From Ornithinimicrobium flavum (GTDB lineage Bacteria > Actinomycetota > Actinomycetes > Actinomycetales > Dermatophilaceae), in contig NZ_CP038213.1 of assembly GCF_004526345.1 (NCBI RefSeq), forward strand, positions 248,001 to 312,000: DNA of 64,000 bases, in the 5' to 3' direction. How positions within the stretch are numbered: position 1 is the stretch's first letter; each line of letters starts with the position of its first letter. Below, one piece after another: positions 1 through 64,000 of this stretch. The position numbers were made by a program, and so were the translations under genes. The notes below the pieces were generated by a model that saw only the letters and a program-made list of their open reading frames with translations, made no database searches and was not told the DNA's origin.

Positions 1-221
1 TCGTGGACGACGGCCACCCCCGCTGGGGCACGTCCGGCACGGGGCTGGGGCTGCGGGGGATGCGCGAGCGCGCCCAGCACCTCGGCGGCGCCGTCGAGGC
101 GGGACCGCGTGCGGGGGTCGACGGCTACCGCGTGCGCGCCTGGTTCCCGCTCGAGGGTCGTGCCCGCCGGGAGGACCCTGTCACCGGGGTCGCCGTGCCG
201 GACCCGGCGGTGAGCGCGTGA
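1..221 (+). CDS. Sensor histidine kinase, C-terminal fragment
   Basis: This is the last part of a kinase cut by the window edge; only about 72 residues are visible, read from base 3. The sequence GTGLGLRGMRERAQHLGG is the G2-box region of a HATPase_c domain as found in NarL/DesK-type (HisKA_3) sensor kinases. The visible tail after YRVRAWFPL is a non-conserved Ala/Pro/Arg-rich end. The stop TGA overlaps the ATG of the following response regulator by one base, so the two form a translationally coupled two-component pair. The sensed signal cannot be judged from this fragment. Confidence 0.8.
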   Translation, partial: VDDGHPRWGTSGTGLGLRGMRERAQHLGGAVEAGPRAGVDGYRVRAWFPLEGRARREDPVTGVAVPDPAVSA

Positions 222-916
222 TGGTCCGGCTGCTCCTGGTCGACGACCAGCCGCTGCTGCTGCAGGGCTTCTCCATGATCCTGTCGACCGAGCCGGACCT
301 GCAGGTCGTGGGCCAGGTGGGAGATGGTCAGCAGGCGCTGGACGCCATCGAGCCGCTGCGCCCCGACGTGGTGCTCATGGACGTGCAGATGCCCGTGCTC
401 GACGGCATCGAAGCGACCCGCCGCATCGTGGCCGACCACCCCGACGTCAAGGTCGTCATCCTGACGACCTTCGACCACGACGACTACATCTTCGACGCCC
501 TCGAGGCCGGGGCCAGCGGCTTCCTGCTCATGAACGCCGACCCCGACGACCTCGTCGACGCCGTCCGGGCCGCCGCCGACGGCCACGCCCTGCTCTCGCC
601 CGAGGTGACGATCCGGGTCCTGCGCCGGATGGCGCGCGGCGACGGCGCGGGGGACCGGCCGGGGGGCGGGACCACCGGTGAGGAGGACGGCATACCTCTG
701 CCCCAGCTCACCGGGCGCGAGCGGGAGGTGCTGGCGCTGATGGCCCGCGGGCTGTCCAACGCCGAGATCGCCGCCGAGGCGTTCGTCGGCGAGGCGACCG
801 TCAAGACGCACGTCTCGAACGTCCTGGCCAAGCTCGGGGTCCGCGACCGGGTCCAGGCCGTCATCGCCGCCTACGACTCCGGGCTGGTGCTCCCGGAGGG
901 CCGCCACGGCCGCTGA
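221..916 (+). CDS. LuxR/NarL-family response regulator with atypical receiver
   Basis: The protein is a two-domain regulator. The receiver domain (residues ~1-120) has the acidic pair in LLLVDDQ and the phospho-acceptor Asp in VLMDVQMP. The LuxR helix-turn-helix (~160-230) is LTGREREVLALMARGLSNAEIA followed by ATVKTHVSNVLAKLGV. The conserved Lys of the receiver, normally in a GYLLKD-type motif, is replaced: this protein reads GFLLMNADP. That residue normally contacts the phosphoryl group, so phosphorylation response may be altered. The ATG at 221 is chosen because it overlaps the kinase stop; a GTG lies one codon upstream. It probably regulates the ABC exporter genes just downstream. Confidence 0.9.
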   Translation: MVRLLLVDDQPLLLQGFSMILSTEPDLQVVGQVGDGQQALDAIEPLRPDVVLMDVQMPVLDGIEATRRIVADHPDVKVVILTTFDHDDYIFDALEAGASGFLLMNADPDDLVDAVRAAADGHALLSPEVTIRVLRRMARGDGAGDRPGGGTTGEEDGIPLPQLTGREREVLALMARGLSNAEIAAEAFVGEATVKTHVSNVLAKLGVRDRVQAVIAAYDSGLVLPEGRHGR

Positions 917-1023
917 GCCGTGAGGCTCTCCCTCCTGCGGGGGAGGGCGCAATCACCTGGTCGGCCGATGCGGGCCGGCTCGCCCCCCGTCTAGCGTGGC
1001 ACCCACGACACCGAGGAGGAATC

Positions 1024-1908
1024 GTGCTCGAGCTGCAGCAGCTGACCCGCAGGTACGGCGACCACGTCGCCGTCGACGCCGCCAGCTTCACCGTCCCGCA
1101 GGGACAGATGGTCGGGTTCGTCGGCGGCAACGGCGCCGGCAAGACCACGACCATGCGGATGATCATGGGCGTCCTGGCCCCCACCTCCGGGGAGGTGCTC
1201 TGGGACGGCGAGCCCCTGACCCGGGCCGACCGCAGCCGGTTCGGCTACATGCCGGAGGAGCGGGGTCTCTACCCCAAGCAGCAGGTGCTGGACCAGCTGA
1301 CCTATCTGGGGCAGCTGCACGGGATGTCCCGTGCGGCCGCCCGCGACCGGTCCGCCGACCTGCTGACCCGCTTCGGCCTCGGTGAGCGCTTCAGGAGCAA
1401 GCTCGAGGAGCTCTCGCTCGGCAACCAGCAGCGCGCCCAGATCATCGCCTCGGTCCTGGGCGACCCCAAGATGCTCGTGCTCGACGAGCCGTTCAGCGGG
1501 CTGGACCCCGCGGCGGTCGACCAGATGAGCGAGCTCCTGCGCGAGCACACCGTCCGCGGGGTGCCCGTCCTCTTCAGCTCCCACCAGCTGGACCTGGTGG
1601 ACCGGCTCTGCGACGCGATCGTCGTCCTCCACGAGGGCAAGGTCGTGGCGCGCGGCACCTCCGAGCAGCTGCGCGCGAACGCCCCGCTGCGCTACCGCCT
1701 CACCATGGGGCAGGACACCGGGTGGGTGCGGAACGTCCCGGGGATCACCGTCGTGGACCTCGACGGCCCCAGCGTGCTGTTCGAGCCCGAGGACGAGCAG
1801 CTGGCCGAGCGGCTGCTCACCGACGCCGTCGCCCGAGGAGGGGTCCGGGAGTTCAGCCGGATGCGTCCCACCCTGTCCGAGATCTACCGAGAGGTGGCCG
1901 TCGCATGA
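1024..1908 (+). CDS. ABC transporter ATP-binding protein (NatA-like)
   Basis: This is a nucleotide-binding subunit of 294 residues, membrane-associated on the cytoplasmic face. Walker A is GGNGAGKTT, the signature is LSLGNQQRAQ and Walker B with catalytic Glu is MLVLDEPFSGLDP. The C-terminal ~80 residues match the extension typical of ABC-2 drug or sodium exporters. The GTG start at 1024 has a good Shine-Dalgarno (GAGGAGG) 6 bases upstream. The stop overlaps the permease start as ATGA. The substrate is unknown. The preceding two-component pair suggests induction by an envelope or drug signal. Confidence 0.9.
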   Translation: MLELQQLTRRYGDHVAVDAASFTVPQGQMVGFVGGNGAGKTTTMRMIMGVLAPTSGEVLWDGEPLTRADRSRFGYMPEERGLYPKQQVLDQLTYLGQLHGMSRAAARDRSADLLTRFGLGERFRSKLEELSLGNQQRAQIIASVLGDPKMLVLDEPFSGLDPAAVDQMSELLREHTVRGVPVLFSSHQLDLVDRLCDAIVVLHEGKVVARGTSEQLRANAPLRYRLTMGQDTGWVRNVPGITVVDLDGPSVLFEPEDEQLAERLLTDAVARGGVREFSRMRPTLSEIYREVAVA

Positions 1909-3176
1909 GCACTCTCACCGACCGTTCCGCAGGCACGTCGACCGGCGGGGCCGAGCGCACCGCCGGACCCGGCCCCTCCCGCCCCGAGCAGCGCACCACC
2001 CGTCGCGCCGCCTGGGCACTCGTCGCCGGCCGCGAGATCACCGTCAAGCTGCGCGACCGCAACTTCCTCATCGGCACGGCCCTCACGCTGGTCCTGCTGG
2101 TGGGCGCGATGCTGCTCCCGCAGCTGTTCACCGGGGGGAGCTCCAGCTATGAGGTCGCCGTGACCGACGGGGACGGCGCGGCCGTCGTCGAGCAGGCGCA
2201 GGGTCTCCTCCAGCTCGAGGAGCCGGAGGGCACCGTGACGGCGACGACCGTCCCGGACCGGGGCGCCGCCGAGGCGCAGGTGCGCGACGGGGACGTCGAC
2301 GCGGCCCTCGTCCAGGGCGAGGCCGGGTGGGAGATGGTCACCGACGGGGAGCCCTCGTCGGGGCTCACCAGCCTGCTGACCGACACCGTGCGGAGCTCGG
2401 CGATGGCCGAGAACGCCGCGGCGGCCGGCACCACCGTCGAGGAGCTCACGGCCGGCACGACCCTCACGCCGGTGGACCTGTCCGAGGCCGAGGGGGGTAT
2501 GCCGTCGTTCGTCAAGTTCATCCTCGGCTTCGTCTTCGCCTTCCTCTTCTACATGACCTCGATCATGTTCGGCTACCAGATCGCCAACAGCGTCGTGGAG
2601 GAGAAGGCCAACCGGATCGTCGAGATCCTGGCCGCGAAGATCCCGGTGCGCCAGCTGCTCCTGGGCAAGGTCCTGGGCAATACCGCGATCGCCTTCGGGC
2701 AGATCGCGCTCATCGCCGCCGTCTCGCTCGTCGGGCTGACCTTCATCGACCTCGACGTCGCGCTGCCGGGTCTGGCGCAGGCCATCGGCTGGTACGTCCC
2801 CTTCTTCGTCCTGGGCTTCCTGGCCCTCGCCTGCGTCTGGGCCGCCTCGGGCGCCCTGGCCTCGCGCACGGAGGACGTGCAGTCCACGTCCATGCCGCTG
2901 ACGATGCTGCTTGTCATCCTCTTCATCGCCTCGATCAACGTGGAGGGGCAGGTGCGGGAGATCCTGTCCTTCGTGCCGCTGGCCTCGACCTTCCTCATGC
3001 CGATGCGCATCATCGAGGGCGGGACCGAGCTGTGGGAGCCGATCCTGGCGCTCGTGCTGGTGCTGGCCTTCTGCGCGCTGACGATCTGGCTGGGTGCCCG
3101 GCTCTACGAGCGGGCGCTGCTGCACACCTCCGGCAGCCTGACCTGGCGCAAGGCCATGACCCTGCGGGCCGACTGA
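1905..3176 (+). CDS. ABC-2 type permease (NatB-like)
   Basis: The permease has 423 residues and partners the ATPase encoded immediately before it. One N-terminal membrane segment follows the motif REITVKLRDRNFLIGTA. A large extracytoplasmic domain (~residues 80-230) comes next, then five or six membrane segments in the C-terminal half, including the stretch around SIMFGYQIANSVVEEKANRIVEIL. This layout (single TM, big outer loop, TM cluster) is that of the ABC2_membrane_3/NatB family. The ATG at 1905 is chosen because it overlaps the ATPase stop by four bases. Confidence 0.88.
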   Translation: MSTLTDRSAGTSTGGAERTAGPGPSRPEQRTTRRAAWALVAGREITVKLRDRNFLIGTALTLVLLVGAMLLPQLFTGGSSSYEVAVTDGDGAAVVEQAQGLLQLEEPEGTVTATTVPDRGAAEAQVRDGDVDAALVQGEAGWEMVTDGEPSSGLTSLLTDTVRSSAMAENAAAAGTTVEELTAGTTLTPVDLSEAEGGMPSFVKFILGFVFAFLFYMTSIMFGYQIANSVVEEKANRIVEILAAKIPVRQLLLGKVLGNTAIAFGQIALIAAVSLVGLTFIDLDVALPGLAQAIGWYVPFFVLGFLALACVWAASGALASRTEDVQSTSMPLTMLLVILFIASINVEGQVREILSFVPLASTFLMPMRIIEGGTELWEPILALVLVLAFCALTIWLGARLYERALLHTSGSLTWRKAMTLRAD

Positions 3177-3195
3177 CCGGGTGCGGGGCGTCCGG

Positions 3196-3235
3196 CCGGG
3201 CGCCGCGTGGCGGCGCGCCGGGCGCCGCGTGGCGG
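3196..3235. repeat. 18-bp direct repeat, two copies
   Basis: The 18-base sequence CCGGGCGCCGCGTGGCGG occurs at 3196-3213 and again at 3218-3235, four bases apart. It lies in the intergenic space between two convergent genes. No function is evident. Confidence 0.7.
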
Positions 3236-3278
3236 AACGCTCGCCCTTCCCCGGTGCTATCGGCCCCGGATCTCCCCG

Positions 3279-3343
3279 ATGGACAACGAAGACGCGCATG
3301 GACAACGTCGAGAACCTCGTCCGTGCGCGTCCTCACTGTCCAT
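3279..3343. terminator. Large hairpin between convergent genes
   Basis: Arms 3291-3303 (GACGCGCATGGAC) and 3319-3331 (GTCCGTGCGCGTC) pair with one G-T type mismatch. Outer arms around TGGACA and TGTCCA extend the structure past an internal mismatch. It sits between the ABC permease (+) and the HAD phosphatase (-), so a bidirectional terminator is the simplest reading. There is no T-tract, and a REP-like element is possible. Confidence 0.55.
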
Positions 3344-3381
3344 GGCGCGGCGGCGCTGCGTGGACCCGGCGCCGCCGGCCC

Positions 3382-4239
3382 TCACGCGAGCTCGGCGAGC
3401 ACCTCGTCCAGGGCCTCGGCCAGGCCGTCCTCGTCGACGGTGCCGGTGACGCGGTCGGCAGCGGCGACGACCTCGGCGGGGGCCTGGCCCATGGCGTAGC
3501 CCCGGGCGGCCCAGGTGAGCATCTCGATGTCGTTGCGCTGGTCGCCGACGGCGACGGTCCGGTGGGGCTCGACGCCGAGGTGGCGCCGCACCTGCTCCAG
3601 CGCGGAGGCCTTCGAGACGCCCTCGGGGGCCAGGTCGAGCCAGGCGCTGTAGCCGACGGCGTAGGACACGCCGTGCAGACCGATGCGCTCCACCAGCTCG
3701 GTGAACTCCTGGGAGGTCGAGCTCGGGTCGCGGAAGGTGACGCGCGTCGCCGGGTGGGCCAGCAGCTCCTCGTCCGGCACGACGATCTCCTCGCCCCACA
3801 GCTCCCCGGGCGGGAAGGGCGTGCTCACCTTGAAGCCCACCCCGATCTCCTCGACCGCGACCAGGACGTCCGGCAGCTCCTGGCGGACCAGGGCCACGGC
3901 GGGCGCCGGGTCGAACGTGACGACGTCGACCAGGCGGTAGCCCGTCCCGTTGGTCAGGTCGGTCCGCACCGTGACGGCCCCGTTGGAGCAGACCGCGGGG
4001 CGACCCTCGCGGGCCAGGCCGAGCTGTTCCACCACGGGGACGGTCGAGAGGACCGAGCGGCCGGTGGCGATGACGACGTGCACGTGCGGCAGCGCGTCGA
4101 GGGCGCGGACCCGGTCGAGCACCGCGGGTGCGAGGTGGCCGTCGTGGTGCAGGACCGTGCCGTCGACGTCGAGGGCCACGAGGAGGTCGCAGTCGCGCAT
4201 CGGGTGGCGGACGGGGGACACGCGCTCGTCGAGGCTCAC
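3382..4239 (-). CDS. HAD-superfamily hydrolase, Cof/YidA type
   Basis: The predicted cytoplasmic phosphatase has 285 residues. Motif I is LLVALDVDGTVLHHDG, carrying the nucleophile and acid/base Asp pair. Motif II is VVIATGRS, and the C-terminal motif VAVGDQRNDIEMLTWA binds Mg2+. The long cap between motifs II and III and the GDxxNDxxML end are typical of the HAD-IIB Cof family, which dephosphorylates sugar phosphates or related metabolites. The exact substrate cannot be read from sequence. A second Met (MRDCDLL) 13 codons in could be the true start. It is divergent from the RNA methyltransferase gene. Confidence 0.88.
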   Translation of the reverse strand: MSLDERVSPVRHPMRDCDLLVALDVDGTVLHHDGHLAPAVLDRVRALDALPHVHVVIATGRSVLSTVPVVEQLGLAREGRPAVCSNGAVTVRTDLTNGTGYRLVDVVTFDPAPAVALVRQELPDVLVAVEEIGVGFKVSTPFPPGELWGEEIVVPDEELLAHPATRVTFRDPSSTSQEFTELVERIGLHGVSYAVGYSAWLDLAPEGVSKASALEQVRRHLGVEPHRTVAVGDQRNDIEMLTWAARGYAMGQAPAEVVAAADRVTGTVDEDGLAEALDEVLAELA

Positions 4240-4282
4240 CCTCGCAGCCTAGTCGGCCCGCCCGGTGCGACAGACTGTCCCC

Positions 4283-5110
4283 GTGCCGACTCCGCACCTC
4301 ATCACCTCCCCGGCCAACCCCCGCCTCAAGGCGCTCGCGGCCCTGCGGCGCCGACGCACCCGCGAGCAGGAGCGACGCACCCTGGTGGAGGGGTATGACG
4401 AGCTGGGCCTGGCCCTCGAGGCGGGGGTCGTGCCGCAGACGCTCTTCTACTGCCCGGAGCTCATGGGCGGGGCGGCCCGGGCCGACGACCTGGTCGCCCG
4501 GGTGGGGGCGCTGGGTGGTGAGCTCGTGCGGCTGTCGCGGCCGGCCTTCGAGAAAGCGGCCTACCGGGAGGGGCCGGACGGCGTCCTCGCGGTGGTGCCC
4601 ACCGTCGACCGCCGGTGCGAGGACCTGACGGCCGGGCTCCCGGACGCCCCGCTGGTCCTGGTCTGCCAGGCGGTGGAGAAGCCCGGCAACCTCGGCGCGA
4701 TGCTGCGCACCGCCGACGCGGCCGGGGTGGACGCCGTCGTCGCCGCTGACCCCGTCACCGACTGGGGCAACCCCAACACCGTGCGCGCCTCGAAGGGGAC
4801 GGTCTTCTCGGTCCCGGTCGCCAGCGACCCCACCGCGGTGACGCTGGCGTGGCTGCGGGAGCGCGGCATACCCCTGGTCGCGGCGACCCCCGACACCGAG
4901 GTCACGCACACCGAGGTGGACTACCGCGGACCGGTCGCCATCGTCGTCGGCACGGAGAAGACCGGCCTGACCGCGGAGGTGCTGACGGCTGCGCAGCACC
5001 GGGTTCGGATCCCCATGGTGGGGCTGGCTAACTCGCTCAACGTGGCCACCAGCGCCGCCGTGATCGTCTACGAGGCCGTGCGCCAGCGAGCCGCCGATCC
5101 ACGCCCCTGA
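4283..5110 (+). CDS. TrmH/SpoU-family RNA 2'-O-methyltransferase
   Basis: The protein is a SPOUT (knotted) methyltransferase of about 275 residues. The N-terminal substrate-binding domain begins with ITSPANPRLKALAALRRRRTR. The C-terminal SpoU domain carries the three family motifs: EKPGNLGAMLRTADAAG (motif 1), VAIVVGTEKTGLT (motif 2) and VRIPMVGLANSLNVATSAAV (motif 3), which form the S-adenosylmethionine site. It should methylate a ribose 2'-OH in rRNA or tRNA. The GTG at 4283 is preferred over a GTG at 4265 because homologues usually begin close to the ITSPANPR motif; neither has a strong ribosome site. Confidence 0.87.
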   Translation: MPTPHLITSPANPRLKALAALRRRRTREQERRTLVEGYDELGLALEAGVVPQTLFYCPELMGGAARADDLVARVGALGGELVRLSRPAFEKAAYREGPDGVLAVVPTVDRRCEDLTAGLPDAPLVLVCQAVEKPGNLGAMLRTADAAGVDAVVAADPVTDWGNPNTVRASKGTVFSVPVASDPTAVTLAWLRERGIPLVAATPDTEVTHTEVDYRGPVAIVVGTEKTGLTAEVLTAAQHRVRIPMVGLANSLNVATSAAVIVYEAVRQRAADPRP

Positions 5111-5153
5111 GGGGGGTGTCAAGAGCGCCACGCCGGTGTGCCACGATGGCGGC

Positions 5154-5801
5154 ATGCGTATCGACCACGTGAGCTATGCCGCCGGCCCCGAGGGTCTGCA
5201 GGCCACGGCCGGGCGCCTGGCCACGATGCTCGGCGTCACCCCCCGCGACGGCGGGGTGCACCCCCGTTTCGGCACGCGCAACGTCATCCTGCCCCTGGCG
5301 GACAACCGCTACGTCGAGGTGGTCGAGGCCCTCGACCACCCGGCCTCCGACAAGGCCCCGTTCGGCCAGGCGGTCAGGGCGCGGTCGGCCCGCGGGGGCG
5401 GGTGGATGGCCTGGGTGGTCGCGGTCGACGACCTTGGGCCGGTCGAGGAGCGGCTGGGGCGTTCGGCGGCGGACGGGCACCGCACCACCCCGGAGGGGCA
5501 CGACCTGCAGTGGCGCCAGATCGGCGTCAAGAACGTCATCGACCACGGGCACCTGCCGTTCTTCGTGCAGTGGATCTCCGACGCGCAGGCCCACCCCTCC
5601 CGGCTGGAGGAGTCCCCGAGCCGGCTGACCGGTCTGACCGTCGGCGGCGACTTCGAGGCGGTGCGGGAGTGGCTGGGGCTCGCCGACGCGCCCAGGGGGT
5701 CCTTCGAGAGCCAGATCGAGTTCGGCTTCGTCGAGGACGACCCGTGCCCGTGCCTCTACGAGGTCTCCTTCGACACCCCGGACGGCCCGGTCACGGTCTG
5801 A
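5154..5801 (+). CDS. VOC-fold (glyoxalase-like) protein
   Basis: This 215-residue protein starts MRIDHVSYAAGPEGL and contains two βαβββ-like modules. That is the layout of the Glyoxalase_3-like VOC group found across actinobacteria. Motifs are RNVILPLADNRYVEVVEALDHP and HLPFFVQWIS. Such proteins are metal-dependent or metal-free dioxygenase or lyase relatives; the reaction here is unknown. The ATG at 5154 is chosen because it begins directly at the conserved IDHV strand. Confidence 0.75.
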   Translation: MRIDHVSYAAGPEGLQATAGRLATMLGVTPRDGGVHPRFGTRNVILPLADNRYVEVVEALDHPASDKAPFGQAVRARSARGGGWMAWVVAVDDLGPVEERLGRSAADGHRTTPEGHDLQWRQIGVKNVIDHGHLPFFVQWISDAQAHPSRLEESPSRLTGLTVGGDFEAVREWLGLADAPRGSFESQIEFGFVEDDPCPCLYEVSFDTPDGPVTV

Positions 5802-5831
5802 GCGCCGGCGGGGTCGGGCCCCACGACAGCA

Positions 5832-5859
5832 CGAGGCGACGTCGTCCGACGTCGCCTCG
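5832..5859. terminator. Bidirectional terminator hairpin
   Basis: A perfect 13-bp stem (5832-5844 with 5847-5859, CGAGGCGACGTCG and its complement) lies between the convergent VOC-protein and copA genes. A few unpaired central bases would form the loop. The position suits termination from both sides. Confidence 0.7.
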
Positions 5860-5876
5860 TCCGTGTCGCGGGCCGC

Positions 5877-8093
5877 TCAGCGCGTGCCGCGGCCGTACCC
5901 CTTGAGCCGCAGGCTGTTCAGCACCACGAGCACCGAGGACATCGCCATCGCGCCACCGGCGATGAGGGGGGTGAGCAGGCCGAGGGCGGCCAGGGGGATC
6001 GCCAGCGTGTTGTAGCCGAAGGCCCACACGAGGTTCTCCTGGATGACCCGCAGGGTCTTGCGGGACAGCCCGATCGCGTCCGCGACCGTCTGCACGTCGG
6101 GGCGCACGAGGACGATGTCGGCGGACTCGGCGGCCACGTCGGTGCCCGACCCCATCGCCATGCCGAGGTCGGCCTGCGCGAGCGCGGCGGCGTCGTTCAC
6201 GCCGTCCCCGACCATCGCGACGACGCGACCGGCGTCCTGCAGGCGCCGGACCTCGGCGAACTTGTCCTGGGGCAGCACCCCGGCCGTGACGTTCTGCGGG
6301 TCGATCCCGACCTGCTGGGCCACGACGGTCGCCGTGTGCTCGTTGTCACCGGTCAGCAGGTATGGCGTCAGCCCGAGCTCCTTGAGACGCGCCACGGCGG
6401 CGGCGCTGCTCTCCCGGGGGGTGTCGGACACCGTGACGGCGGCGTGGGCGGTGCCCTGCCAGCCGACGAGGACGGTGGTGCCCGTCGCGGACGCGAGGGC
6501 CGCCCGGAGCTCCTCCGGCACCCGGTCGAAGAGGTCCGGCTTGCCCACGCTGACCTCGACGTCCTTGATGCGCGCCCGCACGCCACGGCCGGGAAGGTTG
6601 GTGAAGTCGGTGATGCCGGCCGGCTCGACGCCCCGTTCGCGCGCACCGTCGACGATGGCGCGGGCCACCGGGTGCTCGCTGCCGGCCTCGACGCTCGCCG
6701 CCGCCTTGAGCGCGGCGTCCGGGGCGAGGGCGCCGACGGTGAGGACGTCGGTGAGGATTGGCTCACCGGTGGTGAGGGTGCCGGTCTTGTCCAGCACGAC
6801 GGTGTCGACGCGGCGGGTGGACTCCAGGATCTGGGGGCCCTTGATGAGGATCCCCATCTCGGCGCCGCGGCCCGTGCCGGTGAGCAGGGCGGTCGGCGTG
6901 GCCAGGCCCAGGGCGCACGGGCAGGCGATGATGAGGACCGCCACGGCCGGCATGAGGGAGCGCGCCACGTCGCCGCCGGTGACGAGCAGCCACACGACGA
7001 AGGTCACCAGCGCCAGCACGAGGACCACGGGCACGAAGACCGCGGAGATGCGGTCGGCGAGCCGCTGGATCGGGGCCTTGCCCGTCTGGGCCTGCTCCAC
7101 GAGCTGGGTGATCCGCGCGAGCGTCGTCTCGGCGCCGACCCGTGTGGCGCGCACGACCAGGCGGCCGTGACCGTTGACGGTGGCGCCCACGACCTCGTCG
7201 TCGACCGCGGCCTCGACGGGCATCGACTCGCCCGTGACCATGGAGGCGTCGATGGTGGAGGCGCCGTCGACGACGACGCCGTCGGTGGCGAGCTTCTCCC
7301 CGGGGCGCACGACGAAGCGGTCGCCGACCTCGAGCTCCTCGATCGGCACGCGGTGCTCGGTCCAGGCGCCGCTGACGGTCTCGTGCCGGAGCACCGCCAC
7401 GTCCTTGGCGCCCAGCTCCATCAGCGAGGTCAGCGCCGAGCGCCCCTGGGCCTTGGCCCGGGCCTCGATGTAGCGACCGATGAGGAGGAAGGCGATGACG
7501 ACGGCCGCGACCTCGAAGTACATGTCGTGGCTGAAGCCGGTGAGCAGGGCCACGACCGACCAGCCCATCGCCGCGGTCGTGCCGACCGAGACGAGGGTGT
7601 CCATCGTGGAGGACAGGTGGCGCGCGTTGACCCAGGCCGCCCGGTGGAACGGCCAGGCCGCCCACAGGTAGACCGGGACCGTGAGGGCCAGCTGCAGCCA
7701 GTGGCCCGTCATCCCCAGCGCGTCCCGGACCGGCGGGACCATGTGCAGGACGAAGACGGCCAGGGCCAGGACCGCGGCCACGATCATCCGCAGCCGCAGG
7801 GAATCGTGCCCGACGACGTCGTGGGTCATGACCGGGCCGCGGGCCCGGTCCTCCTCCAGGGGGGTGGCGCCATACCCCGTCCTCTCCACGGTGGCGACGA
7901 TGTCGGCGACCGACAGGGCCGAGGGGAAGGTGATGCTCGCCTTCTCGGTCGCGAGGTTCACGCTGGCCTCGACGCCGTCGAGCTTGTTGAGCTTGCGCTC
8001 GATCCGGGCCGAGCTGGACGCGCACGTCATGCCGGTGATGGCGAGGTCGACGTGCTGGGTGTCGGTGCTGGTCTGCTGCTGGGTGGTGCTCAT
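5877..8093 (-). CDS. copA: Copper-exporting P1B-type ATPase
   Basis: The membrane pump has 738 residues, the normal length. In order it has an N-terminal heavy-metal domain (~15-80), paired membrane helices, the actuator TGES motif, the membrane CPC motif ([13 protein letters not shown]), the phosphorylation motif [21 protein letters not shown] (the HP motif) and the hinge [10 protein letters not shown]. These define a Cu(I) exporter using ATP. The metal-binding loop of the N-terminal domain reads MTCASS, so the second Cys of CxxC is Ser. The catalytic core and CPC remain intact, so transport should still be possible. It is followed upstream by the chaperone and csoR genes in the same direction. 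Confidence 0.95.
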
Positions 8094-8154
8094 CGCTTCT
8101 TCCTCGACCCCCCGGCCGGGTGGGGACCCGGCCGGGGCGTCCGGTGGGAGGGGG

Positions 8155-8433
8155 TCAGACGGAGGCGGTGTAGCCCGCCTCCTCGACCGCGGCGCGCGCG
8201 GCGTCGAGGTCGAGCGGGCCGTCGGAGTCGACGAGGACGTCGGTGTCGCCGCCCTTGACGAGGTCCTCGACGCGCACCTCGAGGACGCCGGCGACCTCCT
8301 TGAGCTCCTCGGTCACCGAGGCGACGCAGTGGCCGCAGGTCATGCCGGTGACGACGATCTTGGTGGTCTGGACCTGTCCGGTCTCCTCCGCCCGCTCGAC
8401 GGCGGCCGGGTCGGTGTGCTCGTGCTGGGTCAT
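8155..8433 (-). CDS. Heavy-metal-associated copper chaperone (CopZ-like)
   Basis: The small cytoplasmic protein has 92 residues. After a ~25-residue acidic, polar leader comes one HMA domain with an intact metal loop GMTCGHC and the typical [13 protein letters not shown] helix. It should carry Cu(I) to the CopA pump encoded just downstream. The leader before the domain is longer than in most CopZ proteins. It lies between csoR and copA, all on the minus strand, so the three genes likely form one copper-responsive operon. Confidence 0.9.
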
Positions 8434-8497
8434 GCCTGCTCCTTCTGGGTGGGTCTGTCGTGCGACGGTATGTCGTGCGGCGCCGGGTCGGCGCCGG

Positions 8498-8785
8498 TCA
8501 GCTGCGCACCAGGCGCGCGATCGCGTCGGAGGCCTCGCGCACCTTGAGGTCCTTGGCCTCCTCGGACTGGGCCGCAGCCTCGACGACGCAGTGGCTGATG
8601 TGGTCCTCCAGCAGGCCGAGGCTGACGGCCTGGAGCGCCTTGGTCACGGCGCTCACCTGGGTGAGGACGTCGATGCAGTAGGTGTCCTCCTCGACCATAC
8701 GGGCGATTCCCCGCACCTGTCCCTCGATGCGGCGCAGACGCTTGAGATAGTCGTCCTTGGAGCCCGTGTAACCCTGCGTAGCCAT
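8498..8785 (-). CDS. csoR: CsoR-family copper-sensing repressor
   Basis: The 95-residue protein is all-helical, beginning MATQGYTGSKDDYLKRLRRIEGQVRG. The Cu(I) ligand triad is visible as Cys in TYCIDVLTQ and His and Cys in DHISHC, matching the C-H-C set of true CsoR proteins. It should repress the copper operon and release DNA on Cu(I) binding. The ATG at 8785 is chosen because family members start just before the KLKRIEGQ helix, and a clear operator lies directly upstream. Confidence 0.93.
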   Translation of the reverse strand: MATQGYTGSKDDYLKRLRRIEGQVRGIARMVEEDTYCIDVLTQVSAVTKALQAVSLGLLEDHISHCVVEAAAQSEEAKDLKVREASDAIARLVRS

Positions 8786-8793
8786 GCCGGACA

Positions 8794-8814
8794 ACATACC
8801 CCCCCTGGGTATGT
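8794..8814. promoter_or_regulatory. CsoR operator
   Basis: Inverted repeat ACATACCC-CCCCT-GGGTATGT sits nine bases upstream of the csoR start codon. A C/G tract flanked by TACCC and GGGTA is the known form of CsoR operators, so autoregulation by copper is likely. Confidence 0.85.
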
Positions 8815-8872
8815 GGTCGCAACCGGGCGAGTGTGTGCTTCGCCACGTCGGGGTCGTTTTCGTGACCAGAAC

Positions 8873-8902
8873 GTGACATTTGCCGGACGGCGTGTGTATG
8901 GT
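8873..8902 (+). promoter_or_regulatory. Candidate promoter of riboswitch transcript
   Basis: GTGACA (8873-8878) and TATGGT (8897-8902) are separated by 18 bases and lie about 45 bases before the riboswitch core. They resemble -35 and -10 boxes of a housekeeping sigma factor. This is a pattern match only. Confidence 0.4.
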
Positions 8903-8944
8903 CTTTCTCGCCGCTCTTACCCGAGAGAGGTCCTCAACGCGCTC

Positions 8945-9107
8945 TACGCCGAGTCCTGCCGTGCGTCCGAGGTTGTCCCTATCACCACACCTCAGCAGGA
9001 GCGGGGGAACCACCGTCGGCACCTGGTCCCACAGGTGCCTCGGGGCGCTCGACCCTCACGGGTCGGAGGTTCTCCACCTCGAGCCCGACAGCTCACCTCG
9101 TAGGCGT
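8945..9107 (+). ncRNA. ydaO/yuaA c-di-AMP riboswitch
   Basis: The conserved blocks of this class appear in order: GCCGAGTCCTGCCG near 8949, GCAGGAGCGGGGGAACCAC near 8995-9014, then CCCGACAGCTCACCTCGTAGGC near 9085-9106 just before the coding region. In actinobacteria this class binds cyclic di-AMP and commonly precedes genes for cell-wall hydrolases. That fits the NlpC/P60 gene whose ribosome site starts a few bases later. It would switch off expression when c-di-AMP is high. Confidence 0.9.
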
Positions 9108-9121
9108 TGGAGGAATTCTTG

Positions 9122-10021
9122 ATGCAGCTCACCACCCCTGGTCGCCACCGGCGTCCCGGTCGCCTCAGTGCGGCCAGCACCTCCCTGACCCGTACCGCCG
9201 CCGTCGCGGCCGCCTCCTCCGGCCTCCTCGCCGGCACTGCCGTGAGTGCCGGGGCCCAGCCCGTGACCGAGGACGCCCCCGTGAAGGCCGTCGAGGCGCT
9301 CGTGCGTCTCGGTGAGACCGTCCAGGCGGACCGCACCCTCCTCGCCGACCGGCCGGCCAAGGCCGTCCCGGCCCCGGAGACCTCCCCGGCCGACTTCGGC
9401 ACGAGCGGCTTCACCGCCTTCGCCGCCGTGGTGGACGTGGAGACCGAGACCGAGACCGAGGCTCCGGCCGAGGCCACCGCGGAGGCCGAGGCCACCGCGG
9501 AGGCCGAGACCGCCGGGTCTGCGGCCCAGACCCAGGCCCAGGCCGCGGTCGAGACCCGCACCCCGACCACCGCCAGCCGCACCGAGGAGCGCACCGCTCC
9601 CGTGCAGCAGCAGCGGGTCGCCACCCAGCCCGCGGTACAGCCGGCCCCCCAGCCGGCCCCGCAGCCGGTGGCCCCGTCCTACGGCGGTGCCGTGGGTATC
9701 GCCTCCGGCCTGATGGGCATCCCCTACGCCTGGGGCAGCTCCGACCCCGCCGTCGGCTTCGACTGCTCGGGCTTCACCAGCTACGTCTACGCCCAGCTCG
9801 GCATCTCGCTGCCGCACAAGGCGTCGCTGCAGCAGGCCGTTGTCACCCCGGTGAGCAACCCGCAGCCCGGTGACCTCGTGTTCTTCGGCAACCCCGCCTG
9901 GCACGTCGGCATCTACGCCGGCAACGGCATGATCTACCAGGCCACCAACCCCGGCTCGGTGTCCAACTACATGCCCATCTCCAGCATCTACGGCTCGGTC
10001 TCCGGCTACGGCCGCCCCTGA
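9122..10021 (+). CDS. Secreted NlpC/P60 cell-wall endopeptidase
   Basis: The 299-residue exported protein has a twin-Arg-containing, long N-terminus and a signal peptide ending near GTAVSAGAQP. An acidic, Ala/Glu/Thr-rich low-complexity linker follows (~105-150), then a proline/glutamine stretch. The C-terminal ~110 residues form the NlpC/P60 domain, with catalytic Cys in GFDCSGFTSYVYAQLG and His in AWHVGIYAGNGMIYQA. It should cut γ-D-Glu-diaminopimelate-type peptide bonds in peptidoglycan. The start at 9122 has the ribosome site TTGGAGG. Expression is probably controlled by the c-di-AMP riboswitch directly upstream. Confidence 0.92.
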   Translation: MQLTTPGRHRRPGRLSAASTSLTRTAAVAAASSGLLAGTAVSAGAQPVTEDAPVKAVEALVRLGETVQADRTLLADRPAKAVPAPETSPADFGTSGFTAFAAVVDVETETETEAPAEATAEAEATAEAETAGSAAQTQAQAAVETRTPTTASRTEERTAPVQQQRVATQPAVQPAPQPAPQPVAPSYGGAVGIASGLMGIPYAWGSSDPAVGFDCSGFTSYVYAQLGISLPHKASLQQAVVTPVSNPQPGDLVFFGNPAWHVGIYAGNGMIYQATNPGSVSNYMPISSIYGSVSGYGRP

Positions 10022-10050
10022 CCGATCCGACGGATTCATCCGTCGACCAC

Positions 10051-10087
10051 GAAGGGCCTCTCCCGCGCCGGCGGGAGGGGCCCTTCG
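10051..10087 (+). terminator. Strong hairpin terminator
   Basis: GAAGGGCCTCTCCCGC pairs with GCGGGAGGGGCCCTTC around a GCCG loop, about 30 bases after the NlpC/P60 stop codon. A smaller hairpin, GACGGAT/ATCCGTC, lies just before it. There is no long T-tract, as usual in high-GC actinobacteria. Confidence 0.75.
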
Positions 10088-10103
10088 TCACGCCACGAGC
10101 TCC

Positions 10104-10199
10104 CTGTCCCCACCGAGCGCGTGGTGTGGTTGCTCCTGTCCCCACCGAGCGCGTGGTGTGGTTGCTCCTGTCCCCACCGAGCGCGTGGTGTGGTTGCTC
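10104..10199. repeat. Three tandem copies of a 32-bp unit
   Basis: Three identical 32-base units (beginning CTGTCCCCACCGAGCG) occupy 10104-10135, 10136-10167 and 10168-10199. The last unit overlaps the stop codon of the minus-strand RNase gene. The unit includes GAGCAACCACACCACGCGCTC on the other strand. Function unknown; a terminator-like or mobile repeat is possible. Confidence 0.95.
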
Positions 10200-10745
10200 A
10201 GGGGGCGAACTCGCAGAAGCTCTCGTAGTGGTCCTGGGTGTAGTACCAGACCTCGGGCGAGCCACCCCCACCGCCGGTGACGATCCGACGGGCGCCGCGG
10301 TGGTCCAGCCCCGGCGTCTCCACGGTGTACTCCCGGTAGTAGCCGCGGGACTCGTCGGGAAGGTAGCCCTCGTAGTTGCCGAAGGTCGACCCGTCCTTGT
10401 CCGGGTAGTCGAAGGGCCCGCCCGACGCGACGTCGTCGGCGACCTCCTCCAGCTCCGGCGGAAGCACGTCGTCCCGGCAGGCGTCGATGTCGTCCCAGGC
10501 GCGCGTGTCCGTCCCCGTCGGCCCGTCCGCACCGGCCTCCTGGGTGGGGGAGGCGGCACCGGTGGGGGTGGGCAGGGCCACGCTGGGCGAGGCGGCACCG
10601 GTCGGGCTCGGCGAGGCGGCACCGGTCGAGGTGGGTGCTGTGTCGCCGAGGAGTCCTCCGCCGGCAGGTTCTGGGCGACCAACCAGAGCACGACGAGCGA
10701 GCAGAGGATCAGGAGGACGAGCGCCACCGGTCGGCTGAGTCTCAT
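10198..10745 (-). pseudogene. Barnase-like secreted ribonuclease, frameshifted
   Basis: The N-terminal frame starts at ATG 10745 with a membrane anchor or signal MRLSRPVALVLLILCSLVVL and ends in AEDSSA. The C-terminal frame (to 10198) carries a Thr/Pro/Ala linker and a microbial RNase (N1/T1, RNase Sa-like) domain. Its likely catalytic Glu is in NYEGYLPDE, Arg in GARRIV and His in DHYESF. The frames are offset by one base near 10630, so the gene is broken or mis-sequenced. The ATG overlaps the stop of the barstar-like gene. If intact, it would be a guanyl-specific exported RNase whose toxicity is blocked by the neighbour. Confidence 0.75.
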
Positions 10746-11113
10746 GACGACACCTCCCCGGGGGAGCCGATCCGCGCCTCGCCGAGGGCCAGGACCGTCA
10801 GCCCGTCGACGTCGTCGAGGATCTCCCCGAGCAGCCACCAGGCCCGGCCGTCGCTGGCCGCGAGCCGACCGGCGTCCTCCCACACCAGGGCCACCCGCTC
10901 CGAGCCCCAGATCTGCGGCAGGTCGCGCAGGGCGTCGACCATGGCGTCGAGGTTGGTCGCGGCGTTGCCCGGCAGCCGCAGCGCCCGGGCCAGCTCGGCC
11001 TGGGCCGGGCGCAGACCGGGGTCGGGCGGACTGGCCGCGCGGGCGACGGCATACCCGTGGTCGTGGAGGTGGGCCAGGACGGGGGTGAGCTGGTCGGCCG
11101 GGAGCAGGTGCAT
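10742..11113 (-). CDS. Barstar-family RNase inhibitor
   Basis: The 123-residue cytoplasmic protein has the barstar fold pattern: an early α/β part, then NAATNLDAMVDALRDLPQ, where the helix normally plugs the RNase active site. WEDAGRLAASDGRAWWLLGEILDDV follows. Its start codon overlaps the purB stop (TGATG) and its stop overlaps the RNase start (ATGA), so inhibitor is made before and together with the toxin. Family membership is clear by motif, and inhibition of the adjacent RNase is inferred from context. Confidence 0.85.
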   Translation of the reverse strand: MHLLPADQLTPVLAHLHDHGYAVARAASPPDPGLRPAQAELARALRLPGNAATNLDAMVDALRDLPQIWGSERVALVWEDAGRLAASDGRAWWLLGEILDDVDGLTVLALGEARIGSPGEVSS

Positions 11114-12543
11114 CAGTCGTCCAGGTGCGCGACGAGGGAGGCGGCCAGGCCCGTGTAGGTGGCCGGGGTGAGGGCGACGAGGCGCTCCTCCTCGGCGGCC
11201 GGCAGGCCCAGCCCGCGGACGAAGTCGACCAGCTCGGCCCGCCCGATCCGCCGACCGCGGGTGAGGTCCTTCAGCCGCTCGTAGGGGTTGCTCATCCCCT
11301 CCACGCCACGGGCGGCCAGCGCCCGCATCACCGACTGGACCGGCTCGCCGAGCACCTCCCAGTTGGCGTCGAGGTCGGCGGCCATCGCCTCCGGCACGGC
11401 GTCCAGCCCGGCCAGCCCCCGGCTGACGTTGTCCAGGGCCAGCAGGCTGTGGCCGAACGCCGTGCCGATGTTGCGCTGCATGGAGGAGTCGGTGAGGTCG
11501 CGCTGGAGGCGGCTGGTCACCAGGGTGGAGGCCAGCACGTCGAGCAGGGCGTTGGACACTTCGAGGTTGGCCTCGGCGTTCTCGAAGCGGATGGGGTTGA
11601 CCTTGTGCGGCATCGTGGACGACCCGACGGTGCCCTGCCCCCGGACCTGGGCGAAGTAGCCCATCGAGATGTAGGTCCAGACGTCCGTCGCGAGGTTGTG
11701 CAGGACCCGGTTGAAGCGGGCGACGTCGGCGTAGAGCTCGGCCTGCCAGTCGTGGCTCTCGATCTGGGTGGTGAGAGGGTTCCACGTCAGACCGAGCTGC
11801 TCGACGAAGGTGCGGCTGACGTCCTGCCAGTCCACGTCGGGCAGCGCCACGACGTGCGCGCCGTAGGTCCCGGTCGCCCCGTTGAGCTTGCCCAGGTATG
11901 ACGCGCGGCCGACCCGGTCCAGCTGGCGCCGGAGCCGGGCGGCGAGGACGGCCAGCTCCTTGCCCATCGTGGTCGGGGTGGCGGGCTGACCGTGGGTGTG
12001 CGCCAGCAGTGGCACCTCGGCCAGCTCGTGCGCCATCGTCGAGAGCTGGTCGACCAGGGCCCGCGCCCGGGGGAGCCACACCTGCTCGACGGCCCCCTGG
12101 ACCATCAGGGCGTAGGAGGTGTTGTTGACGTCCTCGCTCGTGCAGGCGAAGTGGACGAGCTCGCCGAGAGTTCCTGCGCGCTGCGGTCCGACGACCTCGC
12201 TGAGGCGGCGGCGCAGGTAGTACTCGATCGCCTTGACGTCGTGGACCGTCTCGGCCTCGATCTGCCTCAGCTCCTCGATCGCGGCCGCGTCGAAGTCGGT
12301 GACGACCGCGCGCAGCTCCTGGGCCTCCTGCTCCGACAGGGTGTCGGCACCGGGCACGACGGCGGTGGTCGTGAGGTGGAGCAGCCACTCGACCTCGACG
12401 TGCAGGCGTGCCCGGTTGAGGGCGGCCTCCGACAGGTGGTCGAGCAACGGGGCGACGGCACTCCGGTACCGGCCGTCGAGGGCCCCCAGCGCGATGGTGG
12501 GGGAGAGGTCGGCGAGGGACGTGCGGGCGGCGGGGAGCGGCAT
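11113..12543 (-). CDS. purB: Adenylosuccinate lyase
   Basis: This cytoplasmic enzyme of about 476 residues acts twice in purine synthesis, releasing fumarate from SAICAR and from adenylosuccinate. The fumarase/aspartase-superfamily signature SSTMPHKVNPIRFENAEANL holds the catalytic Ser loop. LGALDGRYRSAVAPL at the N-terminus and the catalytic-His region LLAHTHGQPATPTTMGKEL are also present. Size and motifs match the E. coli-like subgroup. The ATG at 12543 is used because it directly precedes PLPAARTSLADLSP; an upstream in-frame start has no clear ribosome site. Coupling to a barstar gene is unusual and may give constant inhibitor supply. Confidence 0.95.
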   Translation of the reverse strand: MPLPAARTSLADLSPTIALGALDGRYRSAVAPLLDHLSEAALNRARLHVEVEWLLHLTTTAVVPGADTLSEQEAQELRAVVTDFDAAAIEELRQIEAETVHDVKAIEYYLRRRLSEVVGPQRAGTLGELVHFACTSEDVNNTSYALMVQGAVEQVWLPRARALVDQLSTMAHELAEVPLLAHTHGQPATPTTMGKELAVLAARLRRQLDRVGRASYLGKLNGATGTYGAHVVALPDVDWQDVSRTFVEQLGLTWNPLTTQIESHDWQAELYADVARFNRVLHNLATDVWTYISMGYFAQVRGQGTVGSSTMPHKVNPIRFENAEANLEVSNALLDVLASTLVTSRLQRDLTDSSMQRNIGTAFGHSLLALDNVSRGLAGLDAVPEAMAADLDANWEVLGEPVQSVMRALAARGVEGMSNPYERLKDLTRGRRIGRAELVDFVRGLGLPAAEEERLVALTPATYTGLAASLVAHLDD

Positions 12544-12560
12544 ACGCCTATCTTCGCGCA

Positions 12561-12603
12561 CCGGCAGGGACCGGGACGGGGACGGTCCTGCCGGTCCCGT
12601 CAG
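12561..12603 (-). terminator. Terminator after the cyd operon
   Basis: CCGGCAGGGACCG and CGGTCCTGCCGG form a near-perfect inverted repeat at 12561-12594, just past the stop codon at 12600 of the last gene of the cyd cluster on the minus strand. It separates that cluster from purB. Confidence 0.6.
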
Positions 12604-12944
12604 CGGCGCTTCTTGACGTCGGGGTCCACGGCGTCGGCCTCGAGCAGCTCACCGGTGACGTGGTCACGCTCCTCACGGGCGACGCGGGTGGCGTCCTCGG
12701 CCTGCTCGTGCAGCTGGTCAGCCTGCTGCTGCGCCTCCCGGGCCTGCTGCTGCAGGTCGCGGGCACGCTCCTCGGCGGAGGCCGCGACCGCGGAGCCGCC
12801 CTGGGCGCGCTGTCGGATGACCTGGGCCTCGGCGCGCGCCGCCTCGAGCCGCTTGCGCCGCGCGATCAGCGCCCAGACGACGATCGCCGCGACGGCGACC
12901 ACGACGATCAGGAGCAGCACCCACAGCCACAGCGAGTCATCCAT
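12600..12944 (-). CDS. Small single-pass membrane protein with coiled coil
   Basis: The 114-residue protein starts MDDSLWLWVLLLIVVVAVAA, one clear N-terminal membrane helix. A long Ala/Glu/Gln/Arg-rich helix (~35-100) likely forms a coiled coil facing the cytoplasm. No enzymatic motif is present. The gene begins eight bases inside the end of cydC, so it is co-translated with the cytochrome bd maturation genes. That does not prove a role in bd assembly. I do not recognise the family. Confidence 0.7.
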   Translation of the reverse strand: MDDSLWLWVLLLIVVVAVAAIVVWALIARRKRLEAARAEAQVIRQRAQGGSAVAASAEERARDLQQQAREAQQQADQLHEQAEDATRVAREERDHVTGELLEADAVDPDVKKRR

Positions 12945-14949
12945 ACGGGCAAGGTAGCCGATCGTCCGCCCTCGCGCCGCCGGAAGCGAGGGTGGCGCCG
13001 AGGTCGACCGCGGTCCAGCCGGCGGCGGTGGCGGGACGGTGGGTGACCAGCACCACCACCCCGGTCCCCGGATCCCGTGAGGCCAGGAGACCCCCCATCG
13101 CCCGCTCGGCGGTGGCGTCGTCGAGATGGGCCGTGGGCTCGTCGAGGAGCACGACGGGCCGTCCGGAGACCAGGGCCCGGGCCATCGACAACCGGGCGCG
13201 CTCACCCCCGGACAGCCCGCCGAGGCGGGTGTCCAGTCCCTCCGGGAGGGTGGCGAACCAGCGGCCCAGGTCGACCGCGTCCAGGGCGGCGACGAGGTCC
13301 GCGTCGCGGGCGTGAGGGGCCGCGAGGGCCAGGTTGGCGCGCACCGTCCCGGCGAAGGCGTGCGGCTCGTCGTCCACGAGGGCGACCAGCGCGCGGACCT
13401 GCTGCAGGTCGAGGTCGAGGACGTCGGTGCCGTCGACCTCGTAGCGACCGACCGCCGGGTCCAGCGACCGGGCGAGGACCGCCAGGGCGGTGGACTTGCC
13501 GACGCCGTTGGGGCCGGTGAGCGCCACGCGGCTGCCCGGGGGGAGGTCCAGGTCGAGGGGGTGGAGGTCGAGGGGCTGGTCGACCCGGCGGGCGTCAAGG
13601 CCCTGGAGGTCGCCGGGTCTGTCGTCGCCATCGACGGCGGGCGGCGGGGCCGGCCAGTGCGCCCCCGTGCGGTCCAGGCGCAGGGAGGGCGTGCCCGGGC
13701 CGTGGCCTCCCACCTCAGGGGTCCGGTGGTCGGTGGGGGCGGTGCCCCGCCGGCCCGCCGTCAGCTGGACCGATGCTGCTGCCGCGACGGCGGGGGTGCG
13801 CCCCAGCACCTGCTCCAGGCGGTGACCGGCGGCGCGGGCGCGGGCGCGGGCGCCGGCGATGTCGGCCGCGCCGACCCAGGTGTCGGCCAGGGCCATCGGG
13901 ATCAGGGCCACCATCGCCGCCACCGGCGCGGTGATCGCGTCGGCGGTCAGCGCGCGCCAGGTGAGGCCCACGACGGCGGCCACCGTGCCCGCGACGACCA
14001 TCCACAGCAGGGCCAGCGCGGTGGCGCGGGCGGTGATGAGGCGCTGCTCCGCCCGACGCTGCGCCTGCTCGGCCTGCGCCACCGGTGCCAGGAGGTGGCT
14101 GCGGTCCGCCCGAAGCCCGGTGACGGCCTGGACAGCCAGCAGCCGGGACACCAGGGCGGTGGTGCGGTGCTGCACCTCGCCGCGACGGGCGACCGACTCG
14201 GCCTGGGCCACCTGCTCGGCGACGCGGTCGGCGGCGGCGACCACGGCGACGAGGGCCCCGCCGAGGATGAGGACCACCCCGGCCGACGGCACGTGCCAGG
14301 CGGCCAGGACGACCCCGACGGTGGTGGCGATCACCGCGGACCACGCCGGGACGACGACCCGGACCTGCTCGTCGACCACGTCGTCCAGGTCGCGGACGAC
14401 CGCGGTGAGCACCTCCCCACGGCTGCGCCGCCCGAGCGCCGCGGGGGTGAGCGGGACGAGCCGGGCGAAGACCTCCGCCCGCCGGGCCGCCAGCTCGCCC
14501 AGGGCCGACTCGTGACTCACCAGCCGCTCGGCATACCGGAGCACCGGGCGGAAGATGCCGAACGCCCGCACCCCCACGATCGCGACCAGGAGGGTGAGGA
14601 TGACCGGCATCGTCGAGGCCTGGACGATCAGCCAGCCCGAGGTGGCCGTCAGCGCCACCCCGCACCCGACCGAGGCCCCGCCCAGGAGGCAGGCCACCAC
14701 CAGCCCGCGGCGCCCGGTCGGCAGCGGCAGCGGCTCGACCTGCCCGGGGACGTGCGCGCGCTCTCCGTGGGCGGATGGGTGCTCTTCCGGACCGGGCGGG
14801 CGCTCGCCGGAAATGCGGGGGTGCTCAGCCGGACCGGAGGCATCCACCCCATCGATGTGCACGGCTCTTGTGTCACATTCATCGCCCGGACGATGAATGT
14901 GGCACAAGAGTGCTGCACCACCATCCTCGGCCGCGGTGATCCGCCACAC
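12937..14949 (-). CDS. cydC: CydC subunit of the CydDC ABC transporter
   Basis: This is a fused membrane/ATPase ABC subunit. Six membrane segments run from about residue 85, and the ATPase domain has Walker A GPNGVGKSTA, signature LSGGERARLSMA and Walker B PVVLLDEPTAHLDD. With CydD it exports cysteine or glutathione and is needed to assemble cytochrome bd. The first ~75 residues are unusual: they are read through a 20-bp-arm inverted repeat (14865-14910) and have no CydC character. The open frame starts at 14949, but a GTG nearer GRRGLVVACLLGG could be the working start. It overlaps the altered end of cydD. Confidence 0.85.
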   Translation of the reverse strand: MWRITAAEDGGAALLCHIHRPGDECDTRAVHIDGVDASGPAEHPRISGERPPGPEEHPSAHGERAHVPGQVEPLPLPTGRRGLVVACLLGGASVGCGVALTATSGWLIVQASTMPVILTLLVAIVGVRAFGIFRPVLRYAERLVSHESALGELAARRAEVFARLVPLTPAALGRRSRGEVLTAVVRDLDDVVDEQVRVVVPAWSAVIATTVGVVLAAWHVPSAGVVLILGGALVAVVAAADRVAEQVAQAESVARRGEVQHRTTALVSRLLAVQAVTGLRADRSHLLAPVAQAEQAQRRAEQRLITARATALALLWMVVAGTVAAVVGLTWRALTADAITAPVAAMVALIPMALADTWVGAADIAGARARARAAGHRLEQVLGRTPAVAAAASVQLTAGRRGTAPTDHRTPEVGGHGPGTPSLRLDRTGAHWPAPPPAVDGDDRPGDLQGLDARRVDQPLDLHPLDLDLPPGSRVALTGPNGVGKSTALAVLARSLDPAVGRYEVDGTDVLDLDLQQVRALVALVDDEPHAFAGTVRANLALAAPHARDADLVAALDAVDLGRWFATLPEGLDTRLGGLSGGERARLSMARALVSGRPVVLLDEPTAHLDDATAERAMGGLLASRDPGTGVVVLVTHRPATAAGWTAVDLGATLASGGARADDRLPCPYG

Positions 14950-16636
14950 CTGGTCAGCCTGGCCGCGAGGTCGGGGTCGTGGGTGACGACGACCACGCGG
15001 CGCTCGCGGGCCAGGCCGGTGATGAGAGCGTGCAGCGCGGGGACGGCCTCGGCGGCGACGTTGGCCGTGGGCTCGTCGAGCAGGACCAGGGGAGCGGGTG
15101 ACAGCAGGGCGCGGGCCAGGGCCAGGCGGGCGCGCTGTCCCGCCGACAGCCCGAAGCCGTCGTCCCCCAGCGGCGTCTTCAACCCGTCGCGCTCGGCGAG
15201 CTGATCCCAGAGCCCGACCTGGCGGAGCGCCGCGACGAGCTCGTCGTCACCGGGGTGGGTGCGGGAGGAGGGTCGGGGTGCGTCCACAGCCCCAGGTGCG
15301 TCGTCGGGCCCTCGGGCGTTGACGGCGCCAGCCGAGTCCACGGCCTCGCGTGAGTCCTCGCGGCCACCTTCCGCGCCCTCCTCGGCGGCCGCACCCCCGA
15401 CCAGGAGCAGGTTGTCGCGGACGGTGCCGGGGAGGATGACCGGTCGCTGCCCGGCCAGGTGCGCGTCGGGAGCGCTGACCAGGCCGACGTCCGGCACGCG
15501 GAGGCCGGCGAGGAGCTCCAGCACGGTGGTCTTGCCCGCACCGCTCGGCCCGACGAGGGCGGTCAGACCGGGCCCGGCGGGGGCGTGCAGGGTGAGGTCG
15601 ACGATCGTGCGCTCGCGGCCGGGGTGGGCGTAGCTGACGTGCTCCAGGGCCAGGCCCCTCCCGGGCCGCAGCCCACCAGCCCTCGCCACGTCCGCCGGCC
15701 CGCCCAGCACCCCGTCGGCGCCCAGCTCGGCGAGCACCGTCGCACCGTCGGCCGCGTTGTGGAACTCCTGGCCGACCCGCCGCACCGGCCAGTACGCCTC
15801 GGGTGCGAGCAGGATGGCCACCAGCCCGACCGTGAGGTCCATGGCGCCGTAGGCCAGGCGCAGGCCCACCGCGACCGCGACCATCGCCACCGAGATCGTG
15901 GCGAGCAGCTCCAGCGCCGCGGTGGACAGGAAGGCGGTCCGCAACGTCCGCATCGTCGCGCTGCGGTGGCGCTCCCCGACCGTGCGCACCACCTCCACCT
16001 GGGCGTCCGCCCGGCCGTAGGCGACCAGCGTCGGCAGGCCACGGACCACGTCGAGGAAGTGCCCGGCCAGCAGCGCCATCGCCCCCCAGCGCTGCTCGGT
16101 CTCGGCCTGCGTGTGCTGGCCGATGAGGGCCGCGAAGAGCGGCAGCAGCGGCAGCGTCAGCACCACGATGAGCGCGCTCCACGGGTCGATGACCAGCAGG
16201 GTGCCGACCGTCAGCGCCGGCACCACGGCCCCGGTCACCAGCGCCGGGAGGTAGCGCGAGACGTAGGCCTCCAGGGCCGAGACCCCCTCGGTCGCCCGCG
16301 CCACGGCGGCGTCGGTGCCCGGTCGGCGCCCCTCGGGCAGCGCGAGCCAGTGGCGTAGGGTCGCCAGCCGCACCACGGCGACGACCCGCAGCCCGGCCCA
16401 ACGGGCCGCCTGCTCCGTCGCGGCGGCGAGGATCCCGCGCAGCCCCAGCGAGGCGACCAGCCACCCCAGGACGTCCGCGAAGGCGTCACCGGTCACGACG
16501 CGCCCCACCAGCACCCCCAGGAGGACCGCCTGGGTGATCGCCACCCCCCGGAGACGATCCCCAGCGCGGTCAGTAGGCCGACCGGTCCCCGGGTCGCGGG
16601 CAGGGCACGGAGCAGGGCCGGGTCGAAGGGACGCAC
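14649..16636 (-). pseudogene. cydD: CydD subunit, frameshifted and with altered C-terminus
   Basis: The protein is the CydD partner. It has six membrane segments, Walker A VGPSGAGKTTVLELL, signature LSAGQRARLALARAL and Walker B PLVLLDEPTANVAAE. The natural start is GTG 16636 (reads MRPFDPALLRALPATRG), but after 29 codons the frame breaks at a run of six C (16544-16549); one more base would restore it. At the other end the domain runs normally to VVVVTHDPDLAARLTR. It then reads through an inverted repeat and about 65 non-family residues to a stop at 14649. Either real decay or a sequencing error at the C run would explain the break. Confidence 0.82.
14857..14918. repeat. Long inverted repeat at the cydD/cydC junction
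   Basis: Arms 14865-14884 and 14891-14910 are complementary over 20 bases with one mismatch (core CACATTCATCG/CGATGAATGTG) around a six-base loop. Further pairing GTGCA/TGCAC flanks them. It reads as a REP-like or MITE-like insertion. It replaces the expected C-terminus of cydD and lies in the N-terminal reading frame of cydC. A terminator role is less likely because both genes overlap across it. Confidence 0.85.
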
Positions 16637-16640
16637 GCGA

Positions 16641-17756
16641 TCAGGAGTCGGCCGGCTCCCGCACGGCCGCCCGGGTCTCCTGCGTCACCGCGGCGTGGTG
16701 CACCCCCGTCGGTATGTGGTGCCCCGAGACCCGCCGGCGGAAGGTCCAGTAGGTGAAGACGGTGTAGAGCAGGACGACGGGCACGAAGATCACCGCGACC
16801 CAGGTCATGATCGTCAGCGTCAGCTCGGTCGAGGAGGCGTTGTCCTTGGTCAGCGACAGGCCGTCCGCGAGCGTGGTGGGCATGACGTCCGGGAAGAGCG
16901 CGGCGAACAGCGAGGAGGTCGCCAGGGCGATGGCGCCGAAGGTGCCGGCGAAGCCCCAGCCCTCCCGCCCGCGCCAGGTCAGGAGCAGGCCGCCGACGAG
17001 GGCGAGCGCGGCCAGGATCGCCAGCAGCCAGGACAGCGTGCTGCCGGTGCGGACGTGCAGGATGCCCAGCCACACCACGGCCAGCGCCGCGCTCACGACC
17101 CCGGTCCGCAGCGCCAGCGCCCGCGCGTCGTGGCGCAGCTGCCCGTCGGTCTTGAGGGAGACGAAGATCGCCCCGTGGGTGAGGAAGAGCGTGAGGGTGA
17201 CCAGCCCGCCGAGCAGGGCGACGGGGTTGAGCAGGCTCCAGAAGCCGCCGACGTACTCCATCTGCGCGTCGATCGGCACGCCGGACACGATGTTGGAGAA
17301 GGCCACGCCCCACAGCAGGGCAGGCAGGAGGGACCCGAGCACGATCATCGCGTCCATTCGGGCCCGCCAGGCGCGGGAGTCGACCTTGCCGCGGTACTCC
17401 AGGCCGATGCCGCGGATGATCAGGCCCACGAGGATGAGCAGGAGCGGCAGGTAGAAGCCGGAGAAGAGGGTCGCGTACCAGTGCGGGAACGCGGCGAAGA
17501 TCGCGCCGCCGGCGGTCAGCAGCCACACCTCGTTGCCGTCCCAGAAGGGGCCGATCGCCGAGAGCATCTGCCGCCTGCGGGTCTCGCCGGACCAGGGACC
17601 GCCGGCCGCGGGGAGAGCCTCGCGGGCGGCATACCCCTCCTCGTCACGCCCGAGCACCGGCAGCAGCATCCCCACGCCGTAGTCGAAGCCCTCGAGGCAG
17701 AAGTAGCCGATCCACAGCACCGCGATGAGGACGAACCAGATCGTCGTCAGTTCCAT
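16641..17756 (-). CDS. cydB: Cytochrome bd oxidase subunit II
   Basis: The 371-residue integral membrane protein has eight or nine helices. Family motifs are CLEGFDYGVGMLLP near the N-terminus and GPFWDGNEVWLLTAGGAIFAAFP. It pairs with CydA to form the quinol oxidase that reduces oxygen to water without proton pumping. The ATG at 17756 begins MELTTIWFVLIAVLWIGYF, the standard CydB start. The gene lies 38 bases after cydA and runs directly into cydD, giving the usual cydABDC order. Confidence 0.95.
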   Translation of the reverse strand: MELTTIWFVLIAVLWIGYFCLEGFDYGVGMLLPVLGRDEEGYAAREALPAAGGPWSGETRRRQMLSAIGPFWDGNEVWLLTAGGAIFAAFPHWYATLFSGFYLPLLLILVGLIIRGIGLEYRGKVDSRAWRARMDAMIVLGSLLPALLWGVAFSNIVSGVPIDAQMEYVGGFWSLLNPVALLGGLVTLTLFLTHGAIFVSLKTDGQLRHDARALALRTGVVSAALAVVWLGILHVRTGSTLSWLLAILAALALVGGLLLTWRGREGWGFAGTFGAIALATSSLFAALFPDVMPTTLADGLSLTKDNASSTELTLTIMTWVAVIFVPVVLLYTVFTYWTFRRRVSGHHIPTGVHHAAVTQETRAAVREPADS

Positions 17757-17794
17757 GTTCCACCAGATCCTTCGGGTATGCCGTCCGCGGCGGC

Positions 17795-19258
17795 TCAGTA
17801 GGTGAAGACGAGCTCGTCGTCGTCGGAGCGCTTCTTCGGGTCGTAGGAGGCGTCCTCGGGGACCATCTCGGCCCCGGCCCGGCCGTAGCGGAGCGAGAGC
17901 CCGACCATGGCGACCGCGAGCACGCCGTAGAGGAGGGTGTAGACGACCAGGGAGGTCGCGACCGAGCCGACGCCCACCCCGGGGGAGACCCCGGTCTGGG
18001 TGGTCATGAGGCCCATGACGACCCACGGCTGACGGCCCATCTCGGTGAAGATCCAGCCGAAGCTGTTGGCGAACAGCGGCAGGAAGAGCACGACCGCCGC
18101 CGCCCAGCCGGCCCAGGCCCGGCCCTCCATCCGGGTCTCGGAGTCCGGCTCCCCATCGCGCAACAGCCACAGCACGGCGAGCGCGACGGCCATGCCGGCG
18201 AAGCCCAGGCCCATCATCAGCCGGAAGCTCCAGTAGGTCACGGGGATGACCGGGCGGTAGTCGTCGACCTCGGTGAGGTCGCTGCCGGCGTAGGTCTGCT
18301 GGTAGCGCTCCTGGATGTGGTCGATGCCCTCGACCGCGCCCTCCAGGTCACCGGTGGCGAGGTAGGAGAGCAGCTTGGGGACGGTGAGCGCCCAGACCTC
18401 CTCGCGGCCGTCGAGCGTGCCGACGGTGATGATCGAGAAGGGTGCGCCGACGCCCTCGGGGACGTCCTCGTAGAGCCCCTCGGCCGCCGCCATCTTCATC
18501 GGCTGGACCTCGGTCATGATCTTGCCCTGGAGGTCGCCGGTGAGGATGACGCCGAGGGAGGCGACAAGCAGGGTCCAGGCGCCGAGCTTGGCGGCCTTGC
18601 GATACATCGGCTTGTCGGTCTGCGGGGTCCGGGTCCGCCACAGGTGCCACAGCGCGAAGGCGAGCACGAAGGCGCCGCCGGTCATGTAGGCCGCCGTCAT
18701 GACGTGCGGGAAGGTGACCAGCTGGACCTTGTTGGTCAGCACGGCCACGAAGTCGGTGAGCTCGGCCCGGCCGGAGTCAGGGTTGACGCGGTAGCCGACC
18801 GGGTTCTGCATGAAGGAGTTGGCGGCCAGGATGAAGTAGGCCGAGAGCATGGTGCCGATGTGCACCAGCCAGATGCAGGCGGCGTGCAGCTTCTCCGGGA
18901 TGCGGCCCCAGCCGAAGAGCCACAGCCCGAGGAAGGTCGACTCGAGGAAGAAGGCGAGCAGCGCCTCGATCGCCAGCGGAGCGCCGAAGATGTCGCCGAC
19001 GAAGCGCGAGTAGTCCGACCAGTTCATCCCGAACTGGAACTCCTGGACGATGCCGGTGACCAGGCCGAGCGCGAAGTTGATGGTGAAGAGCTTGCCGTAG
19101 AACTTCGTCAGCCGGAGCCACTGCGGGTTGCGCGTGCGCATCCACGCGGTCTGCATCACCGCCACGAGCAGGCTCAGGCCGATCGTGATCGGCACGAAGA
19201 AGAAGTGGTAGACGGTCGTGATGCCGAACTGCCACCGGGCCAGGTCCACAACGTCCAT
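17795..19258 (-). CDS. cydA: Cytochrome bd oxidase subunit I
   Basis: The 487-residue membrane subunit carries the haems b558, b595 and d. The N-terminus DLARWQFGITTVYHFFFVPI includes the conserved His ligand. GRQPWVVMG follows the Q loop, which is of the short type for this length. The protein oxidises quinol and reduces oxygen at low oxygen tension. It heads the cydA-cydB-cydD-cydC cluster. A 14-base perfect palindrome and a BlaI-like box lie 18-42 bases upstream of the start, suggesting repressor control by the BlaI/M56 system encoded next to it. Confidence 0.95.
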   Translation of the reverse strand: MDVVDLARWQFGITTVYHFFFVPITIGLSLLVAVMQTAWMRTRNPQWLRLTKFYGKLFTINFALGLVTGIVQEFQFGMNWSDYSRFVGDIFGAPLAIEALLAFFLESTFLGLWLFGWGRIPEKLHAACIWLVHIGTMLSAYFILAANSFMQNPVGYRVNPDSGRAELTDFVAVLTNKVQLVTFPHVMTAAYMTGGAFVLAFALWHLWRTRTPQTDKPMYRKAAKLGAWTLLVASLGVILTGDLQGKIMTEVQPMKMAAAEGLYEDVPEGVGAPFSIITVGTLDGREEVWALTVPKLLSYLATGDLEGAVEGIDHIQERYQQTYAGSDLTEVDDYRPVIPVTYWSFRLMMGLGFAGMAVALAVLWLLRDGEPDSETRMEGRAWAGWAAAVVLFLPLFANSFGWIFTEMGRQPWVVMGLMTTQTGVSPGVGVGSVATSLVVYTLLYGVLAVAMVGLSLRYGRAGAEMVPEDASYDPKKRSDDDELVFTY

Positions 19259-19275
19259 CGCGTCTCCCGGGTGCT

Positions 19276-19300
19276 GTAGTACGTACTACTTTACGTAGAG
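19276..19300. promoter_or_regulatory. Palindrome and BlaI-like box upstream of cydA
   Basis: GTAGTACGTACTAC (19276-19289) is a perfect 14-base palindrome. Overlapping it, TACTAC-N5-GTAGAG (19284-19300) resembles the TACnAC/GTnGTA halves seen before the neighbouring blaI gene. The site is 18-42 bases upstream of the cydA start codon, where a repressor would block transcription. Binding by BlaI is inferred. Confidence 0.6.
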
Positions 19301-19379
19301 AATCTACACCCGAAGGGGAGGTGGTCGGTGACGGCGGTCCGGGGCGGTTGCCCGGTCACCAGGTCACGAGGTCGCACGG

Positions 19380-20291
19380 TCACCAGCCGAGCGTGACGAC
19401 CAGCGCCGGAGGCAGGGCCAGCACCACGCCCGAGGCCCCGACGAGCCCCGCCCGCACCCAGGTGGGGGCGGGGTCGGTGGCCAGCAGGCCCAGACGGGTG
19501 CGCACCTGGCCGTGCTGACCGTTGCCCGTCAGGGCGGGCTCGAGCAGACCGGTGCGGTCGGGCCCGGGGTCGACCGGCGGGGCGGGGGTCGCCATGGCGA
19601 CGAGGGCCCGACCGAGGGCGGGGGCGCTGGAGCGGCGGACGGCGCCGCGGTCGGCCAGCAGCTCGGCCAGCAGGTGCACCTCGCGCATCGCGGTGGGGGC
19701 ACGGACGGGGGCCGGCACGGCCTCGTGCAGCACGGTGAAGAGCTCGAGCAGCAGGTCGTGCCGGTGGTCGAGGTGCGTCTGCTCGTGGGCGAGGACCGCC
19801 CGCAGCTCCTCCTCGCCCAGCCGGTCGACGGCGGCGCGGGACAGGACGATCCGGTCGCGCCGGCCGGGCAGGCAGTAGGCCGTTGGGCTGGCGGAGGCGA
19901 GGACGGAGATCGGGTCGTGCCGCTGCACCGACCCCAGGCTGTCCAGGCGCTCACCCACCAGGTCGACCAGCTCCCGCTGGCGGGCCCGCCGACGACGCAG
20001 GTCCGACCCGACGCGGTGGCCCGACCACAGCACCCGCGCGAGCATGAGCAGGGAGAGGGTCCAGGCGGTGGCCAGCAGGACCGGGCGACGGTCGAGCTCG
20101 AGGGTGAGCGCGGCGACGGGTGCGGCCAGCAGAGCGAGCAGCACGCCGGAGATGCTCACGCTCTGCCACAGCAGGAGCCCGGCGGCGGGATCCCTCCGGA
20201 GCAGCTCCCAGCGGGAGAGGGCCCGCGGGGCGACGAGGGTGAGGAGCAGCGCCCCGGTGATGATCGCGGCGGTGACGACCGGCGCCGTCAC
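19380..20291 (-). CDS. M56-family membrane metalloprotease (BlaR1-like)
   Basis: The 303-residue protein has about four membrane segments and a zinc protease motif AHEQTHLDHRHD (HExxH) between them. It ends in two more hydrophobic stretches and has no penicillin-binding sensor domain, so it is a short BlaR1/HtpX-type M56 protein. Such proteins sense a membrane or redox signal and cleave the paired BlaI repressor. The blaI-like gene is only four bases away. This short actinobacterial form has no assigned signal; the adjacent cyd operon makes respiration a candidate. Confidence 0.85.
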   Translation of the reverse strand: MTAPVVTAAIITGALLLTLVAPRALSRWELLRRDPAAGLLLWQSVSISGVLLALLAAPVAALTLELDRRPVLLATAWTLSLLMLARVLWSGHRVGSDLRRRRARQRELVDLVGERLDSLGSVQRHDPISVLASASPTAYCLPGRRDRIVLSRAAVDRLGEEELRAVLAHEQTHLDHRHDLLLELFTVLHEAVPAPVRAPTAMREVHLLAELLADRGAVRRSSAPALGRALVAMATPAPPVDPGPDRTGLLEPALTGNGQHGQVRTRLGLLATDPAPTWVRAGLVGASGVVLALPPALVVTLGW

Positions 20292-20295
20292 GGGC

Positions 20296-20682
20296 TCAGG
20301 TGTGTCGGCGCTCGACCTCGGCGAGGGCGGCCTTGAGGTCGTCCAGCTCGGCGGGTGAGGCGTCGTCGAGGAAGTGGAGCATCGCCAGCTTGCGGTCGGC
20401 CTGGACGTTGTCCAGGGCCGAGCGCAGCGCGGTGGCGGCGAGCTCCTCGCGGGAGGCGTCGGCGGTGTAGCGCCAGGCGCGGCCGTCTCGGGTGCGGGAG
20501 GCCATGCCCTTCTTGGTCAGCCGGTCCAGCACCGTCATGACGGTGGTGTAGGCGAGCTCCTTGTCCTCCCGGTCGGGGAGGTGGTCCATGACGTCGCGGA
20601 CCGACAGGTCAGGACCGTGGGTCCAGAGGGTGTCCATCACGGTGCGTTCGAGGTCGCCGAGGGAGGTGCTGCGCAGGGCCAT
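20296..20682 (-). CDS. blaI: BlaI/MecI-family transcriptional repressor
   Basis: The 128-residue dimeric winged-helix protein has the family pattern LGDLERTVMDTLWTHGPDLSVRDVMDHL, then AYTTVMTVLDRLTKKGMASR for the recognition helix and wing. A helical dimerisation tail follows. It would repress target promoters until cut by the M56 protease encoded directly downstream. A matching operator lies 10-29 bases upstream of its own start, so autoregulation is likely. Other candidate sites occur before cydA and before the broken UbiB-type gene. Confidence 0.9.
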   Translation of the reverse strand: MALRSTSLGDLERTVMDTLWTHGPDLSVRDVMDHLPDREDKELAYTTVMTVLDRLTKKGMASRTRDGRAWRYTADASREELAATALRSALDNVQADRKLAMLHFLDDASPAELDDLKAALAEVERRHT

Positions 20683-20691
20683 GGCACCATT

Positions 20692-20711
20692 CTACTACGG
20701 ACATGTCGTAG
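20692..20711. promoter_or_regulatory. BlaI operator
   Basis: CTACTACGGACATGTCGTAG contains halves TACTAC and GTCGTA separated by six bases (TACnAC-N6-GTnGTA), with the ACATGT centre typical of actinobacterial BlaI boxes. It lies just upstream of the blaI start codon. Confidence 0.75.
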
Positions 20712-20761
20712 ATCACACCGGAGGACCGGGCAGGGATTCCTCGGCAGCGGTACGGCGTCGC

Positions 20762-21778
20762 TCAGACCGGGTAGCCGTCCGGGTTGGCCTGCTGCCAGCG
20801 CCACGTGTCGGCGCACATGTCCTCCACCGAGCGGGTCGCCCGCCACCCCAGCTCGCGCTCGGCCAGCGTGGGGTCGGCGTAGGACGCGGCGACGTCACCG
20901 GGTCGGCGGTCGACGACCTCGTAGGGGACCGGGCGACCGCTGGCGCGCTCGAAGGCGTGCACCAGCTCGAGCACCGAGGTGCCGCGCCCGGTGCCGAGGT
21001 TCCACACCGACAGCGGACGGTCGTGGGCGCTGATCCGGTCCAGCGCGGCCAGGTGGCCGGCGGCGAGGTCCTCGACGTGGATGTAGTCGCGCACGCCCGT
21101 GCCGTCCGGGGTGTCGTAGTCGTCGCCGAAGACCGACAGCTTCTCCCGCCGGCCGACGGCGACCTGGGCCAGGTAGGGCATGAGGTTGTTGGGGACGTCG
21201 GAGGGGTCCTCGCCGATCCGGCCGCTGGGGTGCGAGCCGACGGGGTTGAAGTAGCGCAGCAGCGCGACCCGCAGCTCGGGGTGGGCGACGACGGCGTCCC
21301 GCAGGATCTGCTCGTTCATCACCTTGGTCCAGCCGTAGGGGTTGGTCGCCGACGTCGGCAGCTGCTCGGTCATCGGCACCGGGGCGTCCGCCCCGTACAC
21401 GGTGGCGCTGGAGGAGAAGACCAGGTGCGGCACGGCATACCTGACCATGGTCTCGACCACCGCGAGCGTGGCGCCGAGGTTGTTGCGGTAGTAGGCGATC
21501 GGCCGCTCCACCGACTCGCCCACGGCCTTGTAGGCGGCGAAGTGGACGACCGCGTCGAACCGGCCTCGGTCCATCAGGTCGCCGAGGCGCTCGACGTCGC
21601 CGACGTCGAAGGACTCCAGGGGTATGTCGCGCCCCGCCAGCTCGCTCACCCGCGCCATGGCGCTCGGGCGGCTGTTGGAGAAGTCGTCGACGACGCTCAC
21701 CTCGTGGCCGGCCCGGGCCAGCTGGACGACGGTGTGCGACCCGATGTAGCCGGCTCCGCCGGTGACGAGGACGCGCAT
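20762..21778 (-). CDS. galE: UDP-glucose 4-epimerase
   Basis: The 338-residue short-chain dehydrogenase-type enzyme interconverts UDP-glucose and UDP-galactose for cell-surface sugars and galactose use. The NAD-binding motif is MRVLVTGGAGYIGSHTV. The catalytic Ser region is FSSSATVYG, and the Tyr/Lys pair is in NPYGWTKVMNEQ. The length is normal. It stands alone between blaI and the ABC exporter genes. Two GGTATG hexamers fall in this gene and use the rare codons ATA and TAT. Confidence 0.95.
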   Translation of the reverse strand: MRVLVTGGAGYIGSHTVVQLARAGHEVSVVDDFSNSRPSAMARVSELAGRDIPLESFDVGDVERLGDLMDRGRFDAVVHFAAYKAVGESVERPIAYYRNNLGATLAVVETMVRYAVPHLVFSSSATVYGADAPVPMTEQLPTSATNPYGWTKVMNEQILRDAVVAHPELRVALLRYFNPVGSHPSGRIGEDPSDVPNNLMPYLAQVAVGRREKLSVFGDDYDTPDGTGVRDYIHVEDLAAGHLAALDRISAHDRPLSVWNLGTGRGTSVLELVHAFERASGRPVPYEVVDRRPGDVAASYADPTLAERELGWRATRSVEDMCADTWRWQQANPDGYPV

Positions 21779-21787
21779 ACCCCGAGC

Positions 21788-22519
21788 CTAGCCGCGACCG
21801 ACGCGCCGCCCGTCGTGAAGCTCGACGACCTGGTCGGCCCGGCTCATGAGCACCGGGTCGTGGGTGGCGACGACGGAGGCGATGTCGCGCTCGTGGGTCA
21901 GCGCGACGAGCAGGTCCATGATCGTCGCGGCGGTCTCGGAGTCCAGCTGCCCGGTGGGCTCGTCGGCGATGAGGATGTCGGGGTCACCAACCAGCGCCCG
22001 CGCGATGCCGACCCGCTGCTGCTGGCCGCCGGACAGCTCGTAGGGCCGCTGCTTGGCGTGCCGGGTCAGGCCGACCAGCTCCAGGACCCGCGCGACCCGC
22101 TCGGCGCGCTCGGCGACGGGGACCCGGCGCAGCCGCAGCGGCACCTCGACGTTCTCGGCCGCGGACAGCACCGGCACGAGGCCGAAGCTCTGGAAGACGT
22201 AGCCGATCCGCTCCCGCCGGACCGCCAGCACGTCCTTCTCGGGCAGCTCGGACAGCACCCGACCGTCGTCGAGCAGGACGCGCCCGCCGGTCGGCCGGTC
22301 CAGACCCCCGAGCAGGTTGAGCAGGGTGGTCTTGCCCGACCCGGACGGCCCCCGGACGACGGTCAGCTGCCCCGCGGGCACGTCGAGGCTCACCCCGGCC
22401 AGGGCGTGCACCTCGCCGGCGCCCGTGCCGAACGTGCGGTGCAGGGCCTCCGCCCGCAGGACGGCCGGGCGACCCCCGGGCGGCGGGTATGCGGTGCGCT
22501 CACCGGTCGTCGTGCTCAT
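21788..22519 (-). CDS. ABC transporter ATPase (MacB/LolD-like), second of two
   Basis: The 243-residue ATPase has Walker A RGPSGSGKTTLLNLLGG, signature LSGGQQQRVGIARAL and Walker B PDILIADEPTGQLD. This sequence type goes with FtsX-like permeases in LolCDE/MacB exporters. The ATG at 22519 is used because its first bases overlap the stop of the upstream ATPase gene (ATGA). It is the last gene of a four-gene minus-strand cluster of two large permeases and two ATPases. Substrate unknown; lipid, peptide or drug export are possible. Confidence 0.9.
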   Translation of the reverse strand: MSTTTGERTAYPPPGGRPAVLRAEALHRTFGTGAGEVHALAGVSLDVPAGQLTVVRGPSGSGKTTLLNLLGGLDRPTGGRVLLDDGRVLSELPEKDVLAVRRERIGYVFQSFGLVPVLSAAENVEVPLRLRRVPVAERAERVARVLELVGLTRHAKQRPYELSGGQQQRVGIARALVGDPDILIADEPTGQLDSETAATIMDLLVALTHERDIASVVATHDPVLMSRADQVVELHDGRRVGRG

Positions 22520-23469
22520 GAGTCTCCCTCGGTCGGCCCGGGCCGCGTCAGGTGGTGCTCGTCGTCGGGCCACACCTGCACGTGCGAGGGCTCCTTCTCC
22601 AGGCGGACCCGGTCGCGCAGGCCCAGCGTCTCGACGTGGGCCTTGGGCAGCTGGATCCGGCCGGCCCGGTCGATGACGGTGTACTCCTTGGCCACCCGGC
22701 GCTCGACGCCGTCCTCGTCGGTGACGACGTAGCGGAGCACCTCGGTGGAGGTCCGCCCGTCGCGGATGGCCACGGTGCGCCGGACGTGGTCGGACACGGT
22801 GGGGTCGTGGGTGACGACGAGCACGGTCGTGCCCAGCTCGGTGGCTGCCTGGCGCATCGCCTCCAGCACCTGCTCGGAGGCGGCGTCGTCCAGCTCGCCG
22901 GTGGGCTCGTCGGCCAGCAGGACGGCGGGGGAGTTGGCCAGGGCGGTGGCGATGGCGACCCGCTGCTGCTGCCCGCCGGACAGCTCGGCGGGGCGGCGGG
23001 ACGCGACCTCGCCGATGCCGAGCAGCTCGAGCAGCTCGGCCACCCGCCGGGCGCGCTCGCGGCGGCCGCTGATGACCATGGGCAGGGCGATGTTCTCGGC
23101 GGCGGTGAGGAAGGGCAGGAGGTTGCGGGACGTCTGCTGCCAGACGAAGCCGACGGTGTGCCGCTGGTAGTCGACGCGCTGGGCGCGGCTCATCGTCAGC
23201 AGGTCGACGCCGGCGACGCGGGCACGACCACCGGTCGGGCGGTCCAGGCCGGACAGGATGCCCAGGAGCGTGGACTTGCCGGAGCCGGAGGCGCCGACGA
23301 GGGCCACGACGTCCCCGGGGTCGACGACGAGGTTGAGGCCCTGGAGGGCCTGCACCTCGACCCCCTCGGTGGAGTAGATGCGCACCAGGTCCTCGCACCA
23401 GATGTCCGGGCCCTGGTGCTCGCGCACCGCGGCGAGACCGGGCGACCGGTCGGTGGTGGTGTCGGACAT
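22516..23469 (-). CDS. ABC transporter ATPase with AbrB-like C-terminal extension
   Basis: The 317-residue protein is longer than usual for this class (~230). The ATPase core has Walker A VGASGSGKSTLLGIL, signature LSGGQQQRVAIATAL and Walker B PAVLLADEPTGELDD. A C-terminal ~60-residue tail follows. It contains VIDRAGRIQLPKAHVETLGLRDRVRLE, which looks like the swapped-hairpin SpoVT/AbrB fold. That tail could bind a regulator or DNA, or act in dimerisation. Start ATG 23469 lies two bases after the large permease gene. It likely energises the two FtsX-like permeases. Confidence 0.88.
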   Translation of the reverse strand: MSDTTTDRSPGLAAVREHQGPDIWCEDLVRIYSTEGVEVQALQGLNLVVDPGDVVALVGASGSGKSTLLGILSGLDRPTGGRARVAGVDLLTMSRAQRVDYQRHTVGFVWQQTSRNLLPFLTAAENIALPMVISGRRERARRVAELLELLGIGEVASRRPAELSGGQQQRVAIATALANSPAVLLADEPTGELDDAASEQVLEAMRQAATELGTTVLVVTHDPTVSDHVRRTVAIRDGRTSTEVLRYVVTDEDGVERRVAKEYTVIDRAGRIQLPKAHVETLGLRDRVRLEKEPSHVQVWPDDEHHLTRPGPTEGDS

Positions 23470-23471
23470 GC

Positions 23472-26284
23472 TCAACGCTCCTCTCCCACGCGCAGCGCCT
23501 GCGCGAGGTTGGTGCGCCCGGCGAGCCAGGCGCTGACGACGACGGCGGCCGCGACCGTGAGGACGACGGCGCCGAGGACGGCGGTGATGGTCAGGGGGTC
23601 CAGCACGAGGGCGGGCTGGGTGACGCCGCCGGTGAGACCGGTGAGGTCCAGGCCCCGCAGCAGCACCCACGGCACGGCCAGACCGAGCAGCGTGCCGACG
23701 ACGACGGACGTGAGCAGCAGGGGCGCCAGCTCCCAGGCGGTGAGCGCCCGGGACTGGCCGGGGGCCAGCCCGAGGGTCCGCAGCACCGCGAGCAGGCGGG
23801 CGCGGGCGCCCGCCCCCATGAGCTGGACCACCACGACCGCCAGCACGGTCAGCAGCCCGGAGACCACCGTCGCGCCGAGGAACATCCGCACCAGGCCCTC
23901 GGTCACCGGTGCGCCGCGGAAGCGGTCGAGGCGCTCCTGGACCGTGGTGACCACGCCGACCCCGTCCAACGCCTCGGTGACGCCAGAGACGACCTCGTCG
24001 AGGTCGGCCCCCTCCTCGTGTCCACGAGGACGATGCGCGCGGGCGGGGTGTCCGGGTGCGCGGCCGCCCACCGGTCGCGGCTGACGACGACGCCGGAGGG
24101 GACCTGGGCGCCGGGGAGCTGGTCGAGGTGGCCGGTCACCGACACGGTGCCGAGCCGGCCCAGGCTTACGCTCCCGGCGTCCGGGTCGACCGTGGTGCCG
24201 CCCAGCGTCACGACGGCCGGGGGGTCGCCCTCGGCGAAGACGTCGCGGGGCAGCGGTGTGACGGGCGCCTCCCGCTGCAGGTCCGCGAGCTCGGGCTCCA
24301 CGAGCCAGACCCGCACCGACGTGCGCTGGCCGTCGACGACCAGGGCGCTGCTGGCGCTGCCGGTGGCCAGCCCGGTGACGTGCCGGACACCGTCCACGGC
24401 CAGGAGCTGCTCGCGCAGGCCGTCGGTGAGGGCGGGGCCGCTCACCCTGATCGGGGCGCCGTTGGACTCCCAGGCCGCGACCTCGGCCCCGCGGGTCACG
24501 GTGGACAGCAGGACGGCGCTGACCAGCGCGATGGTCGTCCCGAGGACGACCGCCAGCGCCGGGACGAGCCCCCCGCCGGGGTCGCGCAGGGCCCGGGCCG
24601 CGCCGAGGAAGGGGGTGAGGGTCGCCCGCCCCCGCAGGGCGCGGGTGAGCGCGGCCAGCGGGAGGGGGTAGACCCGCAGGGCCACGACGCAGGCCGCCAG
24701 CGCGAGCAGGACCGGGGTCGCCGCGGCCAGCAGGTCGATCCCGGAGTCGCTGTCGTCGCCGCCACGGGTGCCGCGGTCGAGCAGCCGCCAGGTCGACACG
24801 GCGGCCAGCGCGAGGACGGCGACCTCGAGCACCCAGCGCCACCGGCTGGTGCTGCGCCCGGACAGGTCGCTGCGGCCCTGCAGCAGCGAGGCGTCCTCGA
24901 GCGAGGCGGCCAGCGCGAGGGCAGGCACCACGGCCACGGCCCCGGTGACCAGCCACTGCCACCAGGGCGTCGGGCCCGGCAGCAGGAGGGTCGCGGCGAG
25001 GTGGCCGAGCAGGGCGGCGGGCACCCCGAGGGCCAGCCCCTCGACGGCCACGAGCCGCCGCAGCTGCTGCGGGGCGGCACCCCGGGCCAGGGTCAGGGCC
25101 AGCGCCGGTCGGCGGCGGTGGACCACCAGTCGCGCGCCGAGCCCCGCGACGGCCAGGGCGACACCCAGCGGTCCGGCCGCGACGACCGCGAGGAGGGAGG
25201 CGCTCGCCCGCTGCTGGGCGACGATGCGGGTCAGGGTGGAGCTCAGCTCGGTGGTGAAGACGGGGACCTGCGGCCCGGAGCTGTCGGGCACGGTGGTGGC
25301 GTCCGCGAGCTCGTGCTGCTGGGCCACGAAGCCGGTCAGCTGGCTGCGCAGCAGCTGCACCTGGTCGGTGCTGCCGGTGATGGCGTCGGGCACGACGGGA
25401 TACCACAGGCGCATGCGCACCGACGCCGGCTGGCCCGTGCTGCCGCGGTTGTCCGGTGACAGGAAGGCGGTGGCGTAGGCCGTGTCACCCCGGTCGGGGT
25501 CGGGGATGACGCCCAGGGTCGCACCGTTGTCGACGTGCTGCCAGCGCGGGTCGTCGGGGTCCCGGGGCTCGTAGACCCCCGAGAGCACCATGGCGCCGGC
25601 CACCTCGTCACCCACCTCCAGCAGCAACCGGTCCGCGGCGTCCCGGGACAGCACGACGTCGACCTCGCCGGTCTCGATCCCGGACCCGGCGCCGGAGCCG
25701 GGCAGGTCGTCGCGCAGCCCCGCCTCCAGGGTCAGCTCGGGCCACTCGCCCTCGACGAGCTCGACGTGCTGCCGGAGGTCGGGATCCACGGCGCGGCTGT
25801 AGGTCACCTCGCGAAAACCGGTCTCCTCCGCGGGACGCGTGGCCACCTCCGGCTGCAGCCGGGCGATCATCTGCGGCTCGCCCAGGGCGCTGCGCAGCGG
25901 CTCCGGCTGCTCCGCGCGCACCCGCTCGCCCCCCTCGCGGAACGGCCGCCACGGGTCCTCGAGCTGGGCGTCGTACTCGTCCTGCTCCAGCCCGACGAGC
26001 TCGCCCGACCCGAGCACCGCGAGGGTGGGGAAGACCACCGACCGGCCCCACTGCCCGATGACGTCGCGCTGGATCGCGGACAGCCCGTCGACCTCCTGGA
26101 CCAGCTGCCGGGACTGCACGTCGGTGAGACCGCGGGGCACGGCGGTGAGCAGGAGGGCGACCAGGCCGACCAGGAGCGCCAGCCCCACGGACATCCACGG
26201 GTCGGCGGCGAACTGGCGCCGCGCCATCCCGGCGGCGCTCGGACCCCCGGCGCGGCCCCGTGGCCTGCGGTGCTGACCGGTCAC
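23472..26284 (-). pseudogene. Large FtsX-like ABC permease, frameshifted once
   Basis: The protein would be about 937 residues. It has an N-terminal membrane helix (PWMSVGLALLVGLVALLLTAV), a long outer domain, four helices in the middle, a second outer domain and a C-terminal FtsX helix cluster (LVRMFLGATVVSGLLTVLAVVVVQL). The frame breaks near 24010-24023, after ARIVLVDT; adding one base restores EEGADLDEVVSGV. The rest of the gene is well preserved, which suggests a recent mutation or a sequencing error. The GTG at 26284 overlaps the stop of the preceding permease gene by four bases and is taken as start. Confidence 0.82.
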
Positions 26285-29200
26285 CGGATCTCCTCCCGGT
26301 AGCTGCGGTCCAGCGCCTGCCGCCGCACCCGCGCCGCCAGCACCAGGGTGAGCGCGAGCACCAGCACGCCACCGGCCCCCACGAGCACCAGCCAGGGGGT
26401 CGCCTCCAGCCGCAGACGGGTCGGAAGGCTGAGCCCACCCGGGCGGATGCTCGTGGACGCCAGCTCGGGGACCACGGCGGTGCCGACCAGCCAGCCCGCG
26501 AGCAGGCCGAAGGCGACCGCCGCCAGCACCACCCCGGCCAGCTCCAGGGCCCGCGAGCGGGCCTGGGCGGCGGGCGGCATACCCAGGGCCCGCAGCACGG
26601 CGACCTCGGGCCGGCGGGCCGACAGCAGGGTCGCGGCCACGGCCGCGATGCCGGTGAGGGCGAGCAGCACCGCCCCGGCCGAGGCGACCCAGAAGACGAG
26701 CCGGGCGGCGCTGGTGGCGTCGGTGACCGCCACCGCGCCCGGCCCGGTCGCCCCGCGGAGGTCCTCCCGGGTGGAAAGGGCGGCGACGGCGGCCTGCGGG
26801 TCGCCCGCCGGGGTGGCCCACACCTGGCTCGGCCAGGGCAGGGTGCGCTGGTCGGCGACGAGGGCCCGGGCGAGGACACGACTGTCGGCGAGCGCCCCCA
26901 GCTCGCCGGTCTGACCGGGCACGGCGGGGACCAGGGTGGTGAGCCGGGCCGGCACGAGGCCCCCGGCGTAGGCCAGCTCGAAGTCGTCCCCCGGGCGCAG
27001 GGCGGCGGCGTCGGCGGCGGCCGCGGTGAGAGCCACCGGGACGCGCGCGGTGGGGGTCGGGGCCGTCGGGGCGGCGTCGAGGGCCAGGCCGCGGTCCTCC
27101 ACCCAGGTGAGGCCCGGGGCCACGACGAACTGCAGGCCCGTCTGACCCTGCAGGTCGGGAGCGCCGAGGGGCCCGCCCCGGGTCACCACCTCCAGGCGCC
27201 AGGTCGAGGACGAAGTGTCCAGGACGGGAGGTATGAAGGGCCGGTTCGACTCCTCCCCCTGGGACATGGACCAGGTCGTGCTGTCGCCGAAGACCTCCCA
27301 GACGATCCGGGCGTAGGGGTCCGCCACGGCCTCCGCCTCCGCGCGCGCCGGCGCCGCCTGCTCCGGCGTCGCGGCGTCGGTGCTCCCCCACGCGTCGCTG
27401 CCGTCCAGGAGGTCCCGACCGTCGGCGCGGACCGCCACGTCCAGGGCGAGGGTGACCCCCGGCCCGGCGCCGGAGACGTCGAGGACCACCGACTCCAGGG
27501 CCCACGACCGCTCCGGGTCCAGGGGTATGCCGAGCCCGCCGGTCGTGGTGCCGGGGGTGGCTGCAGCGCCGCTCAGGGTGTCCTCGTCGTAGGTGACCTC
27601 CGGGCCGGTGGTCGGCAGCGGCTGCGTCCGCAGCAGGTGGGTGAGGCCGCTGTCCGTGTCGCGCACGAGGACGCTCACCGTCACCTCACGCCCGGCACGG
27701 AGGGCGGCGACCTCCTGGTCGAGGGCGGCACGGGCCTCCTCCTCGGGCGTCGGGACCGAGTCGGGCGGCAGGCCCCCGGAGAGGTCGATGCCCAGCTCGT
27801 CGAGGCGCTCCCGCCGCTCCAGGAGCGACGGCGCCAGGGAGTCGAGACGGGAGAGCTGCCAGGCGTCCAGGTCGAGCTCCGCCTCGATCCGCACCTCCAG
27901 CTCGGCCGTGCCGGGGGGCACGGCGACCGACCCGTCCGGCAGCGGCGTCCCGTCGGGGTCGAGGAGCTGGTCGAGGCCGTCCGGGACGAGGGACTCGTCC
28001 GCCACCGCCGGTGTCACCGCGCGCAGGGCGCCCGAGCTCCCGAGGACGAGGGGCACCTGGAGGTCGCCCACCCGGGCGTTGGGCTCGAGCCAGACGAGGG
28101 CGGCCCCGGTGACCGAGGGGTCGGTGGTGACGTCGGGGGCGGCCGGGGGGACGACACCGGGGGTGTCCTGGACGAGAGGCCGGACGACGTCCGCCCGGAC
28201 GGGGGCCCCGCGGGAGACGGCGCCGAGATCCTCGCGCAGCTGGGCGGAGGTGCCGGCGTAGAGGGCGGCCAGGGTGGTGGCCCCGACGGCGAGGACGGTG
28301 AGGACGACGGGCACGGCATACACCGACAGGTGGCGGCTGACCTGCGCGGAGGCCAGGTGGCCCGTGGCGGTGCGGGCGGGTCGGGTCGCGAGCTCCAGGG
28401 CGCGGGTGAGGGGGCCCAGCAGGGCCAGCGCGACGACGGCGGAGGCGGCCAGCAGCAGGGCGGGGGCGGCGCCGGCGACCAGGTCGGTGGCCAGGGCGCC
28501 GTCCGGGCGGGCCACGAGCGGTGAGCCCGCCCGGCGCAGCTGCCACCAGGACAGGGCGGCGGCCCCGAGGACGAGGACGACGGTCGCCAGGGCCGTGGCG
28601 GCCCGGGCGCGACCGGAGAGGTCGGCCCCGGAACGGCCGCCGGCGAGCCGCCGGGCCTGACCGACCGCCACCACCGCGAGCACGACGAGGATGCCGAGCA
28701 GCACCAGACCGGTCACCGCGAGCACGGACGTGCCCACGAGCTCGCCACCGGGGACGAGCTGCATACCGGCCCGGGCCAGCAGGCCGCCGAGGGTGGCGCC
28801 CACGACCGCGACCGCCGCCGACTCGACCAGACCGGTCGCCAGGACCTGACCTCGGCCTGCGCCGCGGGCCACCAGGAGCTGCACCTGCGGCTCCCGGGTC
28901 GAGGTGAGCAGGCGCGCGAGCTGCACCACGGCGAGGCCGGTGACCAGCACCAGGACCGAGAGCGGGATGACGCCGAGGGCGCGGGCGGTGGCCAGGTTGG
29001 TGGCGGCGGTCGCGGCGGTCGGGGCCAGGTCGCCGTCGACGGTGATGCCGCGCACGCTGACCCCCTGGACGTCCCGCAGGTCCTCCCGGAGCTCCTCCGC
29101 GCTGCTCGACAGACCGGCCAGGTCGTCGGGGGTGATGCTCGAGGGGTCGGGCTGCACGGGCCAGCGGACGAAGGGGTCGCCGACCTGGCGCACGAGGTCC

Positions 29201-29859
29201 TCGGCGACCACCAGCGGGCCGTGGTCGGCCTCCTGCTGCCCGCTGCGCACCAGGTCGTCGCCGAACCAGAAGGCCGCCTCCGGGTCCACGGGGGACCAGG
29301 TGGCCACGACCTCCACCGCCCGGTCGTCGACGGTGAGCACGTCACCGACGCCGACGCCCCAGGCGCTGGCGGCGCCGACGTGCAGGGCTCCCGGGGCCGC
29401 TGCGTCCTGCGGCACCTGCCCACCCTGCGGCCAGGCGCCCTCGACGACCGTGACCCGCCCGGCCAGCCCCTCGGCCCCTGCCTCCAGCTCGGGCGAACCG
29501 AGCAGGACGACGCGTCCGTCCAGCGGGGATCCTCCAGAGCTCACCGGCCGGGGCTCGCTCAGGACCAGCCGACCGACGGTCACGGGTGCGGGGGCGAAGG
29601 CGTCGAGGATGGCCTGCCGCGCCAGCCGGTCCTGGGTGGTCGGGTCGTCGACGGCGAGCCGGGTCTGCACCTGGACACCGGCCTCGGTGGGCTCCCCCTG
29701 GGTCTGGGCCCCCCGGGCCGCGGTGGTCGCCGCCGCCTGGGAGTAGCCGACCGTCCCGGCGATGATGGCCGTGGTGACGGCCACGAGGCAGAGCAGGGTC
29801 AGCAGCAGCCCCTGTGATGCGCGGGCGCGCGCAGCCACGATGCCCGCCCACGAGGTCAT
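26281..29859 (-). CDS. Very large FtsX-like ABC permease
   Basis: This 1192-residue intact membrane protein starts MTSWAGIVAARARASQGLLL with one helix. A ~240-residue outer domain follows, then three or four helices (VIPLSVLVLVTGLAVVQLARLL), a further helix cluster, a second long outer domain and a final FtsX-type cluster near LVFWVASAGAVLLALTG. Duplicated FtsX modules with big outer domains are typical of MacB/BceB-type exporters acting on envelope substrates. It heads the four-gene cluster and is translationally coupled to the next permease. Substrate not evident. Confidence 0.85.
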   Translation of the reverse strand: MTSWAGIVAARARASQGLLLTLLCLVAVTTAIIAGTVGYSQAAATTAARGAQTQGEPTEAGVQVQTRLAVDDPTTQDRLARQAILDAFAPAPVTVGRLVLSEPRPVSSGGSPLDGRVVLLGSPELEAGAEGLAGRVTVVEGAWPQGGQVPQDAAAPGALHVGAASAWGVGVGDVLTVDDRAVEVVATWSPVDPEAAFWFGDDLVRSGQQEADHGPLVVAEDLVRQVGDPFVRWPVQPDPSSITPDDLAGLSSSAEELREDLRDVQGVSVRGITVDGDLAPTAATAATNLATARALGVIPLSVLVLVTGLAVVQLARLLTSTREPQVQLLVARGAGRGQVLATGLVESAAVAVVGATLGGLLARAGMQLVPGGELVGTSVLAVTGLVLLGILVVLAVVAVGQARRLAGGRSGADLSGRARAATALATVVLVLGAAALSWWQLRRAGSPLVARPDGALATDLVAGAAPALLLAASAVVALALLGPLTRALELATRPARTATGHLASAQVSRHLSVYAVPVVLTVLAVGATTLAALYAGTSAQLREDLGAVSRGAPVRADVVRPLVQDTPGVVPPAAPDVTTDPSVTGAALVWLEPNARVGDLQVPLVLGSSGALRAVTPAVADESLVPDGLDQLLDPDGTPLPDGSVAVPPGTAELEVRIEAELDLDAWQLSRLDSLAPSLLERRERLDELGIDLSGGLPPDSVPTPEEEARAALDQEVAALRAGREVTVSVLVRDTDSGLTHLLRTQPLPTTGPEVTYDEDTLSGAAATPGTTTGGLGIPLDPERSWALESVVLDVSGAGPGVTLALDVAVRADGRDLLDGSDAWGSTDAATPEQAAPARAEAEAVADPYARIVWEVFGDSTTWSMSQGEESNRPFIPPVLDTSSSTWRLEVVTRGGPLGAPDLQGQTGLQFVVAPGLTWVEDRGLALDAAPTAPTPTARVPVALTAAAADAAALRPGDDFELAYAGGLVPARLTTLVPAVPGQTGELGALADSRVLARALVADQRTLPWPSQVWATPAGDPQAAVAALSTREDLRGATGPGAVAVTDATSAARLVFWVASAGAVLLALTGIAAVAATLLSARRPEVAVLRALGMPPAAQARSRALELAGVVLAAVAFGLLAGWLVGTAVVPELASTSIRPGGLSLPTRLRLEATPWLVLVGAGGVLVLALTLVLAARVRRQALDRSYREEIR

Positions 29860-29931
29860 GCGCTCCAGCCTAGGCGAGCCCGCAGGTCAGGGACGGGACC
29901 GACTCCCGGTCGCGCGCGCGTGGCAGGTCGG

Positions 29932-30255
29932 TCAGCGGTGCTCGTTGCGCCGGTCCACGGCGCGCTGCAGCTGGCTCACGACCTTGGTCTCGGCCTCGTT
30001 GACCGCATCCTTGGTGTCGGTGAGGACGGAGGTGCCGATCATCCGGGGCAGGCCGTGGACGTTGACCTCCAGGGTGGTGGTCATGCTCGGCTTCTCCCGG
30101 TCCTTGATCCGGATCGCGATGTCGACCTGCGAGGGGTCGAAGCGGCCCAGCTGGGTGAAGAGCTGGGTGAGCGCGCGCTCCAGGAAACCGAGATCGTCCG
30201 TGGTGGTGCCGTCCTCGAGACGGATGCGCTCGACGAGGCGGGCTGTCTCAGTCAT
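29932..30255 (-). CDS. Small HPF/RaiA-like domain protein
   Basis: The 107-residue protein resembles the single N-terminal domain of ribosome-hibernation factors (βαβββα). It has an α-helix in LGFLERALTQLFTQLGRFD, strands VDIAIRIKDREK and TTLEVNVHGLPRMIG, and a final helix AVNEAETKVVSQLQRAVDRR. Family members bind the small ribosomal subunit and block translation in stationary phase. The match is by pattern, not by a diagnostic motif, and the protein lacks the C-terminal dimerisation domain of long HPF. It is divergent from the broken UbiB-type gene. Confidence 0.5.
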   Translation of the reverse strand: MTETARLVERIRLEDGTTTDDLGFLERALTQLFTQLGRFDPSQVDIAIRIKDREKPSMTTTLEVNVHGLPRMIGTSVLTDTKDAVNEAETKVVSQLQRAVDRRNEHR

Positions 30256-30294
30256 CGACCTGACCCCTTCCGGAGCCGGAGCCCTTCCGGCTGC

Positions 30295-30311
30295 TACAAC
30301 CTATAGTAGTA
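30295..30311. promoter_or_regulatory. Candidate BlaI-like box
   Basis: TACAAC-CTATA-GTAGTA has the TACnAC-N5-GTnGTA form seen before blaI. It lies in the divergent promoter space between the HPF-like gene and the UbiB-type gene. Regulation is inferred from sequence similarity alone. Confidence 0.4.
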
Positions 30312-30398
30312 CGCCGTGCGTCCGGTTCTGCGCGGGGCCCCGCGCAGGTGCGCACCACCAGCGGGGCGGTGGGTCGCGGGTGCTTGTAGCGTGCTGAC

Positions 30399-32065
30399 AT
30401 GGCTGGCCACCTGAAGCGCTACCGGGAGATCGCCAGCGTCCTGGCGCGGCACGGGCTGCACGCCACGGCGGTGCAGGCCGGGCTGGGCCGGTGGCTCCCC
30501 CACCCGCCGGGCGGGGCGGGGCCCGACCCCGGCGCGGGTGGTGACCGGGACGTGCTTCCCGGGCTGCTCGTCGAGACCTTCGAGGAGCCGGCACCACCTT
30601 CATCAAGCTCGGCCAGCTGATCTCCACCCGCCCCGACGTCTTTCCCCCGGCCTACTGCCGCGCCTTCGCCCGGCTCACCGACTCCACCCAGCCGGTCCCG
30701 TTCGAGCGGCTGGCCACGGTGGTCCATGACGACTTCGGCGCCACGGTGGAGGAGCTCTACTCCTGGTTCGAGCCCGTCCCGGTCGCCACCGCCTCCATCG
30801 GCCAGGCCCATCGCGCCCGGCTGCACGACGGTCGCCCGGTCGTCGTCAAGATCCGCAAGCCGGGGGTGGTCGAGGAGGTCCACGACGACCTCGAGATCCT
30901 CAAGAACCTTGCCGGCCACCTGGCCCGCAACTCCCAGCTGCTGGCCGACATCGATCTGGTCGGGCTGGTGGACGAGTTCTCCCGCTCGCTGCGCTCCGAG
31001 CTCGACTACCTGACCGAGGCCAGGGCGTGCGAGGAGATCGGTGAGAACTTCCTGGGGGTGCCGGGTGTGTCCACATACCCTGGATCCACTGGGAGACCAC
31101 CACATCCCGGGTGCTGACCATGGAGGAGCTGTCCGGGATCCGGATCGACGACGTCGCCGCCCTGGACGCGTCCGGGATCGACCGCCCGGACCTCGCCCAC
31201 CGAGCGGTCGAGGTGCTGATCCGGATGGTGTTCGAGGACGGGGTCTTCCATGCCGACCCCCACGCCGGCAACCTTTTCGTCGAGGCAGACGGCACCATCG
31301 GCGTCATCGACTTCGGGATGGTCGGGCGGATCAGCCCGGAGATGCGCCGTCAGTTCGCCAGGGGTCGTGGCGCTGGTCCAGCAGGACACCGACGGGCTCC
31401 TACGCACCCTGCTCGACATCGCCCCTCCGCGGGGCCCCCTGGACCGGCGGCGGATGCGCAGCGAGGTCGCCCGGATCACCAGCTGGCTCGACGGGCGGGC
31501 CCTGGCCGACATCCACCTCGACCGGGTGGCCAATCAGATCTTCTCGGTGGTGCAGCACCACCGGCTCTCGCTGCCGCCCGAGGTCGTCCAGCTGTTCCGG
31601 ATGCTCATCATCGTCGACGGGCTGGGCCTGCGGATCGACCCCGGCTTCGACATCACCACGGTGCTGCACCCGTATGCCCGTCAGCTCATCCAGCAGCAGC
31701 TGGGCCCCGCCCAGGTGGCCGGGCGCCTGCGGGACGCGACGGTGGCGGCGGCCCAGCTCGGCGTGGACCTGCCCACCTACGCCCGGCAGCTGCTCGACCG
31801 GATCGACGGCGGGGGCGTGGACGTGACGATCCGCACCGCCGAGCTGGAGCCGCTGGTGGGGCGGATGGAGCGCACCGGCGACCGGGTCGTCGCCGCGCTC
31901 GTGGTGGCGGCCATGATCACCGGTGGCACCAACGTGCTCGTGGCCTACAAGGACCGGCTGGGCCGGTATGCCGGTCCGCTGGTCGCCGGAGGCGGGGCCG
32001 CGCTCACCGTGGGGAGCGCCTACCTCGCGTGGACCGGTCGCCCTCGCCGGATCAGGCCCCGCTGA
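30399..32065 (+). pseudogene. ABC1/UbiB-family kinase-like protein, broken by three frameshifts
   Basis: Joined pieces give an atypical kinase of about 555 residues. They include GTTFIKLGQLISTRPD (signature), ASIGQAHRARLHDGRPVVVKI (nucleotide loop and Lys), GVFHADPHAGNLFVE and GVIDFGMVGR (catalytic and metal sites), and two C-terminal membrane segments near VAALVVAAMITGGTNVLVA. The frame changes near 30590, 31070 and 31360. Intact members support ubiquinone-like lipid synthesis or lipid transport. Three breaks in one gene suggest decay, although single-base errors occur elsewhere in this window. Confidence 0.82.
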
Positions 32066-32084
32066 GCGGTCGTACGATGACGAG

Positions 32085-32756
32085 GTGACCGGCGCCCCGA
32101 ACGGATCGCTCCCGTCCTGGAGCCGGGTGCTGGTCGTGGTCGCCCACCCCGACGACGAGTCCTTCGGGCTGGGCGCCGTGCTGGACTCCTTCACCCGCGC
32201 GGGTGCCGACGTGGACGTGCTCTGCCTGACCCGGGGAGAGGCGTCCACCCTGGGGGCCGCCCCCGACCTGGCCGCCGTCCGGGCGGAGGAGCTCGCCGCA
32301 GCCGGGCGGGCCCTGGGTGTCCGGTCGACCCGGCTGCACGACCTCCCCGACGGGGGGCTGGCCGCCACAAAGCCCGCGCGGCTGCAGGCCGTCGTGGCCG
32401 AGGCGGTGCAGGACGGCCGGCCCGAGGGCCTGCTCGTCTTCGACACCACCGGGATCTCGGGGCATCCCGACCACGTCGCGGCGACCACGGCGGCGGTGGC
32501 CACGGCCGAGGAGCTGGACCTGCCCGTGCTGGCCTGGACCCTCACCGGCGAGCTCGCCGGCACGCTGCTGGCGGAGACGGGGGTGCCGTTCGCCGGGTGC
32601 GGCAGCGCCGACCACTTCGAGGTGGAGGTCGACCGCACCGCGCAGCGCACAGCGATCGCCTGTCACGCCAGCCAGGCCGTGCCCGGCAGCGTGCTGTGGC
32701 GGCGGCTCGAGCTGCAGGGGTCGAGAGAGACTCTGCGCTACCTGCGGACGCGGTAG
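32085..32756 (+). CDS. PIG-L (LmbE-like) deacetylase
   Basis: The 223-residue cytoplasmic zinc hydrolase has the metal motif VVVAHPDDESFGLGAVL at the N-terminus and the third-ligand motif GISGHPDHVAA. Relatives remove acetyl groups from N-acetylglucosamine-type substrates, including mycothiol and bacillithiol precursors and GlcNAc-phosphatidylinositol. Actinobacterial context makes a mycothiol-linked or small-molecule substrate possible, but this is not MshB-length (~300). The GTG at 32085 is chosen because it lies about 20 codons before the metal motif, like homologues. Confidence 0.85.
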   Translation: MTGAPNGSLPSWSRVLVVVAHPDDESFGLGAVLDSFTRAGADVDVLCLTRGEASTLGAAPDLAAVRAEELAAAGRALGVRSTRLHDLPDGGLAATKPARLQAVVAEAVQDGRPEGLLVFDTTGISGHPDHVAATTAAVATAEELDLPVLAWTLTGELAGTLLAETGVPFAGCGSADHFEVEVDRTAQRTAIACHASQAVPGSVLWRRLELQGSRETLRYLRTR

Positions 32757-32793
32757 CGGACGCCGCGCCCGCGGTCGTCGGGGGAGCAGAGCG

Positions 32794-32990
32794 TCAGGAG
32801 GTCGTCGACGTCCCGTCGGCCCCGGTCCCCGCGAGGGCGAAGCGGTCCAGGTCGCGTCGCCACATCCAGGCGATGGGACGGTTCATGGTGTGGTGCAGCA
32901 GCCACAGGGCCACCTTGTGCCTGAGCCGGACGGGGTGGGTGCCCCACCGGAAGAAGTCCCTGGCTAGGGCTCGGCCGAGCTTCGGCCTCG
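32794..32990 (-). pseudogene. Remnant of a C-terminal coding region
   Basis: A minus-strand open frame here reads RDFFRWGTHPVRLRHKVALW followed by LLHHTMNRPIAWMWRRDL, which looks like real protein rather than shadow. It has no start upstream because the lipoprotein gene ends directly before it. I do not recognise the family. It is probably what remains of a deleted gene; a short gene starting at the GTG within HKVALW cannot be excluded. Confidence 0.35.
32973..32987 (-). terminator. Short hairpin after the lipoprotein gene
   Basis: GGCCGA-GCT-TCGGCC forms a six-base stem four bases past the stop codon (32991-32993) of the minus-strand lipoprotein gene, flanked by a direct repeat CTAGGGCT. 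Confidence 0.5.
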
Positions 32991-33944
32991 CTAGGGCTGG
33001 AGCTCCTGCACAGCGCTGAGGATGACGATGTGGTCGGGGGCGAGCCATGATCCGGCCGCCTCGTGGATGGCCTCGACGGTGGCGCGGTCGGCGACCACCA
33101 CCTCGACGTAGAGGCGGGGCTCGGTCCCGCCTACCCCCACGCTGAGGAACCTGAGGTCCGTCCGTGCAGCCACGGCGTCCTGCGCCGCCCGCAGAGCCTC
33201 GTCGGAGGGCACGTCCCGCGCCTCGAGGCACAGCGGCCCGGTGTAGACGTCACGGATCGCGGCCCGCGAGGCGTCCAGGTCGGCGTCCTCGGCGAGCAGC
33301 ACGTTCATCACCCCTCCGTCGGAGACCCAGGACGCCGCATACCCGGGCAGGTCCTCGCGCACCAGGGCCAGCAGCGCCTGCTCCTCATCCATCCCGGCCG
33401 GTCCACGGGTGCGGTCGGCCTGGTCGACGTCGGGCACATCGGCCGTCGGGTCCTCGCAGAGTGCGGTGAAGGCCGTCCCGAGCCGATCGGTGGTGTCGTA
33501 CCCGGGGGGAGGATCTGGGCTCAGTGGCACGGTCAGGGTGAACCTCCCCTGTTCGCCGACCTCGGGGTCGTAATGACCGATGGCGTACAGGGTGGTGTCC
33601 GTCCAGGTGATCCCGTTCTCCCGTCGGACGTCGTGATCCGCCCAGGAGAACGGCCCCTCCAGCTCCGGCCCGGAACAGTCCGGTGGGTAGATCGCTGCCT
33701 GCGGGCCGAAGCAGAGGACCACCGGGTCCCCCTCCGACCGTTGGTAGGGGCTGGCCGCCAGGACGACCTCCTTCGAGAGGTCCACGACGTCGGACTCGCC
33801 GGCCGAGGGTGGCGTCGGCGTGCCGGAGGCGTTGGGTGCCGACCCGGTCACGGCCGGACCGTCAGCGACGGGCTCGGTCTGGCTCCCGCACGAGGCGACG
33901 AGCAGCGCCGAGGCGGTCGCGACGAGAACGGCAGCGATCCTCAT
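32991..33944 (-). CDS. Putative lipoprotein, unknown function
   Basis: The 317-residue exported protein starts MRIAAVLVATASALLVASCG, a clear lipobox with Cys at residue 19. A low-complexity Gly/Pro/Ser spacer follows, then an acidic outer domain with Cys pairs (VVLCFGPQ, YPPDCSG, TALCEDP, GPLCLEAR) that may form disulfides. The C-terminal ~150 residues contain two similar α/β segments (ALVREDLPGYAASWVSDGG and RTDLRFLSVGVGGTEPRLYVE). I do not recognise a family. It stands alone, followed by a short hairpin. Confidence 0.7.
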   Translation of the reverse strand: MRIAAVLVATASALLVASCGSQTEPVADGPAVTGSAPNASGTPTPPSAGESDVVDLSKEVVLAASPYQRSEGDPVVLCFGPQAAIYPPDCSGPELEGPFSWADHDVRRENGITWTDTTLYAIGHYDPEVGEQGRFTLTVPLSPDPPPGYDTTDRLGTAFTALCEDPTADVPDVDQADRTRGPAGMDEEQALLALVREDLPGYAASWVSDGGVMNVLLAEDADLDASRAAIRDVYTGPLCLEARDVPSDEALRAAQDAVAARTDLRFLSVGVGGTEPRLYVEVVVADRATVEAIHEAAGSWLAPDHIVILSAVQELQP

Positions 33945-34009
33945 CGGTGGATCATCGCAGCACTCGTGCTGCCGTGGTGGGAGACGGCTTCACATGATGT
34001 GCTGTAGAG

Positions 34010-34690
34010 ATGCTCAGCCTGGAGGACATCTTCCCGCCGTTCGCGCTTCGGATCACGTGCGGCCCCGTCGAGTTGCGCGTTCTGCGCGACGACGACCTTC
34101 CTGAGCTCGTCGAGTTGGTGCGTCGTGGCATCGAGGCGCCCGATCTGCCCATGCCCTTCCTCCAGGACTGGCACACACGGCCATTCGCGCCTGGGTCGCC
34201 CGACGGTTTCCCGACCACCTCGCTGGCGTGGTGGTGGAGCCAGAGGGCGACGTTCGGGGCTGATGACTGGCGGCTGGCGCTGACGGTGCACCGCGACGAC
34301 GAGCTCGTCGGCATGCAGGACCTGCACGCGAAGGACTTCGCCCAGACGCGACACGTCGACACCGGCTCCTGGCTCGGGCTGGCTCACCAGGGACGAGGAA
34401 CCGGCACGCTGATGCGGCAGATGGTGGTCGGATTCGCGTTCGACGAGCTGGGCGCGCTGGACTGCGGATCGGGGTACATCGTCGGCAACCACGCCTCGGC
34501 GGCCGTGAGCCGTAAGACGGGATACGTCGAGAACGGCCGCCGCCGCATCGTGCAACACACGGCAGAAGGCAAGGCCGGTGTCGACGAGCAACGCGTGCTC
34601 GTCACGCCGGCCACCTACGTCCGACCGGCTGATCGCCTCGTCGTCGAGGGGGCTGAGGCGCTGCGGCGATTCCTGGGCATCGAACAGTGA
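34010..34690 (+). CDS. GNAT-family N-acetyltransferase
   Basis: The 226-residue RimJ/RimL-like enzyme has the acetyl-CoA motif region DTGSWLGLAHQGRGTGTLMRQ and the following NHASAAVSRKTGYVENGRRR, typical of motif B. It should transfer an acetyl group to an amine; the substrate may be a ribosomal protein, drug or small metabolite. DNA here is visibly richer in A and T than the first 30 kb, and neighbours are small unrelated genes, suggesting acquired DNA. The ATG at 34010 fits the domain start. Confidence 0.85.
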   Translation: MLSLEDIFPPFALRITCGPVELRVLRDDDLPELVELVRRGIEAPDLPMPFLQDWHTRPFAPGSPDGFPTTSLAWWWSQRATFGADDWRLALTVHRDDELVGMQDLHAKDFAQTRHVDTGSWLGLAHQGRGTGTLMRQMVVGFAFDELGALDCGSGYIVGNHASAAVSRKTGYVENGRRRIVQHTAEGKAGVDEQRVLVTPATYVRPADRLVVEGAEALRRFLGIEQ

Positions 34691-34774
34691 GCCATGGGGC
34701 CGCGCCCACGACACAGTCCGTGGTGATGGGCCTGCCGCTGCTCCTCCCGTCGCTCCTGAGTAGCGTCGTGACCC

Positions 34775-35529
34775 ATGAGCACAGGGCCCGAGCTGAGAGA
34801 CCTGTGGGACTTCGACGACCCGGCAGGCAGCGAGGAGCGTTTCCGGGTGGCGGCCGGGGCGGCCAAGGATGCCGTGCAGCGCGAGCTGGCGCTCACGCAG
34901 GTGGCTCGCGCCCTCGGACTGCAGGATCGGTTCTCCGAGGGTCACGAGGTGCTCGACGCGCTGGCCTGCGACGATGTCGAGGTCAAGGCGCGCCATGAGC
35001 CGGAGCGGGGCCGGCTGCTGCGCTTCGCTGGTGACGAGGAGGCGGCGCTGTCGCACTTCCAGGCCGCCGCCGACCGGGCCCAGGACGCAGGGCTGGAGGA
35101 GCTGCACGTCGACGCGCTCCATATGCGGGCGCTCGTGCTGCCGCGGGAGAAGCGGCTCGCGGCCACCGAGGAGGCGCTTGCCTTGGCCCGTTCCGTCACT
35201 GACCCCAGGACCCGCGGTTGGGAGGCCTCCTTGCTCAACAATCTCGGGATGATTCATGCCGACGAGGGGATTTCGAGCAGGCGCTGGGGGTCTTCCGGGA
35301 CGCCCTCGCGGCCCGCGAACGCACCGGTGACCAAGGAGCGACGAGGGTGGCGCGGTGGATGGTGGCGTGGGCGCTGCGCAACGTGGGTCGCTCCGACAAG
35401 GCCAGGCGTATGCAGCGCGCGCTCAAGGCCGAGCTCGAGGCGGTGGGGCAGCGTGACGCCTACGTCGAGGACGAGCTGCGGCTGCTGGAGCGGGAGGCGT
35501 CGGTGTCTGAGGGCGACGAGAGGGCGTAG
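34775..35529 (+). pseudogene. TPR-repeat protein, frameshifted
   Basis: The protein consists of helical tetratricopeptide-like repeats: AALSHFQAAADRAQDAGLEE, then ASLLNNLGMIHADEG and, after the break, DFEQALGVFRDALAARERTG and VARWMVAWALRNVGRSDKAR. The break is at a run of four G at 35266-35269; a fifth G would give the expected DEGDFEQAL. Total intact length would be about 251 residues. Such proteins are scaffolds for protein contacts; partner unknown. The start MSTGPELRDLWDFDDP at 34775 fits relatives in actinobacteria. Confidence 0.8.
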
Positions 35530-35602
35530 CCCGACGGGCGCTGGGGATGTGGCGGCAGGACAGGATGTTCTGTGATGCGGCGGGCGCACCCGAGGTTGGG
35601 GC

Positions 35603-37160
35603 TCAGTGGCCTTCGCCGAGTCGGCCTGTGAGTAGGTCGTGGCGTGCGGCGGAGGACCAGTTAAGGCCGACGACGTCCACCTGCTTGCCGAGGCGTGCGT
35701 ACTTGGTCCTGACGGCGTCGAGGGCGGCGACGGTGGAGGCGTCCCAGATGTGGGAGTCGGTGAGGTCGATGACCACCTTGGGCGGGTCGCCGGCGTAGTC
35801 GAACTGGTAGACGAGGTCGTTGCTGGTGGCGAAGAACAGCTCGCCTGAGACCTTGTAGGTGCGCACGTCGGGTTGGCCGTCACCGTCGACGTCGGTCTCG
35901 CTGACCTTGTCGACCGAGGCGAAGTGGGCCACCCGGCGGGCGAAGAGGATGATCGCGGCGTTGACGCCGACGATGACGCCGTAGGCCAGGTTGTGGGTGA
36001 GGACGGTGACGATGACCGTCAGGAGCATGACGATGTTCTCGCTGTGCGGCATCCGCCGCAGCGTGGCCGGGTGGATGCTGTGCCAGTCGAACGTGGCGAC
36101 CGAGACCATGACCATGACCGCGACCAGGGCGGCCATCGGGATTATCCCGACGGCCGGTTCGGCGCCCAGGACGAGGGCGAGCAGGAAGATTCCGGCGAGG
36201 AAGGTGGAGATGCGGGTGCGGGCGCCGGAGACCTTGACGTTGATCATGGTCTGGCCGATCATCGCGCAGCCGCCCATGCCGCCGAAGAAGCCCGAGGCCA
36301 GGTTCGCAACCCCCTTGACCCCAGGACTCCCGGGTCTTGTTGGAGTGGGTGTCGGTGATGCCGTCGACGAGTTTGGCGGTCATCAGCGACTCCAGGAGCC
36401 CGACGAGGGCCATGGCCAGGGCGTAAGGGCCGATGATCTGGAGCGTCTCCAAGGTCAGCGGCACGTTGGGGATGAGCAGTTCCGGCAGGGAGGTGGGCAG
36501 CTCGCCCTGGTCAGAGACGTCCGGCAGGTCCCATCCGGCCGCCCAGACCAGGGTCGTGATCACGACGATCGCCACCAGGGGCGCCGGGACCATCGTGGTC
36601 AGGCGCGGCAGCCCGATCATGATGACCAGGCCGAGCCCGACCATCGGGTAGACCAGCCACGGCACGCCGAGCAGGTAGGGCAGCTGGGCCATGAAGATGA
36701 GGATGGCAAGGGCGTTGACGAAGCCGACCATGACCATCCGCGGGATGAACCGCATGAGCTTGGCCACCCCCAACAGCGCCAGGACGATCTGCAGGACGCC
36801 AGCCAGGATGACGGTGGCCAGGAAGTAGTCCAGCCCGTACTCCCGCGCGACCGGCGCGATGACCAAGGCGACCGCGCCGGTGGCGGCCGAGATCATCGCC
36901 GGGCGACCGCCCACGACGGCGATGGTGACAGCCATGATGAAGCTGGCGAACAGTCCCAGGCGGGGGTCGACCCCGGCGATGATGGAGAACGAGATCGCCT
37001 CGGGGATGAGGGCTAGCGCCACGACCAGACCGGCGAGGACCTCGGTGCGCAGCCGCCTCGGGTTGCGGAACGCGGCCCGGGTCGAGGTCTCCCGCTCGCC
37101 GGCCTCGGGCACCACCGGAATGCGGGGTTCCGTCGGAACGGTGGTGGTGGGCTCGGTCAT
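35603..37160 (-). pseudogene. SulP/SLC26 anion transporter, frameshifted
   Basis: The upstream part (from ATG 37160, MTEPTTTVPTEP) carries the first 8-9 membrane helices, including AISFSIIAGVDPRLGLFASF. The downstream frame carries the last helices and a STAS domain (VVIDLTDSHIWDASTVAALD). The break is at a five-base C run (36310-36314): removing one base gives the family sequence SWGQGVANLASGFFGGMGGC. Members move bicarbonate, sulfate or other anions. Everything else is conserved, so the break is recent or an artefact. Confidence 0.85.
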
Positions 37161-37611
37161 GGGACCCCTCAGCAACAGGAAGGGCAACGTCTGGAACTAC
37201 TGGGTGGCGGCACCGCCGAAAGGGTGGTGTCTGAGCACGACCGACCGGGTCTGCGGACACAGGAAAGCGACGGCGGCCTGCCGTCGCTGCACCGACCAAC
37301 TCTATCGCAGCGTCAGAGTCACTCTCCTGGTCGCAGCGGCCGCCCCCGGAGCACTACTGTCAGAACCCGGTCCTCACCGAGGTCGGGTCCACCTGACCGA
37401 GCCTCGCGGCAAGGCTGTGCCATCAACCGCTCCTCGCTCACGCGACCCTCCTCACACCGGCTCGACCGACTGACCTGGGCTCAGTGACTCAACGCTGGGA
37501 GGGCCCGCAAGGTTGGCAAGCTGAGGGATGCACGCTCTCCACCCCGCCCGTCGGCACGATGACCCGCGCGACCAGCGGCACAGGCGGATGTCGGCAGGGC
37601 TCTCTCATCCG
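37161..37611. other. 450-base intergenic region with hairpin
   Basis: No convincing coding region is visible. The stretch holds the promoter side of the SulP gene and the 3' side of the mazEF-like pair. A perfect hairpin, GCGACGGC-GGCCT-GCCGTCGC (37267-37287), lies about 110 bases before the SulP start and could be a terminator for the toxin-antitoxin transcript or a leader element. Confidence 0.5.
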
Positions 37612-37938
37612 CTACCCTGCCAGGCCGAGGAAAGCCATCAGGGCGCGTTCGACCTCCACGAGACTTTCGGGCGCCAGGCGGCCAACGTGCGTACCGACGT
37701 TCTGGCGGCGAACTGTGGTGACCTTGTCGATCATGACCTGGCTGTCGTGCTGCAGACCGGTGAGATCATCGGCGGCGACGCGTACGCGAAGCAGAGGGGC
37801 ATCGACCAGCGTCGTCGTCAGGGGCGCCACGGTCACGGAGGCAGTGCCCTCGAAGAGGTCGTCCTGCACGATCAGTGCGGGCCTTGGCCTGGAGGCGTAG
37901 ACACCCCCGGCGACGGTCCACAGCTCACCGCGTCTCAC
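37612..37938 (-). CDS. mazF: MazF/PemK-type endoribonuclease toxin
   Basis: The 108-residue protein has the CcdB/PemK-like fold signature: MRRGELWTVAGGVYASRPRPALIVQDD at the start, where RRGELW and RPALIVQ are hallmark strands. VTVAPLTTTL and DSQVMIDKVTTVRRQNVG follow. It should cut mRNA at short motifs when free of antitoxin. The start ATG overlaps the stop of the upstream antitoxin gene by four bases. It is likely a stress-response or island-stability module. Confidence 0.9.
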   Translation of the reverse strand: MRRGELWTVAGGVYASRPRPALIVQDDLFEGTASVTVAPLTTTLVDAPLLRVRVAADDLTGLQHDSQVMIDKVTTVRRQNVGTHVGRLAPESLVEVERALMAFLGLAG

Positions 37939-38141
37939 TCCTCGTCCCAGGGGGCGGTGACGGCTTCGACGAACTCCTGGTCATCGGACTGCTCGTCCGC
38001 CCTCGCGACCAGGGCCGACTGACGTTCGGCCTCCTGTGCAAAGCGCTCGCTACGCACGTCCGGCACCCAGATCTGCACGGGTCGAAGGCCGCGTGCGCGC
38101 ATCCTGCGCCGGTACTCGCTGACTCGATGCTTCACCGTCAT
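37935..38141 (-). CDS. mazE: MazE-like antitoxin
   Basis: The 68-residue protein starts MTVKHRVSEYRRRMRARGLR, then PVQIWVPDVRSERFAQEAERQ, the pattern of the antitoxin-MazE (DUF3018) family. An acidic C-terminus (ADEQSDDQEFVEAVTAPWDEE) follows and likely binds the toxin groove. It neutralises the toxin encoded next and probably represses the operon by binding the palindrome 9 bases upstream of its start. The ATG at 38141 is the first Met of the conserved region. Confidence 0.88.
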   Translation of the reverse strand: MTVKHRVSEYRRRMRARGLRPVQIWVPDVRSERFAQEAERQSALVARADEQSDDQEFVEAVTAPWDEE

Positions 38142-38149
38142 GCCTACCA

Positions 38150-38163
38150 CGTTACATGTAACG
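38150..38163. promoter_or_regulatory. Operator palindrome of the mazEF-like operon
   Basis: CGTTACATGTAACG is a perfect 14-base palindrome centred just upstream of the antitoxin start codon. Its place and symmetry fit autorepression by the antitoxin or the toxin-antitoxin complex. Confidence 0.7.
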
Positions 38164-38563
38164 AGGGTGCAGCGGAGGGAGGCTACTCTCCCAACAACGC
38201 CCGAAGACTGGGACGCACGGTCGTGTGCGCCACCACGGGCGCCATGTCCAGCTCCCGGGCTGTCCCAGAAATCGTTCCCGGGCGCATGCGCGATCACCCG
38301 ATGCTGTTTTGGCCTGGCCGTTCCGCCCGAACTCCGTCCTACAAAGGGGCGCACCCGCGCTGAGCCAGGCACCGCCGCGTTGCAGGGTGGTGCTCATGTG
38401 GACGCCCTGGCCGCTGAGCCGCGAGAGTGGGCCCGGCATGAGCAGAGTTGGCCAGAGGGAACGCCCAACGCTCAGGGAAGGATCGGTAGGAGACGCAGCC
38501 GGTCCGAGTGCGGCAACGTTGGACGAGCAGCCGGGGTGCTGGATGGGGCTGTAGACCCCGCCG
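38164..38563. other. Intergenic region without a supported gene
   Basis: No frame here shows family-like sequence. Long open frames on both strands are low-complexity shadows. Upstream promoter signals for mazE are at the left edge. Confidence 0.5.
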
Positions 38564-38899
38564 TCAGCTGTCGACCGGCACTGCGAGCGAGGTATGCCGC
38601 CAGATGAGACCGTCGCGGAGCACGAACGAGCCGACGACCCGCACCGTGTCACCGGCGACGTCTTGAACGACGTCGTAAAGAAGCGTGTCCTCCGTGCGGC
38701 ATACCTCGGAGGCCATGATGACTCGCCGTGGCGGTGTGACGGCCTCGGTGAAAAGTTCCAAGATGGCACCACCCGTGACTGCGCCCCCTTCGTGGAGGAT
38801 AACCCCCTCGGGGTGATAGCGGCTCGCGAGTCCAGCAGCGTCGCCGCGTTCGAGCAGAGCAACTTGCTCAGCCAGGAGCGTTCCTGTGTTCATGGCCAT
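38564..38899 (-). CDS. SnoaL-like / NTF2-fold protein
   Basis: The 111-residue protein starts MAMNTGTLLAEQVALLERGD, the helix-turn of NTF2-like proteins. Strands follow: YHPEGVILHEGG, VTPPRRVIMASEV, LYDVVQDVAGDTVRVVGSFVLRDGLIWRHTSL. Members are small-molecule isomerases, hydrolases or binding domains; no catalytic set can be assigned. A second ATG two codons in may be the true start. It contains two GGTATGCCG 9-mers, like the native chromosome genes to its left. Confidence 0.75.
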   Translation of the reverse strand: MAMNTGTLLAEQVALLERGDAAGLASRYHPEGVILHEGGAVTGGAILELFTEAVTPPRRVIMASEVCRTEDTLLYDVVQDVAGDTVRVVGSFVLRDGLIWRHTSLAVPVDS

Positions 38900-38987
38900 G
38901 ACGATGAGCCTAGGGGCACGACTGGAAGTCCGGCTGCGATGGCACGTCATGCGGGCGGGTGCCTCGGCGGTGACCGCCTTGCCTCTC

Positions 38988-39003
38988 GCGGCATGACCGG
39001 ACG
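38988..39003. repeat. Dispersed element GCGGCATGANCGGACG, copy A
   Basis: GCGGCATGACCGGACG lies between the divergent SnoaL-like and GNAT genes. The same 16-base pattern recurs at 50527, 54962, 59400, 60670 and 62941 in this window. Confidence 0.7.
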
Positions 39004-39037
39004 TTTGACACCTGTGCCGCCCGTGGAGAATCAGCGC

Positions 39038-39496
39038 ATGCTGATCGCTCCGATCCCGTCCGCACTGGAACACGAGGCAGTACGACTCTGGCGTGATTGC
39101 GGACTGGTCCGCCCGTGGAACGATCCCGACGCAGACCTTGCGCGTGCGCTCGACGGACCGTCTTCCACGGTTCTTGGGGCGGTGGCTGACGAGCAGCTTC
39201 TCGGCACGGTCATGGTCGGGCATGATGGGCATCGCGGCTGGGTGTACTACCTGGCTGTCCAGCCGGACCATCGCGGGAACGGGCTTGGGCGTGAGCTGAT
39301 GAGCGCTGCTGAGTCATGGCTGCGCGAGCAGGGCGTTCCCAAGCTCCAGCTCATGGTCCGTGCAGACAACAGCGCTGTGATCGAGTTCTACAAGCGGCTT
39401 GGCTATGTCGACCAGCAGGTCGCAGTCTTAGGTCGCTTCTTCGACGAGGAGCTACAGGAACTCCGTGATCAGAAGTCGTCCGAGCGGCTTCGCTAG
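39038..39496 (+). CDS. GNAT acetyltransferase (YpeA-like)
   Basis: The 152-residue enzyme has the full acetyl-CoA motif A, VYYLAVQPDHRGNGLGRELM, and motif B with VRADNSAVIEFYKRLGYV. The N-terminus resembles YpeA-type acetyltransferases (LWRDCGLVRPWNDPDADL). Substrate unknown. The ATG at 39038 has GGAGA eight bases upstream. It lies after copy A of the dispersed 16-base element and is likely part of a run of acquired single genes. Confidence 0.88.
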   Translation: MLIAPIPSALEHEAVRLWRDCGLVRPWNDPDADLARALDGPSSTVLGAVADEQLLGTVMVGHDGHRGWVYYLAVQPDHRGNGLGRELMSAAESWLREQGVPKLQLMVRADNSAVIEFYKRLGYVDQQVAVLGRFFDEELQELRDQKSSERLR

Positions 39497-39631
39497 GCTC
39501 ACGCGGTCTGGAACGACCCGGTAGCAAGGCGCGGCCAGCGGCATGTGCGTGTGGTTGCTCGCTACTCAGGTTGGCGGCCCGCCTTGGTCGTTTTCCCTCA
39601 GATCCTCGAGGGTATCGAGCCGCCCACTTCC

Positions 39632-39878
39632 TCAGTCGTCTATTAGAGAAATTGCGTTCTTGCCAGTGATTGTCCAGGTTTGACCCGGGCACCACTGCTC
39701 GGTCAACGTGGCGTAGGCTTGCCCATCCTTCGTGCGCAACTGCAAGTCTCCGTGGGAGCAGTCGGGGTTCTGGTAACGAAACAGACCGCCGTCAGATGTG
39801 ACAGAGGATTGGGCCCTCTACCCGCACGGAGAGCGGGTCACCCGGACCACGGTACTCACCTGCGGGGTCAGCGTCACC
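39632..39878 (-). pseudogene. Remnant of a small protein gene
   Basis: A minus-strand frame reads GGLFRYQNPDCSHGDLQL then RTKDGQAYATLTEQWCPG and WTITGKNAISLIDD before a stop at 39632. This sequence looks like genuine protein with paired Cys residues. The same frame upstream (PVTLTPQVSTVVRVTRSPCG) is separated by an in-frame TAG at 39818-39820, and a TGA lies before it. No start codon is available. I do not recognise the family. Confidence 0.45.
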
Positions 39879-40168
39879 GGTCAGCGGGCGCGGGGCCCCG
39901 CTACCAGGCTCGGACCTGGTCGAGCCACCCGGCCTAAGCTAAGAAGCAGGACAGCAGTTCGGGCGCTGGCTCGATTGCACACGCCCATTCGAGTCTCCCC
40001 TTCCGGGTACGACACGTTGGGATCAGCGCCTGCTGCCAGCGAGGGCCTTCTGCATGTGAGCAGCCCGGTCCACCTTCTCGCCATGAGCGCAGTTCAGCAG
40101 ACGCCGGCGGGGGTGATACCTCACGTCTTGCCATGGGTGAAGGAACTGCCGTCACATGCGGCAGCCCG
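39879..40168. other. Intergenic region, no supported gene
   Basis: This stretch lies between the gene remnant and the ACT-domain gene. Several open frames exist, but none has protein-like composition, and no clear promoter or hairpin is visible. Confidence 0.4.
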
Positions 40169-40588
40169 TCACTCCATTCGGACGGACGTCGAGGCGCTCA
40201 CCGGCTCAGTTGACGTGGGCGACCAGCAGTGTGCTAGGGCAAACTCACCATCGGTCTGGGGAGGCAGCAGCACTTCTACTGACCTGACCTGGACGAGGCG
40301 CTCCAGCTGTCTGCAGATCAGGGGGGTCCTGGCCGGGGCGCACTCGACGACCAGGTGGACCAGTGTCACGCCGGCGGCCGGGTCGCAGGTGGCGCAGAGG
40401 GAGAGGGTGTACACCGCCCGGCTCGTCAGGAGAACCGTGATGCGGCTCAGGACCTCGCTGCCTGAACCGGCGACCATTACGCGAAGCGTGGTCGGGCTCA
40501 TGTCGTTCTCTTCGGGTGAGACTGCATCGGCAGGGGCTGGTCGATCGATGACCCGAATGGTGTCGGCCGCGTGATGGGTCGAGTTCAT
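40169..40588 (-). CDS. ACT-domain protein
   Basis: The 139-residue protein has a ~30-residue polar leader. One ACT-like βαββαβ domain follows: TLRVMVAGSGSEVLSRITVL, AVYTLSLCATCDPAAGVTLVHLVV and RQLERLVQVRSVEVL. It resembles the regulatory subunit of acetolactate synthase but lacks the second half and sits next to no synthase, so it may be a small-ligand sensor. The ATG at 40588 overlaps the stop of the DUF2871 gene by four bases, which supports this start. It is co-expressed with that membrane protein. Confidence 0.65.
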   Translation of the reverse strand: MNSTHHAADTIRVIDRPAPADAVSPEENDMSPTTLRVMVAGSGSEVLSRITVLLTSRAVYTLSLCATCDPAAGVTLVHLVVECAPARTPLICRQLERLVQVRSVEVLLPPQTDGEFALAHCWSPTSTEPVSASTSVRME

Positions 40589-41070
40589 CGGGGTTGCACC
40601 GGCTCGTGGGGCTGGACGCGGACGGCGGCAGTGTCTGCCGTCGAGGCATCAACCGCGGCGGCGTTGACTGCTCGGCCGGTTGCGAGCAGCACGAGGGCAA
40701 GCGCCCCGGTGAGCAGCATGTGTCCGAGGCCGGAGACGCCGGCGATAGCGGAGTGGTCGGCGTGCGAGGCCCCGATCACCTGCAGTGTTCCCTTGTAGGC
40801 CAGCATGCCGACGGTCAGGACGAGGCCGGCGTTGAGCAGGTGGGCGCCCCACCGCAGGTGCTTGTCCGCGCGGAGGCCGGGCAGCGCGGCCGCCAGTGCG
40901 AGCAGCAGGAGCATGAGCAGGGTGCCCAGGATGAGCGCGTGGGTGTGGACGACGGCCAACTGGGTACGACCGGTGAAGTCGTAGGCCTTGGTCACCTCGC
41001 GGTAGGTCAGGCCTCCGAGGAGCCCGAGGACCGTCCAGGTGACGGCGGAGCGGAACAGGTAACGAAGCAT
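40585..41070 (-). CDS. DUF2871-type membrane protein
   Basis: The 161-residue protein has four membrane helices: TWTVLGLLGGLTYREVTKAY, VVHTHALILGTLLMLLLLAL, LLNAGLVLTVGMLAYKG and GLGHMLLTGALALVLLATG. Conserved His-containing VVHTHALILGT and YREVTK motifs match the DUF2871 family, whose function is not established. The ATG at 41070 (MLRYLFRSAVTW) is chosen because the shared promoter motif at 41121-41133 then lies 51 bases upstream, as in the MMPL gene. Confidence 0.75.
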   Translation of the reverse strand: MLRYLFRSAVTWTVLGLLGGLTYREVTKAYDFTGRTQLAVVHTHALILGTLLMLLLLALAAALPGLRADKHLRWGAHLLNAGLVLTVGMLAYKGTLQVIGASHADHSAIAGVSGLGHMLLTGALALVLLATGRAVNAAAVDASTADTAAVRVQPHEPVQPR

Positions 41071-41120
41071 GTCCTCGACGGTACGGAGCACCAGGTGCCG
41101 TTCGCGCGCCGCCGCCATCA

Positions 41121-41133
41121 ATCCTTCGGTTGA
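41121..41133 (-). promoter_or_regulatory. Shared operator before the DUF2871/ACT operon
   Basis: TCAACCGAAGGAT (minus strand), part of a 19-base stretch matching the MMPL promoter with two mismatches. It is an imperfect palindrome CAACC-GAA-GGATT, 51 bases upstream of the start codon. A likely binding site for the LuxR-type regulator encoded next door. Confidence 0.6.
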
Positions 41134-41362
41134 GTCCTGCGTCCTTAAACAGAGCGGGCGCGCTGCCACATGGTCGTCGTCAGGGGGATCTGGGGGCAGG
41201 AGCTCAACTCCTTCGCGCGCGCGGCCCCGACACGGGGGGTCACCTCGCCCTTTGGCCGCGACGCCAGCACACGGTCCGATCTATTCCAGGACGCGGAGTA
41301 GGTGGACGAGGCGTCCTCCGCGTGCGGGTGAGGCGCTCATGGACGCCGCGGCGTCCTGCTGC

Positions 41363-42004
41363 TCAGTCGAGCAGGCCGGCCCCGCGCGCGGCTGCGACCG
41401 CGGCGGTGCGGTTGTCGACGCCCAGCTTGCCGAAGACGTGGTTGAGGTGCGTCTTGACCGTGGCCTCGCTGACGACGAGCCGGCGGGCGAGATCCCTGTT
41501 GGACAGCCCGTGCGCGACCAGGCCGAGGACCTCGAGCTCACGGGCCGACAGCTCGGTGCGACGCACCCGCATGGCGGCCACGACCCGGCTGGTCAGGTGT
41601 GGGCCCAGCACGGTCTCACCGCGGGCGGCGGACTGGATCGCGGCGACGATGTCGGCCGGGGCCGCGTCCTTGAGCAGGTACCCCGCCGCGCCGGCCTCCA
41701 CGGCTCGCACCAGGTCGGAGTCGTGGTCGTAGGTCGTCAGGATCAGGACGGCCGTGTCCACCGCCCGGGTCACCTGGACCCCGTCCGGCCCGTCCCCCAG
41801 GCGCAGGTCGCACAGGACCACGTCAGGTGTCAGCTCCGCGGCCAGGCGCACCGCCTCCGTCCCGTCGGCGGCCTCGCCGACCACGAGCAGACCGGGTTGC
41901 ACCGACAGCAGTGCTGTCAGTCCGGCGCGCACGACCGGGTGGTCGTCCACGACGAGCACCGACACAGGGGTATGCCGTTGCGCGCCGGTGTCCGGGCCGC
42001 TCAC
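41363..42004 (-). CDS. LuxR/NarL-family response regulator
   Basis: The receiver domain has VVDDHP near the start, phospho-acceptor Asp in DVVLCDLRLGD and the conserved Lys in GYLLKDAAP. The C-terminal LuxR helix-turn-helix is LSARELEVLGLVAHGLSNRDLA, then ATVKTHLNHVFGKLGVDN. The GTG at 42004 is used because it overlaps the stop of the kinase gene as GTGA. It probably binds the shared motif found 51 bases upstream of both the DUF2871 gene and the MMPL exporter gene. Confidence 0.93.
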   Translation of the reverse strand: MSGPDTGAQRHTPVSVLVVDDHPVVRAGLTALLSVQPGLLVVGEAADGTEAVRLAAELTPDVVLCDLRLGDGPDGVQVTRAVDTAVLILTTYDHDSDLVRAVEAGAAGYLLKDAAPADIVAAIQSAARGETVLGPHLTSRVVAAMRVRRTELSARELEVLGLVAHGLSNRDLARRLVVSEATVKTHLNHVFGKLGVDNRTAAVAAARGAGLLD

Positions 42005-43239
42005 CGCCACCCTCCCCCCGCGCTGCGCGGCAGGTGCGCGCTCAGCGCGGTGCCGCGCCCTGGCTCGGACTCGACGTCCAGCCCACCACCAAGCTCCAGG
42101 AGCCGTTCCCGGGAGGCCCGCAGCCCGTACCCCCCACCCGCCGGGCTGCCCTGCGCAGCGCCCAGCGTCGCGACGTCGAACCCGCGCCCGTCGTCCACGA
42201 CGTCCAGGCGCACCGAGTCCTCGGCCTCTGCCAGCGTGAGCACGACCGAGGTTGCCCGTGCGTGCTGCCGGACGTTGGCCAGGGCGGACTGGGCCGTGCG
42301 CAGCAGGGCGACCTCTATCCCCGGTGGGAGCGAGGTGACCTCCCCCTCGACCCGGACCTCGGTCCGCACACCGCTCTCCTGCTCCAAGCGGGCGCTGATG
42401 CGACCGAGGGCGTCGACGAGCCCGGACTCCAGCGGGGTCGGGGCGAGGGCCCCGACGACACGGCGGGCCTCCTGCAGGTGCTCGGCCGCGCTGGCCTCGA
42501 TCTGTCCCAGGAGGCGGGTCCTGGCCGCCGGCTCCCCGGTGGCGGCACCGGCCCGGGCGAGCAGGAGGATGGAGGAGAACCCCTGGGCGAGGGTGTCGTG
42601 GATGTCGCGCGAGAGCCGTGTCCGTTCGGACAGAACCCCTGCGGCGTGCTGGGTCTGGGCCAGCTCGGCGTGCAGCTCCTCGGCCTCCGCCTGCGCAGCG
42701 ACGAGGGAGGTCACGAGCTGCTCGCGCTGCTGGCTGTCACGCACGATGACCTGCAGGCCACGGGAGAGCGCCACCGCGAAGACTCCGCCGATGACCGGCC
42801 CGAGGACCGCGGCGGTCGACCAGCCCTCGGCGTGACCGCCGCGACCGACGACCACCGCCAGGACCAGCACCGACACGACGACCGCGTGGACCAGCGGCAG
42901 CAGGTGGCCGGCGAGCAACCACAGGGAGAAGGCGACCCACACCATCTCCGGGGACGCGACTACCGTGAGCAGCCACACGCCCACCAGCCCCAGGAGCCAC
43001 CACCCGCCGACGGGCAGTCCCCGCCCGGGGCGGCCCCGCCCGTCCGCGAGGTCGCGACCGGACGCGGCACGCCGCGCGCCCACGGCATACCAGGCGAGGA
43101 AGAGGGCGGTGCTTCCCAGGAGCGGACCGGCGGCGTCGCCGGCCCCCAGCCCGCGGCCGACACCGACCACGACCAGGACCGCGAGCAGCAGGTGCTGCAC
43201 ACCCGCCAGGCGACGGATCATCACGCGGGTTCGGCTCAC
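42001..43239 (-). CDS. Sensor histidine kinase, NarL/DesK type
   Basis: The 412-residue kinase has five or six N-terminal membrane helices and no large outer domain. A dimerisation helix follows, with the phospho-accepting His in ERTRLSRDIHDTLAQGFSSI (HisKA_3). The ATPase has ALANVRQHARATSV (N box) and DVVDDGRGFD plus YGLRASRERLLELGG (G boxes). Membrane-embedded sensing of lipids, drugs or membrane stress is likely by architecture. It starts at GTG 43239, four bases from the end of the MMPL gene, so exporter, kinase and regulator may share one transcript. Confidence 0.92.
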   Translation of the reverse strand: MSRTRVMIRRLAGVQHLLLAVLVVVGVGRGLGAGDAAGPLLGSTALFLAWYAVGARRAASGRDLADGRGRPGRGLPVGGWWLLGLVGVWLLTVVASPEMVWVAFSLWLLAGHLLPLVHAVVVSVLVLAVVVGRGGHAEGWSTAAVLGPVIGGVFAVALSRGLQVIVRDSQQREQLVTSLVAAQAEAEELHAELAQTQHAAGVLSERTRLSRDIHDTLAQGFSSILLLARAGAATGEPAARTRLLGQIEASAAEHLQEARRVVGALAPTPLESGLVDALGRISARLEQESGVRTEVRVEGEVTSLPPGIEVALLRTAQSALANVRQHARATSVVLTLAEAEDSVRLDVVDDGRGFDVATLGAAQGSPAGGGYGLRASRERLLELGGGLDVESEPGRGTALSAHLPRSAGGGWR

Positions 43240-43243
43240 GCCC

Positions 43244-45391
43244 TCATCGTGTCAGGGCTGCCTGGGGACTGTCCTCCGGCACCGCGGACGCGGCGGGGGA
43301 AGGGTCGGCGACGGGTGCGGTGCCGGGCTCGCCCGGCCACCAGAACCGGTCGCCGAGCAGCACGATCACCGCCGGGACGAGCAGGGTGCGGACCAGCATC
43401 GTGTCCAGGACGACCCCGAGGCCGACGATCAGCCCGAGCTGACCGAGGGTGATGAGCGGAAGCACGCCCAGCGCCGCGAAGACACCGGCCAGGACGATTC
43501 CCGCGCTGGTGATCACCGCACCGGTGGTGCTCACGCCGCGGACCACGGCGCCGCGGGTTCCGACGTGCGGCACCTCGGTACGGATCCGGTGCGCGAGGAA
43601 GATCGTGAAGTCGATGCCCAGCGCTACCAGGAAGAGGAAGGCCAGCAGCGGCACCGGCGTGTCCAGCGCCTCCCACCCGAACACGGTGAGCCCCAGCCAG
43701 GCACCGGCACCGATGGTGGCCAGCGTGCTGAGGACGTTGACGGCGAGCAGCACGACCGGCGCGACGACCGAGCGCAGCAGGAACGCCAGGACGACCGCGA
43801 CGACCGCCAGCACCAGCGGCACGACCAGCAGCAGGTCCTCCAGCGCCCCGTCACGGGCGTCGAGCTCGGCGGCAGGGGCACCACCCACGAGCGCCTCCGC
43901 GGCCGCGACGCCGTGCGCCGCCTCGCGCACACCCTGCACCAGCACGCGCTCGGCCTGCGAGCCCGGTGAGGCATCCCCGGTGACCACGAGGGTGGCGATC
44001 TCACCGGCGGACGTCGACCCGGTGCCTGCGGGGCGGACCGACGCCACTCCGGGCACCGCCGTCACCGCAGCCGCGACCTCCTGGAGCTCCTCCGGCGTCG
44101 TCACGACGGTCATTGGGGCGCCGCTGCCGGCGGGGAAGTGCTCCGCGAGCACCTCCAACGCGGCACCGGACTCCGACGCGACCCGGAAGCGCTCGGTCTG
44201 GCTCAGACCGACCTGGGTCCCGACCAGGCCGGTCGTCATCACCGCAAGGAGGGCGGTCCCGCCTGCCAGCACCTGCCAGGGCCGGCGGACGACAAGGCCG
44301 GCCACCGCACCCCACGGGTCACGGCCCGGCTCACGGACGGTTGTGTCACCCTCCTGGACCGGGCGTGGCACGAACGGCCAGAAGGCGCCCCGGCCCACGA
44401 CGGCCAGCGCCGCCGGCAGCACCAGGACGGCGAAGGCGAGGGCGACGAGCAGCCCGACGGCCGCGGCGACGCCGATGCCCCGGGTGCCCGGGATCACCGC
44501 GAGCGTCAGGGTGGCCAGAGCCAGCACGACCGAGACGTTGCTCGCCAGGATCGCCGGGAGCGTGGCGCGCCAGGCGCTGACGAGCGCCTGGCGGTGGTCG
44601 CCATACCTGGCCAACTCCTCTCGGTAACGGGAGATGAGCAGCAGCGCGTAGTTGGCGCCGGCGCCGAAGACCAGCACGCTGATGATGCCGGAGTCGAAGT
44701 TGAGCGCAAGCCGCTCACCGGCCGCCTGGGTCAGGACGCCGGCGACCTGGTCGGCGACTCCGACCACGGTCAGCGGGACCAGCCACAAGATCGGCGAACG
44801 GTAGGTCAGCAGCAGCAGCAGACCGACCACGCCGACCGTCACCAGCAGCAGACGCAGGTTCGCACCGTCGAAGGAGGCGGCGAGGTCCGCGCCGAAGGCG
44901 GGGCCCCCGGTGGTCTGGACGGACAGACCTTGCGGCAGCTCGGCGGCGACCGTGCCCCGGACCTCGCCGACGACCTCGCGCATCGCGCCGGTGTCCGTGC
45001 TGGCAACCCTCACAGGTACCCGCAGGAGGGCTGCGCCACCATCCTCAGCCGGGACCGGACCCGTGACTGCGTGTCCGGCAGCCGCCGGCAACGCGGCGCC
45101 CAGGCCGGCGAGCTGGCCGAGGTCGGCGTCACTCAGGACGGCGCCGTCCTGGCGGGTGAGCACCACGACGAGCTGCTGGACGTCCTGCCCGGGCAGCTCC
45201 GAGAGCAGGTCGTCGACCTGGGCCGACTCCGAGCCCGGCGGCGGCGACCCGTGGTCGTTGAGAACCTCAGCACCCCGCAGCGCGCCCACGAGACCGACCG
45301 AGACGAGGACAGCGAGCAGGAGCGTGACCCAGGCGCCACGGCGCCCGGTGAGCAGGTGCGGCAGCGCCGGGAAGAATGTGCGGGTGACCAT
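43244..45391 (-). CDS. MMPL-family RND exporter
   Basis: The 715-residue membrane transporter has 12 predicted helices in two repeats of 1+5, each with an outer loop of ~150 residues. Motifs include VLVFGAGANYALLLISRYRE and FLVALGIDFTIFLAHRIRTE, typical of MMPL proteins that export lipids, fatty-acid products or drugs using the proton gradient. It is followed by a two-component pair and preceded by a promoter motif also found before the DUF2871 gene, so induction by that system is likely. Confidence 0.92.
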   Translation of the reverse strand: MVTRTFFPALPHLLTGRRGAWVTLLLAVLVSVGLVGALRGAEVLNDHGSPPPGSESAQVDDLLSELPGQDVQQLVVVLTRQDGAVLSDADLGQLAGLGAALPAAAGHAVTGPVPAEDGGAALLRVPVRVASTDTGAMREVVGEVRGTVAAELPQGLSVQTTGGPAFGADLAASFDGANLRLLLVTVGVVGLLLLLTYRSPILWLVPLTVVGVADQVAGVLTQAAGERLALNFDSGIISVLVFGAGANYALLLISRYREELARYGDHRQALVSAWRATLPAILASNVSVVLALATLTLAVIPGTRGIGVAAAVGLLVALAFAVLVLPAALAVVGRGAFWPFVPRPVQEGDTTVREPGRDPWGAVAGLVVRRPWQVLAGGTALLAVMTTGLVGTQVGLSQTERFRVASESGAALEVLAEHFPAGSGAPMTVVTTPEELQEVAAAVTAVPGVASVRPAGTGSTSAGEIATLVVTGDASPGSQAERVLVQGVREAAHGVAAAEALVGGAPAAELDARDGALEDLLLVVPLVLAVVAVVLAFLLRSVVAPVVLLAVNVLSTLATIGAGAWLGLTVFGWEALDTPVPLLAFLFLVALGIDFTIFLAHRIRTEVPHVGTRGAVVRGVSTTGAVITSAGIVLAGVFAALGVLPLITLGQLGLIVGLGVVLDTMLVRTLLVPAVIVLLGDRFWWPGEPGTAPVADPSPAASAVPEDSPQAALTR

Positions 45392-45440
45392 GCTTCGACG
45401 CTAGGCCGGGCTCGGGGTCCGTCTCGCCCTACCAGCATCC

Positions 45441-45453
45441 ATCCTTCGGTTGA
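45441..45453 (-). promoter_or_regulatory. Shared operator before the MMPL gene
   Basis: TCAACCGAAGGAT on the minus strand, 50 bases upstream of the MMPL start codon and nearly identical to the site at 41121-41133 over 19 bases. Probable target of the LuxR-type regulator at 41363. Confidence 0.6.
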
Positions 45454-45749
45454 TCCAGCCGCGACCTCATCGAATACGGGCCCGACGGTGGGGTGTAGCC
45501 GGCCGAAGAGCGGTAGTCACGACCAAGGTTCAGCGTGCACCGTCAACCACTCAACAGCCGTCAGGTCAGAAGACGACCTCAGGGTCAAAACGCCATCCTG
45601 GCATCCCAGAGCCATCGTTCATGGTCACGAAGTCGGTGGTCCAAGGGGCGGGATGCGGCAGAAGCGTGCGATCTGCGCCCTGCCCTCCGGTGGGTGCGCG
45701 AACCGGGGTTGCTCTTGAGGGTGGCCGGGCCGCCCGGGCGTCTCGGCTG
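45454..45749. other. Junction region, no supported gene
   Basis: This gap lies between the MMPL exporter and the VIT-type transporter. No frame shows family-like protein. The upstream 9-mer GGTATGCCG is last seen at 43083, so the boundary between native and acquired DNA may fall here. Confidence 0.4.
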
Positions 45750-46562
45750 TCAGAGCTGGGTACCGATCAGCGCGCCGATAACATAGGTGATCGTCATCGC
45801 GAGCGCGCCGCCGGCGACGTTGCGTAGGGCGGCTCGCTGCTTCGGAGCGCGGCCCAACTGGGCGGAGGTCACGCCGGTGATGAGGAGCGCCACGATGACG
45901 GCCGTGGCGGTGATCGGGATCGCGGCCTCCCTCGGCGACAGGAGGATGGCGGCCAACGGGATGAGTGCCCCTGCGAGGAAGGCGAGCATGGATGCCAGCC
46001 CCGCATGCCAGGGATTGCTCAGCTCGTCGGGGTCGATGCCCCGCCTGAATCGGGCATGGGCTCGTGTCGCGTCGGCACCGGTGAGCTGTTGCGACACCTG
46101 GCAGGCGACATTGGGCTCGACCCCCTCCTGTGCAATCACGCCAGCCAGTTTGTGTAGTTCGCCGGTGGGGTCGGCGTTGAGCTGGGCCTGCTGACGGACC
46201 AGCACGGCGCGCTGCGCGTCACGCTGGCTGGAGACGGAGACGTACTCGCCGACCGCCATCGACAGGGCGCCGGCGGCGACTCCCGCGACACCTGCCGCGA
46301 AGAGCGCCCCATCGCTGACCGCGGCCCCGGCCACGCCGACGACGATGCCTGCGGTGGAGATGATGCCGTCGTTGGCGCCCATCACACCGGCGCGCAGCGC
46401 GTTCAACCGCGTGTTGAGGCCTTCACCAGGGTCGGGCGCGGGTACCGGTCCTGTGCACTCGTGGCTGGGAGCGGCATCCAGTCGACGGCCGTCGTCCAGT
46501 GAGAGGGACATGGTCTGGTCGGGTGCCATGGGGGCGGCTATGGACGAAGTCTCGTGGGTCAT
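45750..46562 (-). CDS. VIT1/CCC1-type metal transporter
   Basis: The protein of about 270 residues has the VIT-family start GLNTRLNALRAGVMGANDGIISTAGIVVGVAGA. Helix 2 carries AAGALSMAVGEYVSVSSQRD, and a cytoplasmic loop links to three C-terminal helices. The family moves iron or manganese out of the cytosol. The cytoplasmic metal loop here (~140-190) is short. The ATG at 46562 is one of several possible starts; one at 46529 removes part of a non-conserved leader. It lies divergent to the DUF6448 gene, also a possible metal protein. Confidence 0.87.
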   Translation of the reverse strand: MTHETSSIAAPMAPDQTMSLSLDDGRRLDAAPSHECTGPVPAPDPGEGLNTRLNALRAGVMGANDGIISTAGIVVGVAGAAVSDGALFAAGVAGVAAGALSMAVGEYVSVSSQRDAQRAVLVRQQAQLNADPTGELHKLAGVIAQEGVEPNVACQVSQQLTGADATRAHARFRRGIDPDELSNPWHAGLASMLAFLAGALIPLAAILLSPREAAIPITATAVIVALLITGVTSAQLGRAPKQRAALRNVAGGALAMTITYVIGALIGTQL

Positions 46563-46682
46563 GCCTGGAGTCAACCAACGAAGCCGATCGAGGACCTTGA
46601 CGTGCGTCAAGGCGCTGGTGCCCGTCAGCCCCGTAGCTTCAACTCATCGGCACCCCGCCGCAGCACTCGAGAAGGAGTCACC

Positions 46683-47279
46683 ATGAGCATCCTCACCCTC
46701 CGGACAGCCGCCCGCGCCCTGACCGTCGCGTTGATCCAGCCCGCCTCGGCCCACTGCGACACCGAGGACGGTCCGGCCGTCCAAGACGGCCGCAGGGCAC
46801 TGGAGACCGGCAACCCCAACTACGCCCTCAAGTGGGTCCACTCCGCAGGCGAGGAGGAAGTGCGTGCCGCGTTCGACGCCGCCCAGGCGGCCCGCGGCGG
46901 TCAGGACGCCGCCCAGGCCGCGCGCGCATTCCTGGCAACGCTCGTTCGCGTCCACCGGGCCGGTGAGGGGGCCGGGTTCGACGGCATCCAGCCGACCGGT
47001 ACCGAGCTGCCGCCCGAGGTCGTGGCAGCGGACGCCGCGCTGGACGCGGGGACGATCGAACCGCTGCGTGGGCTCATCCCCGACGATCGCTGGGGCGAGC
47101 TGGAGAAGCGTTTCACGCTGGCGCTGGCCAAGAAGCGGTTCGAGGTCGACGACCTGGACGCCGCGAGGGACTACGTCGCGGCGTACGTGCAGTTCTTCAA
47201 GTACGCCGAGGGTGAGGACGAGCACCGCCACCAGGGCGGCCATCACGGCTCACACGAGCACGCCGTCCACCAACACTGA
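46683..47279 (+). CDS. DUF6448-family secreted protein, predicted His-Cys-Asp N-terminus
   Basis: The 198-residue protein has a short weak signal ending LIQPASA, then AHCDTEDGPAVQDGRRALET. If cut after Ala23, the mature N-terminus is His-Cys-Asp, as in nickel superoxide dismutase. A helical body follows, with LETGNPNYALKWV, FLATLVRVHRAGEGAGF, and a C-terminal His cluster (EDEHRHQGGHHGSHEHAVHQH) suited to metal binding. The start at 46683 has GAAGGAG. The next gene, overlapping by one base, is an S26 protease like SodX. Function of the family is not established; a metal-centre role is inferred. Confidence 0.7.
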   Translation: MSILTLRTAARALTVALIQPASAHCDTEDGPAVQDGRRALETGNPNYALKWVHSAGEEEVRAAFDAAQAARGGQDAAQAARAFLATLVRVHRAGEGAGFDGIQPTGTELPPEVVAADAALDAGTIEPLRGLIPDDRWGELEKRFTLALAKKRFEVDDLDAARDYVAAYVQFFKYAEGEDEHRHQGGHHGSHEHAVHQH

Positions 47280-47731
47280 TGGCAGCTCTCCCGGCATGGT
47301 TCACCCGGGTCCAGTCGGACTCGATGGTCCCGGGTCTGCGTCATGGGCAGCTGGTCCTGACGATCGCGCCCCGACGTAAGCACAGCTTCCGCCGCGGCGC
47401 GATCGTTGCGGTCGACTCCCGAGAGATCGGGCAACGAATCGTGAAGCGGATCATCGGCCTCCCCGGCGAGCGCGTTCGCCTCGACGGCAGCCATGTCTGG
47501 GTCAACAACCACCTTTTGGACGAGCCGTACGCCTCGGCTGCAACCCACCGGGCAACCTTCAGTGTGCCGGCCGGGCACTACCTCCTGCTCGGCGACAACC
47601 GCGACGCCTCCACCGACTCCCGCAGCTGGAGGCAGCCGTATGTGTCGCGATCGGAGATCACGGGCATCCTCATCTCTTCCCGCCCGCGCCAACGGCGAAA
47701 CGGTGCCGATCCGCCGGGTGAGTCACCCTAA
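47279..47731 (+). CDS. S26-family signal peptidase (SodX-like)
   Basis: The 150-residue serine protease has the catalytic Ser in VQSDSMVPGLRHGQLVL and the general-base Lys in QRIVKRIIGLPGERV. The conserved box GHYLLLGDNRDASTDSRSW follows. It lacks an N-terminal membrane anchor, unlike housekeeping signal peptidase I, but like the protease that matures nickel superoxide dismutase. It overlaps the end of the DUF6448 gene by one base and is likely dedicated to it. Confidence 0.9.
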   Translation: MAALPAWFTRVQSDSMVPGLRHGQLVLTIAPRRKHSFRRGAIVAVDSREIGQRIVKRIIGLPGERVRLDGSHVWVNNHLLDEPYASAATHRATFSVPAGHYLLLGDNRDASTDSRSWRQPYVSRSEITGILISSRPRQRRNGADPPGESP

Positions 47732-47990
47732 AGGCGGCAGTACCGGATGGTGAACGGCCGTGCTTCCCGAGTCGCAGAACCGCTGTGGGCTCCCGGGCAG
47801 CGGGCTCGGAATGCCGGCAGTTCTTGACGGACGAAGTTGGCGCACAAAGGATTGGGCCGAGAGCGCCCGCAGGAGTGTTTCCCTCACGACAGCCAGGCCG
47901 AATTATGTCCCGGCGGGATACGCGCTGCGTTACCGCGTCGTTGACGGGATGAACTTGGCATGGCGGGAGTGGTCGCAGTCGAGCTTGCGC
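47732..47990. other. Intergenic region, no supported gene
   Basis: No convincing coding region or structure is visible between the S26 protease and the AraC-type gene, which end towards each other here. Confidence 0.4.
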
Positions 47991-48833
47991 TCATGTGTGC
48001 GGGGGCGTGCTGCGCTGGTCGCGCAGGAAATGCCCCGGCGTCATCCCGGTGACCGCGCGGAAGTCGTGGGTGAAGTGGGCCTGGTCGCTGTAGCCGAGCT
48101 CGGCCGCCACGTCGGCCAGAGTGGTGTTCCCGGACTTGAGCGCCTGTACCGCGTCGTGCAGGCGCCGGCGCTTGACCAGCCACTTGGGGGTCAGCCCCAC
48201 CCGCTGCTCCACCAGACGCTGGAGGCTGCGCTCGGTGAGGCCGAACTCGCGGGCCACGTGCTCGACCCGAGTCACGTCGGGGTTGTGACGGAGCCAGGTG
48301 ACGATCTGGTTGATTAGTAGTCCCTGCTCGTCCACCGGTAGGTAGGCCGTGAGCCACCGCTCCACCACTGCGATCGCCGCTGCGTGGGCGGCCGGATCGC
48401 GCGGGGAGGCCGCCATCGCGGCCCGCACGTCGGGCACCAGACTGCTGGGAACGCCGTCGACCCCGGTCAGGTCGACCCACCTGTCGGTGAGCTCGGCGAC
48501 GGACCGCCCGAGCAACAGACGTCCGGCGGCCGGTTCAAGCATGGTGCCGACGGCCCAGCCCTCACCATCGAGCGTCACGCTGGAACTGCCCCGCGCCACG
48601 CCGTACAGCCTGGCGTAGCTGTCGCTGACGACGACAAGGCAGACGGGGTGCTGCAGGGTGCTCTGCGTGGAGGGCTCAGCTAGCGACCACACCGGGATCC
48701 AGTAACGAGCGACCAGGTCGGCGAGATGCTCGCTCGGGGCGTAGCGGTGTATGGGTGGTGAGGGCCGGCTGACTCCCGTCAGGTGTGCCCGATCGACCGG
48801 GTCGACCGGTCGCGGGATCTCGGGCGCAGGCAT
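47991..48833 (-). CDS. AraC-family transcriptional regulator
   Basis: The 280-residue protein has an N-terminal cupin-like ligand domain (DUF6597 type: HRYAPSEHLADLVARYWIPV and VTLDGEGWAVGTMLEPAAG). The C-terminal double helix-turn-helix is VEHVAREFGLTERSLQRLVE, then LADVAAELGYSDQAHFTHDF. It should activate or repress nearby genes on binding a small molecule. The ATG at 48833 (MPAPEIPRPVDPVDRAHLTG) is divergent from the maleylpyruvate-isomerase-like gene, a likely target. Confidence 0.88.
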   Translation of the reverse strand: MPAPEIPRPVDPVDRAHLTGVSRPSPPIHRYAPSEHLADLVARYWIPVWSLAEPSTQSTLQHPVCLVVVSDSYARLYGVARGSSSVTLDGEGWAVGTMLEPAAGRLLLGRSVAELTDRWVDLTGVDGVPSSLVPDVRAAMAASPRDPAAHAAAIAVVERWLTAYLPVDEQGLLINQIVTWLRHNPDVTRVEHVAREFGLTERSLQRLVEQRVGLTPKWLVKRRRLHDAVQALKSGNTTLADVAAELGYSDQAHFTHDFRAVTGMTPGHFLRDQRSTPPHT

Positions 48834-48884
48834 GTGTCGGATTATCACAAGCGGCGGAGACGTCTGTCCTGTCACGGTTGTCCT

Positions 48885-49470
48885 ATGACCCAGACGACAT
48901 CGGCCACCACGCCGGATCAGCACGCCCCGACTTTCGTTGACCGGGCCGCCCGGTTCACCAGGATTCTCGCCGCCGCAGCCGAGGCCTGGGACGCCCTGAC
49001 ACCGTGCGCGGGGTGGAGCGTCCGAGACGTCGTCGCTCACGTGATCGACACGCAGCGCGACTTCCTGACCGGTCAGGGCCTGGACGCCGGACCTGTAACT
49101 GACCTCGCCGACCCCGCCGCCGCGTGGAACGCCCACCTCGACCACGTGGTGGGCCGTGCTGGGAAAGGACCGTGTCGCGGAGAGGGAGTACGACGGCTAC
49201 TTCGGCCGCACCACCATCCGCGCCACGATGGCGGACTTCTACGGCTGGGACCTGGTCGTGCACGGTTCTGACGTGGCTCGAGCCACTGGGCAGCAATGGT
49301 CGATCAGCGATGACGAGGCACAGGCACTACACACCACGGCCGACGGCTGGGGCGAAGCCCTGTACTCCGAGGGCATATGCGCCGCACCTGTCGAGGTCGC
49401 CCGAGATGCCTCTGCAACCGACCGACTCCTCGCTCGGCTTGGCCGCGACCCGCACTGGCAACCCGCCTGA
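48885..49470 (+). pseudogene. TIGR03086-like (DinB-fold) thiol-dependent enzyme, frameshifted
   Basis: Two frames join near 49150-49162. The first gives FVDRAARFTRILAAAAEAWD and PCAGWSVRDVVAHVIDTQRD, the DinB/maleylpyruvate-isomerase start with a metal-binding His. The second gives VAEREYDGYFGRTTIRATMA and FYGWDLVVHGSDVARATGQQ with further His ligands. Intact members use mycothiol in isomerase or S-transfer reactions. One base change would restore the gene. It is divergent from the AraC-type regulator. Confidence 0.75.
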
Positions 49471-49614
49471 GCAGATGCATCGCCACGGCCTGCCCAGTGC
49501 CCGGCAATCGGTGCCGGCAATCGCTCGAGCCGGTCTCACTGATTGTGCTAACAAGCGCTCCGGCCTACGAAACGGCACGCGGCAGTACAGGGTGTTTTGG
49601 ACTGGGCTCTCAGG

Positions 49615-50472
49615 TCAGGAGGATGGAGCGGACAGTTTGTGGATGAAGTAGCACGAGGCCCCATCTGATTGGGCGAGGTTGTCGCCAGTGGAGATATATC
49701 GGGGATTTCCTTCTTCGTCGAGCGACAGCCTGACTGTTCCCCCACCCCTGAGCCGCGCGTTCGCCTCCTGCAGCATGTCTTGGACGGTCATCGCGTCGTC
49801 CTCTGTCAGGTCGGGCGACCGCCCGTCCAGGGACTCGACGCTGGCGACCGTGTCGGCTGAGACCGTGATATCGAACGTACCCAGGAAGGCGCGTTCACCG
49901 CACAGGCTGGTGACCTGGAAGTTGTAGTCGGCTGGCGCTGTCCAATCGACCACCTCGTTGACACCAGCGAGCGTTGGCAGGTGCCAGCGGGCGGGCCCAA
50001 GCGAGCATGCAGCCGTACTGGAGGCCTCGCCGCCATTCAGGCAGGCCGCGTCGACCAGGTCCTTGCCGAGAGCGTCCGCCGGGAGCTCCACATCGAGGTA
50101 CTCCACGTCGTTTGCCGGGCAGTCCGCGCCACCCGGAAAGTGATCGACCGGGGTGCTGATGACGACCCGCTCCTCTTCCACCAGGACCGTCGGTTCCAGT
50201 ACCTCCCCCGTCACGCCGTTGGCGCAGCCAAGCCGGGTGACGCCCAGGTGAACGGTCGCACCCCTAGGGGTCGGTTCAGGTGCCGCCATCACCTGCCAGG
50301 TCGCGGCGTCTTGGGGGATCTCGGTCTTGGTTGTAGGGCTGCCCACCGTGCTTTCGAGATTGCCACAGCTCGTCAGACCCAAACCGATGACGGCGGCGAC
50401 GACCGTCCCTAGGACAGGCCACCGGAGTCCGCTTCGCCCAGCCACGCTGCTACGGCTCACAGTTTCCTCCAC
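49615..50472 (-). CDS. Putative lipoprotein with DUF6174-like C-terminus
   Basis: The 285-residue protein has an N-terminal membrane stretch ending VIGLGLTSCGN (lipobox Cys). The middle region is Cys-containing (PGGADCPANDVEYLDVELP and AACLNGGEASSTAACSLGP). The C-terminal ~100 residues have YNFQVTSLCGERAFLGTFDI and VRLSLDEEGNPRYIS, resembling the DUF6174 lipoprotein domain. Function unknown. Five tandem 34-bp repeats lie 56 bases upstream of its start, so its promoter may be within or beside them. Confidence 0.75.
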   Translation of the reverse strand: MEETVSRSSVAGRSGLRWPVLGTVVAAVIGLGLTSCGNLESTVGSPTTKTEIPQDAATWQVMAAPEPTPRGATVHLGVTRLGCANGVTGEVLEPTVLVEEERVVISTPVDHFPGGADCPANDVEYLDVELPADALGKDLVDAACLNGGEASSTAACSLGPARWHLPTLAGVNEVVDWTAPADYNFQVTSLCGERAFLGTFDITVSADTVASVESLDGRSPDLTEDDAMTVQDMLQEANARLRGGGTVRLSLDEEGNPRYISTGDNLAQSDGASCYFIHKLSAPSS

Positions 50473-50527
50473 TGGTCGAGTGAGCCTCCGACGACGAAGG
50501 CAGCCCGATGGTTCCCTATGCCAAATG

Positions 50528-50697
50528 CGGCATGATCGGACGAGCGTAGCCGTCCTCAGCCCGGCATGATCGGACGAGCGTAGCCGTCCTCAGCCCGGCA
50601 TGATCGGACGAGCGTAGCCGTCCTCAGCCCGGCATGATCGGACGAGCGTAGCCGTCCTCAGCCCGGCATGATCGGACGAGCGTAGCCGTCCTCAGCG
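50528..50697. repeat. Five tandem copies of a 34-bp unit with GGCATG element
   Basis: Units start at 50528, 50562, 50596, 50630 and 50664; each begins CGGCATGATCGGACG and differs only at the last bases of unit 5. Inside each, GGACG and CGTCC can pair around eight bases. The unit contains the dispersed 16-base element found elsewhere in the window. Units touch directly, with no spacers, so this is not a CRISPR array. Confidence 0.95.
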
Positions 50698-50773
50698 CGG
50701 CTACGTGTTTCATTGACGTCAGGATCAGGCCCGGCCAGGCTCGGTCCTAGGTGACCGGGGTTGCCGCTCTCAG

Positions 50774-52406
50774 CCTGGATCCGCCGAGCGGGTTTCGTGA
50801 GGAGGTCGCGCGTCGCTGAAGACGATTTTTGGAGCGGGTCGGGGTTCTGGGCGTGGGAGGTCCGCCGGTCTGCCCGGCTTTTCCACTTGTGGTCGTTCCT
50901 CGAAGGGTCAGGGGGCTGGGTCAGGAGGGGGCGTAGGCGGCGTCGTGGAGGCCAAGCCAGGGGTGCTGCCAGGGCCAGTTCGTGGGCAGGTGCAGGTGGA
51001 GTCGTCGGGCCCGGTTGGCGATCCGGGCGGGGATCTTGATCAGCTCGTCGCGGATCGTGGCGGGTCGGGCCCAGGCGTGCCGGGTCGAGGCCAGGACGCC
51101 GGCGGCGCGGGTCAGGTTGTAGGCGATCGCGGCCAGCACCGTCCACGCACCGTTGGCCGAGAACGATCCGGAAGGGACGTGAGCCAGCGGCCCTGATTTC
51201 AGGTCGGCGATGACCTGCTCGACGATCGCGTGGTCACGGTGCGAGGCCTCCGCGGCCAGCATGGACAGGGGTGAGTCGGTGAACACGGCGTGGTGGCGGT
51301 AGGTCGCGAACAGCTCGTCCTGCCCGGCCTTGGTCGCCTTGGGGTTCAGGCGTCTGACGCGGCGCACGATGAGCCGGGCGGTGACGTGCTCGGCCTTCTT
51401 CCGGGACGTGAACGCTGTGTACTCGACCTCGGTGACCTGGGCGTCGGAGACCCACCGGTCCTCGGCCTGGTCCCAGATCGCGTTCGGGTACTTGATGGAC
51501 ACCCAGTCGTCCTCGGGGATCCGGGAGATCGCGGCGGTCACGGCCGGGTCCATCCGGGCGGTCAGGGAGAACCGGGCCCCGGCCCGGCGGGTCGCGGCGA
51601 CGACGTCGTGGTTGTAGTAGGCCGAGTCCGCGCGGACGGTCAGAGTGCCGGTGGCACCGGCCCGGCGGGCGGTGGCCAGCGCGTCGGCGATCAGCCGGGC
51701 CGCGCCGTGCGCCGAGGCGGCGTTGCCCTTGCGCAGCCTCGTGGCTGCGAGCACCGGTGCCGCGGTCGGGGTGGACAGGGTCGCGACCTGCACGTTCAGG
51801 CCCTTGACACCGGTGTAGCCGTACCCGACCCCTTCCTTGGCGTACCCGTGGGTCGCGCGGATCGTGTCGTCGACATCCAGGTAGGCGACCTGATCGGCGC
51901 CGGCCAGCAGGCCCGGGACGATACCGGCCAGGTTGGCCAGGACACGGGAGCCGACGGCGTCCAGCTGGCGGACGTGGCCGAAGGTGTAGCCGCGCAGGTG
52001 GGTGCCCAGCGTGGTCGGCGCCCGGAGTCCGGTGAAGACCCGGTCCATCCCACCGTGGCGCACCACGTCCATGTCCTCGATGCTGTCCGCGCCGGCGACC
52101 ATGCCCGCGACCAGCGAACTGACCTTGAGGTCGGCGTTGGCGCCGGCCGAGCCGGGCACGCTGACGTGCCCGGCCACCAGATCCTCCAGCCCGGCCTCCT
52201 CGGCCAAGCCCATCACCGGGACCAGGCCGGCCGTGCCGATCAGGTTCGGGTCATCGAACACGGCGGAGATGTTGTGGCAGACTCGCATTATCGGGTGCTC
52301 CTGTTTTCTGGTCGATCGAACTGTCGCAAGTCCAATCGTCCCAGGTCACAGGGGCATTCGTGTGTTACGACCCGGCTTGGTCACCCAATACATCGGCGGA
52401 TCGAGG
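50774..52406 (-). mobile_element. IS1380-family element, complete
   Basis: Inverted ends CCTGGATCCGCCGA (50774-50787) and its near-complement (52393-52406, one mismatch in 14) flank one transposase gene. Both sides carry CTCAG (50769-50773 and 52407-52411), a target-site duplication of four or five bases. Total length 1633 bases is normal for the family. Confidence 0.88.
50921..52288 (-). CDS. IS1380-family transposase
   Basis: The 455-residue DDE transposase starts MRVCHNISAVFDDPNLIGTA. Catalytic strands are VAYLDVDDTIRATHGYAKEG (first Asp) and LTVRADSAYYNHDVVAATRR (second Asp); the C-terminal helix region has SHRDHAIVEQVIADLKSGPL (Glu). The length is intact, so the element may be active. 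It lies within the inverted ends at 50774 and 52406. Confidence 0.92.
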   Translation of the reverse strand: MRVCHNISAVFDDPNLIGTAGLVPVMGLAEEAGLEDLVAGHVSVPGSAGANADLKVSSLVAGMVAGADSIEDMDVVRHGGMDRVFTGLRAPTTLGTHLRGYTFGHVRQLDAVGSRVLANLAGIVPGLLAGADQVAYLDVDDTIRATHGYAKEGVGYGYTGVKGLNVQVATLSTPTAAPVLAATRLRKGNAASAHGAARLIADALATARRAGATGTLTVRADSAYYNHDVVAATRRAGARFSLTARMDPAVTAAISRIPEDDWVSIKYPNAIWDQAEDRWVSDAQVTEVEYTAFTSRKKAEHVTARLIVRRVRRLNPKATKAGQDELFATYRHHAVFTDSPLSMLAAEASHRDHAIVEQVIADLKSGPLAHVPSGSFSANGAWTVLAAIAYNLTRAAGVLASTRHAWARPATIRDELIKIPARIANRARRLHLHLPTNWPWQHPWLGLHDAAYAPS

Positions 52407-52411
52407 CTCAG

Positions 52412-53765
52412 TGCGGCTGCCCACGCCGTTGGTGTGAGGCTCACATTTGGCCTGCGCTGCCCCGGTCACCGCCAGGGCCGGGAGAGGCTCAAGAGGGGTA
52501 TGCCCAGCCGAACGTAGCGGTGCCCTCCCAGCTCGACACCACCTGTTGGCACGAGCAAGGGAGCAAGGGCATGGATGAGCAGATCGGCCAGGTCGTGATC
52601 GGGGTGGACCCGCACAAGCGCAGCGTCACGATCGAGGTGATGACCGCTGATGAGAGCATCGTCGGCGGCGGGCGGTTCGCCACCGACGCAGAGGGGTACG
52701 CCCGCCTGCTGGACTACGCCCGGTCCTGGCCGCAGCGGGTGTGGGCGGTCGAGGGCTGCGCCGGGATCGGCAAGCACGTCGCCGACCGCCTCGTCGCCGA
52801 CGGTGAGATGGTGGTCGACGTGCCGGCGAAGATGTCGGCACGGGTGCGGGTCTTCGCCACCGGGCAGGGTCGCAAGACCGACGCCACCGACGCCCATTCC
52901 ATCGCCCTGGTCGGGGTGCGGATGGCCGGGCTGCGCCCGGTCCTCGCCGACGAGCAGGCCGAGCTGCTGCGGATGTGCGTGGACCGGCGCGCCTCGCTGG
53001 GCCGCGAGCACACCCGCAAGGTCTGCCAGCTGCACAGACTCCTGCTCGAGCTCATCCCTGGCGGGGCCAAGCGGTCGCTGTCGGCGGCGCAGGCCAAGGA
53101 ACTGCTGAAGACGGTCCGCCCGACCACGACGGTGGGCAAGGTCCGCAAAGCTCACGCCGCCGAACTCGTGGCCGACCTGGCCACGATCTACGCGCGCAGC
53201 AAGGCCGCGGACAAGGAACTGAAGGCGCTGGTGAAGACGACCGGCACCACCTTGCTCGACCTGCACGGCATCGGTCCCTCCGGCGCCGCCAGGCTGCTCG
53301 CCGAGGTCGGTGACGTCACCCGCTTCCCCGACCGCAACCACTTCGCCTCCTGGAACGGCACCGCCCCGATCGACGCCTCCTCCGGGGACCACACCCGCCA
53401 CCGGCTCTCCCGCAAGGGCAACCGAGCGATCAACCGGGTGCTGCACATCATGGCCGTCGTCCAGCTGCGCAACGCCACCGAGGGCCGGGTCTACTACGAC
53501 CTCAAGAAAGCCGCCGGGAAGACCTCCATGGAAGCGATGCGCTGCCTCAAACGCCGCCTGTCCGACCTGGTCTACAAGGCGCTGCTCGACGACCTCGCCG
53601 AGCACGCGACGACGGGCCCGGGAGGGCACTCGGGTGACGACTCTGACTCCAGCGCGACCGGCTCACAACCCGCTGCCGGCTCTTCGGACAAGCCACTTCC
53701 CGGACCCGCCACCACCAAGCCTAGAACCACCCTCCCAGCAGCGTCTTGACACAGAGGGGTGCCAG
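52412..53765 (+). mobile_element. IS110-family element (boundaries approximate)
   Basis: One IS110-type transposase gene is preceded by about 160 bases of non-coding DNA after the IS1380 duplication. IS110 elements lack inverted ends. The 5' non-coding part could encode a bridge RNA. The sequences AGAGGGGTATGCC (52491-52503) and AGAGGGGTGCC (53753-53763) flank the gene and may mark the ends; this is a weak guess. Confidence 0.55.
52571..53749 (+). CDS. IS110-family transposase
   Basis: The 392-residue protein has an N-terminal RuvC-like DEDD domain: QVVIGVDPHKRSVTIEVMTA, WAVEGCAGIGKHV and KTDATDAHSIALVG. The C-terminal Transposase_20 domain (LHGIGPSGAARLLAEVGDVT and SSGDHTRHRLSRKGNRAINR) carries the nucleophilic Ser. 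Family members are guided by an element-encoded RNA. Start at ATG 52571 after GGGAGCAAGGGC. It is a different element from the two identical IS110 copies at 55.8 and 63 kb. Confidence 0.92.
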   Translation: MDEQIGQVVIGVDPHKRSVTIEVMTADESIVGGGRFATDAEGYARLLDYARSWPQRVWAVEGCAGIGKHVADRLVADGEMVVDVPAKMSARVRVFATGQGRKTDATDAHSIALVGVRMAGLRPVLADEQAELLRMCVDRRASLGREHTRKVCQLHRLLLELIPGGAKRSLSAAQAKELLKTVRPTTTVGKVRKAHAAELVADLATIYARSKAADKELKALVKTTGTTLLDLHGIGPSGAARLLAEVGDVTRFPDRNHFASWNGTAPIDASSGDHTRHRLSRKGNRAINRVLHIMAVVQLRNATEGRVYYDLKKAAGKTSMEAMRCLKRRLSDLVYKALLDDLAEHATTGPGGHSGDDSDSSATGSQPAAGSSDKPLPGPATTKPRTTLPAAS

Positions 53766-53766
53766 A

Positions 53767-54378
53767 TCAGGACGTCAGCCGTTCCAGCCAGGGGTGTGTC
53801 GGAGAGGTTAGTGCGATGGCGTCGTGGAGCCACGTGCGCTGGGCGGGCCCCAGGTGCGCGATGGTGGCGTGGAGGTCGTGCTCGTCCTTGGGGCGAGGTG
53901 ATCGGGACTTGTAGAGGAGTTGCACCTCGGGCGCGAGGTAGGGGATGCCCGAGGGCGACACCCGACGCGTGTCCGCAAGGCTCATGCGAATCCGCGGGTC
54001 TCGGCGAGACACCCAGTGGCTGCCGTCGGAATCGTCGATCATGAACTGCACCCGCCACGGGCCTTCGGCGTTTTCACGGCACCAGATGTCGTGCACGCTG
54101 GTCGGCAAAGTCTCGCCGGGTCGCCAGCGGCGCAGCGTTCCAGGTGGGTCGGCTGCGAAGATCTGCCAGTCGTGCAGGCGTTCCTGGATCAGCTGCTGGT
54201 CTGCACGCAGGACGAGAACGTCGATGTCGGCGTGTCTGCGGGTCTGTCGACCCACGAACAGGTCGATGGCCCAACCGCCCGCCACCAGCCAGGGGCGATC
54301 CGCTCCTCCCAGCAATACTTTGACACCTGCCGGGGACAGGGGCGACCAGGGTCCAGTCACCACTGGTTCGACTCCCAT
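53767..54378 (-). CDS. Nucleotidyltransferase-fold protein (aminoglycoside-adenylyltransferase-like)
   Basis: The 203-residue protein has the nucleotidyltransferase start WLVAGGWAIDLFVGRQTRRH with the metal motif HADIDVLVLRAD (DxD). ENAEGPWRVQFMIDDSDGS and the conserved APEVQLLYKSRSPRPKDEHD box follow, as in ANT(2'')/LinB-type and AbiEii-like proteins. It may adenylylate a small molecule; resistance is possible but not shown. Start ATG 54378 (MGVEPVVTGPWSPL) is divergent from the P-loop kinase gene by 85 bases. Confidence 0.78.
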   Translation of the reverse strand: MGVEPVVTGPWSPLSPAGVKVLLGGADRPWLVAGGWAIDLFVGRQTRRHADIDVLVLRADQQLIQERLHDWQIFAADPPGTLRRWRPGETLPTSVHDIWCRENAEGPWRVQFMIDDSDGSHWVSRRDPRIRMSLADTRRVSPSGIPYLAPEVQLLYKSRSPRPKDEHDLHATIAHLGPAQRTWLHDAIALTSPTHPWLERLTS

Positions 54379-54463
54379 GAAGACAGCCTGGCACGGCGCC
54401 CTCATCGTCAGGAATGCAGCAAGACTGTACGTTCGAGATGCTGGTCGTCCTAGGGTTGCGGTC

Positions 54464-54925
54464 ATGCCTCGCGTCGTCTTCATGTGTGGCCCCGCCGGGT
54501 CCGGAAAGTCGACCGTTGCCCGCCGGCTTGAGGCTGGCGGCATGGTCCGGCTCTCATACGACCAGGAAGCTTGGAATCGAGGACTACTGGTGATGCCGTT
54601 GCCGCAGGCCACGCACGAGGAGATCGAGAGGCACCTTCGCCGACGTCTGATCCAGCTCCTCGAGCATGGCCGCGACGTCGTTCTGGACTTTTCAGTTTGG
54701 TCGCGCGCTATGCGCGACGACTGGCGTCGCCTTGTGGCTGAGTACGGCATCACTGCGGAGACCATCTACATGACGACCGACAGGGAGACCTGTCTGGAGC
54801 GCCTACGAACGAGAGCACAAGACCACGGGGACGACTTCATCCTGGACCCTGACATCGCGGCCCACTATTTCGTCCACTTCCAGCCGCCCACGGACGACGA
54901 AGGCCCGCTGACCGTTCATTGCTGA
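54464..54925 (+). CDS. P-loop kinase (AAA_33 / zeta-like)
   Basis: The 153-residue protein has Walker A VVFMCGPAGSGKSTVARRLE and a DVVLDFSVWSRAMRDDWRRL helix with Asp. A lid region is rich in Arg (RETCLERLRTRAQDHGDDF). This is the small-kinase fold used by gluconate kinases, chloramphenicol phosphotransferase and zeta toxins. Substrate unknown. The start at 54464 directly precedes the P loop. It may be a resistance or phosphotransfer gene carried with the divergent nucleotidyltransferase. Confidence 0.82.
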   Translation: MPRVVFMCGPAGSGKSTVARRLEAGGMVRLSYDQEAWNRGLLVMPLPQATHEEIERHLRRRLIQLLEHGRDVVLDFSVWSRAMRDDWRRLVAEYGITAETIYMTTDRETCLERLRTRAQDHGDDFILDPDIAAHYFVHFQPPTDDEGPLTVHC

Positions 54926-55235
54926 GCCCAACCGCAGCGGGGTGTCCGGCCCTCGCGCGATGCGGCATGACAGGACGTCTAGCCGAGTTGCGATGGGGGT
55001 GATGCAGACGGCGCTGGGCATCGCAAACGGGGAAGGGTGATGACGCTGTGCGCGAGGCAACAACTCCGGATCGGGAGACCTTGGTGGTTCGGTCGGCGGG
55101 GCGGCTGGCCACCGCGACCACCCCTGGACGGCAGTGCGGGAGGATTGCCCCGTATACCGGTGTGTCCGTGCGCGCGTCTTCGTGCCGCGCCCTTCGTTTG
55201 GACGAAAGTTGAAGCCAGGGAAGCAAGGAGATGTG
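54926..55235. other. Intergenic region with dispersed element copy C and hairpin
   Basis: GCGGCATGACAGGACG (54962-54977) lies 37 bases after the kinase stop. TTGCGAT (54988-54994) and ATCGCAA (55020-55026) form a perfect inverted repeat. No supported gene is visible. Confidence 0.55.
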
Positions 55236-55610
55236 ATGGAACTCGTTACGCGGGTCGATGTCGGGGACCCGAGACGGACCCGGGTGGATGCCAAGTGCCT
55301 GCTCTCCATCGAGTTGGATGATGGTGAGCGCGTTCCGCTGCTCACCGATCGAGGATGGGGGTCAACCGCGTCGTGGACCGAAACCAGCATGGAGGAGATG
55401 GAGACCGACGCCCTGACGGTTGTCGGGCCTGACGCCCCCTTCGATGACCACACCGAGGAGGAGATGGCCCGCGGCTACTGGAAGATGTTGGAGCGTGAAG
55501 CACGGGACCGGAACGTGGCCATCACCGCAGAAGAACTCGCCGAACTTCCGCACCATGTCGAGTTCACGGAGGAAGTCTTCACCCGAGTAGAGGGAGTGAA
55601 CGGGGCCTGA
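55236..55610 (+). CDS. Hypothetical protein
   Basis: The 124-residue acidic protein starts MELVTRVDVGDPRRTRVDAK after a good ribosome site (AAGGAG, six bases before the ATG). Strands appear at CLLSIELDDGERVPLLTDRG. A C-terminal helical half, MARGYWKMLEREARDRNVAI then TAEELAELPHHVEFTEEVF, follows. No family or active site is recognised. It is an isolated gene on the plus strand, ending 139 bases before the IS110 copy. Confidence 0.65.
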   Translation: MELVTRVDVGDPRRTRVDAKCLLSIELDDGERVPLLTDRGWGSTASWTETSMEEMETDALTVVGPDAPFDDHTEEEMARGYWKMLEREARDRNVAITAEELAELPHHVEFTEEVFTRVEGVNGA

Positions 55611-55748
55611 CTGGGTGAGCAGCTCAACCTAGCCCAAGGTCAGGATCCCGGCAGGTATCCCGACCCCCGCATGTCGACCTGTCGGTAGTCCGCCACACCG
55701 GTCACACCCGCTATCACCCTGCGGCGCGAGCGTGCGTCCACGCTGCAC

Positions 55749-57250
55749 GCGGCAGACATCCCAGGTTCTGGTTCTGTCAAGCGGCCTTGTTGAGGTGCTG
55801 CTGCCAGGCAGTGTTCTCGTCGTAGAAGGTCCGGTAGCGCAGGCAGCCGTGGAGGATGCCGACCCAGCGGTTGGCCAGCTGGCGTAGAGCGGCTTGGTGC
55901 CCGACGCCTCGTCTGCGGAGGGCCTGATAGTAGGCGCGGGCACCGGCGGAGCCGCGCATGGAGCAAAAGGCCCACTGCTGCAGGGCATCGCCGAGGCGCC
56001 GGTTGCGGGCGTACCGGGCCAGGACCACGCGTCTGGTCCCTGACGCTCTCGTGATCGGGGCGGTGCCGGCGTAGGCCTTGCGGCCTTTGGCGTCGGCGTA
56101 GCGGTGGGGGTCGTCGCCGAACTCGCCGAGGATCCGGGCACCGAGGATCACACCCAGGCCGGGCAGGCTGGTGTAGATGTCAGCGTCCCGGTGCCGGCCA
56201 AAATGCTCGGCCACCACCTGCCCGAGGGCCTCGACCTGGGCGTTCAGCACGGTGATGAGCGCGACCTCTGAGGTCACGATCGCCGCGTAGGCGTCCTGTA
56301 TGGGGTCCGGCTGCCGCAGCTCCGGGGTAGTCAGGATCTGCCGGATCTTCTCCGAGCGAGCGGTGACGTCGCGCCGGTTCGCCGCGGTCAGCGCACGCAC
56401 GATCTTGGCCCTAGACAGCCTCGAGGCGCTGTCCGGGTCGGGTGCCTGGGCCAACAAGACGAGTGTGTCCGGCTCGTCCAGGTCCTCGAACGCGGACAGA
56501 GCCGCGGGGAAGAAGTCCCGCAGTGCGGCGCGAAGGCGCAGCACGTGGCGGGTCCGGTCCCAGATCATCGACTGGTGCGCTCGGGCGGTGACCTTGACCG
56601 CCTCTCCGGTGGCGCTGTCGCCGGCGACCGGGCGGTGGTGGGCCCGGTCCAGGCGGACGATCTCGGCCAGCAGGTGGGCATCCGCGGTGTCCGACTTCGC
56701 CCCGGAGGTGGAGTGCCGCTCCCGGTACCGGGCGACCGACTTGGGGTTCAGCCCGTACACGGTGTATCCCGCCGCGACCAGGGCACCGACCCAGGGGCCC
56801 CGGTCCGTCTCGATGCCGACCAGCACCTGCGCGGCCGCCTCGGCCGGGTCTAGGTCCGCCCACTCCTCGGGGGCATGCTCGGCGACCAAGGCATGCAGCC
56901 GGGTGATTCCGCCCAGCCCCTCGGGCAGGCGTCTTCGCGCGAGGATCCGACCCTGGCCGTCGACGAGCTCGACGTCGTGGTGGTCCTCGGCCCAGTCATC
57001 ACCTATGAACAACATCGCTAATGCCCTCCTTCGCCTCGTTGCGATCCTTGCTCAGCAGCGTGGAGGAGGACTCCCGGCGATCTAATGGTCAAGTGCTCAC
57101 CCGAATGATCTGGGGGCACGTCATCCCAGCAGCGGTCACGCCTCCTCACGACCGGCGGGCGCACGGTCTGCCGCAAGACCTCAACGATCAGATTCGGAGA
57201 GTGCTGACCCGCCGGCCGCTACCGGAACCGAGCCTGCCAGAGGATCGGTA
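55749..57250 (-). mobile_element. IS110-family element, copy 1 (right end approximate)
   Basis: The left end is set by the sequence shared with copy 2 (both begin GCGGCAGACATCCC at 55749 and 62999 and are identical for the rest of the visible 1 kb). One transposase gene is present. About 240-340 bases of non-coding DNA precede it on the minus strand and may contain the bridge RNA. No inverted ends are expected. Confidence 0.75.
55777..57015 (-). CDS. IS110-family transposase (copy 1)
   Basis: The 412-residue protein starts MLFIGDDWAEDHHDVELVDG (first Asp). It continues QVLVGIETDRGPWVGALVAA (Glu) and TSGAKSDTADAHLLAEIVRL (Asp pair) in the DEDD domain. The Transposase_20 half has LPGLGVILGARILGEFGDDP and APITRASGTRRVVLARYARN with the catalytic Ser. 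It appears intact. An identical gene begins to be visible at 63027. Confidence 0.92.
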   Translation of the reverse strand: MLFIGDDWAEDHHDVELVDGQGRILARRRLPEGLGGITRLHALVAEHAPEEWADLDPAEAAAQVLVGIETDRGPWVGALVAAGYTVYGLNPKSVARYRERHSTSGAKSDTADAHLLAEIVRLDRAHHRPVAGDSATGEAVKVTARAHQSMIWDRTRHVLRLRAALRDFFPAALSAFEDLDEPDTLVLLAQAPDPDSASRLSRAKIVRALTAANRRDVTARSEKIRQILTTPELRQPDPIQDAYAAIVTSEVALITVLNAQVEALGQVVAEHFGRHRDADIYTSLPGLGVILGARILGEFGDDPHRYADAKGRKAYAGTAPITRASGTRRVVLARYARNRRLGDALQQWAFCSMRGSAGARAYYQALRRRGVGHQAALRQLANRWVGILHGCLRYRTFYDENTAWQQHLNKAA

Positions 57251-57361
57251 CAACCCATTAGATTCGCACGCCGAGACGGCTGGCTGGGAAGTCCTCCATC
57301 GTGTGGTGGGGCCGTCTGGGCACGCGTAGTCTGGGTTGCTCTGTCGGGCGCGCTCCGGGCG
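57016..57361 (-). ncRNA. Possible IS110 bridge-RNA region
   Basis: This non-coding stretch lies just upstream of the IS110 transposase on the same strand, where elements of this family encode their guide (bridge) RNA. No loop complementary to target and donor could be identified by eye. Assignment is by position only. Confidence 0.3.
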
Positions 57362-57365
57362 CTAG

Positions 57366-59035
57366 CCCCGGTCTTTCATGAGGTCGGGCTGGTTGGCTCG
57401 GCGCGAGCGTGATGGTCATCGCCTTTCGGATTCGGCGCGTGGACGTGGGGTAGCGCCGGCTGGCGCTGCCGGGCTGCGGTTCTCCGGGTTCCTGGTCGTG
57501 AGCGGACGGGGCGGTCAGGGGTGTCGGGGGATGGCGGCGATGTTCGCGAAGACCGCGACGATCGCTGCCGCCCAGGGCCAGGACCTCGGGATCCGCAGCC
57601 GTCGGCGACGGGCGGCGTGGGTGAGCCGGGCGGGGACGTGCAGGAACCGGTAGCGCAGCGCCTTGGGCTCGCACGCGGCCAGGGGTTTGGCCTCACCGGT
57701 CAGGGCCAGCAGACGGGTCCAGGCGATGAGGTCGGCGGCGATGCCGGTCAGCAGCAGCCAGGTCTGGTTGATGCCGAACTCTCGTGAGGGAAAGCGTCCC
57801 AGGCCGGAATCCTTCGCGTGCCGGATGCGGTCCTCCACGCGGGCATGGGCGCGGTGGCGGGCCTCCAGGAACGCCAGCTGCCCGACGGCAGTGTTGGTGA
57901 CGAACGCCTGGTAACGCCACCCGTCGGCCTCCTCGAACAGGGACAGCTGCGCACCGGGGTGGGGCCGCTCACGGCGCACGATGACCCGCATCCCCTCGGG
58001 CCACGTCGCGAGCAGGTCCGCGTCGATGAGGCCGGTCAGCTCGGCGACGTGCCCGCCTTCGCGCACACCACCGTCGGCGTCCACCGCCGGGGTCCAGGTC
58101 TGCTTGGGCACCAGGACGATCGCGCCGCGGACCTGCTCGGTGAGCGCGAACCCGACGGAGTACTCCACCCGGCGGCCGCGGACCTTGCCCTGGGCGGTGA
58201 GCCAGTCCAGCAGGTCGTGCGAGGCACCGGCCCCGTCGGAGCGGACCAGCAGGTCCTTGCGGTGGGTGCCGGGGACCTGGGCGATCGCCGCAGCCAGGAC
58301 CTCGATGTGATCGACGGCCGTGTTCGACCCGGCACGACCGGTGCGCAGCTTCGCAGCCAGAAACTCACTCGTGTTGTCGCACCACACGCCCAGGGGGTGG
58401 AACCCGAAGGTCCGCTTGAAGGTCGGCGCCGCCTGTTCCTTCTCGCTGTGCGCGATCACGATCGTGGCATCCACATCGAGCACGACGACCTGTCCCAGGT
58501 CGCTCCCGGCGACCTTGCTGGCCGGCAACCCACCGGGGATCAGGGACCAAACGCGGCGCCGGACCCTGGCCCTCGCGGCGGCGATCTTCCTGGCCCGGGC
58601 CGGTGTGACCTCGTCCAGAGCACGCCACACCGTCGGTGGTGAGGCGACCGGCCCGAGCACGCCGCCCTGGTGGCGCAGCACGTCAATGTCGGCGATCGCC
58701 TCCCCGCCGTCGGCGAGCATCACCGCCACGTCGCTCAGCACCTGGCCGCGGTCGTGGACCGGCACGAACGAACGGCGGGCCATCGCCGCGGACAGCTCCC
58801 CGGTCAGGCCGGTGCGCTCGGCCAGCAGGCGCAGCCCCACACTGCCCGCGTGGGCCACCACGCCGACACCATCAGCAGAGACGGACAACCCCGACGACCA
58901 CGACGTACGCTTCACTTACCGAGTGCTTCCTGCTGGGCGACCTGGGACCTTAGACAAGTCCAAGTCTTCCCTGATCAGGGAGCACTTCGGTGCTTCTACA
59001 CGCCGATCACACCACCACCCCGTGAACGATCCGGG
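57366..59035 (-). mobile_element. Second IS1380-family element, complete
   Basis: The ends CCCCGGTCTTTCATGAGGT (from 57366) and CCCGGATCGTTCACGGGGT (from 59035, reverse strand) match at 14 of 19 positions. CTAG lies on both sides (57362-57365 and 59036-59039), a four-base duplication as expected, though CTAG is palindromic. The 1670-base length is normal. It is unrelated in ends to the first IS1380 copy. Confidence 0.82.
57515..58915 (-). CDS. IS1380-family transposase (second type)
   Basis: The 466-residue transposase has a long N-terminal domain (VGLRLLAERTGLTGELSAAM). Catalytic strands are VVLDVDATIVIAHSEKEQAA (Asp) and DLLVRSDGAGASHDLLDWLT (Asp); RVEDRIRHAKDSGLGRFPSR carries the Glu-containing helix (YREK-like region). 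It appears complete. It differs strongly from the other IS1380 protein in the window. Confidence 0.9.
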   Translation of the reverse strand: MKRTSWSSGLSVSADGVGVVAHAGSVGLRLLAERTGLTGELSAAMARRSFVPVHDRGQVLSDVAVMLADGGEAIADIDVLRHQGGVLGPVASPPTVWRALDEVTPARARKIAAARARVRRRVWSLIPGGLPASKVAGSDLGQVVVLDVDATIVIAHSEKEQAAPTFKRTFGFHPLGVWCDNTSEFLAAKLRTGRAGSNTAVDHIEVLAAAIAQVPGTHRKDLLVRSDGAGASHDLLDWLTAQGKVRGRRVEYSVGFALTEQVRGAIVLVPKQTWTPAVDADGGVREGGHVAELTGLIDADLLATWPEGMRVIVRRERPHPGAQLSLFEEADGWRYQAFVTNTAVGQLAFLEARHRAHARVEDRIRHAKDSGLGRFPSREFGINQTWLLLTGIAADLIAWTRLLALTGEAKPLAACEPKALRYRFLHVPARLTHAARRRRLRIPRSWPWAAAIVAVFANIAAIPRHP

Positions 59036-59091
59036 CTAGTGTGCATGTGACGGGCCCGGCCGGCTGTGATTCATCCAACTAGAGGGGTTGC

Positions 59092-59304
59092 GTGTCTGCC
59101 TTGAACCCACGGGCCGTAGATCTGATTCAGGGACTGCTCATCGCGTTGGCTGCCGTGCTCTTCGGTGTTGCTCTCATCCTGGGGGACATCACGCTGCCCC
59201 AGAGCGTGGTTGGGGGCAGCTTCCTTATCCTCGCCGGCCTCTGCTGGGCAATCGCGGTCTTCCTTCGAGGGCGGCAGACCCCGCATTCCAGCGTGACTCG
59301 CTGA
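59092..59304 (+). CDS. Small two-helix membrane protein
   Basis: The 70-residue protein starts at GTG 59092 with GAGGGG upstream. Two membrane helices are LIQGLLIALAAVLFGVALIL and VVGGSFLILAGLCWAIAVFL, with a short tail. No family is recognised. It lies just outside the IS1380 element and could be a fragment of a larger gene or a true small protein. Confidence 0.55.
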   Translation: MSALNPRAVDLIQGLLIALAAVLFGVALILGDITLPQSVVGGSFLILAGLCWAIAVFLRGRQTPHSSVTR

Positions 59305-59377
59305 CTGGCTTGCAGCGTGAGGCTGCCTGCCCACCCAGTCCAAAGGGGCCGACCGGCGGCGCTAATGGGTGTGCAGC

Positions 59378-59989
59378 CTAGCGACGTCCCACGCTCCATG
59401 CGGCATGAGCGGACGGGTGCTCAGGCACCGGCCTCAACGCGATTTGCTCCAGTTGTCTGCCGTCATGAGCCAGGGCTGCTACATCCTTGGGCCCTCGCCC
59501 GGCCCATCCGACGACACATCGACCGTGCCACGGAACGGCAATGTGTCGCTCATCGACAACGAGGCGAACGACCTCTGCGCTGACCCGGACCATGCAGTAA
59601 TTGATCCACCTTCCACGGCCAGGCCACAACTTCCTCGCGCCGCTGTCCAGGACGCCACCAGCGCCTTCTGTCCTCACGATCCGCGGTTGGGCATCGGGGC
59701 GCGGGCTCGGCCCCGAAGGCAGCACTGCAGGTCGGTCGTCAAGAGCGTCGTCATCCAGTGGTCCACCGCCACCTCCCAGCATCGTCCACTCGCTTCCGCG
59801 CCGAGCGAGGACGTAGGTCTCCTCGACGTTGCACCCCACACTTCTGCGAGCAAACATCGTGACCGCGATGTCATCGGAGACATCCACGGCCATGGGAACG
59901 TAGCGCCGGCGCCGGCTCAATCTCGTCGCCGGCGTGAGCTCACGCGACGCGATGAGTCGACGGCTCTCGCCTACCGCGTCGTACGCCAT
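59378..59989 (-). CDS. Hypothetical protein
   Basis: The 203-residue protein reads as natural sequence: RRRRYVPMAVDVSDDIAVTM, ARRSVGCNVEETYVLARRGS and RLVVDERHIAVPWHGRCVVG suggest a mostly β protein with no signal peptide. No family recognised. Its last ~12 codons run through copy D of the dispersed element (59400-59415), so the present C-terminus may be altered. The start ATG 59989 has no strong ribosome site. Confidence 0.6.
   Translation of the reverse strand: MAYDAVGESRRLIASRELTPATRLSRRRRYVPMAVDVSDDIAVTMFARRSVGCNVEETYVLARRGSEWTMLGGGGGPLDDDALDDRPAVLPSGPSPRPDAQPRIVRTEGAGGVLDSGARKLWPGRGRWINYCMVRVSAEVVRLVVDERHIAVPWHGRCVVGWAGRGPKDVAALAHDGRQLEQIALRPVPEHPSAHAAWSVGRR
59400..59415. repeat. Dispersed element, copy D
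   Basis: GCGGCATGAGCGGACG lies inside the last codons of the minus-strand hypothetical gene. Confidence 0.7.
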
Positions 59990-60114
59990 GCGGCCAACCT
60001 ACGTTTACCAGTACAACAGCTTCAGGACCGTCGGCCCGGACGGCAGAAGAGTGTGTCGCGCTCGAAGCGCTTTCGCTAGGCGAGATGCCGGTTGATAGCT
60101 CTTAGCATGTAGTC

Positions 60115-60633
60115 GTGCGGATCGAGCCAGAGCCTGTGATTTCCACCGACACGGTGGTGTTGCGGCCGTGGTGCGCGGGTGATGTTGAAGCGTTGACCGC
60201 GATCTACAGTGATCCGCTGTCGGCCCAGTTCATCGAAGTCCCTCAACCGTACGACGCGGCGCAGGCGACCGAGTTCGTGCGACGAGCCGCTCGGTCACGC
60301 GCTGCAGGGACCGCGTTCCATTATGCGGTGACCGTGCCCGGGGCCGACACGGTTGTGGGGTCTGCATACCTGCACGACCTCGCCTCAAGCGAGGTCGCGA
60401 CCCACGTGTCGTACTTGATCCGCCCTGATCGTCGGGGACGAGGATTGGCAACCGCCGCGCTGGTCGGGCTCACTGAGGCTGCTCTGGCAGCCGGCTTCCT
60501 GCAGGTCTTTGCGCGGATCGAGCAGGGTAATCGCGCCTCGGAGGCGGTTGCCGCCAAGGCGGGCTTCAGGGTTCTCTGGTCCAACGACGAGGAAACCTGC
60601 TGGCACAAGATTGCGCAGAACGCCTCGAAGTAG
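60115..60633 (+). CDS. GNAT-family N-acetyltransferase (RimJ/RimL-like)
   Basis: The 172-residue enzyme starts at GTG 60115 with VISTDTVVLRPWCAGDVEAL. The acetyl-CoA motif is VSYLIRPDRRGRGLATAALV and motif B is FARIEQGNRASEAVAAKAGF. Substrate unknown. The gene ends 37 bases before copy E of the dispersed element and about 130 bases before the ISL3 element. Confidence 0.87.
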   Translation: MRIEPEPVISTDTVVLRPWCAGDVEALTAIYSDPLSAQFIEVPQPYDAAQATEFVRRAARSRAAGTAFHYAVTVPGADTVVGSAYLHDLASSEVATHVSYLIRPDRRGRGLATAALVGLTEAALAAGFLQVFARIEQGNRASEAVAAKAGFRVLWSNDEETCWHKIAQNASK

Positions 60634-60669
60634 AGCGGTCCAATTCTCTGACCGTACGTCGTGCGGATC

Positions 60670-60684
60670 GCGGCATGAGCGCGC
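60670..60684. repeat. Dispersed element, copy E (divergent)
   Basis: GCGGCATGAGCGCGC keeps the left 11 bases of the element and diverges after them. It lies shortly after the GNAT gene. Confidence 0.55.
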
Positions 60685-60771
60685 ACAACTGATGCGCACG
60701 TCGCCCGCGGGCGTTCTCTTGATCGTGGCGCAGGCTACGTGCGTCCTTCAGCTTCCTGGGGAACCATTGCA

Positions 60772-62195
60772 GGCTCTTCACAATCCAGGGTGTAGTTGGG
60801 GTCTGAAGCCGCCGGCTTCCAGGAGAGCTCTGGCGATGTAGTGGGTGATGTTGCGGAACCCGAGGGCCAGTCCGCGCAGGTGCTCGAGCCGTCCATTTAC
60901 GGCTTCGGTAGGGCCGTTGCTGGTGCGGGGCCGGTCGAAGTAGGCCAGAACGTCGCTGGCTCGTCGGGCCAGGGTGCGGCCGAGCTTGCGCAGCTCGACC
61001 AGCGGCCCCGGGACGCCCTCGGTCAGGGCGTCGATCACGGACCTCATCTCGGTCCGGCCGCCGGCGCGGTCGGGGTCGCGGTAGGCGTGGATCATCCGCT
61101 GGTAGATGCCCCAGGTCACCTCGACCTGCACGTGCTCATCGCCGGCGAAGAGCCTGTCGAGACGCTCGTGCTGACGGTCGGTGAGCAGGTCGGCGCCGGT
61201 GTGCAGAGTCCGACGGGCGGAGTAGAGGGGGTCGCCCTTGCGGCCGCGGTGCCCGTGCAGCTCCTGCTGCACGCGACGGCGGCACTCATCGAGGGCGTCA
61301 CCGGCCAACCGGATGACGTGAAATGGATCCATGACCGTCACAGCCTCGGGCAGCTCCTCGGTGGTGGCGGTTTTGAAGCCGGCGAACCCATCCATGGCCA
61401 CGGCCTCGATCCCGTCGCGCCAGGCCTGGTCCCGCTGCTCGAGCCAGTCCTTGAACGCTGCCTTGGACCTCCCCTCGACGACGTCCAGCAGGCGGGAGGG
61501 GCCGGTGCCGTCGCGGACCGGGGTGAGGTCGATGATCACGGTGACGTACTTGTCACCACGCCGAGTGTGCCGCCAGACGTGCTCATCCACGCCTAAGACA
61601 CGGACGCCATCCAGCCGGGTCGGGTCGGCGATGAGCAGCCGCTGTCCTTCGGCCAGGACCGCGTCGTTGGCGGTGTTCCACGACACCGCCAGGCCCTCGG
61701 CGACCCGGGACATCGACAGGTGGCCGACCACGATCGCGACCAGGCCCCACCGCAGCCCGGCGCGGGAGATCTTCGCCCGTGGCTCGGCCGCGGCCGTGGT
61801 GTCCTGACGCCACACGTGGCTGCACTCGGTGCACCGGTAGCGTCGGATGGTGAGCAACAGTGTGGTGGGACGCCACCCGAACGGCTCGTGCGCCAGCTGT
61901 CGGGTCACGGTGTCCCGCGGAACGCCATGGCAGCCGCACCGCTTGCACCAGTCGTCCGGCTCGAGGACCCGGCAGGCCAGCACCGCACGGTCAGGCTTGA
62001 GCAGCTGGCCGGTGACCACCAGACCCAGGTCGTCCAGGCCGGCGAAGGTAGTCAGGTCGGGGCGCGTGAAGGTAGCGTCGGACATGTCGAGGTCTTTCGG
62101 ATGGGCGGCGTAGGAACCTCCATCATCGGAAGACCTCGACGTCTACCCCGTGACCGACGCGCCAGCGCCCTCTACACCCTCAACTGTGAAGAGCC
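60772..62195 (-). mobile_element. ISL3-family element, complete with 8-bp duplication
   Basis: Inverted ends begin GGCTCTTCACA on both sides (60772-60795 and 62172-62195, 21 of 24 bases matching). The 8-base target duplication CCATTGCA is exact (60764-60771 and 62196-62203), as expected for ISL3. Length is 1424 bases. The insertion falls in the space before the lipoprotein gene. Confidence 0.95.
60778..62085 (-). CDS. ISL3-family transposase
   Basis: The 435-residue protein has an N-terminal zinc-binding part (CKRCGCHGVPRDTV and RCTECSHVWRQDT). The DDE domain follows: VLGVDEHVWRHTRRGDKYVT, AVAMDGFAGFKTATTEELPE with MDPFHVIRLAGDAL, and TSNGPTEAVNGRLEHLRGLA with the Glu. It appears intact and possibly active, given the perfect duplication around the element. 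Confidence 0.93.
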   Translation of the reverse strand: MSDATFTRPDLTTFAGLDDLGLVVTGQLLKPDRAVLACRVLEPDDWCKRCGCHGVPRDTVTRQLAHEPFGWRPTTLLLTIRRYRCTECSHVWRQDTTAAAEPRAKISRAGLRWGLVAIVVGHLSMSRVAEGLAVSWNTANDAVLAEGQRLLIADPTRLDGVRVLGVDEHVWRHTRRGDKYVTVIIDLTPVRDGTGPSRLLDVVEGRSKAAFKDWLEQRDQAWRDGIEAVAMDGFAGFKTATTEELPEAVTVMDPFHVIRLAGDALDECRRRVQQELHGHRGRKGDPLYSARRTLHTGADLLTDRQHERLDRLFAGDEHVQVEVTWGIYQRMIHAYRDPDRAGGRTEMRSVIDALTEGVPGPLVELRKLGRTLARRASDVLAYFDRPRTSNGPTEAVNGRLEHLRGLALGFRNITHYIARALLEAGGFRPQLHPGL

Positions 62196-62256
62196 CCATT
62201 GCAGCCGGATGGGCGTCTGAGTTCGCGAACCCCCACAGCGATAGGAGGGGAGCTGC

Positions 62257-62820
62257 GTGACGACGAACGTGCGCGTTCCTTGCGTCCTGGGTGTTGCTGG
62301 CATCCTCATCTTCGTGGTCGGGTGCGACGCCCCGCAGTCCGCGAACATCTCCGACCCGGTAGTGCAGACCGTCGCGGACGAGAACGTCCCGACGGCCACC
62401 GGTAGCCCTGCGGGTGACTTCACAGTCCAGAAAGTCTCTCCTGGCGAGTCCTGGGACAAGGCAGTGCAACCGCTGATCGTGAGGGTCAGCAATCAGTCTT
62501 TCGACGACCCGGACGTGAATCTGAGCGCGACTCTTGACGGTGTGGCCCTGTTCGATGAGGTATTCGCGGTCGAGGGTCAGCACGCGGTCACCTTGTTCGG
62601 CGTCGACGTGGAACCGGGGTCGCACACGCTTACCGTGGTCTCCGACAGCGGAACTGTAGTCGAGCAGGCCTTCGACCTGCCGGCAGGCGAGCAGCGATGG
62701 CTCGTGGTCGACTACTGGTACTTCGACCCTGACACTGAGGGAGAGTCCTGGGGAGGGGAGCAAGAACCTGGCCCCTCGTTCACCGTATCCGTGTCTGACA
62801 AGCCGGTCTACATTTCCTGA
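62257..62820 (+). CDS. Putative lipoprotein
   Basis: The 187-residue protein starts at GTG 62257 with an excellent ribosome site (AGGAGGGG). The lipobox is GVAGILIFVVGCDAP. The mature part is β-rich and acidic (PLIVRVSNQSFDDPDVNLSA, VEPGSHTLTVVSDSGTVVEQ), resembling Ig-like or CARDB-type domains. Function unknown. The ISL3 element lies 54 bases upstream and may separate it from its original promoter. Confidence 0.75.
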   Translation: MTTNVRVPCVLGVAGILIFVVGCDAPQSANISDPVVQTVADENVPTATGSPAGDFTVQKVSPGESWDKAVQPLIVRVSNQSFDDPDVNLSATLDGVALFDEVFAVEGQHAVTLFGVDVEPGSHTLTVVSDSGTVVEQAFDLPAGEQRWLVVDYWYFDPDTEGESWGGEQEPGPSFTVSVSDKPVYIS

Positions 62821-62941
62821 CGGTGCTGGCGGCCCGCCTGGTGACGAGATGCAGAGGAGACGGCACGGCGCCGTCCAGGCAAACCGTGCACCATCAAAGT
62901 TCTTCTGCAGGAACCGAAGTTCGTCAACTTGGTGCGCCTCG

Positions 62942-62999
62942 CGGCATGGTCGGACGCTACGCGTTCACAGCGGCATGGTCGGACGCTACGCGTTCACAG
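62942..62999. repeat. Two tandem 29-bp units abutting IS110 copy 2
   Basis: Two identical 29-base units (62942-62970 and 62971-62999) begin CGGCATGGTCGGACGCTACG and contain the dispersed element. The next bases, CGGCAG, begin IS110 copy 2, so the element appears inserted at the start of a third unit. Confidence 0.9.
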
Positions 63000-64000
63000 C
63001 GGCAGACATCCCAGGTTCTGGTTCTGTCAAGCGGCCTTGTTGAGGTGCTGCTGCCAGGCAGTGTTCTCGTCGTAGAAGGTCCGGTAGCGCAGGCAGCCGT
63101 GGAGGATGCCGACCCAGCGGTTGGCCAGCTGGCGTAGAGCGGCTTGGTGCCCGACGCCTCGTCTGCGGAGGGCCTGATAGTAGGCGCGGGCACCGGCGGA
63201 GCCGCGCATGGAGCAAAAGGCCCACTGCTGCAGGGCATCGCCGAGGCGCCGGTTGCGGGCGTACCGGGCCAGGACCACGCGTCTGGTCCCTGACGCTCTC
63301 GTGATCGGGGCGGTGCCGGCGTAGGCCTTGCGGCCTTTGGCGTCGGCGTAGCGGTGGGGGTCGTCGCCGAACTCGCCGAGGATCCGGGCACCGAGGATCA
63401 CACCCAGGCCGGGCAGGCTGGTGTAGATGTCAGCGTCCCGGTGCCGGCCAAAATGCTCGGCCACCACCTGCCCGAGGGCCTCGACCTGGGCGTTCAGCAC
63501 GGTGATGAGCGCGACCTCTGAGGTCACGATCGCCGCGTAGGCGTCCTGTATGGGGTCCGGCTGCCGCAGCTCCGGGGTAGTCAGGATCTGCCGGATCTTC
63601 TCCGAGCGAGCGGTGACGTCGCGCCGGTTCGCCGCGGTCAGCGCACGCACGATCTTGGCCCTAGACAGCCTCGAGGCGCTGTCCGGGTCGGGTGCCTGGG
63701 CCAACAAGACGAGTGTGTCCGGCTCGTCCAGGTCCTCGAACGCGGACAGAGCCGCGGGGAAGAAGTCCCGCAGTGCGGCGCGAAGGCGCAGCACGTGGCG
63801 GGTCCGGTCCCAGATCATCGACTGGTGCGCTCGGGCGGTGACCTTGACCGCCTCTCCGGTGGCGCTGTCGCCGGCGACCGGGCGGTGGTGGGCCCGGTCC
63901 AGGCGGACGATCTCGGCCAGCAGGTGGGCATCCGCGGTGTCCGACTTCGCCCCGGAGGTGGAGTGCCGCTCCCGGTACCGGGCGACCGACTTGGGGTTCA
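62999..64000 (-). mobile_element. IS110-family element, copy 2 (cut by window end)
   Basis: The sequence is identical to copy 1 by eye over the visible 1002 bases (offset 7250). Its left boundary lies at the end of two tandem 29-base repeat units. Confidence 0.9.
63027..64000 (-). CDS. IS110-family transposase (copy 2, partial)
   Basis: The C-terminal ~324 codons of the same transposase as the 55777-57015 gene; the N-terminus lies beyond the window. The Transposase_20 half (LPGLGVILGARILGEFGDDP, SGTRRVVLARYARN) is complete and identical to copy 1, so transposition or duplication was recent. Confidence 0.9.
   Translation of the reverse strand, partial: NPKSVARYRERHSTSGAKSDTADAHLLAEIVRLDRAHHRPVAGDSATGEAVKVTARAHQSMIWDRTRHVLRLRAALRDFFPAALSAFEDLDEPDTLVLLAQAPDPDSASRLSRAKIVRALTAANRRDVTARSEKIRQILTTPELRQPDPIQDAYAAIVTSEVALITVLNAQVEALGQVVAEHFGRHRDADIYTSLPGLGVILGARILGEFGDDPHRYADAKGRKAYAGTAPITRASGTRRVVLARYARNRRLGDALQQWAFCSMRGSAGARAYYQALRRRGVGHQAALRQLANRWVGILHGCLRYRTFYDENTAWQQHLNKAA

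Follow-up and report, generated by a model that had tools for sequence, protein, structure and literature searches.

The chromosome of Ornithinimicrobium flavum (Ornithinimicrobium group, 3.71 Mb) carries 735 copies of a nine-letter word, GGTATGCCG, of which 378 are on the forward and 357 on the reverse strand, and only six copies (2 + 4) of the same word written backwards. The word is probably a tag similar to a DNA uptake sequence, with a putative role in natural transformation by ComEA/ComEC and Tad/Flp pili. Its density was described in an earlier note on the window, a 64,000-nucleotide stretch of this chromosome, and the present analysis confirms it and finds the excess to be larger than first described. 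All 15 positions listed there are exact matches when both strands are searched, and the window contains 33 copies of the core GGTATG, 18 of them besides the 15 GGTATGCCG sites. About half a copy in 45 kb had been estimated by chance; 100 shuffles contain a mean of 0.40 and a maximum of 3 copies. The sites and mobile genes of the window are as follows.

688..696, minus strand: GGTATGCCG copy, exact match
2496..2504, plus strand: GGTATGCCG copy, exact match
4864..4872, minus strand: GGTATGCCG copy, exact match
11047..11055, minus strand: GGTATGCCG copy just downstream of purB, outside called genes, exact match
14529..14537, minus strand: GGTATGCCG copy within cydC, exact match
17627..17635, minus strand: GGTATGCCG copy, exact match
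17775..17783, plus strand: GGTATGCCG copy, exact match
21433..21441, minus strand: GGTATGCCG copy within galE, exact match
26575..26583, minus strand: GGTATGCCG copy, exact match
27524..27532, plus strand: GGTATGCCG copy, exact match
31965..31973, plus strand: GGTATGCCG copy, exact match
38591..38599, plus strand: GGTATGCCG copy, exact match
38697..38705, minus strand: GGTATGCCG copy, exact match
41969..41977, plus strand: GGTATGCCG copy, exact match
43083..43091, minus strand: GGTATGCCG copy in a sensor-histidine-kinase-like gene (family matches under curated cut-offs), exact match
45700..64000, no strand: word-free, transposase-bearing stretch (GTATGCCG: 0 in 18.3 kb vs 17 in the first 45.7 kb)
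50921-52288 and 57515-58915: IS1380 transposase genes within the word-free stretch
55777-57015: IS110 transposase gene within the word-free stretch
60778-62085: ISL3 transposase gene within the word-free stretch
63027-63818: partial IS110 match, under the curated cut-off, within the word-free stretch

As noted earlier, positions 43,092-64,000 contain no GGTATGCCG copy, and five transposase-like genes lie between position 50,921 and the window end. At the mean density of the genome, a word-free stretch of 20.9 kb would arise with a probability of 0.016, so that the word-free end is, on its own, modest evidence. A count against a Markov model gave 89 copies in a 464-kb sample of the genome, compared to 3.3 expected from a third-order model, and GGTATGCCG is the top over-represented 9-mer of the sample by z-score. 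The core of the word is GTATGCCG, and the form favoured in the O. flavum genome is GGGTATGCCGT.

Codon override and compositional bias

The interpretation of the word as a selected DNA signal is supported by the genome-wide excess and by the override of codon choice. Called genes contain 62 of the 89 copies, whereas 3.0 are expected if the proteins are fixed and the codons redrawn by genome usage, and 5.4 if synonymous codons are shuffled within genes. The gene caller is of a simple codon-score type and misses genes, and the intergenic shares of word copies are therefore rough. The sites contribute in all six frames, as had been described for both strands, and they encode many peptides (GMP, GYA/RYA, VCR, GIP, AYP, RHT), which rules out a single amino-acid pair as the cause. 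The accompanying claim of rare codons holds for two of them, ATA with 1.4% of the Ile codons and TAT with 6.6% of the Tyr codons, but GGT (14.2% of Gly codons) is only moderately rare.

Over-used words are plentiful in high-GC genomes, and codon, amino-acid or mutational bias might produce such a word without any function. This origin is extremely improbable, because the word exceeds the codon- and protein-preserving null about 20-fold in six frames and tops the 9-mers of its own genome; a codon or amino-acid cause was rejected on the codon-preserving nulls. In a frame-robust ranking, the word is the top 8-mer, or overlaps the top one, in five of seven word-rich samples; it is third in G172 and outside the six listed for G086. 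The backwards word provides a further argument against bias. By the cut-off used, a word count at least four times that of the backwards word, 112 of the 186 Dermatophilaceae genomes are word-rich, and in many of them the ratio exceeds 100.

Distribution, strand and turnover of the sites

The core GTATGCCG reaches its maximum of 3,277 copies in Knoellia remsis, and the 186 Dermatophilaceae genomes together contain 41,589 forward and 41,504 reverse words. The peak density, in G141, amounts to 78 core words over 80 kb, or about 1 per kb, which falls inside the range of the Haemophilus uptake signal sequence (USS). Clear enrichment is rare outside the family, and in the 32 genomes sampled from other families of the order GTATGCCG reaches at most ~3.6 times the backwards word. 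Copy number diverges within one genus, with 5 copies in G084 and 1602 in G085, and word-poor species (G113, G008 and G084) occur inside word-rich genera.

The words of the 464-kb sample are split 47:42 between the replication strands (p = 0.67; dnaA at the contig start, terminus assumed opposite), without leading-strand bias, and are spaced nearly at random, with a variance/mean of 0.88 per 10 kb. In contrast, CGGGGGAG, picked as the most strand-biased 8-mer of the same stretches, is split 74:11. Four functions had been offered for the word in the earlier note, of which an uptake-type sequence fits best and two, a RecBCD Chi site and a polar FtsK-type site, failed. FtsK polarity was rejected by the contrast to the strongly oriented CGGGGGAG in the same genome. 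Proteins that organise or segregate the chromosome, or that belong to the nucleoid, could otherwise bind the word, and its even, Poisson-like scatter along the chromosome would suit them. Such a role is unlikely, because the word lacks the replichore orientation that a segregation signal should have and that CGGGGGAG displays, and because of the large copy-number gap between G084 and G085.

Chi and KOPS/SRS are short words over-represented genome-wide, with a strand orientation and a link to RecBCD/AddAB or FtsK. The Dermatophilaceae word is also short and over-represented genome-wide; however, neither strand orientation nor a tie to RecBCD or FtsK was found for it. A Chi-like site of recombination or nuclease attenuation, with RecBCD or AdnAB as its helicase-nuclease, would be in agreement with a genome-wide, non-palindromic word that is kept out of the foreign DNA examined and varies between lineages, as Chi words do, and G000 has recC. 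This function is nevertheless quite unlikely, because 37 of 67 word-poor genomes have recC, as do 50 of 112 word-rich ones (p = 0.22; one 19-bit match, in G010, left out), leaving 62 word-rich genomes in which it was not found. In genus g4, recC is matched in word-poor G008 but in none of the word-rich G005, G006 and G007. The RecBCD form was rejected based on this distribution and the absent strand bias.

Among 20 word-bearing species compared around purB, 357 of 1240 aligned word site pairs are intact, compared to 1239 of 5381 pairs of control words and 58 of 114 pairs of the backwards word, the latter being a higher share than that of the motif. The sites thus turn over between species, and it is the density that persists and not the position. 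A regulatory protein site, which would lie upstream of genes and keep its position, is not supported, because 62 of 89 copies are in called genes and position is poorly kept.

The word is depleted from the foreign or mobile DNA examined, namely the insertion-sequence-rich window end, two insertions and one phage, although the numbers are small. The 25.4-kb insertion of G137 contains no word (7.6 expected), the 14.0-kb insertion of G577 contains one (9.5 expected), and the 49-kb Tetrasphaera phage TJE1 has two copies, the same number as of the backwards word. Exclusion from the mobile DNA examined, lineage-specific words and the word-poor species within word-rich genera would also fit a word that serves a methyltransferase or a self-marking defence system as its target and is kept because marked DNA is spared. 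This alternative is similarly unlikely to that of a chromosome-organising protein. An asymmetric word of 9-11 bp would be unusually long for a methyltransferase site, and sites of this kind tend to be avoided more often than enriched.

Uptake machinery and known uptake systems

The gene comEC is present in 180 of the 186 Dermatophilaceae genomes, including nearly all word-poor ones, and comEA adjoins it in all 34 loci examined. Two tad clusters are also present, of the kind required by Micrococcus luteus for transformation according to the available excerpts of PMC4322843. Both clusters are found, at least partly, in seven of the eight word-poor genomes with loci read. Among genomes with completeness of at least 90%, the loss of tad cluster C was scored for 11 of the 61 that are word-poor and 4 of the 96 that are word-rich, a comparison that ignores shared ancestry and has a second marker, TadB, checked in 30 unevenly chosen genomes. 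The presence of com and tad genes tracks the word weakly. Cluster C is absent from word-rich G117, G123, G073 and G074, and tadA is interrupted in G137 and G577, with word counts not clearly lower in either group. Either the loss in these genomes is recent or the cluster is uninvolved.

The alignment of ComEA from 23 word-rich and 11 word-poor loci (the latter count two genomes twice, through second copies, and one of the former is truncated) revealed no clear separating feature, and ComEA was rejected as the discriminating receptor. Neither this alignment nor the tad loci read yielded a receptor for the word, although Tad-type minor pilins are present at these loci. A classical type IV pilus was rejected as the uptake machine, since PilT exceeds the cut-off in 2 of 186 genomes, and no receptor of the ComP type is expected. 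A link of the word to a third cluster, tad D (G000, G124, G085 and G141), seemed likely at first but was rejected because word-rich G007, G577, G578 and G591 have no match to its ATPase. The matches from a search of plasmids with TadA were all distant and of the CpaF type, and they were set aside.

We infer a role of the word in uptake, its recognition by a receptor on a pilus, and its spread through biased uptake. The cell surface would preferentially bind free DNA bearing the word as a tag of self-recognition, a Tad/Flp-type competence pilus would pull the tagged DNA in, and ComEA would pass it through ComEC for recombination. Tagged alleles would enter more often, and copies would therefore build up across the core genome, overriding codon preference, while foreign DNA would be without the tag. 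A change in the preference of the receptor would change the word.

The word shares with known uptake sequences an over-representation beyond base and codon composition, strand equality without polarity, depletion from the foreign and mobile DNA examined, related dialects, and uptake machinery in the host. The uptake sequences (DUS) of Neisseriaceae, as excerpts of PMC3630211 describe them, are short, asymmetric, abundant words, common inside genes, with lineage dialects around a shared core, and the distribution of the dialects served to find integrated elements, according to the title of PMC7371117. The Dermatophilaceae word has the same properties as the DUS of 10-12 nt read by ComP, but belongs to another phylum with another cell envelope and without a classical type IV pilus. 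Close inverted pairs are common for Neisseria DUS, whereas there are none in our sample, where the nearest inverted pair is 106 bp apart. The USS of Pasteurellaceae has a 9-bp core and lineage-specific forms. The word resembles it in core length, in lineage forms and in the density of the richest genomes, but the phylum is different. The available part of PMC12616744 predicts a type IV minor pilin as the USS receptor and credits sequence-specific DNA uptake to only two Gram-negative families. Dermatophilaceae resemble M. luteus, which transforms with Flp/Tad pili, in having comEA/comEC and two separate tad clusters; the phrases "uptake sequence" and "sequence-specific" are absent from PMC4322843. 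Searches on named Dermatophilaceae members and transformation listed no report of transformation in the family, and a search for the 9-mer gave nothing related, judged by titles among the matches listed.

Dialects and words of other lineages

The flanks of the word vary by lineage, with 7-96 sites per genome behind each flank preference. G141 has the variant form GTATGCCGCG, and a second form, GTATGGCG, is found in three genera. Several further words were considered. GTACGNCG is possibly a related word, but it is mildly in excess in Streptomyces loci too (57 vs 38). GGATGCCG was rejected as a word of the P. jejuensis group, because the excess in G153 (59 vs 15.5) was unconfirmed in G160 (6 vs 3.5) and G588 (11 vs 6.0). 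CGTAGACC is in excess in one genome only, G008 (29 vs 6.0). Six candidate words were tried on genes of G113 (52 kb) and I. flavum (51 kb) without any significant enrichment, and an open ranking of words found no outstanding one in either.

It is conceivable, and we propose it tentatively, that Actinomycetota have sequence-specific DNA uptake, in Dermatophilaceae (GTATGCCG, GTATGSCG), in Janibacter (GGCGAAGGGGG), and perhaps in Nocardioides and one Dermatophilaceae species (GTACGNCG). The words would switch fast, with jumps to unrelated words possible, the receptor would sit on Tad/Flp competence pili, and the origin would be independent of the Gram-negative pairs. If so, DNA self-tagging evolved independently in a Gram-positive case, the many natural gains, losses and switches of words could be used to trace the receptor, and the addition of the word to donor DNA would be a practical key to transform soil, marine and wastewater actinobacteria. 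Even with another purpose, a family-wide signal of up to ~3,300 copies per genome demands explanation.

Janibacter lacks the Dermatophilaceae word and carries GGCGAAGGGGG, which behaves alike. Unlike the dialects of DUS, the two words are not recognisably related in sequence. In stretches fetched after its discovery, the Janibacter word occurs 15 times (4.9 expected) and 23 times (5.1 expected), and 71 times (13.6 expected) in six frames when these are pooled with the discovery stretches. The comEA-comEC loci of three named Janibacter contain no GTATGCCG and 9, 5 and 4 copies of CGAAGGGG, whereas those of 15 named word-rich records contain 2-13 copies of GTATGCCG and 0-2 of CGAAGGGG.

Frequency, codon context and orientation of the word

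Every one of the 15 copies of the 9-mer GGTATGCCG listed in the earlier note is present at its listed position, whereas 100 shuffled versions of the window contain 0.40 copies on average and three at most. The hexamer GGTATG occurs 33 times in the window, including the 18 occurrences beyond the full word that had been counted by eye. The genome is a single contig of 3,712,913 bases, with the window at 248,001-312,000. It contains 378 forward and 357 reverse copies of GGTATGCCG and six of the backwards word, in which the letters are read in reverse order as a composition control. In a 464-kb sample, formed of the window and 20 stretches of the same genome, GGTATGCCG is the top 9-mer, with 89 copies versus 3.3 expected. 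The copies are preceded by G in 57% and followed by T in 40% of cases, and the local form of the word is therefore roughly GGGTATGCCGT.

The claim that the word overrides codon bias held against codon-preserving null models. Called genes contain 62 copies of GGTATGCCG, versus 3.0 expected when the proteins are kept and codons are redrawn by genome usage, and 5.4 when synonymous codons are shuffled within genes. Rather than reflecting a single amino-acid pair, these copies use all six frames (40 sense, 22 antisense) and encode many peptides. The codons ATA, TAT, GTA and TGT have shares of 1.4%, 6.6%, 1.3% and 7.5% among their synonyms in this genome. As delimited by a rough gene caller, GGTATGCCG is slightly commoner outside genes (27 of 89 copies in 20% of the DNA, p = 0.017), and 31 of 113 copies of the 8-mer lie there (p = 0.058).

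The strand and origin-terminus skew, proposed as a check in the earlier note, was also determined. The strands are equal across 186 genomes of the family (41,589 forward, 41,504 reverse), and of the copies in the sample, 47 are on the leading strand versus 42 on the lagging one, with dnaA at the contig start and the terminus assumed opposite. Copies per 10 kb are distributed nearly randomly in the sample (variance/mean 0.88). An FtsK-type signal, a rival reading of the word, looks different: the 8-mer with the strongest replichore orientation in the sample is another word, CGGGGGAG. This most leading-strand-biased 8-mer (74:11 in stretches L001-L020) is a candidate KOPS-like segregation word of the genome, or a gene-orientation effect.

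Distribution in the family and related words

Counts of GGTATGCCG range from 2 to 2,198 in the 186 genomes of the Dermatophilaceae. By our cut-offs, 112 are word-rich, 67 word-poor and seven intermediate, and 32 of the 53 genera have a word-rich member. A recC gene was found in 50 of the 112 word-rich and in 37 of the 67 word-poor genomes, a distribution that speaks against recognition of the word by RecBCD. Organism names come from a search that used a comEC alignment as query and of which the best 80 loci were retained. The genera named among these are Ornithinimicrobium, Serinicoccus, Knoellia, Terrabacter, Terracoccus, Humibacillus, Intrasporangium, Phycicoccus, Flexivirga, Arsenicicoccus and Janibacter, which we take to be Dermatophilaceae in the GTDB sense. 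The core 8-mer GTATGCCG and its backwards control were counted in the 30 genomes to which named loci belong. These include 21 family members, 16 of them rich in GTATGCCG, as well as eight Nocardioides and one Antribacter, none of which is rich.

Copies of GTATGCCG / backwards control in named genomes
Ornithinimicrobium tianjinense: 1758/29
Knoellia remsis: 3277/276
Knoellia subterranea: 2444/54
Phycicoccus elongatus: 2614/80
Flexivirga endophytica: 2542/379
Janibacter melonis: 7/11
Janibacter indicus: 18/12
Janibacter sp. Soil728: 38/29
Phycicoccus jejuensis: 21/10
Intrasporangium flavum: 66/21

In a class-wide sample of 394 genomes, eight of them in the family, by our reading only genome G483 (170/27) outside the family has more than 100 copies and more than four times the control; ratios above four also occur in a few genomes with low counts (e.g. 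G467, 44/6). We infer that G483 belongs to Nocardioides. Among the 215 genomes of its genus, the largest counts are those of G681 (466/59), G483, G752 (150/27) and G747 (137/27), and a milder excess is found in, for example, G607 (108/24) and G724 (97/17).

The core GTATGCCG is common to the variants of the word, and the flanks differ between genomes. Genome G141 has the form GTATGCCGCG, with 40 copies in 80 kb. A second form, GTATGGCG, is present in Flexivirga (24 versus 1.7), in G007 from the genus of Arsenicicoccus (10 versus 1.0) and in G167 (13 versus 1.5).

Nine word-poor or Nocardioides samples and seven word-rich samples were ranked for 8-mers enriched in at least three reading frames. 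CGAAGGGG or an overlapping neighbour ranked top in two Janibacter samples. In stretches fetched afterwards, it occurs 15 versus 4.9 times in G052 and 23 versus 5.1 times in G065, which are presumably Janibacter, because they contain CGAAGGGG and lack GTATGCCG, as named Janibacter do. Pooled with the discovery stretches, the counts are 71 versus 13.6 in six frames, with both strands mixed within most loci. Janibacter (these two genomes and three named ones; L233-L237, L065, L079, L087) has its own over-represented word, on two strands and in six frames, with the consensus GGCGAAGGGGG. Among 21 named comEA-comEC loci, those of three Janibacter contain no GTATGCCG and nine, five and four copies of CGAAGGGG (the first was in the discovery set); 15 word-rich records contain 2-13 GTATGCCG and 0-2 CGAAGGGG; and in those of I. 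flavum, P. jejuensis and an uncultured Phycicoccus, GTATGCCG is absent and CGAAGGGG present no more than once.

Another word, GTACGNCG, is in excess in Nocardioides and genome G084 (L223-L230, L037-L041 and the named Nocardioides loci). It occurs 150 versus 51.5 times in G084, in all six frames (212 versus 75 on more sequence), 167 versus 44 in G483, 114 versus 40 in seven named Nocardioides loci and 57 versus 38 in eight Streptomyces loci; it is not enriched in the O. flavum genome (72 versus 116). This weaker and broader word may be related to GTATGCCG, or else reflect codon context.

Turnover of sites and foreign DNA

The purB region was compared among 21 species of Ornithinimicrobium. The word is intact in 357 of 1240 aligned pairs among word-bearing species; for 60 control words the figure is 1239 of 5381. 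Each pair is counted in both directions, and the pairs are non-independent. Binned by identity and compared with 25 control words, the word is intact in 100/213 versus 72/240 pairs at 82-90%, 205/616 versus 246/932 at 78-82% and 48/407 versus 113/816 at 70-78%. The backwards word is intact in 58 of 114 pairs. In the word-poor genome G113, one of 41 aligned copies is intact versus 48 of 259 for controls. The conservation among pairs indicates that, in contrast to regulatory sites, sites are gained and lost while their density persists.

The earlier note proposed to check for absence from islands; the word is missing or nearly so from four pieces of mobile or phage DNA. The last 18.3 kb of the window, which bears transposase genes, contains no GTATGCCG, and the first 45.7 kb holds 17. 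Insertions in tadA contain no core words versus 7.6 expected at that genome's density (G137, 25.4 kb) and one versus 9.5 (G577, 14.0 kb). Tetrasphaera phage TJE1 (58% GC, 49 kb) has two words, equal to its backwards-word count, with 0.9 expected by chance.

The tadA gene of a competence-type Tad cluster is split by other DNA at three loci:
G577 C1:414074-428086 (L162/L163), 14.0 kb
G137 C1:1774209-1799566 (L160/L161), 25.4 kb
G589 C23:366445-401202 (L164/L165), 34.8 kb

The G577 insertion encodes a type III methyltransferase; inspection by eye also shows a large ORF resembling a helicase and a transposase resembling that of IS110. At least 13 further genomes have just a part of the cluster C tadA on a single piece, which in some cases may be due to a contig end. 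Within the window, matches to Rfam Ms_AS-4 at 56086-56167 and 63336-63417 lie antisense inside both IS110-type transposase genes, and this actinobacterial sRNA family thus goes with IS110 elements here.

Uptake machinery

In the O. flavum genome, a gene for ComEA (SLBB and helix-hairpin-helix domains) adjoins that for ComEC. There are two Tad/Flp pilus clusters, B and C, and both encode a TadA-type ATPase. In addition, cluster C encodes TadB, TadC, a pilin of the TadE family and another small protein resembling pilins. According to a published study, both of two distant tad clusters of Micrococcus luteus are required for transformation (PMC4322843). From this machinery and precedent, we propose that the word is a tag for DNA uptake, recognised at or close to the Tad pilus. 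A role in methylation or self-marking would be a less likely alternative. Among the papers listed by literature searches on the 9-mer and on uptake sequences in Actinobacteria, Gram-positives, Intrasporangiaceae and the named genera, which covered few subscription journals or preprints, none reports such a tag.

Since comEC was found in 180 of the 186 family genomes, it does not discriminate word-rich from word-poor ones. Cluster C was scored in 163 of the 186 genomes, with at least 90% completeness, by TadA alone in most and with TadB checked in 30. It counted as lost in 11 of the 61 word-poor versus 4 of the 96 word-rich genomes (Fisher p = 0.005, ancestry ignored) and in none of six intermediate ones. 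Because most word-poor genomes retain the machinery, the receptor or the word would have changed in them, rather than the whole apparatus; Janibacter fits such a change.

The alignment of the G084 comEC (L053 7066-9191) is split over two reading frames and may reflect a frameshift, and cluster C of this genome (L152) has no recognisable TadE/TadF. Divergent from cluster C tadA is the gene of a 1349-aa FHA and FtsK/SpoIIIE protein (L144 8900-12949). When the tad loci retrieved from 17 genomes were searched by tblastn, 10 of the genomes gave a relative, one of them as a short match. The window also contains a c-di-AMP riboswitch (8973-9121, + strand) at the start of ORF 9107-10021.
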